From NCBI RefSeq assembly GCF_015595025.1, contig NZ_JADNRL010000019.1, forward strand, positions 272,225-336,224: a DNA stretch of 64,000 nucleotides. Reading direction: 5' to 3'. The notes under the pieces are model-generated. The model was not told the DNA's origin and did no database searches. It saw nothing but the letters and a program-made list of their open reading frames with translations. The stretch comes from Halomonas sp. KAO. Lineage in GTDB: Bacteria; Pseudomonadota; Gammaproteobacteria; Pseudomonadales; Halomonadaceae. The position numbers and the translations under genes were made by a program. This document shows, one piece after another, positions 1-64,000 of this stretch (positions are counted from its first letter, which is position 1; each line of letters begins with the position of its first letter).

Positions 1-1209
<1,209 letters not shown>

Positions 1210-1212
1210 GCC

Positions 1213-1695
1213 ATGCAGCGACGCACCTTCCTCACCCTGGGTCTGGTCGGCGGTGCCGGCCTGGCTCTCGCCGGCTGCGGCTTTCAGTTGCGCGGCCTGA
1301 ACAGTCCATCGGCACCGATGAGCGAGCTCGCCCTGGCGGGGTCCGACAGCGACCTGGCCAGGCGGGTCGAGCAGCGCCTGGTCGCCGCCGGTACCCTGGT
1401 CCATGACGGCGCCGACCGGATTCTCAACCTGGGCAGACCCGATATTCGCCAGCGCCGCGTCAGCGTGCTGGAGTCGGGGCCGCGGGACGAGGAGATGCGG
1501 CTCGTCGCCCCCTTCTCGGTGCAGCGCGCCGACGGGGCCTATCTGCTCGACCAGCAGCGCCTCGAGATCAGCCGCCGCTACAGCGTGGATGACGGTGACC
1601 TGCTGGGCCGCGAGGAGCGTCGCGACACCGTGCGCGAGGAACTGCTCGAGGAGGCCGCCCTCCAGCTGATCGAGCGACTGCGCGGCCTGTCATGA
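1213..1695 (+). CDS. lptE: LPS-assembly lipoprotein LptE
   Basis: Outer-membrane lipoprotein that plugs the LptD barrel and helps insert lipopolysaccharide in the outer leaflet. The 160-residue product has an N-terminal signal ending in a lipobox (LALAGC) followed by GFQLRG, the family's usual start of the mature protein. The signal carries a twin arginine (MQRRTFLTLG), which resembles a Tat motif. Position between leuS and holA is diagnostic. The stop overlaps the holA start by 4 bases (ATGA), implying translational coupling. Confidence 0.93.
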   Translation: MQRRTFLTLGLVGGAGLALAGCGFQLRGLNSPSAPMSELALAGSDSDLARRVEQRLVAAGTLVHDGADRILNLGRPDIRQRRVSVLESGPRDEEMRLVAPFSVQRADGAYLLDQQRLEISRRYSVDDGDLLGREERRDTVREELLEEAALQLIERLRGLS

Positions 1696-2750
1696 AGGTC
1701 TTCCCCGACAAGCTGGCCGACGCCCTGGCGAAGAAGCTGCCGCCGGTGGTGATCGTCGCCGGCGAAGAGCCCCTGCAGCATATGGAAGCCTGCGACGCCG
1801 TGCGCGCCGCCGCGCGTTCACGCGGCATCGAGGAGCGCGAGATCCTGCATGTCGAGGGCAGCTTTGCCTGGGGACGCCTCCACGAGGCCTCGGCCAGCCT
1901 ATCGCTGTTTGCCAGTGCCAAGCTGATCGAGCTTCGCCTCTCCGGCAGCAACCTCGGCCAGGAGGGCACCAAGGCGCTGAGAGCTTATGCCGAGGAGATG
2001 AAGGCCAGCGACAACGTGCTGCTGCTGGCCATGGGAAAGCTCGACTTCCGCCAGCAGAAGAGTGCCTGGTTCCAGGCGCTCGACAAGGCGGGCCTGTTCG
2101 TACCGGTGTGGCCGGTGGATGTCTCGAGGCTGGGCTTCTGGCTGCGCGATCGCGCCTCTCGCCATGGCCTCAATCTCGATCTCGACGCCGCTCGCCTGCT
2201 GGGCGAACGCACCGAGGGCAATCTGCTCGCCGCCGACCAGGAGCTGCAGAAGCTCGCCCTGCTGCTGCCCGCCGGCGCCCGGGTCACGCCCCGCGAGGTC
2301 GCCGGCGGTGTGGAGGACAGCGCGCGCTTCGATGTCTTCACCCTGGTGGATGCCTGCCTCAAGGGCGAACGCTCGCGGGTCGCCCGCATCATGGCCGGGC
2401 TTGCCGGCGAAGGGGTGGAGGCCCCCATCGTGCTGTGGGCCCTGACCAGGGAGCTGCGTACCCTGCTCTCCCTGCATCAGCACCTCGACCAGGGCCAGAG
2501 CTTCGACCACGCCTGCAAGGCGCAGAAACCTGCCATCTTCGAGAAGCGCCGCACCGCCTATCAGCAGGCCCTCTCCCGCCTGCCGGTCAAGCGACTGCAC
2601 AAGCTGTTGCTGTTTGCCCAGCGGCTGGACCTCTCCATTAAGGGTGCCGCTACCCTGCCCCTCCAGGATGGCCTCCATGACCTGGCACTGACCCTCGCCG
2701 GCGGCCGCGGCCTGCTCGCCGAGCTGCCCTCCTCCTACCGTATCGCCTGA
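1692..2750 (+). CDS. holA: DNA polymerase III subunit delta
   Basis: Delta subunit of the clamp loader, which opens the beta sliding clamp for loading at primed sites. The 352-residue length and the sequence (start MKVFPDKLADALAKKLPP, then VVIVAGEEPLQHMEACDAVR, and the VDACLKGERSRVARI...LWALTRELRTL segment) match HolA. It starts inside the end of lptE (ATGA overlap) and is the third gene of the leuS-lptE-holA group. No defect is visible. Confidence 0.95.
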   Translation: MKVFPDKLADALAKKLPPVVIVAGEEPLQHMEACDAVRAAARSRGIEEREILHVEGSFAWGRLHEASASLSLFASAKLIELRLSGSNLGQEGTKALRAYAEEMKASDNVLLLAMGKLDFRQQKSAWFQALDKAGLFVPVWPVDVSRLGFWLRDRASRHGLNLDLDAARLLGERTEGNLLAADQELQKLALLLPAGARVTPREVAGGVEDSARFDVFTLVDACLKGERSRVARIMAGLAGEGVEAPIVLWALTRELRTLLSLHQHLDQGQSFDHACKAQKPAIFEKRRTAYQQALSRLPVKRLHKLLLFAQRLDLSIKGAATLPLQDGLHDLALTLAGGRGLLAELPSSYRIA

Positions 2751-2972
2751 CCTGGCTCGGCCGAATGGGGGCTGCCCCAAAGGACGGGGTCAGACCCCAG
2801 TGGAAGCTAATAGTCCAGGACCTTGTGGGCAAGGGTATGAAATTTCACACCATTTCATTCTATACTGGGCGAGTATCATCGTGACCCCACCCAGTCGCCA
2901 GGACGCGACGCGTGGGCCATCCAGGAGCCGGAAATCCACACAGAGCCCCATACGAAGAAAAGGAACACCGAC

Positions 2973-3368
2973 ATGATGAAGAAGCTTTACCGCTACCTCA
3001 GCCCGCTGCTGATCCTCGCCCTGATGCTGGGCAGCCTGCCGGTCGTGGCCGCACCCGCTCCCGCCGGTGGCATGATCACCACCCAGGAGGCTCTCGCCGC
3101 CGAGCGTAGCCAGTCGGATCGCGAACGGATCCATGCCGTGCTGGCCCGCGATGACGTGCGCGATCAGCTGGTCGCCCAAGGCGTGGACCCCGCCGAGGTC
3201 GAGGCCCGTGTCGCCGCGCTCTCCGATGCAGAGGCCGCCCAGATGGCCGAGCGCCTCGATCAGATGCCTGCCGGCGCCAGCGTGGTCGGTGCCCTGTTCG
3301 CCGTCTTCGTGATCCTGCTGGTCACCGATATCCTCGGCCTGACCAACGTCTACCCCTTCACGCGTTGA
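2973..3368 (+). CDS. PA2779-family small exported protein
   Basis: A 131-residue protein with an N-terminal hydrophobic signal (about residues 7-28, ending in VVAAPAPA), a soluble helical middle rich in Ala, Asp and Glu, and a second hydrophobic stretch near the C terminus (VVGALFAVFVILLVTDILGL). It resembles the Pseudomonas PA2779 family (DUF6627), whose function is unknown. An AAGGAA ribosome-binding sequence precedes the ATG. It lies directly upstream of a C39-like peptidase, the same pairing as PA2779/PA2778, so the two probably act together at the membrane. Family call is from memory of sequence pattern and neighbour. Confidence 0.75.
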   Translation: MMKKLYRYLSPLLILALMLGSLPVVAAPAPAGGMITTQEALAAERSQSDRERIHAVLARDDVRDQLVAQGVDPAEVEARVAALSDAEAAQMAERLDQMPAGASVVGALFAVFVILLVTDILGLTNVYPFTR

Positions 3369-3379
3369 TAGGTGCCAGC

Positions 3380-4345
3380 ATGATCGACTGCCCTCAACGG
3401 CAGCCGACCCGCGACAGGAACGCCCGCCACGCGGGCGTTCTTGCGTTGGTGCTGCTGCTTCTGCTGCTCTCCGGCTGCGCGACCACGCCCCGGCTCGATA
3501 GCGCCACCCGCAGCGCGGTGGCGCCGCACGTGCTGATCGACGAGGTCCCCTTCCACGGCCAACGCGACTACCAGTGCGGCCCCGCCTCCCTGGCCATGGT
3601 GCTCCAGCATGACGGCGTGGCGACCGATGTCGACGCCCTGATTCCCCAGGTCTTTACCCCCGGCCGCGAGGGTAGCGTGCAGCCGGAGATGCTGGCCACG
3701 GTGCGCCGCCAGGGGCGAATCCCCTTCGTCATTGAAGGTCGCTTCGAGACCCTGCTCCGTGAACTCGATGCCGGTCATCCGGTGGTGGTGATGCAGAATC
3801 TCTCCCTGCCCGCCTGGCCATTGTGGCACTACGCCGTGGCCATCGGCTACGATTTGCAGGAAGAGACGATGATCCTGCACAGCGGCATGGAGGCCAGGCG
3901 CAAGGAGTCCTTCAAGCGCTTCGATGCCACCTGGGCACGCAGCGATCGCTGGGCCTTCGTGGCGCTTCCCCCCGGGGAGCTGCCAACCACCATCGGCACC
4001 GAGGCAGCCCTCCAGGCGATCGGTGATTTCGAGGCGGTGCACGGCAGTCAGGCAGCGCTCCCCGCCTGGGAGGCACTCGCCAAGCGCTATCCGGCGAACG
4101 CCACGGCCCACTTCGGCCTGGGCAATGCCCGCCATGCCGGTGGCGATCTCGAGGGGGCCATCGACGCCTTCACCGCTGCCGCGGCGGTGGACGAATCGCA
4201 TGCCCCGGCATGGCTTAACCTGGGGCTCGCCCTGGAGGCAGCCGGACGCAGGGAGCCGGCCCTCGAGGCCCTGGCGCGCGCCGCGGCACTCCCCGGGCGC
4301 TGGCAGTCGCACAGCCGCGAAGCCCTGGAGCGCTTTGGCGAGTAA
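3380..4345 (+). CDS. C39-like cysteine peptidase lipoprotein with TPR repeats (PA2778 family)
   Basis: A 321-residue predicted lipoprotein: signal with lipobox LLSGC, then a papain-like C39 peptidase domain with the cysteine motif QRDYQCGPASLAMVL and the histidine motif PLWHYAVAIGYD, then a C-terminal TPR region (about residues 215-315, with AHFGLGNARHAGGDLEGAI and PAWLNLGLALEAAGR). Bacterial C39 domains usually cleave double-glycine leaders; a stand-alone lipoprotein form with TPRs belongs to the PA2778 group, of unknown substrate. I chose the ATG at 3380; an upstream TTG at 3365 overlaps the previous stop and is less likely. Probably cotranscribed with the preceding gene. Confidence 0.8.
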   Translation: MIDCPQRQPTRDRNARHAGVLALVLLLLLLSGCATTPRLDSATRSAVAPHVLIDEVPFHGQRDYQCGPASLAMVLQHDGVATDVDALIPQVFTPGREGSVQPEMLATVRRQGRIPFVIEGRFETLLRELDAGHPVVVMQNLSLPAWPLWHYAVAIGYDLQEETMILHSGMEARRKESFKRFDATWARSDRWAFVALPPGELPTTIGTEAALQAIGDFEAVHGSQAALPAWEALAKRYPANATAHFGLGNARHAGGDLEGAIDAFTAAAAVDESHAPAWLNLGLALEAAGRREPALEALARAAALPGRWQSHSREALERFGE

Positions 4346-4365
4346 CGAGGAGCGAGGAAGAGCGA

Positions 4366-4797
4366 ATGAGCTATCACATTGAGATCAAGGGCATCGCCCG
4401 GCCCGCCGAACCTGGTGACGGCGCCCGCGTGCTGGTGGATCGATTGTGGCCCCGGGGGCGTTCCCGGGAAGCACTGGCGCTTGACGACTGGTACCGTGAC
4501 GCCTCGCCGAGCCCGGCGCTCAGGCGCCAGTATCAGCAGGGAGAGGTCAGCCCGACCGTGTTCGCCGTCCGTTATCGCGGCGAGCTACGCGACCACCCCG
4601 AACGGCTGCTGCCGCTGATGCGCCAGGTCCGTTATCGTGGGGCCCTCACCCTGCTGACCGCCGAACGTGATCTCGATGCCTCGCCGCTGCCGATACTGAA
4701 GGAGTGGCTGCTCTTCGCCCTTCAGGAGGAGGATGCGGCAGACAGGGAACCCAGCTCGCCGCCCTGCTACAGGTATTTGTTCGAAGATCTTGGATAG
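4366..4797 (+). CDS. DUF488 family protein
   Basis: A 143-residue cytoplasmic protein of the DUF488 family, recognised from RVLVDRLWPRGRSREALALDDWYRDASPSPALRRQY near the N terminus and ALTLLTAERDLDASPLPILKEWL near the C terminus. The biochemical role is unknown. A purine-rich stretch containing GAGGAGCGAGGAAGAGCGA precedes the ATG and supplies the ribosome-binding site. It ends 32 bases before the convergent end of the polysaccharide module. Confidence 0.85.
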   Translation: MSYHIEIKGIARPAEPGDGARVLVDRLWPRGRSREALALDDWYRDASPSPALRRQYQQGEVSPTVFAVRYRGELRDHPERLLPLMRQVRYRGALTLLTAERDLDASPLPILKEWLLFALQEEDAADREPSSPPCYRYLFEDLG

Positions 4798-4829
4798 AAG
4801 GTGCGTGCGGGGAGGAGAGAAATGAGTAG

Positions 4830-5444
4830 TCAGGCCACATGCCGAAGCCCCAGGCGTTTACGGTAATCATCCAACCTCCCCTGGGGAGCGGCGTAGAGAA
4901 TACCCTCACGCTTGAAAACGACCACTAAGGTGGCGCATAGAATTCTGAGATCTAGCCAAAGCGTTTGTTGTTCAACGTATTCCACATCCAGTCTCAGCTT
5001 TTTCTCCCAGCTGACATCCTGTCGTCCGTTGACCTGAGCCAGCCCGGTCACTCCGGGGCGAACCTCGTGGCGGCGCCGCTCGTCGTTTATGATGTAAGGA
5101 AGATATTCCATCAGCAATGGGCGTGGCCCCACGAAAGACATATCGCCTTTGAGGATATTGAACAGCTGAGGAAGCTCATCGAGGCTTGCACGACGGATAC
5201 AAAGTCCGAGACGAGTCACACGCTCTTCGTCAGGCAGAGGGCGCCCCTGATCGTCTCCTGCATCACGCATGGTTTTGAACTTGATCACCTGAAAGGGAAT
5301 CTCGTCCTTTCCTGGACGCCACTGACGGAAAAAGACCTCCCCGCCCATATCGAATCGTATTAGCAAGGCTACAACGAGCATGATAGGGCTCAGTAACAGA
5401 AGCAAGATGGCGGCCATTGCAATATCGAAGGTGCGTTTTATCAT
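4830..5444 (-). CDS. Initiating sugar transferase (PglC/WcaJ-type phosphoglycosyl transferase)
   Basis: A 204-residue monotopic phosphoglycosyl transferase that would place the first sugar phosphate on undecaprenyl phosphate at the inner membrane. It begins MIKRTFDIAMAAILLLLLSP with one hydrophobic re-entrant segment, then FKTMRDAG, the catalytic DE dyad in RRASLDELPQLFNIL, GDMSFVGPRPLL and RPGVTGLAQVNGRQDVSW, all typical of the family core. It lacks the N-terminal multispanning domain of WbaP/WcaJ. The start at 5444 overlaps the upstream formyltransferase stop as ATGA; an earlier in-frame ATG at 5459 is less likely. It is the last gene of the minus-strand module and the only intact initiator in the window. 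Confidence 0.92.
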   Translation of the reverse strand: MIKRTFDIAMAAILLLLLSPIMLVVALLIRFDMGGEVFFRQWRPGKDEIPFQVIKFKTMRDAGDDQGRPLPDEERVTRLGLCIRRASLDELPQLFNILKGDMSFVGPRPLLMEYLPYIINDERRRHEVRPGVTGLAQVNGRQDVSWEKKLRLDVEYVEQQTLWLDLRILCATLVVVFKREGILYAAPQGRLDDYRKRLGLRHVA

Positions 5445-6082
5445 GACAGCTTCACCCATTCGTCGAGGTTAGGAGAAAACTCCGACAGCTCGTAACGAGC
5501 CCCGGCAACGCGACCTAGCTGATCAACGCGCCCCTCAGCAAACCAGGCGACGACCTGAACGAACATTCGGCACATCTGCTGGAAAACCCTCTGGCGGTTC
5601 TCCTCGTCGCTAAGCTCAGGATCATGAGGCCTGGCCGCCTGGAGAATCGGACTACCAGTATCCATACCTTCATCCACGAAATGGGCGGTTGCCCCAATAA
5701 ACTTGCAGTTGGCTTTCAGCGTATCGCCGAACCCATCCAGGCCGGGGCAGGCAGGCAGGATAGCGGGATGAAAATTGATGATGTGCCCTCGGTATTTCTG
5801 CAGAAACAGTCCAGAGAGCAGCCTGGAATATGAAGAGATAAAGAGATCCACCTCGGGCTGGTCAAGGAAATAATCATAGAGGGCATCCGAGAACTCCCTG
5901 CCGGTGCGACATGGCAAGACCTCAACGGCAACCCCATGTTGTCGGGCGACCTCTACGGCACCGCACTCGCGGTCGCACACCACGAGGGCAATGTGCTGCC
6001 TGCAGGCCTCCACCTTGAGTGCCTGATCAAGCACACTGCCGCCTGAAGACGCCAGCACCACCATGTTCTTGCTCTTCGTCAT
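5441..6082 (-). CDS. Formyltransferase family protein (PurN-like fold, probably acts on a sugar amine)
   Basis: A 213-residue protein with the formyl-tetrahydrofolate-dependent transferase fold. Catalytic residues are visible: N103 and H105 in IINFHPAILP, and D141 in HFVDEGMDTGSPIL, matching the Asn-His-Asp triad of PurN. Overall similarity is to PurN-type enzymes, but the position between a dioxygenase and a sugar transferase, with a DegT aminotransferase in the same module, suggests N-formylation of an amino sugar rather than purine synthesis. The inference rests on context; a divergent glycinamide ribonucleotide transformylase cannot be excluded. The stop overlaps the next start (ATGA). 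Confidence 0.8.
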   Translation of the reverse strand: MTKSKNMVVLASSGGSVLDQALKVEACRQHIALVVCDRECGAVEVARQHGVAVEVLPCRTGREFSDALYDYFLDQPEVDLFISSYSRLLSGLFLQKYRGHIINFHPAILPACPGLDGFGDTLKANCKFIGATAHFVDEGMDTGSPILQAARPHDPELSDEENRQRVFQQMCRMFVQVVAWFAEGRVDQLGRVAGARYELSEFSPNLDEWVKLS

Positions 6083-6146
6083 GTCACACCAACCCGGAGA
6101 TTTCGTGATTTCTAAAGCGCTTGAGCCTCAGCCAAGGCGCCCGACA

Positions 6147-6920
6147 TCAACCCTGGCCCTTCTGATAGAAGCGTTCAACATCGGGCTGATACCACTCGTC
6201 TAGATTCACCGGAACCCGGCTGTTGTAGCCCAGTAACTGCCGAGTCAGCGCCGATAGGTTCCGTCCATACTCCTCTCCCAGCATGCGTGCGTAATCCATC
6301 TGCGGCTTAATGAAGGGTCGGGTGAAGCCGCTGGTTAGGGCGACACGAGTATCTTCAGTCTTGTTCTGTCCACCGCGGTGCCAAAGATAGGAGTTGAAGA
6401 ACACCACGGAACCGGCAGGACCGGTGACCGGCACAAGATTGGCCTCGAACTCCTCATCGGTGGGTTTCTTTTCCGTGAGATGAGAACCAGGCAGGATCTG
6501 GGTAGCACCATTCTCGACGGTAAAGTCATCGAGCATCACGATCATGTTAAGGCGCGCCTTATAACCAGGAATGTAAGTGCCGATGTCACGATGCACGCTG
6601 TGCAGGTAATTGCGCTTGCGTGCATAGCCTGCCGTAGGTGTACTGCAGCACAAGGTGTAGGGCTTTTCATCGAAGTAGCGTGCTATGTAATCGTGGAAGA
6701 GGTGCATGTGATAGAACCTGTCGAGACTATCATTGCCCCCAACCGTCTGATGCGCCGTACCATCACCGGCATCATTCAACCCACGCTTGACCTGGTAGCT
6801 TTCACAGATATCAATCCACTTGAATACGTCAGCCTTCATCTCAGCGACCAAATCATCGTCCACTGCCTTCTCGAAGATGACCCATCCTGCTTCATTCATC
6901 TGGTGCTCATACTCTGTCAT
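6147..6920 (-). CDS. Phytanoyl-CoA dioxygenase (PhyH) family protein
   Basis: A 257-residue Fe(II)/2-oxoglutarate dioxygenase-like protein. The metal-binding HxD is in LHSVHRDIGTY and the distal His in SYLWHRGGQN; an Arg for 2-oxoglutarate follows (DTRVAL). Such enzymes hydroxylate small or lipid substrates; here the substrate is unknown, with a sugar or lipid-linked intermediate plausible from context. The open frame extends to 7010, but the ATG at 6920 (MTEYEHQMNEAGWV) is preceded by a GGA and matches where the family usually begins, whereas no ribosome site precedes 7010. A broken paralogue of its C terminus lies at 10890-11060. Confidence 0.85.
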   Translation of the reverse strand: MTEYEHQMNEAGWVIFEKAVDDDLVAEMKADVFKWIDICESYQVKRGLNDAGDGTAHQTVGGNDSLDRFYHMHLFHDYIARYFDEKPYTLCCSTPTAGYARKRNYLHSVHRDIGTYIPGYKARLNMIVMLDDFTVENGATQILPGSHLTEKKPTDEEFEANLVPVTGPAGSVVFFNSYLWHRGGQNKTEDTRVALTSGFTRPFIKPQMDYARMLGEEYGRNLSALTRQLLGYNSRVPVNLDEWYQPDVERFYQKGQG

Positions 6921-7266
6921 CGCCATTCCGGTATACATTTTCAATACCCCAGCTACAGAAGTACCCAAATTAATATCACGCGCCAACAGCCAAGGCGTTC
7001 CCATACTCATGCAAAGAAGTGGTCGTCTAATCTTTCACGCCAACCCGATGCACGTTATTACTCTTCACATACATAATATTACACTCCGCACCGACACCTT
7101 TCCTGCACCATTTTTCTCATTCAATAATGCTTAAAATACTAAGTTTTGGGGGCTACATGGCGGCTGCTCGTGTTGTTCACAGAGAACGTGACGGGGCTTG
7201 CTGTCGTCTCGCACCCCACCAGGCCCAAGAATTGGCCTCACCGGCAAAGGCTGGAAGCTCATGGAG

Positions 7267-8484
7267 TCAGGAGGGTTCTCGGGATGAGCTACAGTAGAGC
7301 CCCCATAGCACGCACAGCCAGCCCGTGTAGAGGGTTACCCCCACGGGATAGAACATGAAGCTATAGCTCAGACCGAAGCCGAAGCTGCCCACCACCAACA
7401 GCACGGCGCAGGTGGCCAGGGCGCGGCGCCTGGGACAGCTATCACCGAGTCCTGACCAGAACAGCACCACCGGTACGATATAGAGCATCAACAGTGCCAG
7501 AACCCCCAGCAGCCCACGGCGCACCCAGGCATCCAGAAGGTCACTGTGCGAATGAACGTAACCCGCCACCCTCGGATCAAGCTGCCCGTCGGCTCCCAGG
7601 CGCTCCAGTTCCAGTCGCGACTCCCGCGAGCCCCAGCCATACACGGGCCGTTCGGCAATCAACATGATCGCACCGCGCCATATCTCGAGCCGCGCACCAG
7701 TTTCCACGCTCCGCTCGCCCTGCAGGTAGCGTGTCGCATGCTCGAGGCCACCGGTGATTCGCTGCTGCACACCGGTCTGGGGCAGCATGACCACTAACGC
7801 AAGCGCCAATATCCCCCCCGACGCCAAGGTCAGCACCTGGAAGCTGCTGAAGCCCCGGCCATAGACCCACCACAACACTCCCAACAGAACCGGCAGCGTC
7901 ACCCAGCCGCCTCGGGTACCCGAGAGGATCGACCCCAGCAGGCCCCCACCGGCTCCCACCAGCAACGCCACTACCCAGAGTGAGGAGCGCCGATAGCCCC
8001 AGGCCCACCCCAGTCCGGCCAGGCAGAACATCGCCAGTAGCAGGCTGAAGTTGCCATAGAGAATCGCGTTCAGGCTCCCGGACCCTTCGGAGCGCACCTC
8101 ATGCCAGACAGCGCGCTGCCACAGGCTGAACACACCACTCGCCACCCCACCGGTTAATGCACCGGCCCAAAACCACGCCGAGGCGGGGGGAAATCGTAAT
8201 AGCACCATCAGCATGGGGGCCATCAGCATGGTCGGCCACACCAGCTGGAACGCCTGCAGCGTCTCGCCGTGCCAGCTACTACCCAACAGCCACAGGAACG
8301 CGAACAGGGCGCAGACAACCGGCAGCACCATGGGCAGGGCATAATCCCATAACCGGGTTAATGACCATCCGAACACCGGAATCGCCATGCTCAATAGAAT
8401 GATGAAGGCCAGATAGCTGCCAGGGAAAGTTAGCGCCAGCGCTCCCGCTGACCAAACAGCCAAACCGGTCCAAGCCCGCATCAT
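7267..8484 (-). CDS. O-antigen ligase/polymerase-like membrane protein (Wzy_C type)
   Basis: A polytopic inner-membrane protein of 405 residues with about ten hydrophobic segments and a large periplasmic loop containing VYGWGSRESRLELERLGADG and YVHSHSDLLDAWVRRGLLG, the arrangement of O-antigen ligases and Wzy polymerases. It would polymerise or ligate undecaprenyl-linked glycan. The start at 8484 (or 8481) has a GGGAG site about 8-11 bases upstream; the frame is open to a GTG at 8535 overlapping the previous gene, but that start lacks a good site. A second protein of this class lies at 38136-39335, so division of labour (polymerase versus ligase) is possible. Confidence 0.85.
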   Translation of the reverse strand: MMRAWTGLAVWSAGALALTFPGSYLAFIILLSMAIPVFGWSLTRLWDYALPMVLPVVCALFAFLWLLGSSWHGETLQAFQLVWPTMLMAPMLMVLLRFPPASAWFWAGALTGGVASGVFSLWQRAVWHEVRSEGSGSLNAILYGNFSLLLAMFCLAGLGWAWGYRRSSLWVVALLVGAGGGLLGSILSGTRGGWVTLPVLLGVLWWVYGRGFSSFQVLTLASGGILALALVVMLPQTGVQQRITGGLEHATRYLQGERSVETGARLEIWRGAIMLIAERPVYGWGSRESRLELERLGADGQLDPRVAGYVHSHSDLLDAWVRRGLLGVLALLMLYIVPVVLFWSGLGDSCPRRRALATCAVLLVVGSFGFGLSYSFMFYPVGVTLYTGWLCVLWGLYCSSSREPS

Positions 8485-8521
8485 CCTTGCTCCCTTGGTG
8501 GCTGACTGATAACGGCTGATA

Positions 8522-9610
8522 CTAGTGGCCGACACTAGACACGCCCGGTATCTCCATCGCCTCCGCAGGACCCGACATGGAGACCACCTCAGCTTGTCTA
8601 TTGATTCGCGCCATCTGCACCAGACGGTCGCACTTTGCCACGCTCACCCCGGCACACAGTTCACACCAGCGGGAGGTGGGCTCCCGCCCCTGGGCCCAGG
8701 CGATCAGTGCCGCCGGTACATCAGCCCCCGCTTCGGCACTGAAGGGATAGCCGCCGCCAAAGCGCGGATTGAGCTCCAGCAGATAGACCCGCTGGCCATC
8801 GTAAAAGAGATCGCAGTCGAGATTGCCTATATGGCCCAGCGCCTGTCCCAGGCGCTCCCCCACGGCCTCGAGCACCGGGTGTGACTCGGTGGTGGCGCGT
8901 TCGGTCTCCCCGGCCCGCATCGACAGCTTGCGCTTGACGAAGGTCGCGCGATAGCGCCCCGACAGATCGTTGACCACATCGAGGCCATACTCCTGCCCCG
9001 GCAGCGCGGACTGAATGATCAGGCCACTGCCGTCAACGGCGTCCTGACGCAGCCCCAGGGCCGGAAAACGGTGCTGGCTCCAGCGCCAGGCCAGCACCAG
9101 CGTTTCACGATCCTCGACCCATTCGACCCCCAGCGAGGCGCTACCCCAGCGTGGCTTGATAATCAGGGGGAACTGAATCTCGTTGCAGTCGAGGGCCACC
9201 AGCGCGGCCTCAAGGCTGTGATAGGTCTTCGGGGCAAGCAGTCCTACCTGTTCGGCGAAGCGTGCCGTGGCCAGCTTGTCGGCGGCGAGCTCGACCACCT
9301 CCAGAGAGGAGACCAGCACCCGGGTACCGATAGCGGAAAAGCGCGCCTGCTCACGGGCCAGCAACGGCAGCTCGTGGTCGTTCAAGGGCACCAGCAGAGC
9401 AATCTGCTTCTCCGCACACAGTGCCAGCAGCTCGTCGATATAGTCCGGGGCATCGACCCGCGGCAGGATAACCGCCTCGTCGGCCTCCCGCAGCGCCGTA
9501 GCCTGGTCGGAGCAGTCGGCCGCTACCAGTTGACCGACACCCCCCAAGGCATGACGAAAATAGGCGATCAGATAGTTACGTCTACCGGCACAGGTGAAAA
9601 GTATGTTCAT
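8522..9610 (-). CDS. ATP-grasp domain protein (carboxylate-amine ligase type)
   Basis: A 362-residue ATP-grasp enzyme beginning MNILFTCAGRRNYLIAYF, similar in layout to carbamoyl-phosphate-synthase-like ATP-grasp proteins of polysaccharide loci. Visible are the pre-ATP-grasp Rossmann region, FPLIIKPRWGSASLGVEWV for ATP binding and LLELNPRFGGGYPFSAEAG for Mg-binding residues. ATP-grasp enzymes join a carboxylate to an amine through an acyl phosphate. It overlaps the upstream PLP decarboxylase by 29 bases, so the two are very likely cotranslated and functionally linked. The start at 9610 agrees with family N termini; the longer frame to 9745 lies inside the decarboxylase. Substrate unknown. Confidence 0.87.
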   Translation of the reverse strand: MNILFTCAGRRNYLIAYFRHALGGVGQLVAADCSDQATALREADEAVILPRVDAPDYIDELLALCAEKQIALLVPLNDHELPLLAREQARFSAIGTRVLVSSLEVVELAADKLATARFAEQVGLLAPKTYHSLEAALVALDCNEIQFPLIIKPRWGSASLGVEWVEDRETLVLAWRWSQHRFPALGLRQDAVDGSGLIIQSALPGQEYGLDVVNDLSGRYRATFVKRKLSMRAGETERATTESHPVLEAVGERLGQALGHIGNLDCDLFYDGQRVYLLELNPRFGGGYPFSAEAGADVPAALIAWAQGREPTSRWCELCAGVSVAKCDRLVQMARINRQAEVVSMSGPAEAMEIPGVSSVGH

Positions 9611-10874
9611 GATCAGCATTTTCCTTGTTATTTGAGGCCGGCTGAGACGCCTGGGGTGCATCAAGCTGCTGCATATAGCTGGCGAGAATGGTCGCTTCCC
9701 CATCGGCACACTTGAGGACGCGCCCCTCAAGATCGACGACCCCACAGGCCGGCACGATGAAGGGAGGGGTATAGTTCAGGGAGTAGGCACCGCGATTCTT
9801 GACCAGCACGAAGTCCCCCGGCTGCAGAGCCGCCGTGAAGTCTTTACAGATCACGTCATGCTCCATGCAGGTGTGTCCCACCAGCTTTAAAGACTGCGGC
9901 TGGCTCGCCTCGTCGCGGCTCGCGCTCACGGCCTCAAGTAGCGGTGCCACGCTGGAACGCGTCGGATTCACGGCGTTGATGCTGGTATCCAGCAGCGCCT
10001 GCCAGCCATCGCGACGCTGTCGCACCTCCATCACCCGGGCGGCCAGGCACATGGTATTGGCCACCAACGAGACACCCGGCTCGACTACCAATCGTGTTAC
10101 CGCCGAAGGCCGGTGGTGCACGAACGCCTCGCCGATGGCATCGGCATACTCCTCCAGAGAGGGCACCGGGAAGGAAAACTGAGAACGCAGACTGGCCGGC
10201 ATCTCACCGAGCAAGCCTCCCCCGATATTGATCGTCTCGATGGGGTGGGTCGGAAGCAGGCGACTGGCCACCTCGCACAGCCGCCGGATACGCCGCACCG
10301 GATCCTCCACCCCCAGCGCACGACATGTCGCATGACAGTGCAGCGCCACCACCTCGACCCCAGGCAGGGCCTCCAGATGTGTGAGGGCCTCGTCGAGTTC
10401 ACCGTTTTCCACATCGAAGCCGAAGCGGCTCATCAACTGCGATGATGGGAAGTTGAGGCGCAGCCCGACTCTCACCCGTGGCAACTCGCCGGCGAGCCGA
10501 GCAAGGGACTCGAGCTCGGCGAACGAGTCCAGATTGACCTGGCTACCCGCCTCGAGGGCGAACCGCAGATCCGCCTCACGCTTGATCGGCCCGTTGTAGA
10601 TGATTCGCTCGGCCAGCAGAAAGCGGCGCGCCACGTCATATTCAAAGCGAGAGACCACCTCCACTTGACCCTGCATATCCGCCACGCAGGCCACGAGGGC
10701 CGGCATATAGTTCGCTTTGAGCGCATAGGCCACATCGGTGCCGGGCCAGTGCTGCCGTAGGCGACCCCGTAGTCCGAGATAATTGCGCCGAAAGGCCGCT
10801 TCGTCGAAGAGGTAGAAGCTGTCGCCGACCTCTCGTGCGATCTTGTCCAGAAATGCATGCTCGCACATCGTCAT
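9582..10874 (-). CDS. PLP-dependent fold-type III decarboxylase (Orn/DAP/Arg decarboxylase family 2)
   Basis: A 430-residue alanine-racemase-fold enzyme. The PLP lysine is K53 in VAYALKANYMPAL; other family features are the glycine loop ETINIGGGLLGE, the phosphate-binding VEPGVSLVANT, the cross-subunit CMEHDVI (Cys-x3-Asp) and GAYSLNY. Relatives decarboxylate diaminopimelate, lysine, ornithine or carboxynorspermidine, and some act in secondary-metabolite or glycan loci. A GAGG site six bases upstream supports the ATG at 10874. It would supply an amine; overlap with the ATP-grasp ligase suggests that amine is then coupled to a carboxylate. Exact substrate cannot be read from the sequence. Confidence 0.87.
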   Translation of the reverse strand: MTMCEHAFLDKIAREVGDSFYLFDEAAFRRNYLGLRGRLRQHWPGTDVAYALKANYMPALVACVADMQGQVEVVSRFEYDVARRFLLAERIIYNGPIKREADLRFALEAGSQVNLDSFAELESLARLAGELPRVRVGLRLNFPSSQLMSRFGFDVENGELDEALTHLEALPGVEVVALHCHATCRALGVEDPVRRIRRLCEVASRLLPTHPIETINIGGGLLGEMPASLRSQFSFPVPSLEEYADAIGEAFVHHRPSAVTRLVVEPGVSLVANTMCLAARVMEVRQRRDGWQALLDTSINAVNPTRSSVAPLLEAVSASRDEASQPQSLKLVGHTCMEHDVICKDFTAALQPGDFVLVKNRGAYSLNYTPPFIVPACGVVDLEGRVLKCADGEATILASYMQQLDAPQASQPASNNKENADHEHTFHLCR

Positions 10875-10889
10875 ATCATCCTCGCTCCG

Positions 10890-11060
10890 TATCGGTAAAA
10901 GTGCTCGCCCGACGGGCGATACCACTCAGACTCACCGGAACCCGCGCGTTATTACCAAGCATCTGGCGCGTCAGCGGCGATAGCGAGCATCCATACTCCT
11001 TACCCAGCCTGCGTGCATGGTTCACCGCCGGCTTGATACGGAAGCCGACGACCCTTGAAC
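10890..11060 (-). pseudogene. Remnant of a second PhyH-family dioxygenase (C-terminal end)
   Basis: Between the GNAT gene and the decarboxylase, the minus strand encodes IKPAVNHARRLGKEYG, LSPLTRQMLG and ARVPVSL, which align with IKPQMDYARMLGEEYG, LSALTRQLLG and SRVPVNL near the C terminus of the intact PhyH gene at 6147-6920. Nucleotide similarity continues beyond the open frame: GATACCACTC is followed in both by a stretch leading to TCACCGGAACCC, but this copy is four bases shorter there, which breaks the frame before the C terminus. The rest of the gene is missing. This is a decayed paralogue, not a functional gene. Confidence 0.8.
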
Positions 11061-11072
11061 CAAGTTTCCTCT

Positions 11073-11663
11073 TCACCGCCCCACACCGCTTGCCGAATAT
11101 CTTCTTGGACATGCCTCCAGAGAGAAAGCACCTGTAAGATCCAGACACATTTCCAGGTCACGACCATATCGACCCGACTCACGAAAGCCTTGACGCAAGT
11201 AGAAACGAATCGCCGGCCAGTCCCTGTGTGAAATTTGCAGGGTTAAACAGTCGAAGCCCCTTGCCACCGCCAACGCTGCCGTCGCCTCCAACAGGGACCG
11301 AGCCATGCCACCGCGACGCCCCTCGGATGCCAACAAGAGGAGCGTGATGAAAGCGCTCGGCTGGCCAGGATCATAGGTATAGAAGGCGCAGAAGCCGGCC
11401 AAATGGCCATCGACGATAAGCACCGCGATATCGGCCTTCTCCAGAATCTTGGTGACATAGGCATCGAGATCGATACCGTGCACCAGCTCCCCCTGCTGAC
11501 GCGCCTGCTCTTCATGGGTCAAGCGCCGCAGTTCATCGGCATACAAGCTGTGTTCACTGGGGGCCAGGACTCTGGTGTTCCACGATGATGAACCGGCACG
11601 GACGCGAACACGCTTTTTGGTAACACCACGAGTACGACTCGCCGGAATCAACTGAAGGCTCAT
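11073..11663 (-). CDS. GNAT-family N-acetyltransferase
   Basis: A 196-residue protein with the GNAT acyl-CoA-binding region (SEGRRGGMARSLLEATAALA, a variant of the Q/RxxGxG/A loop) and the C-terminal DWPAIRFYLRQGFRESGRY segment (the usual A..FY...GF motif). It probably acylates a sugar or amino-acid amine made in the module. The ATG at 11663 has a GGGAG site seven bases upstream; an in-frame start at 11705 is possible. The last ~20 residues after LEMCLDL are poorly conserved-looking and run towards the PhyH remnant, so the C terminus may have been altered by the rearrangement. Confidence 0.78.
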   Translation of the reverse strand: MSLQLIPASRTRGVTKKRVRVRAGSSSWNTRVLAPSEHSLYADELRRLTHEEQARQQGELVHGIDLDAYVTKILEKADIAVLIVDGHLAGFCAFYTYDPGQPSAFITLLLLASEGRRGGMARSLLEATAALAVARGFDCLTLQISHRDWPAIRFYLRQGFRESGRYGRDLEMCLDLTGAFSLEACPRRYSASGVGR

Positions 11664-11820
11664 TGGCAGCTCCCGCCCAAGTAACATTTCGACCATCAAT
11701 GTCACTCATTGTTACACTTTACGTGAAACGCTGCCGTACGAATTATTTAGTCACTTGAAACAGACACACTCAGTCCAGCCAGGACGAGTAAGGGGGGGTC
11801 TGTTAGCGCCTGAAAGGGTG

Positions 11821-11931
11821 AGGCATCTGATCTCGAAGCGCCGAACGACGTCAGATCACTGACTGGATTCGGCGGAGGAGAATCCGAGCATGAGAAAAAT
11901 CATCACACTCAATGAGAGATGGATTCGGTAA
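11821..11931 (+). promoter_or_regulatory. Structured leader with a possible 13-residue leader peptide upstream of the aminotransferase
   Basis: The 366-base gap 11664-12029 separates the divergent GNAT and aminotransferase genes and must hold both promoters. Within it are two short inverted repeats on the plus strand: ATCTGA (11825-11830) with TCAGAT (11851-11856), and GGATTC (11865-11870) with GAATCC (11880-11885). The second loop contains GGAGGA, a strong Shine-Dalgarno, followed by an ATG at 11890 that opens a tiny frame, MRKIITLNERWIR, stopping at 11931. This could be a leader peptide or chance. Promoter elements were not convincingly identified. Confidence 0.3.
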
Positions 11932-12029
11932 ACTTATGTATCAATAGTAAGTTTTGTAAATTGGATCGCAAGCGTGTCACGCTCAGGATGCGGCACAGCC
12001 GATCGCGATCGCCGACAGGAGATGACAGC

Positions 12030-13250
12030 ATGCTGGACGGCCCCTTTCCCCCCTGGCCCTCCTATACCCAAGAGGAAGCCGACGCGGTGACACGCGTGCT
12101 GATGTCCAATCGTGTCAACTATTGGACCGGACAGGAGTGTCGACAATTCGAGAGGGAGTTTGCCGGCTACGTGGGGGTACAGCATGCCATCGCCGTCGCA
12201 AACGGCACCAACGCGCTGGACCTGGCCTTGAAGGCACTCGACATCGGCCCAGGCGACGAGGTGATCGTCACCTCCCGCACCTTCCTGGCCTCGGCCTCGA
12301 GCATCGTCAATGCCGGCGCCAGCCCCATCTTCGCCGACATCGATCGCGACTCCCAGAACATTACCGCCGCCACGGTCGCCCCCCTGATCACGCCGAGAAC
12401 GCGGGCCATCATCGCCGTGCATCTGGCGGGCTGGCCCTGTGAGATGGATGAGCTCAGGGCACTGGCAAACGACAACCACCTCGCCCTGATCGAAGACTGT
12501 GCCCAGGCCCATGGCGCCCGTTATCACGGCAATCGCGTGGGCAGCCTGGGAGATATCGCCGCATGGTCCTTCTGCCAGGACAAGATCATGACCACCGGCG
12601 GTGAAGGTGGCATGGTCACCACCCAGAACAGCGAACTATGGCAGCGCATGTGGGCCTACAAGGATCATGGCAAGAGCTGGTCAGCCGTCTACGAACGCCA
12701 GCATCCAGCCGGGTTTCGCTGGCTGCATGAAAGCATCGGCACCAACTGGCGTCTCACCGAGATGCAGGCCGCCATCGGTCGCATTCAACTTGGCCGAATG
12801 CCGGAATGGAAGGCCACACGCCAGGCCCATGCCCGGCGCATATGGAACACCGCCCAGGAGCTTCCCGGCCTCAGGGTGCCGCACATTCCTGCATATATCG
12901 ACCACGCCGCCTACAAGTGCTATCTCTTCGTCGAGCCTGAGCACCTCAAGGCAGGATGGGACCGAGACCGCATCCTGCATGCCATCGTCAGTCAGGGGGT
13001 GCCCTGCTTCAGCGGCTCCTGCTCGGAGGTCTATCGCGAGAAGGCCTTCGGGCCCAGGGGCGATCACCCCGGCTGGCACCCCGCAACGCGGCGGCCGGTA
13101 GCCCGGGAACTAGGCGATACAAGCCTGATGTTTCTGTGTCACCCGACTCTCGGGGCGGCTGAACTCGACAGAACCTGTGATGTGCTGGAAAGCGTGATGC
13201 GGGAGGCTTGCCAACGTCGAGACCTTCCCAACGGCACCCCCAGCCTCTAA
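12030..13250 (+). CDS. DegT/DnrJ/EryC1/StrS aminotransferase (nucleotide-sugar type)
   Basis: A 406-residue fold-type I PLP aminotransferase. The PLP lysine is K185 in SFCQDKIMTTGGEGG; other family features are VANGTNALDLALKALDIGPGDEVI, ALIEDCAQAHGARY and the C-terminal substrate-binding part. These enzymes aminate 3- or 4-keto nucleotide sugars using glutamate. The ATG at 12030 has AGGAGA seven bases upstream and begins MLDGPFPPWPSYTQEE, fitting the family; the frame is open upstream to 11919 but without a ribosome site. It stands alone on the plus strand, divergent from the tailoring module, and would provide an amino sugar for the formyl- or acetyltransferase. Confidence 0.92.
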   Translation: MLDGPFPPWPSYTQEEADAVTRVLMSNRVNYWTGQECRQFEREFAGYVGVQHAIAVANGTNALDLALKALDIGPGDEVIVTSRTFLASASSIVNAGASPIFADIDRDSQNITAATVAPLITPRTRAIIAVHLAGWPCEMDELRALANDNHLALIEDCAQAHGARYHGNRVGSLGDIAAWSFCQDKIMTTGGEGGMVTTQNSELWQRMWAYKDHGKSWSAVYERQHPAGFRWLHESIGTNWRLTEMQAAIGRIQLGRMPEWKATRQAHARRIWNTAQELPGLRVPHIPAYIDHAAYKCYLFVEPEHLKAGWDRDRILHAIVSQGVPCFSGSCSEVYREKAFGPRGDHPGWHPATRRPVARELGDTSLMFLCHPTLGAAELDRTCDVLESVMREACQRRDLPNGTPSL

Positions 13251-13319
13251 ACGCTGGACCAGATTAACAAACGCAGGTCCCAGATCAACAAACCTGCCCT
13301 GACACAAGGGAGCCCTGCC

Positions 13320-13691
13320 ATGCTACGTACCCGCTGGTTGAACGCCTTGCCGGCGCTCGCCCTGCTCCTACCCCCGGCACTTGCGGCCCACGCCGACTCC
13401 TCTTCACTCTCGAACCCGGAGCCTAGCCCAGAGATGATCCAGATCCATATCGGCGGCAGCGAAGGCACCCGCTACCATGGCAACCTGACCGTGTCATCGC
13501 AGGACGATACGCAGACCCACCGGCTGGAGGGCACCGCCCCCACTCAGCTGACCTACCCTGGTGAACAGGCCAGGCTGGAGCTGACCCAGCAGAGCCCGGG
13601 TAGTTTGACCATCGAGGTTATCAAGCGAGGTAATCGCAGCGTCTCACGCGTATCGGGTGTGGGGAGTCGCATTCAGGTATCGGTCAACTAA
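13320..13691 (+). CDS. Small exported beta-rich protein, possibly a CsgC/CsgH-like curli chaperone
   Basis: A 123-residue protein with a cleavable signal (MLRTRWLNALPALALLLPPALAAHA) and a mature part of alternating polar and beta-prone segments ending SGVGSRIQVSVN. I do not recognise it firmly. It lies just beyond csgA, converges on it across a shared terminator, and its size, export and predicted beta-sandwich character resemble CsgC/CsgH, the periplasmic proteins that stop curlin from aggregating too early. No CsgC-type CxC motif is visible. The functional label is inference from neighbourhood and general character only. Confidence 0.55.
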   Translation: MLRTRWLNALPALALLLPPALAAHADSSSLSNPEPSPEMIQIHIGGSEGTRYHGNLTVSSQDDTQTHRLEGTAPTQLTYPGEQARLELTQQSPGSLTIEVIKRGNRSVSRVSGVGSRIQVSVN

Positions 13692-13746
13692 CGAGGCGAA
13701 GCAATAGCAACACGAGCCGAAGCAATAGCAACATCCATTAATATGA

Positions 13747-13770
13747 AACCGGCCTCCTGGGAGGCCGGTT
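13747..13770. terminator. Bidirectional terminator between the small exported gene and csgA
   Basis: Hairpin AACCGGCCTCC-TG-GGAGGCCGGTT lies between two converging genes and can serve both. Short A-rich and T-rich flanks are present (ATATGAAA before it on the plus strand). No other structure competes in this interval. Confidence 0.8.
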
Positions 13771-13821
13771 GCTTTGGAGCAGATTCCTTTTGAGCCAGTG
13801 CTGCTCTTGAGGCAGGAGCTC

Positions 13822-14970
13822 TTACTGAACCACGAGAGCGTTGTTGCCCCAACCACTCTGAGTGGTGACAGCCCAGTTGCCTCCCCCAGTCTGGGTATGG
13901 GTCGCCGTGTTGAAGGCGCCATTGGCCTGCGAGATGTAGGAGAAGTTACCCACGCCTGCCTGGCTCACATTCGCATCGCCGAAGGCTCCGGTCTGGCTGA
14001 CCAGCGAGACGTTACCCAGGCCTGACTGGCTAACATCGGCGTCGTTGAGCAGCCCATCCTGATGCACATAGGAGTAGTTCCATTCCCCATCCTGGGAGAC
14101 GCTGGCCATATCACCGACACCACTCTGGTCGATATCGGAAGTATTCGCCCAGCCAGTCTGGCTGACATCGGCCCCATTGCCGGCACCACCCTGATCAATA
14201 TAGGAGGTGTTCGACATGCCGGCCTGGCTGACCTCGGCACCGTTAAGCACGCCACTCTGGTTAATCATGGAGTCGTTCCACGCGCCAGTCTGACTGACAT
14301 CGGCGCTGTTAAGAAGACCGCCCTGATTCAGCTCGGCGTAGTTCTTCTTACCAGACTGCTCGACACTGGAATCACCCACCAGCCCCGTTTGATTCACGTT
14401 GGCCGTGTTGTCACCACCCCAGATTCCCCAGGCACCATTGCTCTGGCTAACGGTGGAGTCGTTGAACGACCCAGTCTGATTGACGTTGGCGGTGTTATCA
14501 CTGCCGCTCTGATTGACCTCGGATTCGTTGTAGTAGTTGGTCTGATAAACATTGGCTTCCTGACGGTAGCCACGCTGATCGACACTGGATTTATGACCAA
14601 CACCATGCTGCTCAACGGTCGCATCATTGTTGCGGTCGCGCTGCTCGATACTAGAGTTATTGTAGGAACCCTTCTGGGTCACCTCGGCATCGTTGCCCCG
14701 ACCTGTCTGATAGCTGAAGGAGTCATTGCTCCAACCTTCCTGATGGATGCTTGCTTCCTGATAGGAGCCAGTCTGGAGCACCTCGGCATCATTGTAATCG
14801 CCAAGCTGAGTGATATTGGAGGTCTGATTACCGTTGCCACGATCCTGAGCGACCAGCGCATCATTGCCCCAGCCCGTTTGATAGGTGTTGGCAACGTTAC
14901 CACCGCTGGCCATCGCATGGCTGCTGATCATGGCGATAGAGGCGGCAAGTAAAGTCATCTTCATTTTCAT
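13822..14970 (-). CDS. csgA: Major curlin-repeat protein (CsgA-like amyloid subunit)
   Basis: Secreted amyloid subunit of 382 residues, about 2.5 times the length of enterobacterial CsgA. A signal peptide (MKMKMTLLAASIAMISSHAMA) precedes a short Gly/Asn-rich spacer and then 31 consecutive units of mostly 11 residues, each beginning Q-x-G and containing Asn at position 6, e.g. QTGAWNDSMIN and QSGVLNGAEVS. Two units make the classical 22-residue curlin repeat. Unit 2 has 13 residues, unit 14 has 18 (QSNGAWGIWGGDNTANVN), and unit 29 has 12. The protein ends SGWGNNALVVQ. Downstream of csgB, same strand; expected export through CsgG. Confidence 0.93.
   Translation of the reverse strand: MKMKMTLLAASIAMISSHAMASGGNVANTYQTGWGNDALVAQDRGNGNQTSNITQLGDYNDAEVLQTGSYQEASIHQEGWSNDSFSYQTGRGNDAEVTQKGSYNNSSIEQRDRNNDATVEQHGVGHKSSVDQRGYRQEANVYQTNYYNESEVNQSGSDNTANVNQTGSFNDSTVSQSNGAWGIWGGDNTANVNQTGLVGDSSVEQSGKKNYAELNQGGLLNSADVSQTGAWNDSMINQSGVLNGAEVSQAGMSNTSYIDQGGAGNGADVSQTGWANTSDIDQSGVGDMASVSQDGEWNYSYVHQDGLLNDADVSQSGLGNVSLVSQTGAFGDANVSQAGVGNFSYISQANGAFNTATHTQTGGGNWAVTTQSGWGNNALVVQ
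13825..14880 (-). repeat. Tandem 33-nt (11-codon) curlin repeat array in csgA
   Basis: Residues 31-382 of the curlin are a continuous array of about 31 units with glutamine in register every 11 residues; exceptions are units of 13, 18 and 12 residues. Alternate units tend to carry A.V and S.I before the next Q, giving a higher-order 22-residue (66-nt) period. The coding sequence diverges between units, so the array is old or under selection for protein rather than DNA identity. Confidence 0.92.
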
Positions 14971-15088
14971 GATTGATCCCCTTCGTATTGTGCCCTGGTT
15001 TAGCTATTGTTGGCATTCACCAGGAGGTCGTTACATGAAGTCGCTGACCCCAGTCGACTCCACAGCACCAGATGTCCATATTGATCTA

Positions 15089-15583
15089 TCAATGCTGGAT
15101 CACCTGGATGGCTGCCTGACCACGCGAGTGCTGTATTACCTCAACAGGCGCTCGACGCGTGGATCCCACTTGCATGATGCTCGCACTGCCGTGAACACCA
15201 CTCTGAACAATGGACGCTTGCTTGCCGACACCGCGTTGCTCGATGGTAGCCCCATGGCCATATCCCGATTGTGCGATGCTCGCCTCGAGATATCCGCCAG
15301 CCTGCAGCACCGCCGCGTCATGCTGCTGCCCCACCTGATCGATTTCGGCAAGGTTGTAGTAACCTCGCTGTACGATCAGTGCCTCCTGCCCTTGACCGGA
15401 CTGGAAGATATTGGCCTCATGACTGATACCGTCCTGGTCGGTTCTGGCCAGGTTATTGACCACAAAACTCGGCGACACCTGCCCGAACTCCGACTCGAGG
15501 TGCAGATCACCGGCATCAGCGGTCGGCGTCATCGATACCCCGGTAGCGAAAGCGATACAGCCAAGAGCCATTAACGTTTTCAT
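15089..15583 (-). CDS. csgB: Minor curlin / nucleator (CsgB-like)
   Basis: A 164-residue secreted protein with signal MKTLMALGCIAFATGVSMTPTADA and about eight curlin-type units (QRGYYNLAEID, QAGGYLEASIA, QSGYGHGATIE, QRGVGKQASIV, QSGVHGSASIM). The C-terminal part is richer in Arg and His (STRRAPVEVIQHSRGQ), as in CsgB, whose charged last repeat anchors it to the cell surface where it nucleates CsgA. The ATG at 15583 gives a proper signal peptide; the frame is open to 15649. It lies 118 bases upstream of csgA on the same strand. Confidence 0.88.
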   Translation of the reverse strand: MKTLMALGCIAFATGVSMTPTADAGDLHLESEFGQVSPSFVVNNLARTDQDGISHEANIFQSGQGQEALIVQRGYYNLAEIDQVGQQHDAAVLQAGGYLEASIAQSGYGHGATIEQRGVGKQASIVQSGVHGSASIMQVGSTRRAPVEVIQHSRGQAAIQVIQH

Positions 15584-15797
15584 AGGAAGTTCGCCTCGCC
15601 TCGTAATCATTGTTGTGTCATTTCTGATGTTTCTTGAGCGTTGTTTCATACCGCCCTTGATGCTTACAAGTATTTACATAAAGAAACGCATCAGCAATCA
15701 TCGTATTTCATTATTTTTGAAGGCGAGATAACTCATCATTTTGGCCTTGCTAGATCATCTTTTCTCATACTGAGAAAATGGCTCGCATCATCAAACG
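15584..15797 (-). promoter_or_regulatory. csgBA promoter region
   Basis: An AT-rich interval, unlike the GC-rich genes around it, between a strong terminator (15798-15835) and csgB. Because the terminator separates csgB from csgG, csgBA should have their own promoter here, as in E. coli where CsgD activates csgBA. I could not assign -35/-10 elements or a CsgD site with confidence. The remaining 143 bases up to csgG's stop hold no gene. Confidence 0.5.
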
Positions 15798-15835
15798 AAA
15801 CGGGCGCCGCTTCTCGCAGGAAGCGGCGCCCGTTT
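15798..15835 (-). terminator. Terminator after csgG
   Basis: A 16-bp perfect stem with a six-base loop: AAACGGGCGCCGCTTC (15798-15813), loop TCGCAG, then GAAGCGGCGCCCGTTT (15820-15835). It lies 144 bases beyond the csgG stop and ends the csgDEFG transcript before csgBA. Confidence 0.85.
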
Positions 15836-15978
15836 AACAGAGGTTTTTCTTCAGAAAAGAAGCCTAATACTACTACTACCTAGACTTGGTGTTACCTGAC
15901 AGGGCCTGAAAAAGCATTGGCAGCCAGCGACAGACTCCTTGACAACTACCGCTCCTCGACAATTTCCGCTCGGAAAGA

Positions 15979-16815
15979 TCAGAGCATTGGCACGGTTTCG
16001 TCACGGTAAGCCGCCAACACCTCATGGTCGGCATCTTCAGGATTCGCCAGGCTCCACAGCCCGCGATCGACCCCCTGGGTAATCAGATGGATCACCGCCG
16101 ACTCGACCGCCGACATCACCGCCATCTGGACCGGTTCGTTATGCGTAAAGCCCGCCTCGGCCTCGAGCAGACGCTGGAAGCTGACGAAGCGATAGACCCC
16201 GGCCCGCAGCTCGTGGGAGTAGATCGTCTTGCTGGTGGTGACATTCCCCAGCACCTCCCCCGTGGCGATATCCACCGCACGCAGGTTGATCGTGACCTGG
16301 TCGACCTGATACTCCCCCGAGGCGCCGATGCCGAAATACTCGGCACCGATACCGCCGGTCTTCATGTTGGAGTCGTAGGCGATGATCCCCCCCTCGAGCA
16401 GTACCCGCGCGGCATTCAGCGACGAGAGCTCATTCTCCCGGCCCATGCGTTCGAGGTTGGCACGTATGATGCGCCGCTCGGTCAGCAGGTTCTGCAGCCC
16501 CACACGCTCGAGAGGAATGAACCAGCCGGACTCGGCCAGCGCCGAGCTGAGCATGGCGGCGCCGCCCTGGGTCACGGCGGTGGAGAAGGTACTCGCCGGC
16601 TGGGGACGATACTGCCCCGTCTGGTCGCGGAAGTCGTATACCGCCGCCAGAATCCGCGAGCTGGGTGCCGGCAGGCTCTTGAGATCATCGTAGGTCGCTG
16701 TCCGCGGCGTCAGGGTGGCGGGTGCCCCCTCCAGGTGGTCGTAGGATGTCACCTGGCTGGCGCACCCACTCAGGGTCAACATGCCCGCGGTAACCAGTGT
16801 CGTGATGAGTTTCAT
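15979..16815 (-). CDS. csgG: Curli secretion pore lipoprotein CsgG
   Basis: Outer-membrane lipoprotein that forms the nonameric curlin export channel. The 278-residue product has a lipobox (MLTLSGCAS), then LPAPSSRILAAVYDFRDQTGQYRP, TRRIIRANLERMG-like helices, and the transmembrane hairpin region GGIIAYDSNMKTGGIGAEYFGIGASGEYQVDQVTINLRAVD, all characteristic of CsgG. The start at 16815 gives a normal lipoprotein signal. It is the last gene of csgDEFG, 34 bases after csgF. Confidence 0.96.
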   Translation of the reverse strand: MKLITTLVTAGMLTLSGCASQVTSYDHLEGAPATLTPRTATYDDLKSLPAPSSRILAAVYDFRDQTGQYRPQPASTFSTAVTQGGAAMLSSALAESGWFIPLERVGLQNLLTERRIIRANLERMGRENELSSLNAARVLLEGGIIAYDSNMKTGGIGAEYFGIGASGEYQVDQVTINLRAVDIATGEVLGNVTTSKTIYSHELRAGVYRFVSFQRLLEAEAGFTHNEPVQMAVMSAVESAVIHLITQGVDRGLWSLANPEDADHEVLAAYRDETVPML

Positions 16816-16849
16816 TATTCTGCTCCCTTGTCCCTGTCCGTGTATCCGC

Positions 16850-17293
16850 TCAGAACTGGCCCGACGGCTGGCCAAAGTTGACCGTCGTCTCTTCGCCGGT
16901 GCGCCGGTCGACGATATTCATCACGAAACCCCCATTCCCCAGGCTGCGAATCCGCACTCGCAGCGTCGAGCTCTCGATCACACTGGTGCGCCCCGCCTCC
17001 CCTTCCTTGGCATCATTGATGGCATCGTTGACCACCCCGGCCCTAAGGTCCTGCAGGAACAGATCGGTCTCCGACAGGTTGCCGAAATCCGGCGCATCGG
17101 GATCCTTGTTGTCATCCTGGGACTGCGCCTTGTTGAAGAGATAGCTGCCGTTGAGAGGGCTGCCCCCGAATGACGGGTTGATGGGCTCATACACCAGCTG
17201 GCCCGCCCAGGCGAAACCACTCCCCAGCAACAGGCTCGTCGTCACTACCCCTGCCGCCACTCTTGCCGTCATCCGCTGCTTTGTGCGTTTCAT
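16850..17293 (-). CDS. csgF: Curli assembly protein CsgF
   Basis: A 147-residue secreted protein that caps the CsgG pore and places CsgB at the surface. After the signal peptide the mature protein begins GQLVYEPINPSFGGSPLNGSYL, the conserved N-terminal CsgF segment that inserts into CsgG; the C-terminal half forms a beta domain. The ATG at 17293 has GGAG seven bases upstream; the frame is open to 17344. Lies between csgE and csgG. Confidence 0.96.
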   Translation of the reverse strand: MKRTKQRMTARVAAGVVTTSLLLGSGFAWAGQLVYEPINPSFGGSPLNGSYLFNKAQSQDDNKDPDAPDFGNLSETDLFLQDLRAGVVNDAINDAKEGEAGRTSVIESSTLRVRIRSLGNGGFVMNIVDRRTGEETTVNFGQPSGQF

Positions 17294-17312
17294 TGTCGTT
17301 CTCCTCGATGCA

Positions 17313-17831
17313 CTAGAGTTCTTCATCTGCCAGATCGGGGTCATCGGCCAGGGCTTCCGTCAGCGTCTGCCGAATCACCAGATTCTCCACCTGCTCCACC
17401 GCCGCCTGCACATACCCGTCGATATCGCTGAGACGGGGCGACATGGTGGCCTGATAGACCACACGGTTATTGTCCCGGGTGATCCAGACCTGGCTGCCCC
17501 AACGCGCCGAAGGTCGCTCATGCACCGTCAGCACCACGTTGTTCAACACCGGGCGCTCCAGGCTCAGCTGGCTGAACTGCCGATAGAAGGTGCGGCCGGT
17601 CATGGTCACGGTGCGGTCGATCACCAGGCCCGAGATCCCCGGCTCCTGCAGGCTGAACTGGCGCTCCAGCTCTTCCTCGGCCTGCCCGGGCGTCTCGATG
17701 GTCTCCTCCGACTCCTCGATCGTCATCGCCGGCTCATCGGGCGCCACCTGAGCCTGCGCCGGGCGGCTCCCTCCCCAGATCAGCGAAAGGAGCAGCACAC
17801 AACCCGCGACTAAGGCGTACTGTGGTTGCAT
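17313..17831 (-). CDS. csgE: Curli assembly factor CsgE
   Basis: Periplasmic adaptor of 172 residues that delivers curlin subunits to CsgG. It has a signal peptide ending AQAQ, an acidic linker (residues about 35-58) longer than in E. coli, and then the CsgE core SGLVIDRTVTMTGRTFYRQFSQLW-like segment with LTVHERPSARWGSQVWITRDN and the C-terminal helix. An AAGGGAG site precedes the ATG. Its start overlaps the csgD stop by 22 bases, so the two genes are translationally coupled. Confidence 0.95.
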   Translation of the reverse strand: MQPQYALVAGCVLLLSLIWGGSRPAQAQVAPDEPAMTIEESEETIETPGQAEEELERQFSLQEPGISGLVIDRTVTMTGRTFYRQFSQLSLERPVLNNVVLTVHERPSARWGSQVWITRDNNRVVYQATMSPRLSDIDGYVQAAVEQVENLVIRQTLTEALADDPDLADEEL

Positions 17832-18514
17832 CTCTTGGCTCCCTTGCGTTGGTCGAAATGAAACAGCGGAGGGGGGGCGCCCAGATTCTGGCGTGCCCAG
17901 TTGACCGCCTGGGTACGGTTGTGCACATCGATCTTCTTGAAGATGTTGTAGAGGTGCGACTTCACCGTGTGCTCGCTGACGAACAGGCGATCGGCGATCT
18001 GCATATTGGAGGCACCGGAGCCGAGCAGCCCGATGATCTCCAGCTCACGCTGGGTCAGGCCACAGGCCGGCCGGTAAGAGTTGATGGACTGCTTGCGGAA
18101 GAACTCGATCAGGTGCGACATCAACGAGCGTGACATCCAGAGATGCCCTTCCAGCAGCCGACCGATTCCCTTGCAGATCATGTCCAGCGAATCCGTGCGA
18201 TAGAACACGCCCGACAGATGTGCATAGGAGAGTACCTCGGCTGCCTCATCACCATCTTTCAGATTCAGTGCCGCGATGCACAGTCGATGACCACGACTCG
18301 ACGCCTCCTCCTGCCACGCCTGCAGCAGGGCGTCATCGACATGATCATGATCCAGCAGCACCACTGAGGTCTCCTCAGCAACGCTGGAAGGAGCATCGGC
18401 GGGCGAAAGCAACGTGACAGTGCAGTCGACGTGGTCATTGATGTAGTCGATGAATAATGACGATTGCGGATTCTGCTCCGTGACAAACGCCACCCCCCCA
18501 TTCCGTTGGCTCAT
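17810..18514 (-). CDS. csgD: LuxR-family regulator CsgD
   Basis: A 234-residue transcription regulator with an N-terminal receiver-like domain and a C-terminal LuxR helix-turn-helix (residues about 153-210: LTQRELEIIGLL, NMQIADRLFVSEHTVKSHLYNIFKKI). As first gene of csgDEFG it is expected to activate curli genes, and in enterobacteria also cellulose/EPS synthesis. The N-terminal domain has VVLLDHDHV at the usual beta-3 position, but acidic phosphorylation residues are incomplete, as in E. coli CsgD. Given the flanking polysaccharide operons, it may control them too; that is inference. Confidence 0.92.
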   Translation of the reverse strand: MSQRNGGVAFVTEQNPQSSLFIDYINDHVDCTVTLLSPADAPSSVAEETSVVLLDHDHVDDALLQAWQEEASSRGHRLCIAALNLKDGDEAAEVLSYAHLSGVFYRTDSLDMICKGIGRLLEGHLWMSRSLMSHLIEFFRKQSINSYRPACGLTQRELEIIGLLGSGASNMQIADRLFVSEHTVKSHLYNIFKKIDVHNRTQAVNWARQNLGAPPPLFHFDQRKGAKRCNHSTP

Positions 18515-18823
18515 GCTTTCCTCCTCATGACGAGTTGTGTCTGTATGCGTTGTTGTTAGGGAGTACAGCTGGAGGTAAGTATGGCCTACTCACTAAGAAA
18601 CGTAAAATATTGTTAACTTGTGTATTCGATGGTCACCAACGTATCTCTAGCATTAATGCCTTCGAATTAGACAGCTAATCAGGCATTTAGTGGGCTTTTC
18701 GATGACCCAAATAAATTCAATATGTTTTTAAAATTAGTATTATTCATGTTTATGTTTCAGCCAGCCGTAACCGCCAAAGCCCGGCACAGGGCCGTGCTTG
18801 GACGTTAGTCGAAGTGATGAAAG
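18515..18823 (-). promoter_or_regulatory. Long AT-rich csgD upstream region
   Basis: The gap from the csgD start to the epimerase stop is 433 bases with no supportable gene. The part nearest csgD is markedly AT-rich (for example around 18700-18750), as expected for the heavily regulated csgD promoter. Specific operators were not identified. Confidence 0.45.
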
Positions 18824-18846
18824 GGGGCTGCCTAAACGGCAGCCCC
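18824..18846 (-). terminator. Terminator after the UDP-glucuronate epimerase operon
   Basis: Stem GGGGCTGCC (18824-18832) pairs with GGCAGCCCC (18838-18846) around a five-base loop. On the minus strand it is followed by CTTTCATC, a modest T-rich tail. It lies about 100 bases beyond the epimerase stop and separates that operon from csgD. Confidence 0.7.
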
Positions 18847-18947
18847 ACATAGTCCAGGCCGGTGACGCGAGCGTTATCGATAGTCTATGCAGGCTTTGTC
18901 CTTAGTGGTACGGATGTAGAGGGCACGCGGCTCGAGGCTCTCGTTCC

Positions 18948-19970
18948 TCAGACCCGATAAAAATCCCGATACCAGGCCACGAAGTTCGCCACCCCTTCCG
19001 TCACCGTGGTAGAAGGCTTGTAGCCCACCGCCTTCTCCAGCTCGCTGGAGTCGGCGAAGGTATCCGGTACGTCGCCGGGCTGCAGAGGGAGCAACTCCTT
19101 GATCGCCTCCTTGCCTAAAGCCTGCTCGATCGCCTCGATATAGGCGGAGAGCTTGACCGGGTTGTTGTTACCGATATTGAAGATGCGATACGGCGCGTTG
19201 CTGGAGGCCGGGTCAGGTGCATCGCTGTTCCACTCGGGATTGGGCGCGGCGATATCATCGCTGGCACGGATCACCCCTTCCACGATGTCATCAATGTAGG
19301 TGAAGTCTCGGGTGTGTTGGCCATGGTTGAATACCGGAATCGACTCGCCGGCCAGGGTCTTCCTGGTGAAGAGAAACAGCGCCATATCGGGGCGCCCCCA
19401 GGGGCCATACACAGTGAAGAAGCGCAAACCAGTGGTGGGCAAGTCGAACAGGTGGCTGTAGCTATGCGCCATCAGCTCATTGGCCTTCTTGGTAGCGGCG
19501 TAGAACTGCAGCGGATGGTTGACGCCCTCGTGCTCCGAGAACGGCATGCTGGTGTTGGCACCATAGACGCTGCTGGTACTGGCATAGGTGAGATGCTTAA
19601 CTGGGTGATGACGGCAGGCCTCCAGGATATTGGTGAACGCCACTATATTGCTGTGCACATAGGCATGGGGGTTCTCCAGCGAGTAACGCACCCCCGCCTG
19701 AGCGGCCAGATGGATCACCCGCTCGGGTTTGTGACTCTCGAACACAGCGTTGACCGCCGCCTGATCGGCCAGGTCCTCACGCACGAACACATACTCGGCA
19801 CCAGTACGTGAGGCAGTCTCATTCAAAATCTCGAGCCGCGCCTCCTTAATCGTCGGATCGTAATAGTCGTTGACCTCATCGAAGCCGATTACGCTGTCGC
19901 CGCGCTCGAGCAGACGCTTGGCGGTGTGGAAACCGATAAAGCCGGCATTGCCGGTGACGAGAACCTTCAT
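18948..19970 (-). CDS. UDP-glucuronate 4-epimerase-like SDR enzyme
   Basis: A 340-residue extended short-chain dehydrogenase. NAD-binding GNAGFIG is at residues 7-13; the catalytic Ser-Tyr-Lys set lies in YASTSSVYG and [44 protein letters not shown] is characteristic of the UDP-glucuronate 4-epimerase (CapI/LspL/WbnF) group. It would convert UDP-GlcA to UDP-GalA for the polysaccharide. It is the last gene of the minus-strand run Wza-Wzb-Wzc-ABC-P-loop-epimerase; 164 bases separate it from the P-loop gene. Confidence 0.9.
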
Positions 19971-20134
19971 GACAACTCCTTGTTATTGGTCCAGGTGGGC
20001 ACGGTGACCTCATGGGTCAATGTTCGGGTCGCAATGGCCGGCCTCATGCCGTTCTTCGCTGCTGACACTAGGCTCGCTGGAAACCCTGAACTCAAGCGAT
20101 CAAAGGCGCTAAGGGCCAAGGCGTCGTGTCACGG

Positions 20135-20905
20135 CTAGGCGCCTTCTGCCAGACGGGCAAGGAAGGCGTTAATTCGATGTTGATGAGTAGCCAGGTCATC
20201 CTCGGCCTTGAGCATTAGTACCGGTCGCGCGTGCCGCTCGAAGAGTCGGCAGACGGCCAGGCCCCAGGCCAACTCTTGCTCGACGTGGGCCAGGGCCGCC
20301 TCTTCGCCAAGATAGCCGAGCCAGTCGTTGCCGCCACCGGGGCGCTGTCTGTGGCGACTGGCCAGCTGCGCCATGACCCGCTCGACACTTGTCTCGAGCC
20401 GTATCAGTGAACGGCCGGCAAGTAGTCCTGCGAGCCCTGGCGGTTCTGGATCCTCGGCCGCCAGGGCTGCCAGTTGGGCGGAGAAGTTATGGCAGATGCC
20501 TTCCTCGCTGACCATGCCACGCGGATAGTGGCGACTGCGCCAGGCAATATCGTGACGCAGCGTGGTGGTGATGTAGTCCACCAGGCGTAGCTTGTGGCTG
20601 GGGGTTAACGGCAACCTCTCCAGCGCCTGAAGGCTTCCGAACAAGAGTCTTGCGTAGAGCTCCCCCACATGGCCGCCGGGTAGCTCCGGGAAGGCATCGC
20701 GGCCAATTAGTATGCGCTCGGCACGCATCCACTCGTTGTGGAACGCCAGTTGACGATAGAGGGTGGTCTTGCCCGCTCCGGAGGGCGCAATCATCTCCAC
20801 CCGCTGGCCATGGGTGGCACTCGGTGCGCCGCGGGGAAGCGGCGGCGTGCGCATTAACGCAAATCCACTACGACTCAGGGTAGACTTGAGCAAATGTTTT
20901 AGCAT
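20135..20905 (-). CDS. P-loop protein of unknown function in the capsule operon
   Basis: A 256-residue protein I cannot assign. It has a Walker A motif (EMIAPSGAGKTTLYRQLAF, residues about 38-52) near the N terminus, preceded by a basic, proline-rich segment, and a C-terminal half with LIRLETSVERVMAQLASRH, which resembles the adenylate/sulfotransferase-type kinases that read a base or anion. No signal peptide or membrane segment is evident. AAGGA seven bases upstream supports the ATG at 20905. It follows the ABC flippase by 10 bases, so it is in the same operon. A small-molecule or glycan kinase is a reasonable guess, not shown. Confidence 0.6.
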   Translation of the reverse strand: MLKHLLKSTLSRSGFALMRTPPLPRGAPSATHGQRVEMIAPSGAGKTTLYRQLAFHNEWMRAERILIGRDAFPELPGGHVGELYARLLFGSLQALERLPLTPSHKLRLVDYITTTLRHDIAWRSRHYPRGMVSEEGICHNFSAQLAALAAEDPEPPGLAGLLAGRSLIRLETSVERVMAQLASRHRQRPGGGNDWLGYLGEEAALAHVEQELAWGLAVCRLFERHARPVLMLKAEDDLATHQHRINAFLARLAEGA

Positions 20906-20915
20906 GACGACATCC

Positions 20916-22745
20916 TTAGGAGTGCGCGGCCATGCGCTGGAAGGTGGGGTTGCGCTCAACTAACTCGTCGTAACTCCCCTGGTCGACCACTTTCCCTTTC
21001 TGCATCAGGTAGATCACGTCGCAACGGCGCACCGTGCTCAACCGATGGGCGATCATGATGATGGTCTTGCTGCTGGCAAAACCATGGATCGCCTGCATCA
21101 CCTGGCGTTCGGTGATGCCATCCAGGGCACTGGTGGCCTCATCGAGAATAAGGACTTCGGCATCGTCGTAGAGTGCTCGGGCTATCCCGATACGCTGACG
21201 CTGCCCCCCGGAGAGCTGGGTGCCGCGCTCGCCGACCCGCGTATCGAGCCCTGCAGGCAACTGTTCAAGCAACTCGTCGAGATGAGCCATTTGGGCGGCG
21301 TGGCGCACCCGCTCATCATCGATTTCCTCGCACGGCAGGCCGAAGGCGATGTTCTCTCGGATGCTGGCATCGGCCAGGAAGATTGCCTGGGACACGAAGC
21401 CCACCGCGTTCTGCCAAGCACGCTTGCGTGGCCCCGTCAGCGGCTGGCCATCGACCCTGAGCTCTCCCCGCTGGGGACTGATCAGTCCCAGCAGCAAGTC
21501 GATGGCGGTGGATTTGCCGGAGCCGGAAGGTCCCACCAACCCGATCACTTGCTGAGCCGGTATCACCAGCGAGACATCATCCAGCGCCGGCTGCTCCTTG
21601 CCAGGATAGAAAAATGTCACCCCGCTGAGAGCCACCGAGTCTCGCGGCACCAACTTGACGTGCGCAGGTGTTGACGTGGTCGGCCTGGTAACAGACGATG
21701 CCTTGAGGCTGACCTCCTCTTTGCCGCGGCTGTCCTTGAGATCCTGATGTACCGCCTCGAAGGCGGCGATATTACCGCGCATCAGGGCCACGCTGCCGTA
21801 GATCTGCTGGAATGCCGGCAGCAGCTTGAAGCCGGCCAGAGCATAGACCGAGAGCAACGGCAGAATGGTGCCAAGGTTGCCCTCATGGGCGGCAAGCAGA
21901 TAGAGCACCAGGAAGATCACGGTGCCGAAGGCGACGAGCTCAACCAGGTAACGTGGAACCTGAGCGAGTGCCTTGGTCACCCCCTGGGCGCGGCCATAGC
22001 GACGGCTGGCTGTTTCGAAGCGCTGATTGAACATCGCCTGGCGCCCCAACAACAGAGTGTCCTTGATACCCCCGAAGCCTTCCGCCATCAGCTGATAGCG
22101 TGCCACCTGGCTGCGCGACACGGCACGACCATTAGCGGCCAAGCGCGCCCGCACCGTGCCATAGAGGCCCACGAAGCAGAAGGCGAACACCGCCAGGCCA
22201 ATCAGCGCCACCATCGGGTTGAACAGCACCAGGGCGATCACCATGCAGATGGCGGTGGCCGCCTTGGCGTTCATGCGCATCAGCGGCGAGATCAGGGTAT
22301 CGGTGATGCGCTGGGTCTCCTGAGCAATATTGCTGACCAAGCGAGTGCTGCTTCCTTCGGCGTGAAACAGCCAGGGCTGCGCCATATAGTGGCGATACAA
22401 CCGTACGCTCAGCTCGGCACCGAGTTGCTGACCGTAAATCGTCAGACGCCATACGGCGACCACCGAGATGGCCGCAGAGAGCGCTAACGCCACCAGCACC
22501 CCCACTCCCATCCAGAACAGGAAATCGCGCGGTTCGCCGATACCACTCGCCGCATAGATCTGGGCGAGCAGGGCATCGCCCTGCAGCCGGCTCATGTCGC
22601 CCACCAGGGCCATAAAGGGGCCGATGGCGAGCACCCCACCCACCTCGGCGAAGGCCATCAGCACCACCAACCCCTGGAGGCGCAGCAAGCGCCGGCGTTG
22701 CTCGCGGGTAAGCAAGCCTAACAAGGCACGGAGATTGGCGAACAT
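20916..22745 (-). CDS. ABC transporter, fused permease-ATPase (PglK/MsbA-like flippase)
   Basis: A 609-residue half-transporter: six membrane segments (about 1-320), then a nucleotide-binding domain with Walker A GLVGPSGSGKSTA, signature LSGGQRQRIGIARALY, Walker B VLILDEATSALD and the switch His in IAHRLSTV. The N terminus (ALLGLLTREQRRRLLRLQGLVVLMAFAEVGG) is like PglK, which flips undecaprenyl-linked oligosaccharide. No Wzx-type flippase is visible anywhere in the window, so this protein may serve as the lipid-linked-sugar flippase. A GGSKEEVS-like linker of low complexity joins the domains. Confidence 0.85.
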   Translation of the reverse strand: MFANLRALLGLLTREQRRRLLRLQGLVVLMAFAEVGGVLAIGPFMALVGDMSRLQGDALLAQIYAASGIGEPRDFLFWMGVGVLVALALSAAISVVAVWRLTIYGQQLGAELSVRLYRHYMAQPWLFHAEGSSTRLVSNIAQETQRITDTLISPLMRMNAKAATAICMVIALVLFNPMVALIGLAVFAFCFVGLYGTVRARLAANGRAVSRSQVARYQLMAEGFGGIKDTLLLGRQAMFNQRFETASRRYGRAQGVTKALAQVPRYLVELVAFGTVIFLVLYLLAAHEGNLGTILPLLSVYALAGFKLLPAFQQIYGSVALMRGNIAAFEAVHQDLKDSRGKEEVSLKASSVTRPTTSTPAHVKLVPRDSVALSGVTFFYPGKEQPALDDVSLVIPAQQVIGLVGPSGSGKSTAIDLLLGLISPQRGELRVDGQPLTGPRKRAWQNAVGFVSQAIFLADASIRENIAFGLPCEEIDDERVRHAAQMAHLDELLEQLPAGLDTRVGERGTQLSGGQRQRIGIARALYDDAEVLILDEATSALDGITERQVMQAIHGFASSKTIIMIAHRLSTVRRCDVIYLMQKGKVVDQGSYDELVERNPTFQRMAAHS

Positions 22746-22889
22746 AGGGCCTCACAAAATCATCGACGCCGCGTCTGCGCGGCCAGCCCTATTAATGTGA
22801 CATTTTGTATCTGTTAGGCAAGTATGAAATAGGTAGTACCAGGTGCGAGGAGCAAGGTCCGCGAGGTAGGTGCGCCCCTCATCCTTTAC

Positions 22890-25121
22890 TCACTTGTACG
22901 AATAGTTGTAGTACCCATACCCATAGCTGGTGGCGGCCTTGCGCTCCATGGCGTTAAGGATCGAGCCCTTGACTGTAACGCCGGCAGTTTCGAGGCGACG
23001 AGTAGCGATCTGCAGCTCGCGTATCGGGTTGGTCTGGAAGCGAGCGACCATCAGGGTGGTGCCACACTGGGCGCCAACCACCGCGGCATCGGTCACGGCG
23101 AGCACCGGCGGAGTGTCGATGATCACCAGGTCATAGCGTTGGCTGACCTCTTCGAGGAAGGTGGTGAAGCGTGAGGTCATCATCAACTCCGAGGGGTTGG
23201 GCGGAGATTCACCGCGAGCCACGTAATCCAGCCCTTCGATACCGCTGGACCGGATGATCTCCAGCAGGCCCTTGCGCCCGCTCAGCAGCTCGGAGAGCCC
23301 CTCCTTGCTGCGCCCCTTGAAGGCGTTATGCATGTGCCCCTTGCGCATATCGGCATCAACGACCAGCACCCGTTGTCCGGCCTGGGCGCAGACAGCGCCC
23401 AGGTTAATCGAGATAAAGGTCTTGCCAATACCAGGGCTGGGACCGGAGATCATCAGGCGGTTGTTGCTGGCCTCGAGCATGGCGAAGTGCAGACTGGTGC
23501 GCAGGCTGCGCAGGGCCTCGATGGAGGTATCAGCCAGGTGGCGCTCGGCGAGCACCCCGCTGACCACCTCCCGTGCCTGGCGATCACGGCGATGCTTGAC
23601 TCGTCGAACCAGCTTTCGCTGCTCGTCGGAGAGCGGCACGGTGGCGTAAACCGGCAGGCCGGCGCTCTCGATCTGCTCAGGTGACTCCACGCCGCGGTTG
23701 AGCAGGCCGCGCAGCAGCACGATACCCACCCCCAGCATGCCGCCGAGCACGGTGGCGATGATCACGATTAGTGACTTGCGCGGAGCGATGGGGAACGGGC
23801 CGACCAGCGCGTCATCGATGATACGCACGTTGCCAACGGTACCAGCCCGGGCGACCTGCAGCTCCTGCATCTTGTTCAGCACGTTGACGTAGATGGCCTG
23901 GGTGACCTCGACGTCGCGGGTACGACGCACTACCTCCTGCTGGGCGGCGGGCATCTCATTGACGCGTTCATCAAGATCGGCCCGCTGCTGCTGCAGCTGA
24001 CTCTTCTGGCGCAGCAGCGCCTGATAGTTAGGGTGACTTGGGGTGAATCGCTCGGCCAGCTCGGCTTCCTGGAACTCCAGCTCGCTGAGTCGACTGTCGA
24101 GCTCGATAAAGCGCTGGATTACGGACTGTGCCTCGGAGCTGAGGTCGACACTATCCTGCTCGACGCGATACTCGTTAAGACGATTTTCAGCGGCGGCAAG
24201 CTGATCGCGGAGTTCCGGCGCTTGCTCCTCGAGAAAGGCCAGGCTCTGCTCCGCCTCGGCGGATTGACGCTCGACGTTCTGGGTCAGGAAGGTCTCTGCC
24301 ACGGCATCCAGTGAGCGACGAATCTCGCTGCGATCGGGTCCAGTCAGGGTCAACCGAAGCATGCCGGTGCCGATGCTGGTGCCGCGCCCGGCGCCCAACT
24401 CGTTGACGCTAAGCCGCGAGCCAAGACCATTGATGGCTGTAGGCCGCGAGCGCTTGATCAGGGTGAACTCCGTGCCGGGAGGCGCCTGCAGTTCAGCGAT
24501 GCGTATCTGGATATCGCCATCGGCGAAGCTCGCAAGCTCCCCGACTCGCCCTTGGCCCAGCTCCCGCGGCATCTCGCCGCCCAGGCGCAGCCGATAGTCC
24601 CCCGCTTCCCCGGCGGTTGCGATCAGCGGCATGCCGCGCAGCGAGTCGGCGACCTCCAGGCGTCCCAGGGCCAGGGTCTCACCCGCCCATACCCAGGGCT
24701 TGCCGGCCATGAATGCCGGTCGTTCGATGCCACGGCGCACCAGGAAGCCACCCACCACCGGCAGCAGATTCGGACTCACCACGGTATCCAGCCCGACCCG
24801 GTCGACCACCTGGCCCAGCACCATGCGAGACTGCAGAATCTGCACCTCGGCGGCGGTGGAGGACTCGCCCTCCTGGCCGAACACCTCGGAGAGATCGCCC
24901 AGTGGGCTGACGGTCGAGCGCCGTTCCACCTGTACCAGCGCATCGCCGCGGTACACCGGCGTCTGCAGCAGGGCATAGACCACCCCACCCAAGGCGAACA
25001 AGAGGGTGATGGCGAGGATCAGCCACTTGTGATCGAGGAGCAGGCCAAACAGGCGTGCGAGGTCGATTTTATTATCGACCGGGGCCATAGGTGAAGCTGC
25101 GGTGTTGGAGGTGTCAGTCAT
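22890..25121 (-). CDS. wzc: Wzc/Etk-type polysaccharide co-polymerase and tyrosine autokinase
   Basis: Inner-membrane bacterial tyrosine kinase of 743 residues. It has a cytosolic N terminus, Wzz domain and first membrane helix (about 30-50), a long coiled-coil periplasmic region (about 290-430), a second helix (about 450), and a cytosolic kinase domain with Walker A SGPSPGIGKTFISINLG (about 555), Walker A' VLVVDADMRKGHMH and Walker B LVIIDTPPVLAVTDA. The C-terminal tyrosine cluster YGYGYYNYSYK has six Tyr. It controls chain length and export with Wza and is dephosphorylated by Wzb; those genes lie directly upstream. A close paralogue is at 40588-42963. Confidence 0.95.
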   Translation of the reverse strand: MTDTSNTAASPMAPVDNKIDLARLFGLLLDHKWLILAITLLFALGGVVYALLQTPVYRGDALVQVERRSTVSPLGDLSEVFGQEGESSTAAEVQILQSRMVLGQVVDRVGLDTVVSPNLLPVVGGFLVRRGIERPAFMAGKPWVWAGETLALGRLEVADSLRGMPLIATAGEAGDYRLRLGGEMPRELGQGRVGELASFADGDIQIRIAELQAPPGTEFTLIKRSRPTAINGLGSRLSVNELGAGRGTSIGTGMLRLTLTGPDRSEIRRSLDAVAETFLTQNVERQSAEAEQSLAFLEEQAPELRDQLAAAENRLNEYRVEQDSVDLSSEAQSVIQRFIELDSRLSELEFQEAELAERFTPSHPNYQALLRQKSQLQQQRADLDERVNEMPAAQQEVVRRTRDVEVTQAIYVNVLNKMQELQVARAGTVGNVRIIDDALVGPFPIAPRKSLIVIIATVLGGMLGVGIVLLRGLLNRGVESPEQIESAGLPVYATVPLSDEQRKLVRRVKHRRDRQAREVVSGVLAERHLADTSIEALRSLRTSLHFAMLEASNNRLMISGPSPGIGKTFISINLGAVCAQAGQRVLVVDADMRKGHMHNAFKGRSKEGLSELLSGRKGLLEIIRSSGIEGLDYVARGESPPNPSELMMTSRFTTFLEEVSQRYDLVIIDTPPVLAVTDAAVVGAQCGTTLMVARFQTNPIRELQIATRRLETAGVTVKGSILNAMERKAATSYGYGYYNYSYK

Positions 25122-25235
25122 GGCGTGGCTTTGTATTTGTAAGAGTGAAAGGAAGGTAATTTAAGCCAGGATGTTTCGTCGGTATCCGTGAGTACGCCGA
25201 AGTCTAACGACGCCATCGCCTGGGGTTTGGACTTT

Positions 25236-25673
25236 TTATAGGCGGGCAACCCACCCGGCGGTGGCCTCAGCCAGCAGTTGGTGAACATGCTCAAACGCCT
25301 CCCTGCTCTTCCGATACGGGTCGGGGATATCGAGTCCCTTGCCAGCTGCGAGCCATTTGCCAAGCAGCATGGTCTTGCCGAGGGCCTCGGGGGCAAGCTC
25401 ACCGACAGCGCGTCGCTGGCCGCTGCTCATCACCAGGATCAGATCGTGGTTGATGAGCATCTCGGTGGTGAGCTGGCGGGCCTGGTGGATGGAGACGTCA
25501 AGTCCTTCCGCCTCGGCAAGCTCTCTGGCGCTGAGATCGACGTTCTGACCGACCAGTGCACCTAACCCTGCCGAGGCGACCTGCTTCCCCGGCAGGGCCC
25601 GGCGCAGCATGGCTTCGGCCACGGGGCTACGACAGACGTTACCAGTACACACCACCAAGATACGTTGAAACAC
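25236..25673 (-). CDS. wzb: Low-molecular-weight protein-tyrosine phosphatase (Wzb/Etp)
   Basis: A 145-residue cytosolic phosphatase with the P-loop VVCTGNVCRSP (nucleophile Cys9, Arg15) and the acid loop DIPDPYRKS. It removes phosphate from the tyrosine cluster of the Wzc kinase, allowing the phosphorylation cycle needed for export. Located between wza (22-base gap) and wzc, the conserved order wza-wzb-wzc or gfcE-etp-etk. It is the only such phosphatase in the window, so it may serve both Wzc paralogues. Confidence 0.95.
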   Translation of the reverse strand: MFQRILVVCTGNVCRSPVAEAMLRRALPGKQVASAGLGALVGQNVDLSARELAEAEGLDVSIHQARQLTTEMLINHDLILVMSSGQRRAVGELAPEALGKTMLLGKWLAAGKGLDIPDPYRKSREAFEHVHQLLAEATAGWVARL

Positions 25674-25694
25674 AAGCCGCTCGCTATGGGTGGA

Positions 25695-26837
25695 TTAGAG
25701 ATCGCTGACGTCGCTGGCACTCTCCGCCACACTACCCGGCAACACCAGCGAGGGTAGCAGCAGGCTGATCACACGGTTCCAGCGCGCCAGGGGCGCGGTG
25801 GTAACGTAGACCACATCCTGGGGCTCGAGGACAAACTGGCTGCCCATGCTGAAGGCGGCGGCGTTGCGTACATCGAGCAGATACACGGTGGCCAACTTGT
25901 CACTGTCGAAAGTCTGGCTGCGAATGACGAAGATTCCCGAGGGCTCGGCGGTAGTTTCGTTGATACCACCGGCCCGTGCCACGGCGTCGGTCAAGGAGAG
26001 GCGCTCGTTGCCCAACGCGAAGTTGCCGGGCGAGAGCACCTGGCCCATGACCGCCACGGCCTGATTCTCGGAACTCGGCACGTGCACCACGTCGCCATCC
26101 TGGAGCAGACGATTCTGGGTCTGGTCGCCTTGGCGCAGCAGCTGGTAGAGAGAGAGACGCTGCTCCTGACCATTGCGGGTCAGAATTACCTCGTGCCAGT
26201 TGGCAGTGGGCTGGGCGCCACCGGCCCGGCTGATGGCGTCGGCCAAGGTCAGCGGCACGCTGGTGATGGGCTGGGTGCCGGGTGTTGCCACCGACCCGCT
26301 CACGTAGACCTTCTTGGAGTTGAAGGCCGCCATGCGGACATCCACCTGGGGCTCGGCCAGAAAGCCGGAGAGTCGGCGCGCCAGCATGTCGCGGACCTCA
26401 TCCAGGGTGAGCCCTGCGACCTTCACGCGCCCGATATAGGGATAGAAGATGGTGCCATCGCTACGCACCTCGTTGCCCGCCTCGGCGGCGCTTCGCTCGG
26501 CACCGGCCGGTATGGTCAGCTCGGGATGGTCGTAGACGATCACGCTCAGTACATCGCCGGGATCCACGCGATACTCGTAGTCCTCGATGGCCTGGCGCAG
26601 ATCGCTGGACATGGGCGCAGCTTGGCTTTCGGCCAGCCGAAAGGTCGAAACCAGCCCCGGCGTAATGGGCTCGATATCGACTAGGTCGTCGATCGGCGCG
26701 GTTTCCGTCTGGTAATCGATATGCCCACCGGGAGCCATAGAACAGCCTGATAGCAGAAGGGCCACGGCGCAGGCAATCAGGGGCGTCGACCGGAAAGCCG
26801 GTGCGTGACGCTGACGTGGGATCGACGATGTGATCAT
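25695..26837 (-). CDS. wza: Outer-membrane polysaccharide export lipoprotein (Wza/GfcE)
   Basis: A 380-residue lipoprotein (lipobox LLLSGCSM) that forms the octameric outer-membrane channel for capsule or EPS. The polysaccharide export domain begins YRVDPGDVLSVIVYDHPELTIPAG, followed by two SLBB domains (VYVSGSVATPGTQPI and VAVMGQVLSPGNFAL) and a C-terminal segment that should form the helical barrel. AGAGGAA six bases upstream supports the ATG at 26837; the frame is open to 26885. First gene of the minus-strand export operon; divergent from the gfcABCD-like genes. Confidence 0.94.
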   Translation of the reverse strand: MITSSIPRQRHAPAFRSTPLIACAVALLLSGCSMAPGGHIDYQTETAPIDDLVDIEPITPGLVSTFRLAESQAAPMSSDLRQAIEDYEYRVDPGDVLSVIVYDHPELTIPAGAERSAAEAGNEVRSDGTIFYPYIGRVKVAGLTLDEVRDMLARRLSGFLAEPQVDVRMAAFNSKKVYVSGSVATPGTQPITSVPLTLADAISRAGGAQPTANWHEVILTRNGQEQRLSLYQLLRQGDQTQNRLLQDGDVVHVPSSENQAVAVMGQVLSPGNFALGNERLSLTDAVARAGGINETTAEPSGIFVIRSQTFDSDKLATVYLLDVRNAAAFSMGSQFVLEPQDVVYVTTAPLARWNRVISLLLPSLVLPGSVAESASDVSDL

Positions 26838-27493
26838 GTAGGTTCCTCTTGATAGCAGCCGCCAAACGGGGGAGGCAGGCACCATGGAAAGATCAAAAAC
26901 GTGGAAAGATAAGCAAATAAGTAAACAATAACTCCGTAACCCTCTGCTACATAGTGTAACATATCAGTGAATATTCACCACGCCTAGCCTACTGAAACTA
27001 AAACCCTGGTCACCCGCCACAAAAGTACGGCTTTGGCTGGCCCCGTGCGGTCCATACCCAGCCCAGGCAGGCTCTCCAAGTAGAAAACAGGACACTCCCG
27101 TCCCAGGGTTACAAAGCCCTCCTCTAGGCCAGACTCCACTATGTTGGGCTCCATTAGGCTGAGCTCCAAGCCAGCACGTTCGCCCCAACTTCATGATGTC
27201 AGGGCGAATTCCGACTGGCTTTAACGCCTGAACGTTACATAGGAAGGCGACCATCACTATCGGAACGAGGAGTGAATCACCAGACGGCTCTATTTGCCGC
27301 TCCTCTCCTACACCGGGGTAAGCCTAACCCTACACCTGAAGCCTATGCTTGCCCGTCAAGCCGAACCAGAGAGCTTGGCGACATGCTGCTGTCACGACAT
27401 GGTAGACGTAATGCGGCTATGCTTAGAGTGTACAAACGGTTACGATCAAATCGCCCTGTCCGATGCAACACGCCACGATCCAGGAGAGAGACC
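26838..27493. promoter_or_regulatory. Divergent control region between wza and gfcA
   Basis: 656 bases without a supportable gene. The 100 bases next to wza are AT-rich and probably carry its promoter on the minus strand. The central part encodes short overlapping frames on both strands (such as a 61-codon minus frame ending at 26984) with no recognisable domain, and I regard them as non-coding. Both halves of the capsule export system are read outward from here, which suits coordinated control. No JUMPstart/ops-like element was found. Confidence 0.5.
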
Positions 27494-27766
27494 ATGAAAG
27501 CGCAGCTTAAACGCCCATTCGCCCTACTGGCGGTTGCCGGCATGCTGGCGAGCTCCACCGCCCTGGCCCAGGGCGCCGCAAAGCCTTCCCCCGCAGCGGG
27601 AGGCTCCCCGGCTGGCCTAAGCAAGGCGACCGGCCTCTCCCAGGCCACTCTCGTCACCGCCGGCGCGGCGCTCGGCCTCGGCATTCTGGTGGCGTTGACA
27701 ACCGATGGCGACAATAGCGGCACGGGCACGGGCACGGGCACTGGCACCGGCACCGGCACCAACTGA
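27494..27766 (+). CDS. gfcA: GfcA-like small threonine/glycine-rich membrane protein
   Basis: A 90-residue protein: signal peptide (MKAQLKRPFALLAVAGMLASSTALA), a short spacer, one hydrophobic stretch (LVTAGAALGLGILVALTT) and a Gly-Thr tail of seven GT dipeptides. Layout and composition match E. coli GfcA (YmcD), the Thr-rich first gene of the group-4-capsule operon, and the next three genes are GfcB, GfcC and GfcD homologues. GGAGAGAGACC precedes the ATG. Longer frames from 27272 have no ribosome site. Function is not known even in E. coli. Confidence 0.75.
   Translation: MKAQLKRPFALLAVAGMLASSTALAQGAAKPSPAAGGSPAGLSKATGLSQATLVTAGAALGLGILVALTTDGDNSGTGTGTGTGTGTGTN
27719..27760 (+). repeat. Hexanucleotide microsatellite (GGCACN)x7 in gfcA
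   Basis: Seven in-frame 6-base units GGC-ACG/ACT/ACC encode (Gly-Thr)7 just before the stop. The first three units are identical GGCACG and the last three identical GGCACC. Slippage would change the tail by whole Gly-Thr dipeptides without a frameshift. Confidence 0.85.
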
Positions 27767-27780
27767 GGCATCGCTCATCG

Positions 27781-28557
27781 ATGGTGAACTTCCATGACCC
27801 CGCCGGCTGCCCCTCGAGGCGCCGCCCTGCTGCCCGCCTGCTGACCCTGGGCGCCTGCCTGCTCTGGCTGACAGGCTGTGCCAGTAGCGGCAAGCCCCCC
27901 CTGGGCGATGCCCTGACGAACCTGCTGGCCGAGGGGGCCACCGGCGAAGCGAGCCTTTCTCAGCGGGCCGACGCCCTCCCCTACGCCTCGCTTGCCGTTG
28001 ACAGCCAGCGCCATCGCGGTCTGGTGGTGCTGGGCACCACGACCGGCGAAACCACCTACTGGCCGATGGGCCACCAGGGCGTGCTGGTGCTCCACCGCGA
28101 TGGCCTGCAGGCGACCAGCGGCCTGGGCAGCGATCTCCTAGGTACCCGCTATCTCCCTCTGCAGGCGCCGAGCGCTGATGCCGGAGAGGTGGAGCACCGA
28201 GAGGCAGACGCCGGGGCAGCAGGCACCCTGGACGACACCCTGGACTATGTGCCATGGCAGGAAGTGCGCCCCGGGGCTTTTCGCCTGGAACGCCAATGGC
28301 TGGAGGCGGATGGGCTGCCTCGCCAGCTGGGGGCCCGTGGCGCCCTGGCGTGCCACGATACGCTGGAGCCTCTCGCCTTGCCGCTGGGTGAGCAACGGCT
28401 GCAGCGCTGCGAGATGACCCTGAACTGGGAAAATGGCGAGCAAACTCGCTCAACCCTGTGGCGTGACCGTGACACCCTGCGCCTCTGGGCCGTGGAGGGG
28501 GAGCCCTGGCCGGGAGCCCCACATATCGAGTGGCGGGTCGCGCGCGCCTGGTGGTGA
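27781..28557 (+). CDS. gfcB: YjbF/GfcB-family lipoprotein
   Basis: A 258-residue predicted outer-membrane lipoprotein (lipobox LWLTGC) of the YjbF/GfcB family, with YASLAVDSQRHRGLVVLGTTTGETTYWPMG and GVLVLHRDGLQATSGLGSDLLGTRY as family-like segments. In E. coli, GfcB and YjbF belong to operons for group 4 capsule and exopolysaccharide secretion; the role is not settled. It follows gfcA by 14 bases. No strong ribosome site precedes the ATG, so the exact start is less certain; the long N-terminal segment before the signal is unusual. Confidence 0.85.
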   Translation: MVNFHDPAGCPSRRRPAARLLTLGACLLWLTGCASSGKPPLGDALTNLLAEGATGEASLSQRADALPYASLAVDSQRHRGLVVLGTTTGETTYWPMGHQGVLVLHRDGLQATSGLGSDLLGTRYLPLQAPSADAGEVEHREADAGAAGTLDDTLDYVPWQEVRPGAFRLERQWLEADGLPRQLGARGALACHDTLEPLALPLGEQRLQRCEMTLNWENGEQTRSTLWRDRDTLRLWAVEGEPWPGAPHIEWRVARAWW

Positions 28558-28668
28558 CGCAACAGATCAATATTCGAGAAGGGGCCACCCTTCCAGCTGG
28601 GGCCAACTATCCAATAGAGGACGTGACTCGGCCTGGGTGCCATGGGTTACGGGGAACAAGGGGACAAT

Positions 28669-29487
28669 GTGATTAACGGAGCTTTCCGCCGACGAAGCAG
28701 GGCGTGGCTGGCGGCAGCTGCCCTTGGCCTGGGCGGCACAGGAACGGCACTTGGCGCCACCACACCACCGGCGACCCTGGCCAATGCCTGGCTGGACCTC
28801 GAACGGCGCCAGCCCGGCGCCATCGAGTGGCAGCACGCCTTCGCGCTTCGCGACACCACCGCCGAGACTGTGCCGCGCCTGCGCCGACGCCTGATCGGCG
28901 ATCTGCATACCCTGGCGGTCAGCGCCCGGGTGGCCGGCAACGCGCCACGCCAACAGAGCCTTGAGGCCTGGCGCTCGCATCTCGGCGAATGGCAGGACCG
29001 ACATATCCGTACACCGGAGCGACTGGACCTGCCCTGGCTGGCGGCCAATCTACGCCACAATCCTCCACTCAAGCGCATCGTTCACTTCGGGGTCTGTGAG
29101 GCGCCGAACTGGGTGGAGGTCTGGAGCCTGGACGGCGTCACGCGACTGGACTGGGTGCCCGACATGTCACTCGAGCACCTGCGCGACTCGCTGACCGCCA
29201 GCGCGGCCCGCCAGAGCGATACCGCCGCCATCGTCACCCCGCTGGGAGAGGTTCATCGTCGCGGCATCGCGGCCTGGAACTATCAGCCGACGCTTCTTGC
29301 CCCGGGGAGTCGCGTGCTCCTGGAGCTACCCTCTCGCCAAGGGCTTCGGGGCGCCCTGCCCTTCCCGGGGGTCGGCGATGAGGTAGACCTGATCAACCGG
29401 CGCCTGCCCGAACTGCTGGCGACCCGCGTACCCGGTGAGCGCTGCCGGGTATGGGGCAACGACGAGGGACACGAGGTCAAGGAATGA
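28669..29487 (+). CDS. gfcC: GfcC/YjbG-family capsule secretion protein
   Basis: A 272-residue periplasmic protein of the GfcC/YjbG family. It starts at a GTG with AAGGGG five bases upstream (an ATG at 28642 is in frame but poorly placed), has a twin-arginine-containing signal (AFRRRSRAWLAAAALG), and the mature part has two ubiquitin-like beta-grasp repeats in the family. E. coli GfcC structure is known and it is needed for group 4 capsule, but its mechanism is not. The stop overlaps the next start (ATGA). Confidence 0.82.
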   Translation: MINGAFRRRSRAWLAAAALGLGGTGTALGATTPPATLANAWLDLERRQPGAIEWQHAFALRDTTAETVPRLRRRLIGDLHTLAVSARVAGNAPRQQSLEAWRSHLGEWQDRHIRTPERLDLPWLAANLRHNPPLKRIVHFGVCEAPNWVEVWSLDGVTRLDWVPDMSLEHLRDSLTASAARQSDTAAIVTPLGEVHRRGIAAWNYQPTLLAPGSRVLLELPSRQGLRGALPFPGVGDEVDLINRRLPELLATRVPGERCRVWGNDEGHEVKE

Positions 29488-31637
29488 AAACTGTCACTAT
29501 CGTTACCCGTAACGTCAGCGGACGTGTTGGCCAGAACATCACTAGAAATGTCAGGACAAGCATGGTCGCACTGGTAACCGGCAGCCTGGGGGTTGCCATG
29601 GCGCCCCCCGCCCTGAGCCAGGAGGGTATCGCCGGGCAGCTGGGCGCGGGGCAGAGCGACTTTGGTGGCGTCGGCCTGATGCAGACCCCTACGGCGCGCA
29701 TGGCGCCCGTGGGCACCATGAGCATCAACTGGAGCCGCACCGCGCCCTATCGTCGCTACAGCGTGTTTATCCAGCCGGTCGAGTGGTTCGAGGGCGGCTT
29801 TCGCTATGTGGAGGTCGAGGATGTCAGTACCAGCCTCTTCGACCGCTACCTCGACAAGGGCTTTGACATGAAGCTTCGCCTGCTCGAGGAGACCCGCTAC
29901 TGGCCACAGCTGGCCGTGGGGCTGCGTGACGTGGGAGGGACGACCCTGTTCGGCTCCGAGTATCTGGCGGCGAGCAAGCGCTGGTATGACTTCGATTTCA
30001 CGCTGGGCATCGGCTGGGGCTACCTGGGGGCCGCCAGTGATATCGACTCGCCCCTGGGCTGGCTCGCCGACCGCTTCGACGACCGGCCGAACCGGGCCGG
30101 TGGCGACCAGGGCGGCGAGTTCGCCGTGGACGCGTTGTTCCACGGCCCGGCCTCGATCTTCGGTGGCGTGGAGTGGCAGACGCCCTGGGACCCGCTGGTG
30201 CTGCAGCTGGAGTATGAGGGCAACGACTACACCGACGAGCCGCTCGGCAACGATCAGCAGAGCGAGTCACGCGTCAATATCGGCGCCCGCCTTGCCGTGA
30301 CCGATAATCTCGAGCTACGCGCCGGCTGGCAACGGGGCAGCACCGCCATGGCCGGCATCAGTTATCACGTCGACCTGGCGGGACTCACCCAGGTGAAGCG
30401 GGATCCCGCACCACGGGATATCAACGCCCCCGCATTCCCGGACTGGGCCAACGTGTCCCAGGCCCTGGAGGAGAATGCCGGCATTCGGGTGCATGAGATC
30501 GCCGAGAGTGGCGACAGCCTGCGCGTGGTGGCCGAGCCCGAGACCTTCCGCAACCTTAACCAGAGCGAGGGGCGCGCCGCGCGCATCCTGCACGCCCAGG
30601 CCTCACCGGAGATCGATACCTTCCGCTTCCAGTGGCAGCAGAACGGGCTGGCGTTGCGTGAGGATGTGCATGATCGTGCTGCCTTCGTGGCGGCGGCAGA
30701 ATCGGCAGACCGGGAGTTTGGTCACCGCTACGGGATCTATTCCCATACTCGACTGGCCAAGCCGGCCCGCGAAGAGATCGTGCATCGTGAATCGCCCCAG
30801 CGCTTCAACTGGCGAGTGGGGCCGCGTCTCGACCAGAACTTCGGCGGCCCGGATGGCTATCTCTATCGGCTGGTAATGGTCACCTCGGGCGAATACCACA
30901 CCGATCGCAATGGCTGGCTCTCCGCCGCCGGTGCCTGGACGATGGCAGACAACCTCGATGGCTACGAGTACCTGGGGCCCTCGGAACTGCCCCGGGTACG
31001 CAGCTATCTCGGAGACTACCTGTCGGCCTCCGATGTAGGGATAGAGAACCTGCAGTACACCCGCACCGCCAACCTGGCCGATGACTGGTACGCCATGGGC
31101 TATGCCGGCCTGCTGGAGATGATGTTTGCCGGTGCCGGCGCGGAGGTGCTGCACCGCCCTCTCGATAGCCCCTTCGCCATTGGCGCGGATGTCAACTGGG
31201 TGCGCCAGCGCGACTTCGAGCAGGGTTTCGAGATGCGTGACTATGACACCTGGACCGGTCATCTCAACGCCTATATCGAAACCGGCTTCGAGGATATCCT
31301 GGCCAAGGTGAGCGTTGGCCGCTATCTGGCCGGCGATGTCGGCGGCACCCTGGATCTGTCACGAGAGTTCGACTCCGGCGTGCGGGTCGGTGCCTGGGGC
31401 ACCTGGACCGATGCCGATGATGACTTCGGCGAGGGGGGCTTCGACAAGGGGCTGTATGTCTCCTTTCCCCTCGATGCGTTCTTTACCCGCTCGAGTCGTA
31501 GTGCGGCCACCCTGGCATGGCGCCCGCTCACCCGCGATGGCGGGGCCCGCCTGGGTCGGCGCTATCGGCTCTATGACATGACCGAGGAGCGTAACCTGAC
31601 ACCCTACTGGGACGGTTACCCCGCCACCTGGGAGTGA
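29484..31637 (+). CDS. gfcD: YjbH/GfcD-family outer-membrane protein
   Basis: A 717-residue exported protein of the YjbH/GfcD family, a predicted large beta-barrel pair. After the signal (ending APPALSQ) comes GVGLMQTPTARMAPVGTMSIN, the conserved start of YjbH, then many amphipathic beta strands ending with TARWRPLTRDGGARLGRRYRLYD-like sequence. In E. coli it is needed for group 4 capsule secretion and is thought to work with GfcB/GfcC beside Wza (GfcE). The ATG at 29484 overlaps the gfcC stop; GTCAAGGA supplies the ribosome site. Last gene of gfcABCD. Confidence 0.9.
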   Translation: MKTVTIVTRNVSGRVGQNITRNVRTSMVALVTGSLGVAMAPPALSQEGIAGQLGAGQSDFGGVGLMQTPTARMAPVGTMSINWSRTAPYRRYSVFIQPVEWFEGGFRYVEVEDVSTSLFDRYLDKGFDMKLRLLEETRYWPQLAVGLRDVGGTTLFGSEYLAASKRWYDFDFTLGIGWGYLGAASDIDSPLGWLADRFDDRPNRAGGDQGGEFAVDALFHGPASIFGGVEWQTPWDPLVLQLEYEGNDYTDEPLGNDQQSESRVNIGARLAVTDNLELRAGWQRGSTAMAGISYHVDLAGLTQVKRDPAPRDINAPAFPDWANVSQALEENAGIRVHEIAESGDSLRVVAEPETFRNLNQSEGRAARILHAQASPEIDTFRFQWQQNGLALREDVHDRAAFVAAAESADREFGHRYGIYSHTRLAKPAREEIVHRESPQRFNWRVGPRLDQNFGGPDGYLYRLVMVTSGEYHTDRNGWLSAAGAWTMADNLDGYEYLGPSELPRVRSYLGDYLSASDVGIENLQYTRTANLADDWYAMGYAGLLEMMFAGAGAEVLHRPLDSPFAIGADVNWVRQRDFEQGFEMRDYDTWTGHLNAYIETGFEDILAKVSVGRYLAGDVGGTLDLSREFDSGVRVGAWGTWTDADDDFGEGGFDKGLYVSFPLDAFFTRSSRSAATLAWRPLTRDGGARLGRRYRLYDMTEERNLTPYWDGYPATWE

Positions 31638-31675
31638 GCCCCTGCACCCTTCCGCTTGCCTCGTGATGGCATCGA

Positions 31676-31718
31676 AGGGACCGGATCGGGAATCCATATG
31701 ATCTCCCGTCCGGTCCCT
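31676..31718 (+). terminator. Imperfect hairpin after gfcD
   Basis: AGGGACCGG...(31676-31684) pairs with CCGGTCCCT (31710-31718), extended with one bulge by ATCGGGA/TCCCGT. No T-run follows, so as a terminator it is uncertain. The 328-base gap 31638-31965 otherwise holds only the promoter candidate at 31761-31788. Confidence 0.5.
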
Positions 31719-31760
31719 CGAGTATGGCTTCCATCATCCTGGCCCATCACCGATTTCAAC

Positions 31761-31788
31761 TTGGCAACACTTCGATTGGCTTTATAGT
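31761..31788 (+). promoter_or_regulatory. Candidate sigma-70 promoter for the CapD-like gene
   Basis: TTGGCA (31761-31766) and TATAGT (31783-31788) are spaced by 16 bases, close to consensus, about 180 bases upstream of the dehydratase start. The dehydratase is therefore probably transcribed on its own rather than from the gfc operon. Confidence 0.6.
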
Positions 31789-31965
31789 GAAGTTACATAC
31801 CGTCACATTTAACCACTTCTAAACCACAGCATTCTTCGAAGGTGCAACTGGGGACGTGATTGAGGGCTATAACTCAGCGTTCGATTGCAATAGCCAGATG
31901 CTCTAGGCGTGTCGAGGTAATGGGGGTCTTGGACGTAGGTAATTTCGCCATAAGGAGTCAGGCCG

Positions 31966-34062
31966 ATGAGCTTGTTGCTGCAACGCGCCTTTCGCATCTC
32001 TCGCCGAAACAAGCGGCTTCTGCTGTTGATACTGGACGCCCTGATACTCTCGGCCTGCCTGGTGCTGGCAACGGTATTGAAGCAGGGAGCCGTGACGGCG
32101 GCGGCCGACGCTGCGTCGCCGATGCTGCTGATCTCGGTGCCACTCTGCCTGATCACGCTGTGGCTGATGGGGTTCTATCATGCCATCGTGCGCTTTATGG
32201 GGCTGCGAGCGCTGCTGACCATGGCAGTCGGCCTGCCGCTCGCGTGCCTGACCCTCTGGGGCGCTGGCCGGGCCCTGGGCTTCCCCCTCTCCGGCTCGAC
32301 GCTGTCGATCTTTGCCCTGCTCTCGCTGCTCGGTCTCAGTGTCTCGCGGCTGGTGGTACGCAGCCTCTACCAGCAGGTCACGATGCGCCCGCGCATCCGG
32401 GTGGTCATCTATGGGGCCGGTTCGGCCGGGGTGCAGCTGGTCCACTCGCTGCGCCAGGGTAAGGAGTTCCTGCCCGTGGCCTTTATCGATGACTGGCGTG
32501 GCATGCACGGCACCATTGTTCAGGGCCTCAAGGTGTACTCGCCGCTGCTGCTGGAGCAACTGATCGAGCGCTGCGGCGCCGAGCGCATTCTGCTGGCCAT
32601 GCCGAGCCTGCCCCGTGTGAAACGCCGCGAGATCCTCCACTCTCTGGAAACCCTCAAGGCAGCCGTGCAGACAATTCCCGCCATCGAGGACATGGTTCGG
32701 CACGGGGCACAGATCAACGAGATCCGCGATGTCTCGGTAGAGGACCTGCTGGGGCGCGAACCGGTCGCGGCCCGTCAGGAGCTGCTTCAGGCCGATGTGC
32801 GCGACAAAGTGGTCATGGTGACCGGTGCCGGAGGGTCGATCGGCAGCGAGCTGTGTCGGCAGATCCTGCTCCAGCGGCCTCGCATGCTGTTGCTGCTGGA
32901 GCTGAGCGAGTTCGCGCTCTATGCCATCGATGGCGAGCTGCGTGATATCGCCACGGCTGAGGGACTGACCGATATCGAGATCAAGCCACTGCTGGGCTCG
33001 GTGCAGAATCGTCAGCGCCTTGAGGGGGTGATGCACAGCTTCGGTGTGCAGACGCTCTATCACGCCGCCGCCTACAAGCATGTGCCGATGGTGGAGTATA
33101 ACGTCGCCGAGGGCGTGCGCAACAATGTGTTCGGCACCATGGAGACCGCCCTGGCGGCGGTGGCCGCCGAGGTCGAAACCTTTGTGCTCGTCTCCACCGA
33201 CAAGGCGGTAAGGCCCACCAACGTGATGGGCACCACCAAGCGGCTGGCGGAGCTGATCTGCCAGGCGCTGGCCAGACACCAGCGCAGCACGCGGTTCTGC
33301 ATGGTGCGCTTCGGCAATGTGCTGGGTTCTTCGGGCTCGGTCATCCCCCTGTTCAAGCGACAGATCGCCAACGGTGGCCCGTTGACCGTGACCCACCCCG
33401 ATATCACGCGCTTCTTCATGACCATTCCCGAAGCGGCCGAGCTGGTGCTTCAGGCCGGCGCCCTGGGCAAGGGTGGCGATGTGTTCGTGCTGGACATGGG
33501 AGAGCCGGTGAAGATTGCCGACCTCGCTCGCCAGATGATTCGCCTTTCCGGCCTGGAGGTTCGTTCGGTGGGCCAACCCGCGGGCGATATCGAGATCGTC
33601 TTCAGCGGGCTGCGTCCGGGTGAAAAGCTATACGAGGAGGTGCTGATCGGAGCCGACGCCAGCCTGACCGATCATCCGCGCATCCTGACCGAAGAGGAGC
33701 AGCACTGGGAGTGGGAGAGGCTCGCCCCCTATCTGCAGCGCCTGAAGGAGGCCGTGCAGGCCAACGCGATGGAGCAGGTGCGCGAGTTGCTGGGTACCGC
33801 CCCGACTGCCTATCAGCCCGACAGCCCCATCGTCGACCTGGAGTGGCTGAGCCAGGGTCTGCCCCTTCCGGGCGCCACGCCCGACACGGCCCAGGATGTT
33901 TGCGCTACTGATCTCAGCCTGACCTCTGGTAGCAATGGCTTCGGTACACGTAACGCCTCGACGACAAACCGCAGGAAGGTAAAGATGGTCAAGGCCGTCT
34001 CGGATGAATCTCAACTGTTGACCGACCAGAGCCTCAGCCAGGCGCTGATCGCAAGGTCATGA
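31966..34062 (+). CDS. CapD/WbpM/FlaA1-type nucleoside-diphosphate-sugar 4,6-dehydratase/epimerase
   Basis: A 698-residue inner-membrane enzyme with about four N-terminal transmembrane helices, a CoA-binding-like Rossmann domain (IRVVIYGAGSAGVQLV), and an SDR domain with NADP-binding VMVTGAGGSIGSELCRQ (about 287). The catalytic lysine is in MGTTKRLAE (M421-K425), so Met replaces the usual Tyr, as in WbpM, FlaA1 and PglF. These make UDP-4-keto-6-deoxy-HexNAc, the substrate for DegT-type aminotransferases such as the one at 12030-13250. The C-terminal ~70 residues after VDLEWL are low-complexity. A terminator follows. Confidence 0.93.
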   Translation: MSLLLQRAFRISRRNKRLLLLILDALILSACLVLATVLKQGAVTAAADAASPMLLISVPLCLITLWLMGFYHAIVRFMGLRALLTMAVGLPLACLTLWGAGRALGFPLSGSTLSIFALLSLLGLSVSRLVVRSLYQQVTMRPRIRVVIYGAGSAGVQLVHSLRQGKEFLPVAFIDDWRGMHGTIVQGLKVYSPLLLEQLIERCGAERILLAMPSLPRVKRREILHSLETLKAAVQTIPAIEDMVRHGAQINEIRDVSVEDLLGREPVAARQELLQADVRDKVVMVTGAGGSIGSELCRQILLQRPRMLLLLELSEFALYAIDGELRDIATAEGLTDIEIKPLLGSVQNRQRLEGVMHSFGVQTLYHAAAYKHVPMVEYNVAEGVRNNVFGTMETALAAVAAEVETFVLVSTDKAVRPTNVMGTTKRLAELICQALARHQRSTRFCMVRFGNVLGSSGSVIPLFKRQIANGGPLTVTHPDITRFFMTIPEAAELVLQAGALGKGGDVFVLDMGEPVKIADLARQMIRLSGLEVRSVGQPAGDIEIVFSGLRPGEKLYEEVLIGADASLTDHPRILTEEEQHWEWERLAPYLQRLKEAVQANAMEQVRELLGTAPTAYQPDSPIVDLEWLSQGLPLPGATPDTAQDVCATDLSLTSGSNGFGTRNASTTNRRKVKMVKAVSDESQLLTDQSLSQALIARS

Positions 34063-34076
34063 TAAGGGGCGAGGGA

Positions 34077-34114
34077 CGAGGTGCGAGGAACAGACACCTC
34101 GCTCCTTGTTTTTT
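34077..34114 (+). terminator. Terminator after the CapD-like gene
   Basis: CGAGGTG (34077-34083) pairs with CACCTCG (34095-34101); the alternative GCGAGG/CCTCGC is also possible. A run CTCCTTGTTTTTTGG follows on the plus strand. The rest of the gap to 34331 shows no gene. Confidence 0.75.
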
Positions 34115-34330
34115 GGTTCATCGTAAATCAGCGTGACGCCGAACAGACAGCCTCTCGCTAATGCGCGCCCCTTATTGACTCCTCACTCACCGAACCTTAC
34201 CCCTGCCTCTCTATTTCCCCCCAAACATCAGCCTTCACACCTCTCACCTCGCCCCTGGCTACGACTTATGCCGCTGCCCCTGAAAACCGGGGCTGGTGCC
34301 ATGCCCGGGCTGCCTAACGCCAGGCATCTA

Positions 34331-34572
34331 ACATACCCGCCATACGGTCAGGCAGAGAATCCAGACATCCAGTCGGAGCCTGTCGCTCCAGTCGAGGGCA
34401 TTGCGGCCGTCGACCTACGCCCAGCCGGTGATGCCCGGACGCTGCTGGCAAAGCAGCACCGTGGGGCCCATGACGATTCGCACCACAATCGCGATGATGT
34501 TCTGATGATCAGTAGTGGTGCCTGCAGCAGCGCCGGCGCAGTGATAACGATGTCTAACAGGCGCTTACTCAA
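34331..34572 (-). pseudogene. Decayed initiating sugar transferase
   Basis: The minus strand first reads SKRLLDIVITAPALL and then, after a frameshift, IIAIVVRIVMGPTVLLCQQR, the N-terminal half of a bacterial sugar transferase. It jumps directly to PGITGWA, a TAG where the family has Gln, then VDGRNALDWSDRLRLDVWIL, the C-terminal motif. The central catalytic region (about 100 residues, including the Asp-Glu dyad) is deleted at about 34440. A TTG overlaps the upstream glycosyltransferase stop as TTGA, so it was once the last gene of that operon. A frameshift, a large deletion and an in-frame stop make function very unlikely. Confidence 0.88.
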
Positions 34573-35699
34573 ATGGCATTTATCTCCTCCAGCATGACGG
34601 TATTGACCCGAGTGACCTCGAACCTCTCTTCGGCGATTCTACGTGAATGAATCCCCATCGCTTGCAGGCGATCAGGTTGCTCGATCATTCGACGCATGGC
34701 GTTGACCAGCGAGATCACACAACGCGGCGACACCAAATGACCGTTATATCCCTCTTGCACGGTTTCGCGACAGCCTGGGGTATCGGTGGTGATAATGGCT
34801 CGCCCCATCGAAAGCCCCTCGAGTAGCGTTCGGGGTATTCCTTCACGGTAGTAGCTCGGAAGAACGACCGTCGTTGCCGAGGCAATCGCCGGACGCACAT
34901 CATCAAGCTGGCCCAGATATTCGAGCCGACCATCAGTCAACCAGGCCTGCAGCTCCGCCGGGGCGATGGCATCGGGACCGAGGTCTGGCTCACCAACCAA
35001 CTGGAATCGAACTTGCGGATACTCCTGGCGTAGTAGGCGCGCCGCTTCGGCGTACTCACGAATTCCCTTAGAGGCAAAAAGCCGGGCGACCAGCACGAAG
35101 ACAGGCGTATCCGGCAGTGCGGTGACACCAAAATGCTCGATATCCACTCCCGAACCATTCACCACTACAGCGTAAGTCTTGCCGAGGATCTTTCTGTCAA
35201 TGAACAACTGCATATCATCAGGGTTCTGAAAGAAGACCGTGTGTGAGCAGGCCATGGCCAGCCGGTATAGGCCTTCAATGCAACGCTGGAGAGCACGCCG
35301 TTTTATAGTCATTGAATCCTCGATAAAGGCGTAGCCAAGACCAGTGATCAGCGAGAAGCGAAACGGGATTCCGGAAAAACGCGCGGCCAGGCTGCCGTAG
35401 ATTACCGGCTTGATGGTGTAGCCCATGACATGCGTGGGCGACACGTGCCGCATCAACCGATATAGCGCTTTTAGCGTGGCGAGGTCTGCCAGTGGATCCA
35501 TGCCGTTCCTCTGCATGGGTACGTCGTGAGCCTGGATCCCCTGGGCAACCAGACGCTGGTGTATCTCGCTATCAGCCGAAAGGCTGGGGGCCGCAGCGTG
35601 AACCTCAAAACCATCCTCCTGTAATGCCAGCATCAGATGCCAGCGGAAGTTGATCAGTGACGGCGCATATCCAGCAATCAACAGGAAACGACGTGTCAT
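34569..35699 (-). CDS. Glycosyltransferase family 4 protein (WfgS/PglA-like)
   Basis: A 376-residue retaining GT-B glycosyltransferase: N-terminal TRRFLLIAGYAPSLINFRWHLMLAL, linker HVMGYTIKPVIYGSLAAR, and the C-terminal nucleotide-sugar-binding domain with PVFVLVARLFASKGIREYAEAARLL and PSYYREGIPRTLLEGLSMGRAIITTDTPGCRETV, which holds the EX7E motif region. It should add a hexose or HexNAc to the lipid-linked repeat. The ATG at 35699 overlaps the upstream stop (ATGA); the frame is open to 35870 but without a site. It precedes the decayed sugar transferase. Confidence 0.92.
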   Translation of the reverse strand: MTRRFLLIAGYAPSLINFRWHLMLALQEDGFEVHAAAPSLSADSEIHQRLVAQGIQAHDVPMQRNGMDPLADLATLKALYRLMRHVSPTHVMGYTIKPVIYGSLAARFSGIPFRFSLITGLGYAFIEDSMTIKRRALQRCIEGLYRLAMACSHTVFFQNPDDMQLFIDRKILGKTYAVVVNGSGVDIEHFGVTALPDTPVFVLVARLFASKGIREYAEAARLLRQEYPQVRFQLVGEPDLGPDAIAPAELQAWLTDGRLEYLGQLDDVRPAIASATTVVLPSYYREGIPRTLLEGLSMGRAIITTDTPGCRETVQEGYNGHLVSPRCVISLVNAMRRMIEQPDRLQAMGIHSRRIAEERFEVTRVNTVMLEEINAI

Positions 35700-36877
35700 G
35701 AGCTCTGCCCCTCGGAGCTCCTGGTGACGCCTGGATCTACGGCCCCTGACAATGTTGACTGCCACAACGATGTATATGCGTTTACCATATGATCGATCCC
35801 ATATTCGTCGCGAATCCGCTGTCGGCAGCGCTGCTGTCGGGCTCGCCAAGCACCGGGGTGCTGTCGACATTCTGCCAGCGCCTTGGAAATGGCATCAGCC
35901 AGGCCAGAACTGTCACACGGGGGAACGACCCAACCATCACCGGCCACGATTCGAGCGGAATCCCCCACATCTGTCACCACGCAGGGCGTACTTGCCGCCA
36001 TGGCCTCGGCAACGACATTGGGAAACCCTTCACCGCCTTGACTGGACAATATATGCAGATCTAGTGCCCCCATCACCAGCGGAATATCGGTACGTTTTCC
36101 CAACGCCACAACGCTGTCGCCCAAGTCCCGGCTAACGATCCATCGATCTACTTCGGGGTTATCTCGCGTGACCTCATCGCCCACCAGTAGGCAGCGCACC
36201 GCAATGCCCTGCTGACGAAGCTTGACGATGGCATCTAGCAGGTTTTGATGATCTTTCTGTGCATGGCAGCGCGCCACCATGCCGATCAGCAGGGTATCAT
36301 CATCGACGCCGAGCGAGTGGCGAAGCACACGCGCTTCACTCGGGTCCACATTCCAGTGAGAGAAGTTGTAGCCATTGGGAATGACCCGAAGCTTGTCCGC
36401 ACAGTAGCCCAACGCCTGATGCACCTGGGCCGCCCTTTCGGCGCAGCAGACGATCGCGATGGGTAACCAGGGCGAGAGCCAGGCGCACCACCGAGCGATC
36501 AAGATCGACGAGCGGGCGCTATGACTGGGCTCCAGGCCGGTATGGCGAATGCCCCAGAAGATTCGCCGCTGTCCTGCTAGGCGGGCAACCAGGCCCCCCA
36601 GAAGATCAGGGTGATACATCCAGGTCTGAACGATGTCGAAGCGCTCCTGCCTGAGCAGCTTCCACAGCCGCCACAGGGGTCCCAGGCGCAACTTGTCACG
36701 CGGCATATCGAGATTGATGACGCGAAAGCCTCGCTCGCTCAGCATCTGCCCATAACGTGCCTCTGCCATCAGGCTGATGACCGTATGTTGGTTGTCGGGA
36801 TCGTTGGTGCATAGCCGGAAGAGCACCGCCTGCGCTCCTCCTTCTCCCAGGCTGGTAATGATATGTGCGACTCTCAT
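35696..36877 (-). CDS. Glycosyltransferase family 4 protein
   Basis: A 393-residue GT-B enzyme starting MRVAHIITSLGEGGAQAVLFRL, the typical glycine-rich N terminus of GT4. The C-terminal half has VIPNGYNFSHW, LLIGMVARCHAQKDHQNLLDAI and SSQGGEGFPNVVAEAMAASTPCVVTDVGDS, with the catalytic EX7E (EGFPNVVAE). Cytosolic or membrane-associated, it would add a sugar to the undecaprenyl-linked repeat unit. Both ends overlap neighbours by four bases, so the three consecutive GT4 genes are translationally coupled. Confidence 0.92.
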   Translation of the reverse strand: MRVAHIITSLGEGGAQAVLFRLCTNDPDNQHTVISLMAEARYGQMLSERGFRVINLDMPRDKLRLGPLWRLWKLLRQERFDIVQTWMYHPDLLGGLVARLAGQRRIFWGIRHTGLEPSHSARSSILIARWCAWLSPWLPIAIVCCAERAAQVHQALGYCADKLRVIPNGYNFSHWNVDPSEARVLRHSLGVDDDTLLIGMVARCHAQKDHQNLLDAIVKLRQQGIAVRCLLVGDEVTRDNPEVDRWIVSRDLGDSVVALGKRTDIPLVMGALDLHILSSQGGEGFPNVVAEAMAASTPCVVTDVGDSARIVAGDGWVVPPCDSSGLADAISKALAECRQHPGAWRARQQRCRQRIRDEYGIDHMVNAYTSLWQSTLSGAVDPGVTRSSEGQSS

Positions 36878-38100
36878 GCTCGTTCCTCTGGGCAGAAGTG
36901 GCTGACGGCCTCCACAGAGGGCTGTGGTTCAACGACTTCGAGGGCCTCGTGAAGATAGCGTCGTGCAATACGGGATAGGTTGAAGTCATCGGCACGCGCC
37001 TGTCGCGACTCGGGTGTGCCTACCGGCGCCTGCAGCGCACGCGTCATCGCCGTGACAAGGCGTTCGACACTCTCCGGCGGGACCAGCACCCCGTGCCTGC
37101 CGTGCTCGAGGATATCGGCCGAGGCCCCGGGGCAGTGGGTCGCCACAATGGGTACCCCGGCCACCAGGGCATCGAGCAGCACATTGGGAAAGCCTTCCCG
37201 CCGAGACGACGACACAAAGAGTCGGCTGAGCGCCATGACGTGCTGCGGCTGCGCCACGAAGCCGGGCAGATGCACACGCTCCTCGACGCCCAGCTCTCGT
37301 GCCTGGGCCAGCAGCGTCTGATGGAGGGGGCCATCACCGAGGATGGCCAGATGCAGCCGAGGGTCCTGCAGTCGAGCGAACGCCGCCAGAAGCAGGTCAA
37401 AGCCCTTGGCCTCTACCAGGCGGCCGGCGCTACAGATCAGCTGCGCCTCACGGGGAAGCAACTCAAGCCAGCTCGGCATGGCTGTCGTGCCCGCCGCCGA
37501 TATTGAGCCTGGCGTGGACGATGCTGAGGCCCGCGTGGATGATGTTAAGGCCGACGCAGAATGAGGTGTCACCGGATTGCCGATATGGCAGCAACGGCCG
37601 GGATGAATGCCGTCTCGCTGCAAGGTCGCCAGCACATCGTCGGCGATCACCACCATGGTGTCGGCCCTGGGATAAAGCCGCGTCATCATCCAGCGCAGTG
37701 CGGCTTGGCGAATCCCCGGCGGCACCGTTTCGTCGCTGCGCTTCGCGCAGGTTTCCCGGATCGCGATGCGACATGGCCGGCCGGCCAGTTGCCACGCCAG
37801 AAGCGCGATTACATTGGCTTCGCTCATGGTGGAGAGCAGCGCCTGGGGTCGCTCTCGGCGCAGGTAACCGAGCAGCGGCAGCATGGCATGTGCAACCCGC
37901 TTCTTGCCGAGATCCACGATGCGCACGTCTGATGAAACAGCGCCGACCAGCGGGCCGCCGCTTCTTGCGACAACAAGATCTACGGGCGCCGCCGACTGAC
38001 GAGCGAATTCATTGGCCAGGTTGACGAAAACACGCTCGGCTCCCCCCCCACTTAACGAGGGTATAAATAGGGTGACAGGTTGTATTGATTGAGATGTCAC
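36874..38100 (-). CDS. Glycosyltransferase family 4 protein
   Basis: A 408-residue GT-B enzyme: VTLFIPSLSGGGAERVFVNLANEFAR at the N terminus and LICSAGRLVEAKGFDLLLAAFARL plus SSRREGFPNVLLDALVAGVPIVATHCPG at the C terminus, where the second residue of EX7E is replaced (EGFPNVLLD). I favour the GTG at 38100 because AAGGAG lies six bases upstream, although the frame runs to an ATG at 38136 that overlaps the previous stop. A low-complexity, Ser/Ala/Thr-rich insert (about residues 175-205) separates the two domains. Confidence 0.9.
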   Translation of the reverse strand: MTSQSIQPVTLFIPSLSGGGAERVFVNLANEFARQSAAPVDLVVARSGGPLVGAVSSDVRIVDLGKKRVAHAMLPLLGYLRRERPQALLSTMSEANVIALLAWQLAGRPCRIAIRETCAKRSDETVPPGIRQAALRWMMTRLYPRADTMVVIADDVLATLQRDGIHPGRCCHIGNPVTPHSASALTSSTRASASSTPGSISAAGTTAMPSWLELLPREAQLICSAGRLVEAKGFDLLLAAFARLQDPRLHLAILGDGPLHQTLLAQARELGVEERVHLPGFVAQPQHVMALSRLFVSSSRREGFPNVLLDALVAGVPIVATHCPGASADILEHGRHGVLVPPESVERLVTAMTRALQAPVGTPESRQARADDFNLSRIARRYLHEALEVVEPQPSVEAVSHFCPEERA

Positions 38101-38135
38101 TATGGACTCCTTTACGCAAGATGTTGTTGTAATCA

Positions 38136-39335
38136 TCAAGATGTCACCGTCGTGAGCGGTCGGAGCACGTCTTGCCTGGTGTAGCCATCATCATCCAGAA
38201 GAGATACACGCTTATGTGACTGATCGATCAAGCGCAAGATGGCGTAGGCGAAAGTTACCGCAAACGCGAACCACAACCCCTTGTGAAACTCCCAATTGGC
38301 CAGATTCATCGGAATTAAAAGTGCCCCCCCCATGACCATGGCTGCTATACGCCCACGATCCAAGCAAAGAAAAAGGTAGATGAGGCCGAGCCATAGTCCC
38401 AGGTACATGACCAGCCCCACAATTCCGAGCCCAAACACCACCGACAGGAAGGCATTGTGTGGAGCAAGCCCGATGATCTCGTGAAAACTTCCAATGCCAG
38501 CCCCGAACAAGGGGTTGCCGAGGCCATCCATTCCATGCTGCCAGATATTGCCGCGACCCGAGAAATCGCCGGAGCTAATCAGGTCACCGGCCATCATGTA
38601 ACGCATCAGCAGGTACTCGATATCGGCCTGCACCACCAGCTGGTAGACCAGCATGGTGAGCGCGACAGGAACAACCAGTATCAGCTTGTAGATAAAGGTG
38701 AGCTTTAGCATGATGGAAAGGCTCATCAACACGTAAAACCCCATGCCTCCTCTTGACCCAAGAAGAAAGATGGAAAGACCAATAATGCACCATGAAAACA
38801 GATAGAAAACACGCGCCTTGAAGCTTGCGGAATCCAGCAAGACAAAGAGACAAACACCGGACATCACGAACAGGAAACTCATCCAGTTGGGATTGAAGTT
38901 ATCCACCACAATTCGACGAATGCTGTCCGATGATGCAGCATAGGAGATCACGGTTATCGCACCGTATACAGCACCCATAAGATAGGGTACGCAGATCACC
39001 TTTAGTCCGTAGCAGATACCCGCCAGACTAATCATCAGCGCCATCACCATGACCTGCACCATGGAGAACCAGCTGATATAGGCCTCATGGGATGAGGGCG
39101 CCCAAGCGATGGAGAGTCCGCCATACACAATAAACATCAGCATGGCAAGCCCAAGCATATAGACGGCCTGATTGACTCGCCCCCCCGCGAGCACCAGGAA
39201 GAATACCGCTGGTGCGGCGGCAATGCCGATCACACGATTGATGGTGCCCAGGCCATCGATGACCAGCACATTTTCGATCGGTATGGTAAAGATCACCGGA
39301 AACAGCAGGATGGCAACAATATGTATGGATCGCAT
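38136..39335 (-). CDS. O-antigen polymerase/ligase-like membrane protein (Wzy)
   Basis: A 399-residue polytopic membrane protein with ten or more hydrophobic segments and a periplasmic loop containing DLISSGDFSGRGNIWQHGMDGLGNPLFGAGIGSFHEIIGLAPHNAFL. The GRGxxW...NPLFGxGxGSF...HNAFL pattern is that of Wzy/O-antigen ligase proteins. In a glycosyltransferase operon this is most likely the repeat-unit polymerase. Codon usage is somewhat more AT-rich than the GT genes around it, common for polymerases acquired by transfer. Confidence 0.88.
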   Translation of the reverse strand: MRSIHIVAILLFPVIFTIPIENVLVIDGLGTINRVIGIAAAPAVFFLVLAGGRVNQAVYMLGLAMLMFIVYGGLSIAWAPSSHEAYISWFSMVQVMVMALMISLAGICYGLKVICVPYLMGAVYGAITVISYAASSDSIRRIVVDNFNPNWMSFLFVMSGVCLFVLLDSASFKARVFYLFSWCIIGLSIFLLGSRGGMGFYVLMSLSIMLKLTFIYKLILVVPVALTMLVYQLVVQADIEYLLMRYMMAGDLISSGDFSGRGNIWQHGMDGLGNPLFGAGIGSFHEIIGLAPHNAFLSVVFGLGIVGLVMYLGLWLGLIYLFLCLDRGRIAAMVMGGALLIPMNLANWEFHKGLWFAFAVTFAYAILRLIDQSHKRVSLLDDDGYTRQDVLRPLTTVTS

Positions 39336-39474
39336 CGCTTGTGACCTCTACCTGTGTCACCGCCCGACACCTTATGCAGCATGTCAGGGAGGGTGATCCA
39401 TCAATATGTCCTGGTCACTCTTGCCTCGGCAACACCGTTAGCACGGCAATAGAATTGGCCCGGTGACCCCTAGA

Positions 39475-40557
39475 TCAGGTCTCTGCCTGCCCCATCGGGG
39501 ATGTTTTTCGCCTGATCCACTCCCTTACGCCACGGTAATGGTCGATGCTCTCAGGCCAGGCGAGCAGTAGCCTGGCCAGCAGGCGATCGGGAAAGCCAAG
39601 CTTGTCGCCATAGCTGAAATAGAAGTCACGCCGTTCCTTGTCGCTGATCTCGGGAGACTTCAGGATTTTTAAGATCATGTGCCAGTTGGCGATATCGAAA
39701 CTTCGTGTGAAGCGATACTTCAGCCATGCATCCATGCGCCTGTTGGAAATGATTCGTCGGCGATAGTGCACTAGTTTCTTGTTGATATCATTGACACTGC
39801 TCGACCAAGACCCTGGAACACGAAATCGATAAAGACTCATCACTTCAGGAAGGTAGCATGCACCTCCCCGTTGTGACGCAAGCATATTACGATAGACATC
39901 GGCAACCATCTTATCCTCCTGCCCTTTCATAAAACGCAGAAGCTCGAATGCAACTCTCGATCTCACTATCACGGACTGGGTGGGAATACTTCCATACCGT
40001 TTCTCGATAATTTCTTCGGCACTCACCACCCTTGGTGAATTTCCGTAATATCCAGTTATACTCTGGCGCCCCAGGCCGAAGTAGTGCTTCTCTGCGGGAT
40101 GGAAAGCCATATCGCACTCGGGATTGGCCTCAAGCATTTCTATCTGACGCTGCAGTTTATCGGGGCTTTTCCAGGCATCGTCACCTTCGCAGAAGGCGAT
40201 ATAACGCCCACGACACATGGGAAAGGTATGTTCTTCCGGAGAAATACCCTGACGCAACTGGTTCTCGAGATGAAGGTTGGCCTGGATCAGGTTGGGATAG
40301 CCATTCAAGTAACCTCGAATGATATCCGCCGTACCATCGTCTGACGCATCATCATTGACCACGACCTCAAAAGGAAAGCTGGTTTTCTGGGCCAACATTC
40401 CATCTAATGCTGATGCAATATACTGCTCATGGTTATATGTCGCACAGAAGATAGTGACCAATGGTGAGCCCTCAGAGGTTGCCATGGGCCAGGTCGCCAT
40501 GATCTCCTCTTCACTAACCATCGGTTTCATGCCCAGCCCCTTCAGACTTGATTTCAT
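39475..40557 (-). CDS. Glycosyltransferase family 2 protein
   Basis: A 360-residue GT-A enzyme with PLVTIFCATYNHEQYIASALDGMLAQ at the N terminus, the nucleotide-binding VVVNDDASDDGTADII and YIAFCEGDDAWKSPDKLQRQ (metal-binding DxD region EGDD). It probably adds an early sugar of the repeat. AGGAG seven bases upstream supports the ATG at 40557. It follows the second Wzc by 30 bases; 139 bases separate it from the polymerase. Confidence 0.92.
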   Translation of the reverse strand: MKSSLKGLGMKPMVSEEEIMATWPMATSEGSPLVTIFCATYNHEQYIASALDGMLAQKTSFPFEVVVNDDASDDGTADIIRGYLNGYPNLIQANLHLENQLRQGISPEEHTFPMCRGRYIAFCEGDDAWKSPDKLQRQIEMLEANPECDMAFHPAEKHYFGLGRQSITGYYGNSPRVVSAEEIIEKRYGSIPTQSVIVRSRVAFELLRFMKGQEDKMVADVYRNMLASQRGGACYLPEVMSLYRFRVPGSWSSSVNDINKKLVHYRRRIISNRRMDAWLKYRFTRSFDIANWHMILKILKSPEISDKERRDFYFSYGDKLGFPDRLLARLLLAWPESIDHYRGVREWIRRKTSPMGQAET

Positions 40558-40587
40558 TGCATGACTCCTCACCTTGATCCCTTGCCG

Positions 40588-42963
40588 TTAATAAGCATAT
40601 TGGTAGTCACCGTCGCCATAGCTGACGGCTGCTCTGCGTTCCATGGCGTTGAGAATCGCCCCCTGGAGGGTAACACCGGCGTTTTCCAGGCGTCGCTTCG
40701 CAATATTGAGTTCACGGCTGGTAGTGGTTTCGAACATCGCTACCATCAGCGTGGTGCCGCACTGGGCGCCTAACACCGCAGGATCGGTGACCGTCAGCAC
40801 TGGTGGGCTATCGATGATGACCAGGTCATACCGCTCGCTGACCCGGGCCAGAAAGGGCTTGAGCGAGGCGCCGAGCAACAGTTCCGAGGGATTAGGAGGT
40901 GCCAGGCCCCGTGAAATATAGTCGAGGCCGCGCACTCTAGAGTGGCGAATGGCCTGCTCATCGGAAAGCCGGCCCGCTAGCAGCTCGGAGAGCCCGCCCT
41001 GTGCATGGGTGCCAAAGGCATGATGCAGTTGCCCTCTGCGCATGTCTGCGTCGATCACTAGCACTCGCTGGTTAGACAGGGCGCAGACTGCCGCGAGGTT
41101 CACGGTGATGAAGCTCTTGCCAACACCAGGACTGGGGCCGGTGATCATTAACCTATTGTCCTGGGAATCGAGCATGGTGAAATGCAGGCTAGTGCGTAGG
41201 TTGCGCAAGGCCTCGATACTGATATCGGTGGGTTCCACCTCCACCAGTATCTCGGAGAACACGTTACGATAATGATGTTCGTTACGGTGCCTCACCCGCT
41301 TGTTCAATTTTTTCTGCGCATTGGCGCGCGGTATGCTCGCATAGACCGGTAAGCCGGTATCCTCGATCTGTTCCGGTGTCTCGATACCGCGCTTGAACAG
41401 CGCTCGCGTCAAGACAAAGCCGACCGCAGCCATGGCACCCAGCACGGTGGCCAGGATCACCAGGAATGACTTGCGCGGCTCAACCGGCAGTACGCCCACC
41501 AGGGCGTCATCGATGATCCGTACATTGCCCACCATTCCCGCCCTGGCGATCTCGAGTTCCTGTATCTTGTTGAGCACATCGACATAGATCACCTGGGTGG
41601 CCTCCACGTCCCGGGTGCGACTGATGATCTCCTGCTGAGCGCCGGGTAGCTCACTCACCCTGGCCTCCAGTTCGGCCCGCTCGTCGAGCAGTATCTGCCT
41701 TTGATGGATCAATGCCTGGTAGGTCGGGTGGCTGCTGGTGTAACGCTGAACCAGTACTGCCTCCTCAAACTCGAGTTCGCTGAGTTGACTATCGAGGGCG
41801 ATAAACTGCTGGATGGCGCCCTGAGCCTCGGCGCTGAGATCGACACTCTGCTGCGCCATGCGATATTCGTTCAGCCTCTCCTCGGCAGCTGCCAGGTGGT
41901 TACGCAACTCCGGGGCCTGCTCCTTTAGGAAGGCAAGGCTCTGGTCAGCCTCTGCTGACTTGCGCTCGACGTTCTGGGTGAGGAAGGTTTCGATCACGGC
42001 GTTCAGGGATCGGCGTATTTCGGCTCGGTCGTCACCGGTCAGCATGAGCCTCAGCATCCCGGTACTGGCGCTGGCACCAAGAGGGCTGTCCTGCCCGAGC
42101 TCATTCACGCGGAGACGCTTGGCAAGGGATGTTATGGCTGCGGAGCGCGAACGCTTGATCAAGGTGAACTGGGCACCCGGAACAGCTTCGAGGGTAGCGA
42201 TGCGAAGCTTAACCTCGTCATTCAAAAAGCGCTCGACCCTGCCGACCTTCCCCTCTCCCAGGAGCCGAGCCCTCCCTTTATAGATCCGCGTAAGCGAGTA
42301 ACGGCCCTCGCCAAGCGCAGTGACGACCAGCGGCTGATTACGCAGGTGGTCGGCCACTTCGAGCAAGCCGAGCGTTAAGGTTTCACCGTGCCACACGGCC
42401 GTACGCGCCAGATCAAACCCTGGTGGGGTGAACGGGCTCTGCAAGAATTCAGGTAGTTCGATACCTGCCTTGAAGACCTCGGGCAAGGTGTCGGTGGGAA
42501 TGATACTTGGCAGCCGGATTTTCTCTGGCAACCAACCACCCAGATGTATATCGCGATCGACAAATTCTGGGCGCGAGAGCTGCTGTCTCCGAATAGCCCC
42601 CCCCACTAGCGGTAGCTCCTTGGGGATGATCACATTATCCAATTCGATGCGGTCGACAACCTGTCCAAGCACCATGCGTGACTGGAGTATCTGCACCTCC
42701 GCGGCGGTGCTGCTTTCGGAATAGCCAGCCATCGAGTCCCCCATCACATTCGCCAGATCACCGAGGGGGCTCACCGACGAACGTCTCTCGACTTGCACCA
42801 GAGCGTCGCCTCGGTAGATGGGCGTCGCCACGATGGCATAGAAAATCCCCCCGCACGCAAATCCAAGTGTAATCATGCCGATCAGCCACCTACGATCAAA
42901 TAGCTGGCTAATGATGCGACTAATCTCGATTTGACTAGCGAACTGTGCCGTCAACGTATTCAT
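40588..42963 (-). CDS. Second Wzc/Etk-type tyrosine autokinase (paralogue)
   Basis: A 791-residue polysaccharide co-polymerase with the same plan as the Wzc at 22890-25121: Wzz domain, coiled-coil periplasmic part, two membrane helices, and a kinase domain with GPSPGVGKSFITVNLA, VLVIDADMRRGQLHH and LVIIDSPPVLTVTDP. The C terminus YGDGDYQYAY carries four Tyr. Shared stretches such as RGDALVQVERRS.VSPLGDL and STAAEVQILQSRMVLGQVVDR show recent paralogy, but this copy has about 45 extra residues in the N-terminal periplasmic part. It has no wza or wzb beside it and heads the glycosyltransferase operon. Confidence 0.93.
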   Translation of the reverse strand: MNTLTAQFASQIEISRIISQLFDRRWLIGMITLGFACGGIFYAIVATPIYRGDALVQVERRSSVSPLGDLANVMGDSMAGYSESSTAAEVQILQSRMVLGQVVDRIELDNVIIPKELPLVGGAIRRQQLSRPEFVDRDIHLGGWLPEKIRLPSIIPTDTLPEVFKAGIELPEFLQSPFTPPGFDLARTAVWHGETLTLGLLEVADHLRNQPLVVTALGEGRYSLTRIYKGRARLLGEGKVGRVERFLNDEVKLRIATLEAVPGAQFTLIKRSRSAAITSLAKRLRVNELGQDSPLGASASTGMLRLMLTGDDRAEIRRSLNAVIETFLTQNVERKSAEADQSLAFLKEQAPELRNHLAAAEERLNEYRMAQQSVDLSAEAQGAIQQFIALDSQLSELEFEEAVLVQRYTSSHPTYQALIHQRQILLDERAELEARVSELPGAQQEIISRTRDVEATQVIYVDVLNKIQELEIARAGMVGNVRIIDDALVGVLPVEPRKSFLVILATVLGAMAAVGFVLTRALFKRGIETPEQIEDTGLPVYASIPRANAQKKLNKRVRHRNEHHYRNVFSEILVEVEPTDISIEALRNLRTSLHFTMLDSQDNRLMITGPSPGVGKSFITVNLAAVCALSNQRVLVIDADMRRGQLHHAFGTHAQGGLSELLAGRLSDEQAIRHSRVRGLDYISRGLAPPNPSELLLGASLKPFLARVSERYDLVIIDSPPVLTVTDPAVLGAQCGTTLMVAMFETTTSRELNIAKRRLENAGVTLQGAILNAMERRAAVSYGDGDYQYAY

Positions 42964-43389
42964 GCTCGGATATCGACCCTTATGTGAAAGGTCTTATCGT
43001 GGAGCTCGCACAATCTGTTGCGCTCCCCACACGCGTGCAGGCTTCCATCGGCAGATGCGGCTGGTACAACGAGTGCTGCCAGGACGTCATGCAACACAAT
43101 ATTACACAAAATTACAGTTATGGTTAGTCCGAAAGGAGTGGTTTTCGTAACGCTTAGAGGGCCAGATACTTGCTACTCGCACTGCCCGGGGCACCCCCAC
43201 CTCTACTCGGCAGGTTCTGAGTGGGAAGATGCTCTGCATCGCGATGGGAGAACACAGGCTTCCTTGAGCGGTGTCATAATGCTTTGTTGCATGAACGAGG
43301 CGCTTGACGGCACCGGTCGCGCGGCAGAGCCACCATCCTAGAACACGAGACTCGCAAATCATGCGAATGGCGATGAGCCAAAAACGGGA
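42964..43389. other. Intergenic region upstream of the second wzc
   Basis: Together with the hairpin that follows, this makes a 517-base gap. The part next to the wzc paralogue is AT-rich and likely carries its promoter. Short frames exist on both strands but show no domain, ribosome site or family resemblance; I see nothing else supportable. Confidence 0.4.
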
Positions 43390-43420
43390 CACCCCCCATC
43401 AACAAAGTTGATGGGGGGTG
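43390..43420 (-). terminator. Terminator after nqrM
   Basis: A 14-bp perfect stem, CACCCCCCATCAAC and GTTGATGGGGGGTG, with an AAA loop. On the minus strand it is followed by TCCCGTTTTTGGC. It lies 60 bases beyond the nqrM stop. Confidence 0.8.
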
Positions 43421-43480
43421 CAGGCATTTGATGCGGCAAGTGTGCTCTTGGCGGCGTTAGGCTCCCGGATACGTGAGGCC

Positions 43481-43735
43481 TCAGCGCCGCGTAGCGTCAT
43501 ACCCCAGGTCGGCACCGCGGCTCTCGTCGCTGCGTCGGCGGGCGCTGCCACGCTTGCGGTTCTCCTCCTCGCAGACCTCGTCCTTGCCGCCGCAGATCTC
43601 GCAGCCGTCCTTGAGGCCGAGCTGGTTGAGTCCGCCACAGGAACCGGCGATGGGCTTGCGGCCCATGATCACGCCGACGGCCATCGCCGCCATGATCAGC
43701 AGCATGAAGGCCAGGGCAATAAGCCAGATAGTCAT
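43481..43735 (-). CDS. nqrM: Na+-NQR maturation protein NqrM
   Basis: An 84-residue membrane protein (DUF539 family) needed to deliver iron for assembly of Na+-translocating NADH:quinone reductase. It has one N-terminal membrane helix (residues 3-25) and the four conserved cysteines C33, C45, C48 and C55 in SCGGLNQLGLKDGCEICGG and DEVCEEE. The C-terminal tail is short, charged and Arg-rich. It follows nqrF by 184 bases with a strong terminator between, so it probably depends on readthrough or its own promoter. Confidence 0.95.
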   Translation of the reverse strand: MTIWLIALAFMLLIMAAMAVGVIMGRKPIAGSCGGLNQLGLKDGCEICGGKDEVCEEENRKRGSARRRSDESRGADLGYDATRR

Positions 43736-43865
43736 CAGGATCTCTCCTTGGGTGGTGCCCTGCCATCATCGGCTGGGCGGTTCATCCGGTAGCATTTGGT
43801 CTTGTACAGCAGACAGTGCAGGTCGCCTCATGTTTCAGCTATACCTGCAATCATCACCGCCGGAT

Positions 43866-43901
43866 ACAACAAGGGCCGGCCTTCTGGCCGGCCCTTGTTG
43901 T
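43866..43901 (-). terminator. Terminator after nqrF
   Basis: A 16-bp perfect stem around a TTCT loop (ACAACAAGGGCCGGCC paired with GGCCGGCCCTTGTTGT), 18 bases beyond the nqrF stop. It should end most nqrABCDEF transcripts before nqrM. Confidence 0.85.
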
Positions 43902-43919
43902 CGCCTGCGGCGGGTGAAA

Positions 43920-45152
43920 TCATCCGCCGAAGTCGTCCAGCATGATGTTCTCGGGCTCCACCCCGAGATCGAGCAGCAGCTTGATCACGGAGGCGTTCAT
44001 CATGGGCGGCCCACACATGTAGTACTCGCAGTCCTCGGGGGCCGGGTGGTCCTTGAGGTAGTTCTCGTAGAGGACGTTATGGATAAAGCCGGTGGGGCCT
44101 TCCCAGTTGTCCTCGGGCTGCGGGTCGGAGAGCGCCAGGTGCCATTCGAAGTTGTCGTGCTCCTCGGCCAGCTTGTCATACTCTTCGTTGTAGAAGGTCT
44201 CGCGCCAGGAACGCGCACCGTACCAGAAGGTAATCTTGCGCTTGGAGTCGAGGCGCTTGAGCTGATCGAAGATATGGCTGCGCATCGGCGCCATGCCGGC
44301 ACCACCACCCACGAAGACCATCTCGGCATCGGTGTCCTTGGCGAAGAACTCGCCGAAGGGTCCCATCACGGTGACCTTGTCGCCGGGCTTGAGACTGAAG
44401 ACGTAGGTCGACATCAGACCGGGCGGGTGGTCGGTGTTGGGCGGCGGCGTGGCGATGCGGATATTGAACTTGAGGATGCCCTTCTCTTCCGGGTAGTTCG
44501 CCATGGAGTAGGCGCGGATGACCTCCTCGTTGCTCTTGTGGGAGACGTTGAACAGGCCGAACTTCTCCCAGTCGCCCCGGTACTCCTCCTCGATATCGAA
44601 GTCCTTGAAGGCGATATCGTAGGGCGGTGCCACCAGCTGCACATAGCCACCGGCGCGGAAGGCGACCTCCTCGCCCTCGGGCAGCTTGAGGTTGAGCTCC
44701 TTGATGAAGGTGGCGACGTTGGGGTTCTCGAGGACCTCGCACTCCCACTTCTTGACGCCGAACACCTCCTCGGGCACCTCGATCTTCATGTCCTGCTTCA
44801 CCGGCACCTGGCAGGAGAGACGCCAGCCCTCCTTCTTCTCGCGCATGGTGAAGTGGGACTCCTCGGTGGGCAGGATGGCGCCACCACCCTCCTCCACGCG
44901 ACACTTGCACTGGGCACAGGAGCCACCGCCGCCACACGCGGAGGAGAGGAAGATGCCATTGGCGGCCAGGGTATTGAGCAGCTTGCCCCCGGCCTGGGTG
45001 GTAATGGTGTTCTCGGGATCATCGTTGACCTCGATCTGCACGTCACCGGTGCTGACCAGCCTGCTGCGGGCGGCCAGGATGATCAGCACCAGGCCGATGA
45101 CGACCACGGTGAACATGACCACGCCGAGCAAGATAAGTGATGTATCAACCAT
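43920..45152 (-). CDS. nqrF: Na+-translocating NADH:quinone reductase subunit F
   Basis: NADH-oxidising subunit, 410 residues. One N-terminal membrane helix, then a plant-type ferredoxin domain with cysteines in [14 protein letters not shown] and LSCQ that bind a [2Fe-2S] cluster, a FAD domain with RAYSMANYP and an NADH domain with [15 protein letters not shown]. Electrons go from NADH through FAD and the cluster to NqrD/E and the FMN subunits. Last structural gene of the operon; length and motifs are canonical. Confidence 0.98.
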
Positions 45153-45221
45153 GTCGGTTTCCTATTGCTTGCGTTGCCTGGTACCCGGCACCTCCCGGTG
45201 CCGGACAGGGGACGACCTGCT

Positions 45222-45839
45222 TCAGAGTTGGATGCCGGAGAAGGACATGAAGCCCAGCGACATCAGGCCCACCGTGATAAAGGTGATGCCCAGGCCCTGC
45301 AGGGAGCCGGGAACGTCGCTGTACTTGAGCTTCTCGCGGATACCGGCCAGGGCCGTGATGGCCAGTGCCCAGCCAACGCCGGAACCGAAGCCATAGACCA
45401 CGGATTCACCGAAGTTGTAGTTACGCTCGACCATGAACAGCACGCCACCCAGGATGGCACAGTTCACGGTGATCAGCGGCAGGAACACGCCCAGGGCGTT
45501 GTAGAGTGCCGGCACGTACTTGTCGAGGAACATCTCCAGGATCTGTACCAGCGCGGCGATAACGCCGATGTAGCTGAGCAGCCCCAGGAAGGAGAGATCG
45601 ATGTTCTCGGCACCGCTGATGCCGGTCCAGGAGAGCGCCCCTTCCGCCAGCAGGAAGCTGTAGACCAGGTTGTTGACCGGCACGGAGATGGAGAGCACCA
45701 CGATCACCGCGATGCCCAGGCCGAAGGCCGCGGAGACCTTCTTGGACACGGCGATAAAGGTGCACATGCCGAGGAAGAATGCCAGGGCCAGGTTCTCGAC
45801 GAAGACCGAGGCAACGAAAAGGCTCAGATAATGTTCCAT
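45222..45839 (-). CDS. nqrE: Na+-translocating NADH:quinone reductase subunit E
   Basis: A 205-residue membrane subunit with six helices, paired with NqrD to form the inverted-repeat core holding an intramembrane iron centre. Conserved segments include [21 protein letters not shown] and [21 protein letters not shown], where the cysteine after VN is a cluster ligand. It starts one base after the nqrD stop region, within the operon nqrABCDEF. Confidence 0.97.
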
Positions 45840-45840
45840 G

Positions 45841-46509
45841 TTACACGGCCTCCTTCGGCTCGGTGTTGGCCTTCATCTTGAACTCGTTCTCCTCGACCTG
45901 CTCCGGGTTGAGGCTGCGCAGCACCCAGATGATCAGGCCGATGATGAAGAACGCCGACGGCGGCAGCAGCAGCAGGCCGTTGGGCACGTACCAGCCGCCG
46001 TTCTGCACCGTCTCGAGCACGGTGAAGCCGAACACGCTGCCGGAGCCGAACAACTCGCGGATAAAGCCGACGGTCATCAGGATAAAGCCGTAGCCCAGGC
46101 CATTGCCGATGCCATCCAGGAAAGAGAGCGCCGGGCTGTTCTGCATGGCGAAGCCTTCGGCACGCCCCATCACGATGCAGTTGGTGATGATCAGACCGAC
46201 GAACACCGAGAGCTGCTTGGACATCTCGTAGGCGTAGGCCTTGAGGATCTGATCCACCACGATCACCAGCGAGGCGATGATGGTCATCTGCACGATGATG
46301 CGGATGGAGGACGGGATATGGTGACGGATCAGCGATACGAACAGGTTCGAGAAGGCCGTCACGAAGATCACCGCGCAGGTCATGACCAACGACACGCTCA
46401 TGCTGGTCGTCACCGCCAGGGCCGAGCAGATGCCCAGCACCTGCAGCGCGATGGGGTTATTCTTGAACAGCGGCGTCGTCAGGACGCCCTTCGGGGTAGC
46501 TTCCGACAT
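45841..46509 (-). CDS. nqrD: Na+-translocating NADH:quinone reductase subunit D
   Basis: A 222-residue six-helix membrane subunit homologous to NqrE and Rnf[36 protein letters not shown] is the conserved half-site with the cysteine ligand, and [24 protein letters not shown] the other. Two bases separate it from nqrC. Canonical length and operon position. Confidence 0.97.
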
Positions 46510-46511
46510 GA

Positions 46512-47330
46512 TCAGGCTCCTTCCGTTTCGAGTTCAACGTCGGCGCCCTGGGCCTCGTCCTGGCTCACGCCGGAACGGAACTTGGCCAGGTAGTCACCGA
46601 AGCCCTCGGGGCTCAGCCAGTACTGCAGCATATTGGTGACGCCGTTGCTGGTCAGGGTCGCACCGGAGAGGGCATCCACCTCATTCTCGCCGCTGGCGCC
46701 ACCCTTGGCCAGATGGATCGACGGCGCGACGGCATCGGCGGAGTCGAAGATCTCCTTGCCTTCCCACTGAGCCTGCCAGCGCGGGTTGTTCACCTCGCCA
46801 CCCAGACCCGGAGTCTCGGCGTGCTCGTAGTAGGTGATGCCGACGATGGTGTTGCCGTCGCCTTCCACGGCCAGGAAGCCGCGCATCAGGCCCCACAGGC
46901 CCTGGCCACGGATCGGCAGGATGATCTGCTCGGGATCATCCGGGTTGCCGACCAGGTAGACGGTGGAGTAGGTCTCGACACGGGTCAGCCCCGCCGGGTC
47001 CTTCTCGCCGGAGAGGGTCCGTGAGGCGGCCGGGTCACGACGCGACTCGAAGGCGTTGTAGGTGGCCGGATCATGCTCCTCGGAGTATTCGCCGGTCTCC
47101 AGGTTGACCACGCGCGGCGTGATGCTGGACGCGAAGGTCTCGTTGACATCCATGCCGGGCTCGTAGAGGTCGGCGACATTAAGGATGTTGGTCTTACGAT
47201 CCAGCTCCTGGTTGAACTGCTGCTTGGAGCGCAGTGCCACCGCGGCGGTAGAGACGATGACCGAACACACGATGCAGAGTGCGAACGCCACCGTCAGGAT
47301 CTTCTTGATGGAGTTGTTGCTCTGTGCCAT
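46512..47330 (-). CDS. nqrC: Na+-translocating NADH:quinone reductase subunit C
   Basis: A 272-residue periplasmic FMN subunit with one N-terminal membrane helix ([23 protein letters not shown]). The covalent FMN attachment motif is [10 protein letters not shown], with FMN joined to the Thr of S-G-A-T. The ATG at 47330 overlaps the nqrB stop (ATGA). The frame continues open upstream to 47729 inside nqrB, but that extension is a shadow of nqrB and not part of the protein. Confidence 0.97.
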
Positions 47331-48556
47331 CAGGCAGTCTCCTCGGCCGGCACACCGGTGCGCTTGAGTCGGCGCTTGATGTTGGCCTGAACAAAGATAT
47401 GGTCGATGAGCGGCGCGAACAGGTTGGCGAACAGGATCGCCAGCATGATGCCTTCGGGGAAGGCCGGGTTCACGACGCGAATCAGCACGGTCATGACGCC
47501 GATCAGGGCGCCGAAGATCAGTCGGCCCTGATTGGTCATGGAAGCGGAGACCGGGTCGGTGGCCATGAACACCATGCCGAAGGCGAAGCCGCCCAGCACC
47601 AGGTGCCAGTACCACGACATGGCGAACATCGGGTTGGAGTCGGAGCCGACCAGGTTGAACAGCGCGCTGGTCGCCACCATGCCCAGGAAGACACCCAGCA
47701 TGATTCGCCAGGAGGCGATGCCCGTCCACAGCAGCACGGCCGCACCGATCAGGATCGCCAGGGTCGAGGTCTCACCCACCGAGCCGGGGATGAAGCCCAG
47801 GAAGGCATCCCACCAGCTGAACTGCTCGGTCAGCGCGCTCATGCCGTCCTGGAAGGCGACCGACAGGGCGGTCGCCCCGGTGAAGCCATCGGCCGCCACC
47901 CACACCGCGTCACCGGAGATCTGCGCCGGATAGGCGAAGTAGAGGAAGGCGCGGCCGGTCAGTGCCGGGTTGAGGAAGTTCTTGCCGGTACCGCCGAAGA
48001 TCTCCTTGCCGATCACCACACCGAAGGTGATGCCCAGCGCCACCTGCCACAGCGGGATGGTGGCCGGAAGGATCAGCGCATAGAGCACGGAGGTGACGAA
48101 GAAGCCCTCGTTGACCTCATGGCCACGCTTGATGGCGAACAGCACCTCCCAGAAGCCACCCACCACGAAGGTCACCAGGTAGATCGGCAGGAAGTAGGTG
48201 GCGCCCAGCACGAAGTTGGCCCACAGGCTGTCGGCATTGTGGCCCGAGGCCAGCACCATCATGATCGCCTCGCGCCAGCCGGCCATGGAGCCGTAGCCGT
48301 CGGCGATCGCCATGTTGGCCTGCCAGCCGGCGTTCCACATGCCGAAGAACATCGCCGGGAAGGTGCACAGCCAGACGGTGATCATGATGCGCTTGAGGTC
48401 GACGCCATCGCGCACGTGGGCCGTGGTCTTGGCGACACTGGGGGGCGCATAGAAGATGGTGTCCACCGCCTCATAGAGCGGGTAGAACTTCTCGTACTTG
48501 CCGCCCTTGTGGAAGTGCGGCTCAAGATTGTCGAGTGTCTGTCGAATACCCATCAT
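47330..48556 (-). CDS. nqrB: Na+-translocating NADH:quinone reductase subunit B
   Basis: A 408-residue membrane subunit with about ten helices that holds covalent FMN, riboflavin and the Na+ path. The FMN site is [12 protein letters not shown] (Thr in T-G-A-T). [23 protein letters not shown] and [33 protein letters not shown] are conserved. Its start overlaps the nqrA stop (TGATGATG), so the first or second ATG could be used. Confidence 0.98.
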
Positions 48557-49905
48557 CAGGCCTCTTTCTCGATCGTGGTGAGGTTGTCACGCAGGATGGG
48601 ACCGTACTCGTACTTGCCGGGGCACACATAGGTGCACAGCGCGAGGTCCTCCTCATCCAGCTCCAGACACCCGAGCTGCATGGCGGTCTCGATATCGCCG
48701 ACGATCAACGAGCGCAACAGCTGCGTGGGCAGGATATCCAGTGGCATCACCTGCTCGTAGGCGCCCACCGGCACCATGGCGCGCTCGGAACCGTTGGTCG
48801 ACGTGGTCGGGGCGTAGTTCTTGAGACCGGTCAGCTTCGAGAGATAGATGCCCATCACCGAATGGCGGTTCTTGCCCGGCGAGATCCAGCCCATGAAGGC
48901 ACGTTTGTTGCCCTCCTCGAGCAGGCTGACCTGATTGTGGAAGCGACCCAAGTAGCGCAGGCTGCCTTCACAGGTGAAGCCCGAAAACACCGAACCGGAG
49001 ATGACGCGGGTGTCATCCGGCTCGATCACCTCCCCCTTGAGCAGCTCCTCGGTGCTGGCGCCGATGCGGGTACGCAGCATCCGTGGCTTCTCGGCACGGG
49101 GGCCACCCACCGCCAGCACCCGGCTGACGTCCAGCCTGCCCTCGACGAACAGCTTGCCGAAGGCGATGACGTCCTGGTAGCCGATATGCCAGACACGCTT
49201 GTGCAGGCCGACGGGCGAGAGGTGGTGGATGTGGGTACCCACCAGGCCGGCCGGGTGCGGGCCGGCGAAGGTCTGGGGAGAAACGCCGTCGATATTGCCA
49301 CCGGGGATGCTGCTGTCCGGGCCGCTGCACAGGTAAACCTTGCCCTCGGTGAGGCGGGTCAGCACCTTGAGACCATCCTCGAAGGCCTGGGCCTGCTCGT
49401 TGATCACCTTGGCCGGGGTGGCCGCCAGCGGGTGGGTATCGATGGCGGTGACGAAGATATCGGCGGGGACACCATCGACCGCCGGCGTACGCGAGTAGGG
49501 GCGGGTGCGCAGGGCGGTCCACAGCCCCGACTCGACCAGCTGGTCGACCACGGCCTGTCGCTCCAGGCCGGCCAGCGAGTCGCGGCCATGAGCGGTGAAC
49601 TCGACGGCCTCCTCGGTCTCGGCCACCTCGATCACCACCGAGAGAAGGCGACGCTTCTCCCCACGGTTGATCTCGATCACCTTGCCGGCCGCCGGCGCCG
49701 TGAAGCGCACGCCATCGATCTTCTTGTCGGTGAAGAGCAGCTGGCCAAGCTTGACGGCATCTCCCTCCTTGACCTCCATGGTCGGCTTCATGCCGACATA
49801 GTCGGTGCCCAGGACCGCCACGTGACGCACCGGCCGCGCATCCTCGATACGCTGCTCGGGCGCTCCCGTGATGGGGAGATCCAGGCCTTTCTTGACTTCG
49901 ATCAT
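48556..49905 (-). CDS. nqrA: Na+-translocating NADH:quinone reductase subunit A
   Basis: A 449-residue cytosolic-side subunit that binds ubiquinone. It begins [18 protein letters not shown], the usual NqrA N terminus, and has the conserved biotin-carboxyl-carrier-like fold near [27 protein letters not shown]. The ATG at 49905 is favoured; the frame is open to 50031 but that part reads through the promoter. First gene of the operon. Confidence 0.97.
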
Positions 49906-49984
49906 AGTCTCGCCCAGTTGATGGATCGGATATAAGAGGAAAAGGGGCCAGAGACATGCCCTGCCCACCCGAAAAATCCACCGC

Positions 49985-50013
49985 ATTATAAAGACAAGGC
50001 AGAGGGATGACCA
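49985..50013 (-). promoter_or_regulatory. nqr operon promoter
   Basis: On the minus strand a perfect -10 TATAAT (49990 to 49985) and a -35 TGGTCA (50013 to 50008, 4 of 6 matches) are separated by 17 bases, about 80 bases upstream of the nqrA start. No competing promoter stands out in the 269-base gap. Confidence 0.7.
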
Positions 50014-50108
50014 CCTGAGCGAAGGTCGCAAGGGGTGACTTGAGGCAAGGGTTAGATTGTCGCAGGCGGCTGCATGCGACGTTTTCCGGCTAGCCCCCCA
50101 AGACAGAA

Positions 50109-50138
50109 AGGGGCAGGAAGATTTCTCTCCCTGCCCCT
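50109..50138 (-). terminator. Terminator after the GAPDH gene
   Basis: AGGGGCAGG (50109-50117) pairs with CCTGCCCCT (50130-50138). On the minus strand it is followed by TTCTGTCTT. It lies 36 bases beyond the gap stop. Confidence 0.75.
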
Positions 50139-50174
50139 GGACATCACTCCCGACTGTGCGGGTGGCTGTCGAAC

Positions 50175-51638
50175 TTACGCCTTGGCGCGCGGCAACTTGA
50201 GGAAGCTGACGTTGGACATATGCTGCAGAAGACGGATCACCTGACAGCTGTAGCCGAACTCGTTGTCGTACCAGACGTAGAGCACGGCGTTCTTGCCATT
50301 GGCGATGGTCGCCTTGGCATCGACGATGCCGGCGTGGCGATTGCCGACGAAGTCGGTGGAGACCACCTCGGACGAGTCGACGAAGTCGATCTGCTTCTGG
50401 AACGGCGAATTCAGCGACATTCCGCGCAGGTAGTCATTGAGCGCGGCGGCATCGGTCTCCTTCTCCAGGCGCAGGTTGAGGATCGCCATGGAGACATTGG
50501 GGGTCGGCACGCGAATGGCGTTGCCGGTCAGCTTGCCGTCGAACTCCGGCAGCGCCTTGGCCACCGCCTTGGCGGCACCGGTCTCGGTGAGCACCATGTT
50601 GAGCGGCGCACTGCGCCCGCGACGGTCACCCTTGTGGTAGTTGTCGATCAGGTTCTGGTCGTTGGTGTAGCTGTGCACCGTCTCGACATGACCATGCTCG
50701 ACGCCGAACTCGTCGTTGAGCACCTTAAGCACCGGAACGATGGCGTTGGTGGTGCAGGACGCGGCGGAGATGATGCGGTCGTCATCGCTCAGGTCGCCAT
50801 CGTTGATGCCGTAGACGACGTTCTTGATATCGCCCTTGCCCGGCGCGGTGAGCAGCGCCTTGGCAACGCCCTTGCACTGCAGGTGCTGACCGAGGCCCGC
50901 CTCGTCGCGCCAGATACCGGTGTTGTCGACCACCACGGCGTTGTCGATGCCGTATTCGGTGTAGTCGACATCGGTCGGGGCGTCGGCGTAGATCACCTGG
51001 ATGACATTGCCGTTGGCGGTAATGGTGCGCGCCTCGGCATCGACGCTGATGGTGCCGTCAAAGGGCCCATGAACGGAGTCACGACGCAAGAGGCTTGCCC
51101 GCTTCTCGAGGTCCTTGGCGATATCACCGCGGCCACGCACGACGATGGCACGCAGGCGCAGCAGGTTGCCGCCACCGGCCTTCTCCACCAGCACCCGGGC
51201 GAGGATACGACCGATGCGCCCGAAGCCGTAGAGAACCACATCCTTGGGCTCGCCATTGCCGGCATTGGGGTCGTGGGCATCGACGATCTCGGCGAGCTCC
51301 TCGCGCAGGAAGGCCACGGCGTCGCCGCCGCCCTGCTTCTTGAAGGCAACACCCAGCTTGCCGATATCGACATGGGCCGGCCCCAGGTTGAGCTCGGTCA
51401 TCGCCTTGACCAGCGGATAGGTGTCCTGCACGGAGAGCTCGGTGCCCTCCACCTTCCGTACGAAGCGGTGATCCTTCAGAATACGGATCACGCTACGATT
51501 GAACTGCGACCGCCCGTAAAGAGTCGTAACCACGTTGTTATGACGGTAGAGGCTACCGATCATCGGGATCATCTGCTCGACTAGCGCCTGATTGTCGTGC
51601 CACTGCTGAAAGACGGTATCGGAGGGGTGCTGACTCAC
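50175..51638 (-). CDS. Glyceraldehyde-3-phosphate dehydrogenase, long form
   Basis: A 487-residue GAPDH, about 150 residues longer than the glycolytic type because of an N-terminal extension, as in Pseudomonas PA3001. The NAD-binding domain starts [21 protein letters not shown] and the catalytic Cys is in [15 protein letters not shown]. It oxidises glyceraldehyde 3-phosphate; the extra N-terminal domain is of unknown role. I favour the GTG at 51638 ([13 protein letters not shown]), with GAGG seven bases upstream, since this length matches the family; the frame is open to 51704. Divergent from mfd, as in Pseudomonas. Confidence 0.9.
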
Positions 51639-51849
51639 GTGAGGCCTCACTGGTGGAATCGAAGGGTTCACGGCCATTATCCCGGGGCCGAGGCCCGGCG
51701 GCAATCGCTGGATGGTCGCAGCCGTTGTAGGCGGATTACAGAAACAGGCGCTTGACTACAAGGCCCCCAGAGGGCTGGTATGATGAGCGCCCGCGAAGCG
51801 CCACCCAGGATCCGTCGGGCCGCGCCCGTCGACAGCCCAACACGAGACC

Positions 51850-54800
51850 ATGCCGACTTTCTCTCCGCTCGATCCACCGCGCCCCCAGGGGCTGCGCGAG
51901 ACACGCTACTGGCAGATGCCCCACGGCAGCGCTGCCGCCCTGGCCCTTGCCCACCTGGCCAGCGATGCGCCCCTGCTGGTGATTACCGCCGACACCGCCC
52001 AGGCCCTGCGCCTCGAGAGCGAGCTGCGCTTCTTCAGCCAGGTGCCGGTGCTACCCTTCCCCGACTGGGAAACCCTGCCCTACGACAGCTTCTCTCCCCA
52101 TCAGGACATCGTCTCCTCCCGGCTGCGCACCCTGCGCCGGCTGCAGGACGGCGAGCGTGGCATCGTGCTGGTGCCGATCAACACCCTGATGCAGCGTCTG
52201 GCACCGGTCGAGTATATCGCCGGGCGAGTGATGACCCTGGAGGTGGGCCAGACCCTGGATCGTGAAGGCTTTCGCGATGCCCTCTCCCGGGCCGGCTACC
52301 GCGCCGTGGAGACGGTCTATGAACCCGGCGAGTATGCCCTGCGCGGCGCCCTTATCGATCTCTTCCCGATGGGGGTGGAGGCGCCCCTGCGCATCGACCT
52401 GTTCGATGACGAGATCGACACCCTGCGCACCTTCGACCCGGACACCCAGCGCAGCGCCGAGAAAGTCGCCAGGGTCGAGCTGCTGCCGGCTCACGAGTAT
52501 TCGCTCTCCCGCGGCGCCATCGCCTGTTTTCGCGAGGGCTTCGAGACGCTCTTCGATGTCGACCCGCGGCAGTGCCCGCTCTATGTGGACGCCCTCAAGG
52601 GCATCCCCTCCCCCGGCCTCGAACAGTATCTACCGCTGTTCTTCGAGGAGACGGCGACGCTCTTCGAGCACCTCGCCGAGGGCACACGCGTCGCGCTGAT
52701 GCCGGAGTGCCTGGCTGCCGCGCAGCACCACTGGGCCTCCATCGAGAGCCGCTACGACAACCTCGGGGTCGACCCGACCCGCCCGCTGCTGCCGCCCCAT
52801 CGCGCCTTCGTGCCGGTGGCCGAGCTGTTCGCGGCGATCAAGCGCCACCCTCGGGTCGAGCTGACCGAAGAGAGCGAGCATCGCCATGCCCTCGCCCCTG
52901 CCACCCAGCCACCGCCCAGTGTCGGCATCAATGCCCGGGCCAGGGAACCACTGGCCCCCCTGGCCGCCTTCCTGGAGCAGCGTGGCGATACCCGCGTGCT
53001 GTTCGTGGCCGAGTCGCGCGGCCGCCGGGAAGCCCTGGAGGAGTCCCTGGCGCCCCTGCGCCTAGCGCTGCCCCACGTCGAGGGCTTTGCCGACTTCCTC
53101 GCCGGCGACGCGCCCATCGCCATTACCGAGGGCGAGCTCGAGGCGGGCCTGTGGCTGACCGAGCCTGGCCTGGCGGTGATCAGCGAGGCCGAGCTCTATG
53201 GCGAGGTGGTGCGCCAGAGTCGCCGCCGCGAGAAGGCCACCGATGCCGACGAACTGGCCATTCGCCACCTCTCCGAGCTGCGCCCCGGCGTCCCGGTCGT
53301 CCACCAGGCCCACGGCGTAGGCCGCTACCGGGGCCTGGAGGCCCTGGAGGCCGGCGGCCAGGCCGCCGAGTTCGTCACCCTGGAGTACGCCAATGGTGCT
53401 CGGCTCTATGTGCCGGTCGACAACCTGCACCTGATATCGCGCTACGCCGGCGCCGATGATGAGCTCGCCCCCCTGCATCGACTGGGGTCCGAACAGTGGG
53501 AGAAGGCCAGAAAGAAGGCCGCCGAGAAGATTCGCGACTCCGCCGCCGAGCTACTGGATATCTACGCTCGCCGGGAGGCGCGGGAAGGCTTCGCCTGCAC
53601 GCCGCCCGATACCGAATACTCGCGTTTCGCGGCCGCCTTCCCCTTCGAGGAGACGCCCGACCAGCGCGCCGCCATCGAGGCCGTGATCGGTGACATGACC
53701 GCCCCCCGCCCCATGGACCGCGTGATCTGCGGTGACGTGGGCTTCGGCAAGACCGAGGTGGCCATGCGCGCCGCCTTCCTGGCGGTGCACTCCGGCCGCC
53801 AGGTGGTGGTGCTGGTGCCGACCACCCTGCTGGCCCGCCAGCACTTTGATAACTTCCGCGACCGCTTCGCCGATACCGCGGTCAATATCGAGCTGATCTC
53901 GCGCTTCACCGCCGGCAAGGGCCAGACCGAAACACTGAAGCGCATCGAGGAGGGTCAGGCGGATATCGTGATCGGCACCCACAAGCTGCTCTCGAAGTCC
54001 ATGCGGCTGCCGAAGATGGGCCTGCTAATCATCGACGAGGAGCACCGCTTCGGGGTGGCCCAGAAGGAGCGCCTGAAGAGCCTGCGTGCGGAGGTGGACA
54101 TCCTCACCATGACCGCCACGCCAATCCCGCGCACCCTCAATATGGCGATGAGCGGCATTCGCGACCTCTCGATCATCGCCACCCCCCCGGCGCGCCGCCT
54201 GTCGGTCAAGACCTTCGTTCAGCGCCGCGAGGAGGCGGTACTCAAGGAGGCGATCCTGCGCGAGATCCTGCGCGGCGGGCAGGTCTACTTCCTCCACAAC
54301 GAGGTCAAGACCATCGAGACCGCCGCCGAGACGGTACGCGAGCTGGTCCCCGAGGCCCGGGTCGGGGTGGCCCACGGCCAGCTGCCCGAACGCGCCCTGG
54401 AGCGGGTGATGTCGGACTTCTACCACAAGCGCTTCAATGTGCTGGTCTGCTCCACCATCATCGAGACCGGCATCGACGTGCCCAGCGCCAATACCATCCT
54501 GATCGAGCGCGCCGACAAGTTCGGCCTGGCCCAGCTCCACCAGCTGCGCGGCCGGGTCGGTCGCAGTCACCACCAGGCCTATGCCTACCTGCTGACCCCG
54601 CCGCCGAAGGCGATGACCCGCGATGCCATCAAGCGCCTGGAGGCGATCGGCGCCGCCGAGGACCTCGGTGCCGGCTTTACGCTGGCCAGCCACGACATGG
54701 AGATTCGCGGCGCCGGCGAGCTGCTCGGCGACGAGCAGAGTGGGCAGATGGAGGCGATCGGCTATGGCCTCTATATGGAGATGCTCGACCGCGCCGTGTC

Positions 54801-55299
54801 GGCCATTCGCGCCGGCAAGACCCCCAATATCGAGGCGCCCCTGAACGAGGGCGTCGAGATCGGCCTCAATCTGCCGGCCCTGATCCCCGACGACTACCTG
54901 CACGATGTGCAGCAGCGCCTGGTGATGTACAAGCGCATCGCCAGCGCCAGCGATGAGGCGCAGCTCAAGGAACTCCAGGTAGAGATGATCGACCGCTTCG
55001 GCCTGTTGCCGGGGCCGGTGAAGACCCTGCTGCGCCAGACCCGGCTGCGCCAGCGCGCCGAGCGCCTGGGCATCACCCGCCTCGAGGCCGGTCCCGAGCG
55101 GGGACGCGTCATCTTCGGCGCCCACACCAGCGTCGATCCCTTGACCCTGGTGGAGCTGATCCAGCGTGAGCCGGGTCGCTATCGCCTGGATGGTGCCGAC
55201 ACCCTGCGCTTCGAGGCCTCCATGGAGAACGAGGAGGCACGCTTCCAGGCCGTGGAGCAACTGCTCGAGACGCTGAACCGCAAGGCGCAGGCGGCGTAA
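51850..55299 (+). CDS. mfd: Transcription-repair coupling factor Mfd
   Basis: A 1149-residue DNA translocase that removes RNA polymerase stalled at lesions and recruits UvrA. Domains in order: UvrB-homology region (1-330), RNA-polymerase-interacting domain (about 480-560, HGVGRYRGLEAL...YVPVDNLHLISRY), helicase domain with Walker A ICGDVGFGKTEVAMRAAF (about 627) and DEEH box IIDEEHRFGVAQKE, motif VI QLRGRVGRSHHQAYAYLL, and the C-terminal D7 domain. Full length; divergent from gap with a 211-base promoter region between them. Confidence 0.98.
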   Translation: MPTFSPLDPPRPQGLRETRYWQMPHGSAAALALAHLASDAPLLVITADTAQALRLESELRFFSQVPVLPFPDWETLPYDSFSPHQDIVSSRLRTLRRLQDGERGIVLVPINTLMQRLAPVEYIAGRVMTLEVGQTLDREGFRDALSRAGYRAVETVYEPGEYALRGALIDLFPMGVEAPLRIDLFDDEIDTLRTFDPDTQRSAEKVARVELLPAHEYSLSRGAIACFREGFETLFDVDPRQCPLYVDALKGIPSPGLEQYLPLFFEETATLFEHLAEGTRVALMPECLAAAQHHWASIESRYDNLGVDPTRPLLPPHRAFVPVAELFAAIKRHPRVELTEESEHRHALAPATQPPPSVGINARAREPLAPLAAFLEQRGDTRVLFVAESRGRREALEESLAPLRLALPHVEGFADFLAGDAPIAITEGELEAGLWLTEPGLAVISEAELYGEVVRQSRRREKATDADELAIRHLSELRPGVPVVHQAHGVGRYRGLEALEAGGQAAEFVTLEYANGARLYVPVDNLHLISRYAGADDELAPLHRLGSEQWEKARKKAAEKIRDSAAELLDIYARREAREGFACTPPDTEYSRFAAAFPFEETPDQRAAIEAVIGDMTAPRPMDRVICGDVGFGKTEVAMRAAFLAVHSGRQVVVLVPTTLLARQHFDNFRDRFADTAVNIELISRFTAGKGQTETLKRIEEGQADIVIGTHKLLSKSMRLPKMGLLIIDEEHRFGVAQKERLKSLRAEVDILTMTATPIPRTLNMAMSGIRDLSIIATPPARRLSVKTFVQRREEAVLKEAILREILRGGQVYFLHNEVKTIETAAETVRELVPEARVGVAHGQLPERALERVMSDFYHKRFNVLVCSTIIETGIDVPSANTILIERADKFGLAQLHQLRGRVGRSHHQAYAYLLTPPPKAMTRDAIKRLEAIGAAEDLGAGFTLASHDMEIRGAGELLGDEQSGQMEAIGYGLYMEMLDRAVSAIRAGKTPNIEAPLNEGVEIGLNLPALIPDDYLHDVQQRLVMYKRIASASDEAQLKELQVEMIDRFGLLPGPVKTLLRQTRLRQRAERLGITRLEAGPERGRVIFGAHTSVDPLTLVELIQREPGRYRLDGADTLRFEASMENEEARFQAVEQLLETLNRKAQAA

Positions 55300-55454
55300 G
55301 GGGTAAGAAGCGAGGGGCTCGCCCCCTCGACCCTACAACTCTCCCCCTCACCCCTGCCTTCTATACTGTTATCATACGTCCCATCTCACCGCCCACCGAC
55401 ACCGGTTACAGGAGTCACCGGTGTCCCCAAAGCCACGGGAGTTCAACGACCCTG

Positions 55455-56486
55455 ATGAGTACCCTGACACTGACCAGCCGCGGCGTTCGCCATGCCATGG
55501 CGATAGGGCTCAGCGCCCTGCTCGCCACCGGCGCACAGGCGGCCACCCCGACCTACGACGAGGTGCATGAACTGCCACGCGGCCACTATGCGCTACCCGA
55601 GGAGGGCAGCGTCATTGGCGAAAGCTATACGGTGATCGTCGAGGAGGGTGACACCCTGATCGATATCGCACGTGAGCACAACGTCGGCTATGAAGAGATC
55701 CGCATGGCCAACCCGGATGTCAGCATCTGGGCCCCCTATGTCGATACCGAGGTCACCATCCCGGCACGCCGGGTGCTTCCCGATGCCAAGCGCCAGGGCA
55801 TCGTGATCAATCTCTCGGAGCTGCGCCTCTACTACTACTCCAAGCCCGACGTGGTGGAGACCTATCCGATCAGCGTTGGCCGTGAGGAGTTCTCGACACC
55901 GGTGGGCGTGACCAAGACCACCATCAAGGTCGAGGACCCCGCCTGGTCGCCGCCCGCCTCGATGCGCCGTGAGGCCGCCGCGCGCGGTGAGCCGGCACCC
56001 TCCATCGTGCCGGCCGGGCCCGACAACCCGTTGGGACGCCACGCCATTCTGCTTGGCATCCCCAGCTACCTGATCCACGGCACCAACAAGCCCGAGGGGG
56101 TCGGGATGCGCGTGAGTCGCGGCTGCATTCGCATGTTCCCCGAGGATATCGAGTCTCTCTTTGAACGCGTGCCCAGCGGCACCCGGGTCAATATCATCGA
56201 CCAGCCCTTCAAGACTGGCTGGACGGAAGATGGCGAGCTGCTGGCGCAGTCCTACCCCGCGCTGGAGGAGAATCGCGAAGGCTTCGAGCCGCTGATGTTC
56301 GCCATCGACAGGCTGGCCGAGACCTTCGGGGACGAGCAGCCGCCGGTCGACTACAAGCGCCTGCGCGAACTAGTGGAGTCCTCCGACGGCCAGGCGGTCT
56401 CGCTGCTCAAGACGGCCGAGGAAACGCCCACACCGGCACCCTCCGGGCCACGCAACCTCTACGAGACCATCGCCGTCGCGCGCTGA
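55455..56486 (+). CDS. L,D-transpeptidase with LysM domain (YnhG/ErfK type)
   Basis: A 343-residue periplasmic enzyme: signal peptide, a LysM domain (about 55-100, YTVIVEEGDTLIDIAREHNVGYEEIRMANP), then the YkuD catalytic domain with LIHGTNKPEGVGMRVSRGCIRMF, catalytic Cys224. The family forms 3-3 peptidoglycan cross-links or joins Lpp to meso-diaminopimelate. Because an Lpp-type lipoprotein with C-terminal Lys is encoded convergently just downstream, Lpp anchoring is a plausible task here. A perfect palindromic terminator follows. Confidence 0.93.
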   Translation: MSTLTLTSRGVRHAMAIGLSALLATGAQAATPTYDEVHELPRGHYALPEEGSVIGESYTVIVEEGDTLIDIAREHNVGYEEIRMANPDVSIWAPYVDTEVTIPARRVLPDAKRQGIVINLSELRLYYYSKPDVVETYPISVGREEFSTPVGVTKTTIKVEDPAWSPPASMRREAAARGEPAPSIVPAGPDNPLGRHAILLGIPSYLIHGTNKPEGVGMRVSRGCIRMFPEDIESLFERVPSGTRVNIIDQPFKTGWTEDGELLAQSYPALEENREGFEPLMFAIDRLAETFGDEQPPVDYKRLRELVESSDGQAVSLLKTAEETPTPAPSGPRNLYETIAVAR

Positions 56487-56576
56487 TCTGTGCCACGCCC
56501 GGCGTCGCAGCACGACGCCGGGCGAGCAAGCACAATGAGCAGAAGCAGAAAGCCCCTAACAATGGAAAGACGCCAG

Positions 56577-56614
56577 AAACAAGAAGACCCCGCCTAGGCG
56601 GGGTCTTCTTGTTT
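56577..56614. terminator. Bidirectional palindromic terminator
   Basis: A 38-base perfect palindrome centred at 56595/56596 (AAACAAGAAGACCCCGCC to CTAG to GGCGGGGTCTTCTTGTTT), with a T-run at its right edge on the plus strand and on the left edge on the minus strand. It ends the transpeptidase gene and the convergent Lpp-like gene. Confidence 0.92.
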
Positions 56615-56660
56615 TGCAGAACCGCCATCGCCCGAGAGCGATGCCAGCACTCCAGCAGTC

Positions 56661-56924
56661 TTACTTCTGCATGGAGCGGCTGAACATGCGGTTCATCTCG
56701 TCGCGGTTCTGCTCGGACATCTGCAGAGCCGCCTGGGCGTCACGCTGGGCTTGGTTGGCAGTGTTCTGTGCCTGAACAGCGATGCTGCGAGCTTCGGCAG
56801 CGTCGGCCTGGGCAGACTCAGCGGTCATGCGAACCTCTTCCAGAGCACTGGTGGAAGCACAGCCAGCCAGGACAGCCAGAGATGCGGCAGCGGCGGTCAG
56901 CTTCAGGGTGGTCTTCAGAGTCAT
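56661..56924 (-). CDS. Lpp/OprI-like outer-membrane lipoprotein
   Basis: An 87-residue lipoprotein: lipobox LAVLAGC (lipidated Cys22), then about 60 residues of alanine-rich heptads (AESAQADAAEARSIAVQAQ) that form a trimeric coiled coil, ending SMQK. The C-terminal Lys is the residue covalently joined to peptidoglycan by L,D-transpeptidases in E. coli Lpp. It tethers the outer membrane to the wall. Flanked by two L,D-transpeptidase genes. Confidence 0.92.
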   Translation of the reverse strand: MTLKTTLKLTAAAASLAVLAGCASTSALEEVRMTAESAQADAAEARSIAVQAQNTANQAQRDAQAALQMSEQNRDEMNRMFSRSMQK

Positions 56925-57103
56925 GGTGTTCTCCTTGATCTTCCTTGGTAGTGCATTGAAAGAAACCTGAAATCAGGTGTCTTGCCTGCGACATGCAGGC
57001 GCGTCGTAAGCGACTTGTGCCAGGGGCACTGAAGTCAGCGCTGTTTTATTACACGTCACAGCGCTTGTCCATCGCTTTCAACGTCCCTTGCGCATGTACC
57101 AGC

Positions 57104-57718
57104 CTAGCGGATCACGACGCGTGTGCCAATGTCGATCAAACCAGACAGCTGCTCGATCTGGCTATCCGTCACCGCCACACACCCCTGGGTCCAGTGAAAC
57201 TGGCGGTGGATCTCGGGGTCACCCTTGCCGACACCATGCAGGCCAATGTAGCCACCCAGCGCCGTTTCCTGGGGTGGATGGCCATTGAGCCGGTAGTAAC
57301 GGAAGTAGTCGTCGTAGTCCTGCTGGGTATAGATACCTTCATCCAGCGCCACCCGGGCATGAGCCGGGGTCGGATAATCCAACCCGATAAACAGGTGCCA
57401 GTCACTCTCGTGATTGAAGCGGTTGACGCGAAACTCGCCCTTGGGAGTCGCACCACTGCCCTGCAGGCGCATCGGCCTGGCACCGCCCCGTCCCAGCGAG
57501 ATCGGCGAGAAGCGGGCCAGCTCACGATTGCCTCGGTAGACGATCAGCTTCGCTTCACGGTCATCCACCAGTACCCAGACCTCCTCGCCATGACGGGGAA
57601 GATGCGCCCGGGAGAGCTGTGTCTCGATCAGATTGGCCCGGGCCGACTCGATTCCGAGCAGCGCCAAGGGGCTTGCGAGAACGAGTCGACTGAAGCGTCG
57701 ACGTGAGAGTGAAGACAT
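57104..57718 (-). CDS. YkuD-family L,D-transpeptidase with twin-arginine signal
   Basis: A 204-residue exported protein with a Tat-like signal (SRRRFSRLVLASPLALLG) and a YkuD catalytic domain with IGLHG (H161) and HRQFHWTQGCVAVTD (Cys180), a YafK/DpaA-like arrangement. It may cross-link peptidoglycan or, like DpaA, remove Lpp from the wall; the sequence alone does not decide. Located upstream of, and on the same strand as, the Lpp-like gene. Five 15-base tandem repeats lie directly upstream of its start. Confidence 0.88.
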   Translation of the reverse strand: MSSLSRRRFSRLVLASPLALLGIESARANLIETQLSRAHLPRHGEEVWVLVDDREAKLIVYRGNRELARFSPISLGRGGARPMRLQGSGATPKGEFRVNRFNHESDWHLFIGLDYPTPAHARVALDEGIYTQQDYDDYFRYYRLNGHPPQETALGGYIGLHGVGKGDPEIHRQFHWTQGCVAVTDSQIEQLSGLIDIGTRVVIR

Positions 57719-57719
57719 C

Positions 57720-57794
57720 GTTTGGCGACTCTTGGTTTAGCAACGCGTGGGTTAACAACTCGTGGGTTAACGACTAATAGTTTGGCAACACGTG
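57720..57794. repeat. Five degenerate 15-bp tandem repeats
   Basis: Units of exactly 15 bases: GTTTGGCGACTCTTG, GTTTAGCAACGCGTG, GGTTAACAACTCGTG, GGTTAACGACTAATA and GTTTGGCAACACGTG (57720-57794). A further GTTGGCGACAGTCTGGCGACAA trace lies at 57817-57840. They sit between the transpeptidase start and the ABC-F stop, in a region with no gene. Confidence 0.8.
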
Positions 57795-58013
57795 AAACGG
57801 TTATCGAGCACCGTCGGGGGTTGGCGACAGTCTGGCGACAACGTTGCGATGGTTACGTGACAGTGCGGCTAGACCCTTTATAGCGCACCCGCAGGCGCTC
57901 TGTCAGGCGGTGCCGTCGGCTGACAACACCGATAGAGACTATTCCGGCGGCAGGTCGGCGGGATACCTCCCCTGCCCCGTAGCCAATGTGCGACAACTGT
58001 TCGGCGGCCATGC

Positions 58014-59606
<1,593 letters not shown>

Positions 59607-59726
59607 GGCAAGCGTCCGGTCGAAGCAGAGTGGGGGCGCGATTGTACCGATTATCGGCGCGTCTCACAGTGCAACGAGTGACTCGGCCTTGGCTATTGCA
59701 GATAAACTGCCGAACTCGGGGCTTAC

Positions 59727-59821
59727 CTGGTGGCAAGCCTACGTGGAGGCGCTGTGGACCCTTCCCTGGGCGCTACCGACGCCATCCCTGGCGTAGGACC
59801 TCCACTTAGGCTTACCACCAG
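59727..59821. repeat. Large imperfect palindromic intergenic element
   Basis: Arms CTGGTGGCAAGCCTACGTGG plus AGG (59727-59749) and CCTCCACTTAGGCTTACCAC plus CAG (59799-59821) pair over 23 bases with two mismatches, with a GC-rich loop of 49 bases that holds a smaller hairpin (ACGCC/GGCGT). It resembles a REP-type intergenic element. The surrounding gap 59607-59991 (385 bases) holds no supportable gene. Confidence 0.75.
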
Positions 59822-59991
59822 CGCCCCTCACGGCCGATAACTGCGCCCCCTCGACGACCCGGCGCTCAGGGGCCTGTCGCCAGACAGTCTTGAGCGATAC
59901 TGCCACCTACGCTAGCCCTTGTGACTGCCCCGGCTCGGGTCCGTGGGAGCCTGCCAACGTAAGACTCGAGCCGGGGCATGCGGGACCCCGC

Positions 59992-60423
59992 TCAGTCGAG
60001 TCGCTCGACGGTGAAGATGGCCTGCAGCTTGTCCTTCTGGCCGTAGAGGTGCACGGTGGTGCGGTCGAAGGGGAAACGCTCCAGATAGGGGCTATCGTTG
60101 TTATAACGCGGCTTGTGGGCATGGATCAGGGCCGCCATGAGGCGCTCGCGATTGGCCCTTCCACAGGGGCCGATGGAGTACCAGAGCGCCTCGCCGGGCT
60201 GCAGGTGCGCCTCCCAGCGTGGGCGAGCCTCGCCGTGCTGGATGCCATAACGCGCGCTGCCGCTTTCGCCGACATAGAGCAGCTCCTGCACTTCCATATT
60301 GCCGGTCTCCGGGTCTTCGGCTGCACGATAGATGCAGTAGATCCCCGGCTCGTCCGTGGCCTGAGCAATATCCTCATCGCTCCAGTAACCGAGCATCTTG
60401 GGCGAAAGAATCTGGTCGTTCAT
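59992..60423 (-). CDS. Small GIY-YIG domain protein
   Basis: A 143-residue stand-alone GIY-YIG domain: GIY at residues 27-29 and YVG at 50-52, with the catalytic-type Arg at 58 (ESGSARYG). GIY-YIG enzymes cut DNA in repair, restriction and homing. Most characterised members have an additional DNA-binding domain, which is missing here. The spacing between the two motifs is typical. AGGAGG precedes the ATG. The role is unknown; it is about 50 bases from the NYN gene. Confidence 0.75.
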   Translation of the reverse strand: MNDQILSPKMLGYWSDEDIAQATDEPGIYCIYRAAEDPETGNMEVQELLYVGESGSARYGIQHGEARPRWEAHLQPGEALWYSIGPCGRANRERLMAALIHAHKPRYNNDSPYLERFPFDRTTVHLYGQKDKLQAIFTVERLD

Positions 60424-60473
60424 GGCAACCTCCTCAGTGGCCTTATTGTTAGTTACAGCATATCACGAGCGAA

Positions 60474-60947
60474 CTAGAGCAGCAGGCCCCCCTCGATAGG
60501 CACGAAGTCACTGGCCGCGCGAATCAGGGAGTCGGCGCTGAGGGAGGCCACACCGACGACCGTGACCCTCACTCGGTAACGCTCACGCAGCCGGCCCACC
60601 AGCAGGTCGAAGTCGCCATCGCCGGAGACCAGCACCACATGGTCGACCAGCGGCCCCGCCTCCATGGCATCGAGGGTGATCCCGACATCCCAGTCCCCCT
60701 TGGCCGAGCCATCACGGCGCTGGATAAAGGGCTTGAGCTTCACATTGAAGCCGATGGCACGCAGGATCGCCTGGAAGCGGTGCTGACGAGGGTCGCCGCG
60801 TTCCACCGCGTAGGCGTTGGCCACCACTATCTCGTGACCGGCGGCGAAGCGGGCCCAGAAGGCGTTGTAGTCGAAATGGCGCCCGAAGGCCTGGCGGGAG
60901 GTGTAGTAGACGTTCTGGACGTCGACGAGGATGGCCAGGCGTTCCAC
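60474..60947 (-). CDS. NYN/LabA-like (PIN-fold) ribonuclease domain protein
   Basis: A 157-residue PIN-like NYN domain (DUF88/LabA). Acidic metal-binding residues are in LAILVDVQNVYY, KGDWDVGITLDAM and VVLVSGDGDFDLLV. Such proteins are expected to be metal-dependent RNases. The GTG at 60947 with GGAG 11 bases upstream fits better than the GTG at 60959, but both are in frame. Downstream of the DUF6586-like gene, with which it overlaps or abuts. Confidence 0.82.
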   Translation of the reverse strand: MERLAILVDVQNVYYTSRQAFGRHFDYNAFWARFAAGHEIVVANAYAVERGDPRQHRFQAILRAIGFNVKLKPFIQRRDGSAKGDWDVGITLDAMEAGPLVDHVVLVSGDGDFDLLVGRLRERYRVRVTVVGVASLSADSLIRAASDFVPIEGGLLL

Positions 60948-60952
60948 CCGGC

Positions 60953-61414
60953 CTACCACTCCTGGCTGGTCTGGCGCAGCGCGGCGATCTCGGCCTTGGC
61001 CTGGCGCAGGCAGTCGTCGAGCGCCTGACCCAGTTCGGCGGGGCCACCCACGGCGATCAGGCCACCGCCGCCACGGCCACGGCGGGCGACACCCTCGTCG
61101 CCATGCAACGCCACAAGCCTGGCGATCAGCCAGTGAAGCCAGCTGCCCTCCCGGGCAGCCAGCTCGCGCAGACGCTGCAGTTCGGCGATGCCGCCCCCCT
61201 CGGAGCCGAGCAGCACACGCCAGTCGTGGCTGGGGAGGCGTGCATGCTCGGTCACCTCGCGCAGCAGCGCCTGAAGCGCCAGCTCGGTGAGCGCCAGGGC
61301 GCCCTCCTCTGCCGCCATGCGGCGGGCCTCGGCGTGCTCGTCATCGCCGGCGGGAACCTGCAATAGCAGTTCGGCCTGGTAGAGCAGCTGATTGGTACGG
61401 GCGCCTGGGCTCAC
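60953..61414 (-). CDS. DUF6586-like protein
   Basis: A 153-residue protein of unknown function, mostly helical, with [18 protein letters not shown] at the N terminus and [10 protein letters not shown] in the middle. The pattern and the place next to topA recall the Pseudomonas DUF6586 family (PA3010), a recollection rather than a computed match. The GTG at 61414 overlaps the topA stop (GTGA), so it is translationally coupled to topA. Confidence 0.65.
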
Positions 61415-64000
61415 TTGCGCTTGTCCTCCACCTGCCACTTGCTGCCGTCATAGGTGGCCTTCCAGCCGGTGGCCTTGCCGTTTTCGTCGGTCATCACGAA
61501 CTGCTCCTTGGCCTTGCGCGAGAAGCGGATCTGGGCGGGCCGGCCGTCCGGATCCTCGCTCGGCGCATCGAGGAGATAGCGGTACTTGTCGGGCAGCTCC
61601 TCGGCATGAGCCTTGAGCTCCTTGACCAGCGGCGGGCGAGTCTCGCGATTCTTGGGGAACTTGCTGGCGGCCAGGAACAGGCCACTGGCGCCGTCACGCA
61701 GCACATAGTGGTCATCGACCTTCTGGCAGGCCAGCTCCGGCATGTCGATGGGGTCCATCTTGGGCGGTGCCACCTCGCCGCTTCGCAACAGCTTGCGGGT
61801 GTTCTTGCACTCGCTGTTGGTACAGCCAAAGTACTTGCCGAAGCGCCCGCTCTTGAGCTGCATCTCGCTGCCGCACTTGTCGCACTCGATGGTGGGACCG
61901 TCATAGCCCTTGATGCGGAACTTGCCCTGCTCGATCTCGTAGCCGTCACAATCCGGGCTGTTGCCGCAGATATGCAGCTTGCGCGTCTCGTCGATCAGGT
62001 AGCTGTCCATGGCGGTACCGCACTTCGCACAGCGATGCTTGGCACGCAGGGCATCGGTCTCGGCGGTCTCGTCGGCATCGGCGGCCACCGCCTCTTCCCC
62101 CGGCAGCAGGTCGATGGTGGTCTTGCAGCGCTCCTTGGGCGGCAGATTATAGCCGGAGCAGCCCAGGAAGACCCCGGTGGACGCCGTGCGAATCTGCATC
62201 TTGCGCCCACAGGTCGGGCAGTCGATATCGGTAGGCACCGGCTGGTTGGGGCGCATGCCCTCCTCGCTCTCCGCCACCTCGAGCTCCTTCTTGAACTCGG
62301 CATAGAAGGCATCAAGCAGCGCCTGCCAGTTGCGCTCGCCCTCGGCCACCTCGTCGAGGCCATCCTCCATGCGCGCGGTGAAGGAGTAGTCCATCAGATC
62401 GGGGAAGGACTCCTTGAGGCGCTCGGTGACGATGTCGCCCAGCTTCTCGGCATAGAAGCGACGGTTCTCCAGCTTGACGTAGCCGCGGTCCTGAATGGTG
62501 GAGATGATCGCCGCGTAGGTGGAGGGGCGACCGATGCCACGCTTCTCGAGCTCCTTGACCAGGCTCGCCTCGGTGTAGCGCGCCGGTGGCTTGGTGAAGT
62601 GCTGACGGGGATCGAGTCCCTCCAGGGTCATGGGGGTGCCCTGGGCGAGGTCTGGCAGTGACTGGTCCTCCTCCTTGCGGCCCATGGGCTTCATTACCCG
62701 GGTATAGCCGTCGAACTTCAGCACCCGGCCCTTGGCACGCAGCTCATAGCCATCGGCCTCCACGGTCAGGACGCTGGAGAGATACTCGGCCGGCGTCATC
62801 TGGCAGGCCACGAACTGGCGCCAGATCAGCTCGTAGAGACGCTCGGCATCACGCTCCATGCCGGACAGGTCGGTGGCACGCCGGCCTACCTCGGAGGGCC
62901 GGATCGCCTCGTGGGCCTCCTGGGCACCCTCCTTGCTGGAGTAGCGAAGCGGAGACTCCGGCAGGTAGCGGGAACCAAATTCGCTGCCGATAAAGTCGCG
63001 CACGCTCTCCACGGCATCCTTCGAGAGGTTGGTGGAGTCGGTACGCATATAGGTGATATAGCCCGCCTCGTAGAGGCGCTGGGCCAGGGTCATGGTCTTC
63101 TTCACCGAGAAGCCCAGGCGGCCGCTGGCGGCCTGCTGCAGGGTCGAGGTGATAAAGGGAGCGTTGGGTTTCGAGCGGGTCGGCTTGTCGTCCCGGGCGG
63201 TGATGGCAAGCGACGCCTTGCTCAGCGCCGCGATGCGCTCCAGGGTCTCGGCCTCGGAGGTGGGCCGGAAGGCCTTGCCGTTCTGGCGCACCAGCTCGAA
63301 GCGCACCGACTCGCCGCTGTCGGCCATCAGGTCGGCATGAACGTCCCAGAACTCCTCGGGCACGAAGGCGCGGATCTCGCGCTCGCGCTCGACGATCAGG
63401 CGCATGGCCACCGACTGCACGCGCCCCGCCGATAGTCCGCGTGCCACCTTGGCCCACAGCAGCGGCGAGAGCATGAAGCCTACCACCCGGTCGAGGAAGC
63501 GCCGCGCCTGCTGGGCCTCGACCCGCGGGATATTGAGGCTACCGGGATCCTCGAACGCCTCATGGATGGCATTCTTGGTGATCTCGTTGAACACCACGCG
63601 CTTGTAGCGTGCATCGTCGCCGCCGATGGTCTCGCGCAGGTGCCAGGCGATCGCCTCACCCTCACGGTCGAGGTCGGTGGCGAGATAGACGGCATCGGCC
63701 TTTTCGGCGAGCTTCTTGAGCTCGGCCACGACCTTCTCCTTGCCGGGCAGTATCTCGTAGTTGGCCTTCCAGCCATCCTCGGGATCGATCCCCATGCGGC
63801 GAATCAGCTGCGCCTGGGCCTTTCGACGCCGATGCTCTGCCTTCTCTTCCGGCGACATCTTGCGAGTGGCCGCGGCCTGACGGGCACGCTCCTTGGGATC
63901 GGAGGATGACTTGCCCGAGCCGCTGGTCGGCAGATCGCGGATATGACCCACACTCGACTTCACGATGAAGTCGCTGCCGAGATACTTGTTGATCGTCTTC
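61411..64000 (-). CDS. topA: DNA topoisomerase I (5' end outside window)
   Basis: Type IA topoisomerase that relaxes negative supercoils. The coding frame runs past base 64000, so the first few codons are missing (visible protein starts near [16 protein letters not shown]). The Toprim acidic residues lie in [18 protein letters not shown]; the catalytic Tyr is in [12 protein letters not shown]; three C-terminal zinc-ribbon repeats follow ([24 protein letters not shown]). A charged insert ([22 protein letters not shown]) interrupts the Toprim domain near its start, as in several gammaproteobacteria. The stop overlaps the DUF6586-like gene start. Confidence 0.97.

Follow-up and report, generated by a model that had tools for sequence, protein, structure and literature searches.

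Complete curli systems, with csgDEFG and csgBA, are found in Gammaproteobacteria, and Halomonas is among the genera named in a curli survey that, in the parts considered here, concluded that horizontal transfer played a minor role (PMC3521004). The locus described below likewise carries complete csgDEFG and csgBA sets but differs in that the csg genes of one lineage have moved with a polysaccharide locus. The same parts of the survey place csgH in Alphaproteobacteria and restrict csgC to Enterobacteriales and Aeromonadales, whereas the csg genes studied here are accompanied by a different small gene. As far as the cited text describes it, the group 4 capsule operon of E. coli, gfcABCDE-etp-etk, shares with our locus the gfcA-D order, the Wza/Wzb/Wzc homologues and a small Thr-containing GfcA-like gene; in our locus, however, wza-wzb-wzc is divergent from gfcABCD and a curli operon lies nearby. 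A divergent arrangement is mentioned in that text for the V. anguillarum orf1-wbfDCB locus (PMC8592465). Among the matches listed for the open-licence literature (including the best 10 of 22 and the best 8 of 1,911), none reports curli genes embedded in a capsule locus.

Here, we analyzed a 64,000-nt stretch of DNA (the window) from a Halomonas strain (G000) close to H. icarae. It carries what is probably an extracellular-matrix island in a chromosomal hotspot that houses both the csg and the gfc/wza module in five genomes, the block having been exchanged between strains at least once.

Extent and gene content of the island

The island spans positions ~4,770-43,480, within a chromosomal hotspot for polysaccharide genes that is bounded by gene 4366 and nqrF and is nearly empty in G154. 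At the left edge, blastn similarity with G154 ends at ~4770. In the comparison with G099, right-flank DNA matches at 96% versus 66-81% for the island. No tRNA was found in the window, and of the ORFs scanned there with Pfam none was identified as an integrase or recombinase. The preliminary description, which placed the system at 13320..42963, captured the gene content, but one polymerase-like gene (7267-8535) and most of the left polysaccharide module fall outside that interval. The features are as follows (Pfam assignments unless stated otherwise).

4366..4797, plus strand: hotspot left-flank gene, 143 aa, at the same place in relatives; island genes start just 3' of its end
4830-5459, minus strand: sugar transferase, left module (4830..11705)
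5441-6082, minus strand: formyltransferase, left module
6147-7010, minus strand: PhyH, left module
7267-8535, minus strand: Wzy-like, left module (Wzy_C 61.6 bits, above the 31.7 cut-off)
8522-9745, minus strand: ATP-grasp, left module
9582-10925, minus strand: PLP decarboxylase, left module
11073-11705, minus strand: GNAT, left module
11706..12030, no strand: promoter region between divergent gnat and degT, carrying both csg-type boxes (11887-11906, 11928-11941)
12031..13250, plus strand: DegT-type aminotransferase, start set by reading the sequence (ORF as listed, 11919-13250; homology only from residue 38)
13320..13691, plus strand: small secreted beta-sandwich protein, conserved curli companion (homologues in csg loci, AlphaFold model, PDB comparison)
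13822..14970, minus strand: csgA, curlin with many repeats, 382 aa (Curlin_rpt, 10 stretches)
15089..15649, minus strand: csgB (Curlin_rpt, 2 stretches; homologues at the same place in relatives)
15979..16875, minus strand: csgG (CsgG, 1.2e-77)
16850..17344, minus strand: csgF (CsgF, 1.4e-19)
17313..17831, minus strand: csgE (CsgE, 6.2e-27)
17810..18514, minus strand: csgD, VpsT-type LuxR regulator with WMSR motif (GerE and VpsT-like receiver)
18948..19970, minus strand: NAD-dependent sugar epimerase/dehydratase
20135-20959, minus strand: P-loop protein (Pfam/NCBIfam, NCBIfam matches below equivalog cut-offs)
20916-22745, minus strand: MsbA/PglK-like ABC exporter (Pfam/NCBIfam, NCBIfam matches below equivalog cut-offs)
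22890-25121, minus strand: first wzc
25236-25673, minus strand: wzb (LMWPc)
25695-26885, minus strand: wza (Poly_export, SLBB, Wza_C)
27494-27766, plus strand: gfcA, from sequence features
27781-28557, plus strand: gfcB (weak, YjbF 17.4 bits, cut-off 25.9)
28642-29487, plus strand: gfcC (22.3 bits, cut-off 20 bits)
29451-31637, plus strand: gfcD/YjbH (2.1e-217)
31966..34062, plus strand: membrane nucleotide-sugar dehydratase (Polysacc_synt_2 5.7e-121; PseB/FnlA-like below cut-off)
within 34569..42963, minus strand: three GT1 glycosyltransferases
38136-39335, minus strand: Wzy-like (Wzy_C-like 27.6 bits, below the 31.7 cut-off)
39475-40572, minus strand: GT2 glycosyltransferase
40588-42963, minus strand: second wzc
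43206..43480, no strand: right boundary of the island, before nqrF; flank-level similarity to G188, G099 and G154 resumes about here

Pfam bore out the previously noted complete csgDEFGBA set (13,822-18,514, minus strand) between two polysaccharide modules and, close to it, Wza/Wzb/Wzc, gfcABCD, glycosyltransferases and a second wzc, GfcB being weak and GfcA lacking a Pfam match. The CsgG pore, CsgE, CsgF and the curlin-repeat proteins CsgA and CsgB, all recognised with Pfam in one cluster, identify a curli (T8SS) system. Since the gap of ~330 bases between csgG and csgB carries conserved boxes of its own, csgB and csgA probably form a transcript separate from csgG.

The gfcABCD genes (27494..31637, plus strand) are divergent from wza and, with the GfcD/YjbH barrel, assign the locus by gene content to group 4 capsule/YjbEFGH-type export. 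The listed gfcA ORF (27272-27766) is over-long, its translation showing a signal-peptide-like start and a Thr-Gly tail from ~27494, and the gfcB call is supported by position and by homologues at the same place in relatives. The ABC exporter at 20916-22745 is a candidate lipid-linked glycan flippase; no Wzx was detected among the window ORFs scanned, and one PF01943 match lies elsewhere in the genome. The epimerase/dehydratase at 18948..19970 has 88-92% identity in the other four island genomes, and the dehydratase at 31966..34062 is presumably of the PglF/WbpM type.

A small secreted companion of curli

The gene at 13320-13691 converges on csgA, and a homologue of its product occurs at 53 of the 80 named csg loci. 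Like the curli inhibitors CsgC and CsgH, as portrayed in the cited passages, the protein is a small secreted beta-sandwich encoded beside curlin genes; the marks of those families are a CxC motif for CsgC and a distant cysteine pair for CsgH (PMC4838910). Neither mark was found: all 53 homologues lack cysteine beyond residue 30. With no sensible Pfam or NCBIfam match, assignment to CsgC/CsgH by sequence was rejected, and no PDB sequence matched below E 0.3. In the PDB structure comparison of the AlphaFold model, CsgH (2N59) ranked 46, tied with unrelated beta-sandwiches. The likeness to CsgH is one of position, the gene facing csgA.

CsgD and the promoter boxes

The best solved relative of the island CsgD is VpsT (3kln), the WLTR of which aligns with WMSR in CsgD. 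The receiver-domain pattern W[FLM][ST]R, which we take to be the mark of a VpsT-type c-di-GMP regulator, was present in 101 of 114 CsgD-like ORFs, a count that includes some genomes twice. CsgD resembles c-di-GMP-binding VpsT in this motif and is predicted to bind c-di-GMP. VpsT of Vibrio cholerae, as presented in the cited passages, is likewise a member of the LuxR/CsgD family, and its R134A substitution disrupts c-di-GMP binding (PMC3359988, PMC8754643 for the family; PMC3359988 for R134A); unlike VpsT, the island regulator is encoded in the curli operon.

Two boxes were derived from csg promoters and then scanned in the window, with 500 shuffles. Both occur in the gnat/degT promoter region, which contains the strongest box1 match of the window (16.8 bits; p 0.002, the lowest value that 500 shuffles allow); box2 scores 12.3 bits there (p 0.006). 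The genes abc, pglF and the second wzc are preceded by weaker matches of one or the other box, but wza/gfcA showed no csg-type box (p 0.95 and 0.37). Box2 was rejected as an island-wide signal, with 14 matches versus 12 in shuffles outside csg promoters (matches being assigned to these promoters by hand from coordinates), and box1 was enriched in the islands (15 vs 5.4 expected) but also in polysaccharide loci without csg (11 vs 5.0). The strict V. cholerae T-box was rejected as a CsgD site, with 1/18 regions upstream of csgB and 2/20 upstream of csgD carrying it, against shuffled means of 1.5 and 2.0; a loose version was found upstream of csgD in 14/20 cases versus 6.8 in shuffles, and upstream of csgB in 4/18 versus 5.0.

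The boxes are suggestive of joint regulation of csg and polysaccharide operons by CsgD. In its strongest form, c-di-GMP-bound CsgD would directly activate csg and the island polysaccharide operons, as VpsT does vps in Vibrio. Whereas the WMSR motif, the relationship to VpsT and the matches at degT/gnat, abc, pglF and the second wzc are consistent with such a regulon, wza/gfcA lack a box, box2 is at shuffle level outside csg, box1 is not confined to loci with csg, and the strict T-box is not enriched. We therefore regard a single regulon as possible but doubtful.

Linkage of csg and gfc in relatives

Among the 90 genus genomes searched, 17 contained both CsgE and YjbH, and in 12 of these csg and gfc were not on one contig within 60 kb, so that linkage as a routine genus feature was rejected. 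In four of the 12 (G156, G209, G212 and G218) the two systems share a chromosome at a distance of >2 Mb by position; in the other eight they are on different contigs, with close linkage across a gap still possible in some drafts. Both systems lie outside the nqr hotspot in all 12, whereas both modules are in the hotspot in the remaining five, G000, G039, G099, G188 and G210 (Fisher p 1.6e-4, ignoring kinship). The completeness of csg in G099 and the linkage in G039 rest on contigs ending inside the locus, and G210 is a MAG, 76% complete. Outside the genus, none of 13 further double-positive genomes in the family sample has csg near gfc on one contig. Routine unlinking in relatives, which would count against the initial proposal, thus largely holds at the genus scale, but in five genomes both systems share one site.

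Curli and matrix polysaccharide are usually tied by regulation, not gene order. For these taxa, this fits the finding that homologues of the window polysaccharide genes occur within 10 kb of only 4 of 80 named csg loci, ABC-exporter matches aside; these four and the locus in this genome occupy one common site. The distance between csgE and YjbH is 12 kb here, compared with ~41.5 kb in G099, ~42 kb in G210 and ~54 kb in G188; in G039 it is at least ~44 kb, provided that the two contigs are adjacent. Hence, the tight packing in this genome is partly local.

The usual csg site and exchange of the block

The usual csg site lies near rdgB and hemL, where most relatives with curli keep csg, with gfc/wza elsewhere; its neighbours, judging by computed domains, are presumably hemW, rdgB, hemL and AAA33. 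A complete csg set was found at this site in none of the five island genomes. G000, G099 and G188 have no csg there, nor does G210, in which the frames are broken; in Halomonas jincaotanensis (G039) the site holds a leftover csgD, which is 96.5% identical to that of the sister species H. korlensis (G190) and 54% identical to csgD of its own island. The leftover adjoins a csgE 5' stub and an ORF that is presumably IS110-like.

The core mfd tree pairs G039 with G190, but in the csg tree, as in the wza-gfc tree, G039 groups with G099. In AU tests, the csg data reject G039+G190 (p-AU 8e-6) and G000+G188+G099 (p 0.0036), and the export genes reject the same groupings (p 1e-6 and 2e-79, respectively). 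Because both trees agree on this pair against the core tree, at least one exchange moved csg and gfc together as one block. A first export-gene tree of 15 rows was replaced after 4 loci without gfc had been dropped. In the resulting 11-row tree the five island genomes form one gfc clade, which is broken in a tree of 51 gfc copies: there, G210 is placed elsewhere and G184 is sister to G099+G039. Co-transfer is therefore established for one exchange, not for all five genomes, and since gfc of the island lineage also occurs without csg, for example in G184, the gfc module also travels without curli. The suggestion that the system is co-inherited is accordingly right inside this small group, given the common site and the agreement of the trees for one strain pair, but not genus-wide.

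A hotspot that collects surface genes might also have taken up csg and gfc separately, as chance neighbours without shared function or selection. The separation of the two systems in 12/17 genomes, the csg-free relative G184, the different history of gfc in G210 and the box-free wza/gfcA all agree with this. Nevertheless, the five genomes with csg in the hotspot are exactly those with gfc there, the remaining twelve having neither at that place, G099 and G039 pair in both trees against the core, and csg is beside pgaABC in 6/16 genus csg neighbourhoods, which makes chance rather unlikely. Although the mfd tree places G000, G188, G099 and G210 near one another, a relocation of csg to the capsule locus in an ancestor, with later losses producing the scattered distribution, is highly improbable: G039 is sister to H. 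korlensis with csg at the usual site and retains a leftover of the usual-site copy, its island csg pairing instead with that of G099, and the AU tests on csg and export genes disfavour such a history.

Discussion

The extracellular-matrix island, exchanged as a block at least once, remains the probable explanation, resting on observed gene content, site, absence of complete csg from the usual site, the leftover csgD and the non-core phylogeny shared by one pair. The exchange would most simply have proceeded by recombination in the conserved flanks. In the encoded matrix, CsgA, secreted by CsgG/E/F, would form a long fibre with CsgB as its nucleator, the small beta-sandwich protein may help to keep curlin unaggregated, and Wza-Wzb-Wzc together with GfcABCD would export one matrix polysaccharide. 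CsgD, presumably switched by c-di-GMP through the WMSR motif, would drive csg and probably the gnat/degT unit. Of the single matrix system initially proposed, gene content and the shared site stand; functional unity does not follow, with wza/gfcA devoid of a csg-type box. That curli can be a serotype-like exchangeable part of the capsule locus, with amyloid subunits, regulator and polysaccharide exporter moving jointly at the nqr hotspot and with fibre and glycan diversifying to match each other under a single c-di-GMP switch, is a tentative idea and on balance unlikely.

The island qualifies the view, expressed in the consulted parts of the survey, that horizontal transfer is minor in the spread of curli (PMC3521004). 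A few salt-loving Halomonas strains carry a full curli gene set inside a swappable sugar-coat block. They provide a natural strain set, in which csg entered an exopolysaccharide export locus and was exchanged along with it, and with which one can ask whether fibre and glycan must match.

Gene content of the island

Pfam scans of the main ORFs in the window bore out the gene list of the preliminary description, in which curli (csg) and polysaccharide export (gfc/wza) genes were interleaved. csgD, csgE, csgF, csgG, csgB and csgA all lie on the minus strand, and wza-wzb-wzc, gfcC, gfcD and a second wzc are present, together with four glycosyltransferases (three of type GT1, one of type GT2) and a pair of Wzy_C-like proteins, of which one scores under the family cut-off. 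gfcB gave a weak Pfam match, and gfcA was recognised by sequence alone. The nearest named record to CsgG was from Halomonas icarae D1-1 (99%). Further features were as follows.

5441-10925: part of the left polysaccharide module where genes for a formyltransferase, an ATP-grasp protein and a PLP decarboxylase occur in company (Pfam), suggesting an unusual N-formyl or amino-acid decoration
13320-13691 (+): small secreted-protein gene converging on csgA, CsgH-like by position only
20135-20959: P-loop protein in a Wzy-type locus
20916-22745: MsbA/PglK-like ABC exporter in the same locus

No Wzx was recognised in this Wzy-type locus among the window ORFs scanned. Exporters akin to this one appear repeatedly in the polysaccharide loci of other genomes of the group, and the exporter and P-loop pair is found in G188 and G210. 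The 13320-13691 product matched no Pfam or NCBIfam family. It represents a secreted family that is a conserved neighbour of curli genes in Halomonadaceae, with a beta-sandwich in the AlphaFold model and no cysteine beyond residue 30.

The solved protein nearest to CsgD was VpsT (115.8 bits, versus 42.3 bits for the solved CsgD receiver 5xp0), and WMSR of CsgD aligned with WLTR of VpsT. The VpsT-like motif pattern was found in 101 of 114 CsgD-like ORFs from csg loci and was absent from all 6 Aeromonas ORFs and a few from Halomonadaceae, two of the genus included (G115, G211). In one relative, an additional CsgD-like gene and an ORF of 455 aa lie upstream of csg (L157:5021-7450), and second CsgD-like genes were found in several others.

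Linkage of curli and export genes

Among 90 genomes of the genus, CsgE was found in 20, YjbH (GfcD) in 49 and both in 17. In 4 of these 17, csg and gfc lie within 60 kb on one contig, with csgE-YjbH distances of 12 kb (G000, the genome of the window), 41.5 kb (G099), 54 kb (G188) and 42 kb (G210). A fifth linked genome, G039 (H. jincaotanensis), is split over two contigs: one carries csg 15 kb from left flank gene 1692, the other carries nqrA, wzc and gfc, in that order, up to the contig end. In all 12 other double-positives, both sets lie outside the hotspot, the polysaccharide site between gene 4366 and nqrF, whose flanks (gene 1692, mfd) share one contig; csg and gfc are >2 Mb apart by position on one chromosome in four (G156, G209, G212, G218) and on separate contigs in eight. 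In the family sample (151 genomes; CsgE in 47, YjbH in 51), the 13 double-positives outside the genus had the two sets >900 kb apart by position on one contig (8) or on separate contigs (5). Among the best 80 of 185 named csg loci, each taken with flanks of up to 10 kb and some shortened by contig ends, homologues of the window polysaccharide genes (ABC-exporter matches excluded) occurred at 4, all from island genomes.

At least one of hemW, rdgB, hemL and mnmE lies near csg in 53 of the same best 80 of 185 loci. This usual stretch is kept without csg in G000, G099 and G188, with hemL, an AAA33 gene and rdgB adjoining; it is similar in G154 and G052, both lacking csg, and in G210, with broken frames. 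The usual site of H. jincaotanensis retains ~3.2 kb with csgD, a stub of csgE (65% across 34 residues) and an ORF (L232:10025-11104) classed as IS110-like by its motif, not by a database match. This leftover csgD is 96.5% identical to that of the sister H. korlensis (G190) and 54% to its own island csgD.

Boundaries and histories of the island

In relatives, the gene 4366-nqrF interval holds other polysaccharide genes or almost nothing. Similarity between G154 and the window breaks off at 4770 and resumes at 43480, with ~116 bp between the two stretches, which delimits a unit of ~38.7 kb. Because G000 and G099 agree closely in the right flank (96% DNA identity) and mfd (98% protein identity), with an island interior at 66-81%, the hotspot contents must have been replaced.

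The mfd tree (30 genomes) places G039 with G190 and unites G000, G099 and G188; on it, the distribution of the five island genomes requires two changes of state. In csgDEFG trees (31 and 16 rows), these five form one clade with pairs G000+G188 and G099+G039, and the data reject both G039+G190 and G000+G188+G099. The wza-wzb-wzc-gfcBCD tree (11 rows) gave the same pairs and rejections. A quick tree of 51 gfc copies kept the pairs, but G210 shifts away and G184, lacking csg, groups with G099+G039. From these gene histories, we conclude that curli and export genes travelled jointly on at least one occasion, and that the gfc module also moved without curli.

A training set of 25 regions upstream of csgB and csgD, drawn from 13 genomes, yielded two boxes, for which the window was then scanned. 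The strongest box1 match lies upstream of degT/gnat, with box2 ~40 bases further on; the wza/gfcA gap has neither. At uncorrected p<0.05, box2 occurred in 5 and box1 in 2 of 11 non-training island gaps, versus 0 and 1 of 8 control gaps. Outside csg, box1 was found 15 times in all island genomes (5.4 expected), 11 times in polysaccharide loci without csg (5.0 expected) and once in housekeeping stretches (1.5 expected); box2 in islands was near expectation (14 versus 12). The pattern is a lead to possible joint regulation, not proof of it.

Curli beside pga genes

In 6 of 16 csg neighbourhoods of the genus, pgaA, pgaB and pgaC (identified by Pfam on one copy, where a fourth ORF had no match) lie between csgA and the small gene. 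Four of the six show the usual csg-site flanks, which in the other two fall outside the fetched stretch. Such an operon occupies this position in 5 of the best 80 of 185 named loci.

L153:12746-18726: pgaABC(D)-like operon, flanked by csgA and the small csgH-like gene; equivalents in L154, L157, L159 and L160

Thus, since this pairing occurs besides that in the island, the genus has brought curli and polysaccharide genes together in two different ways.
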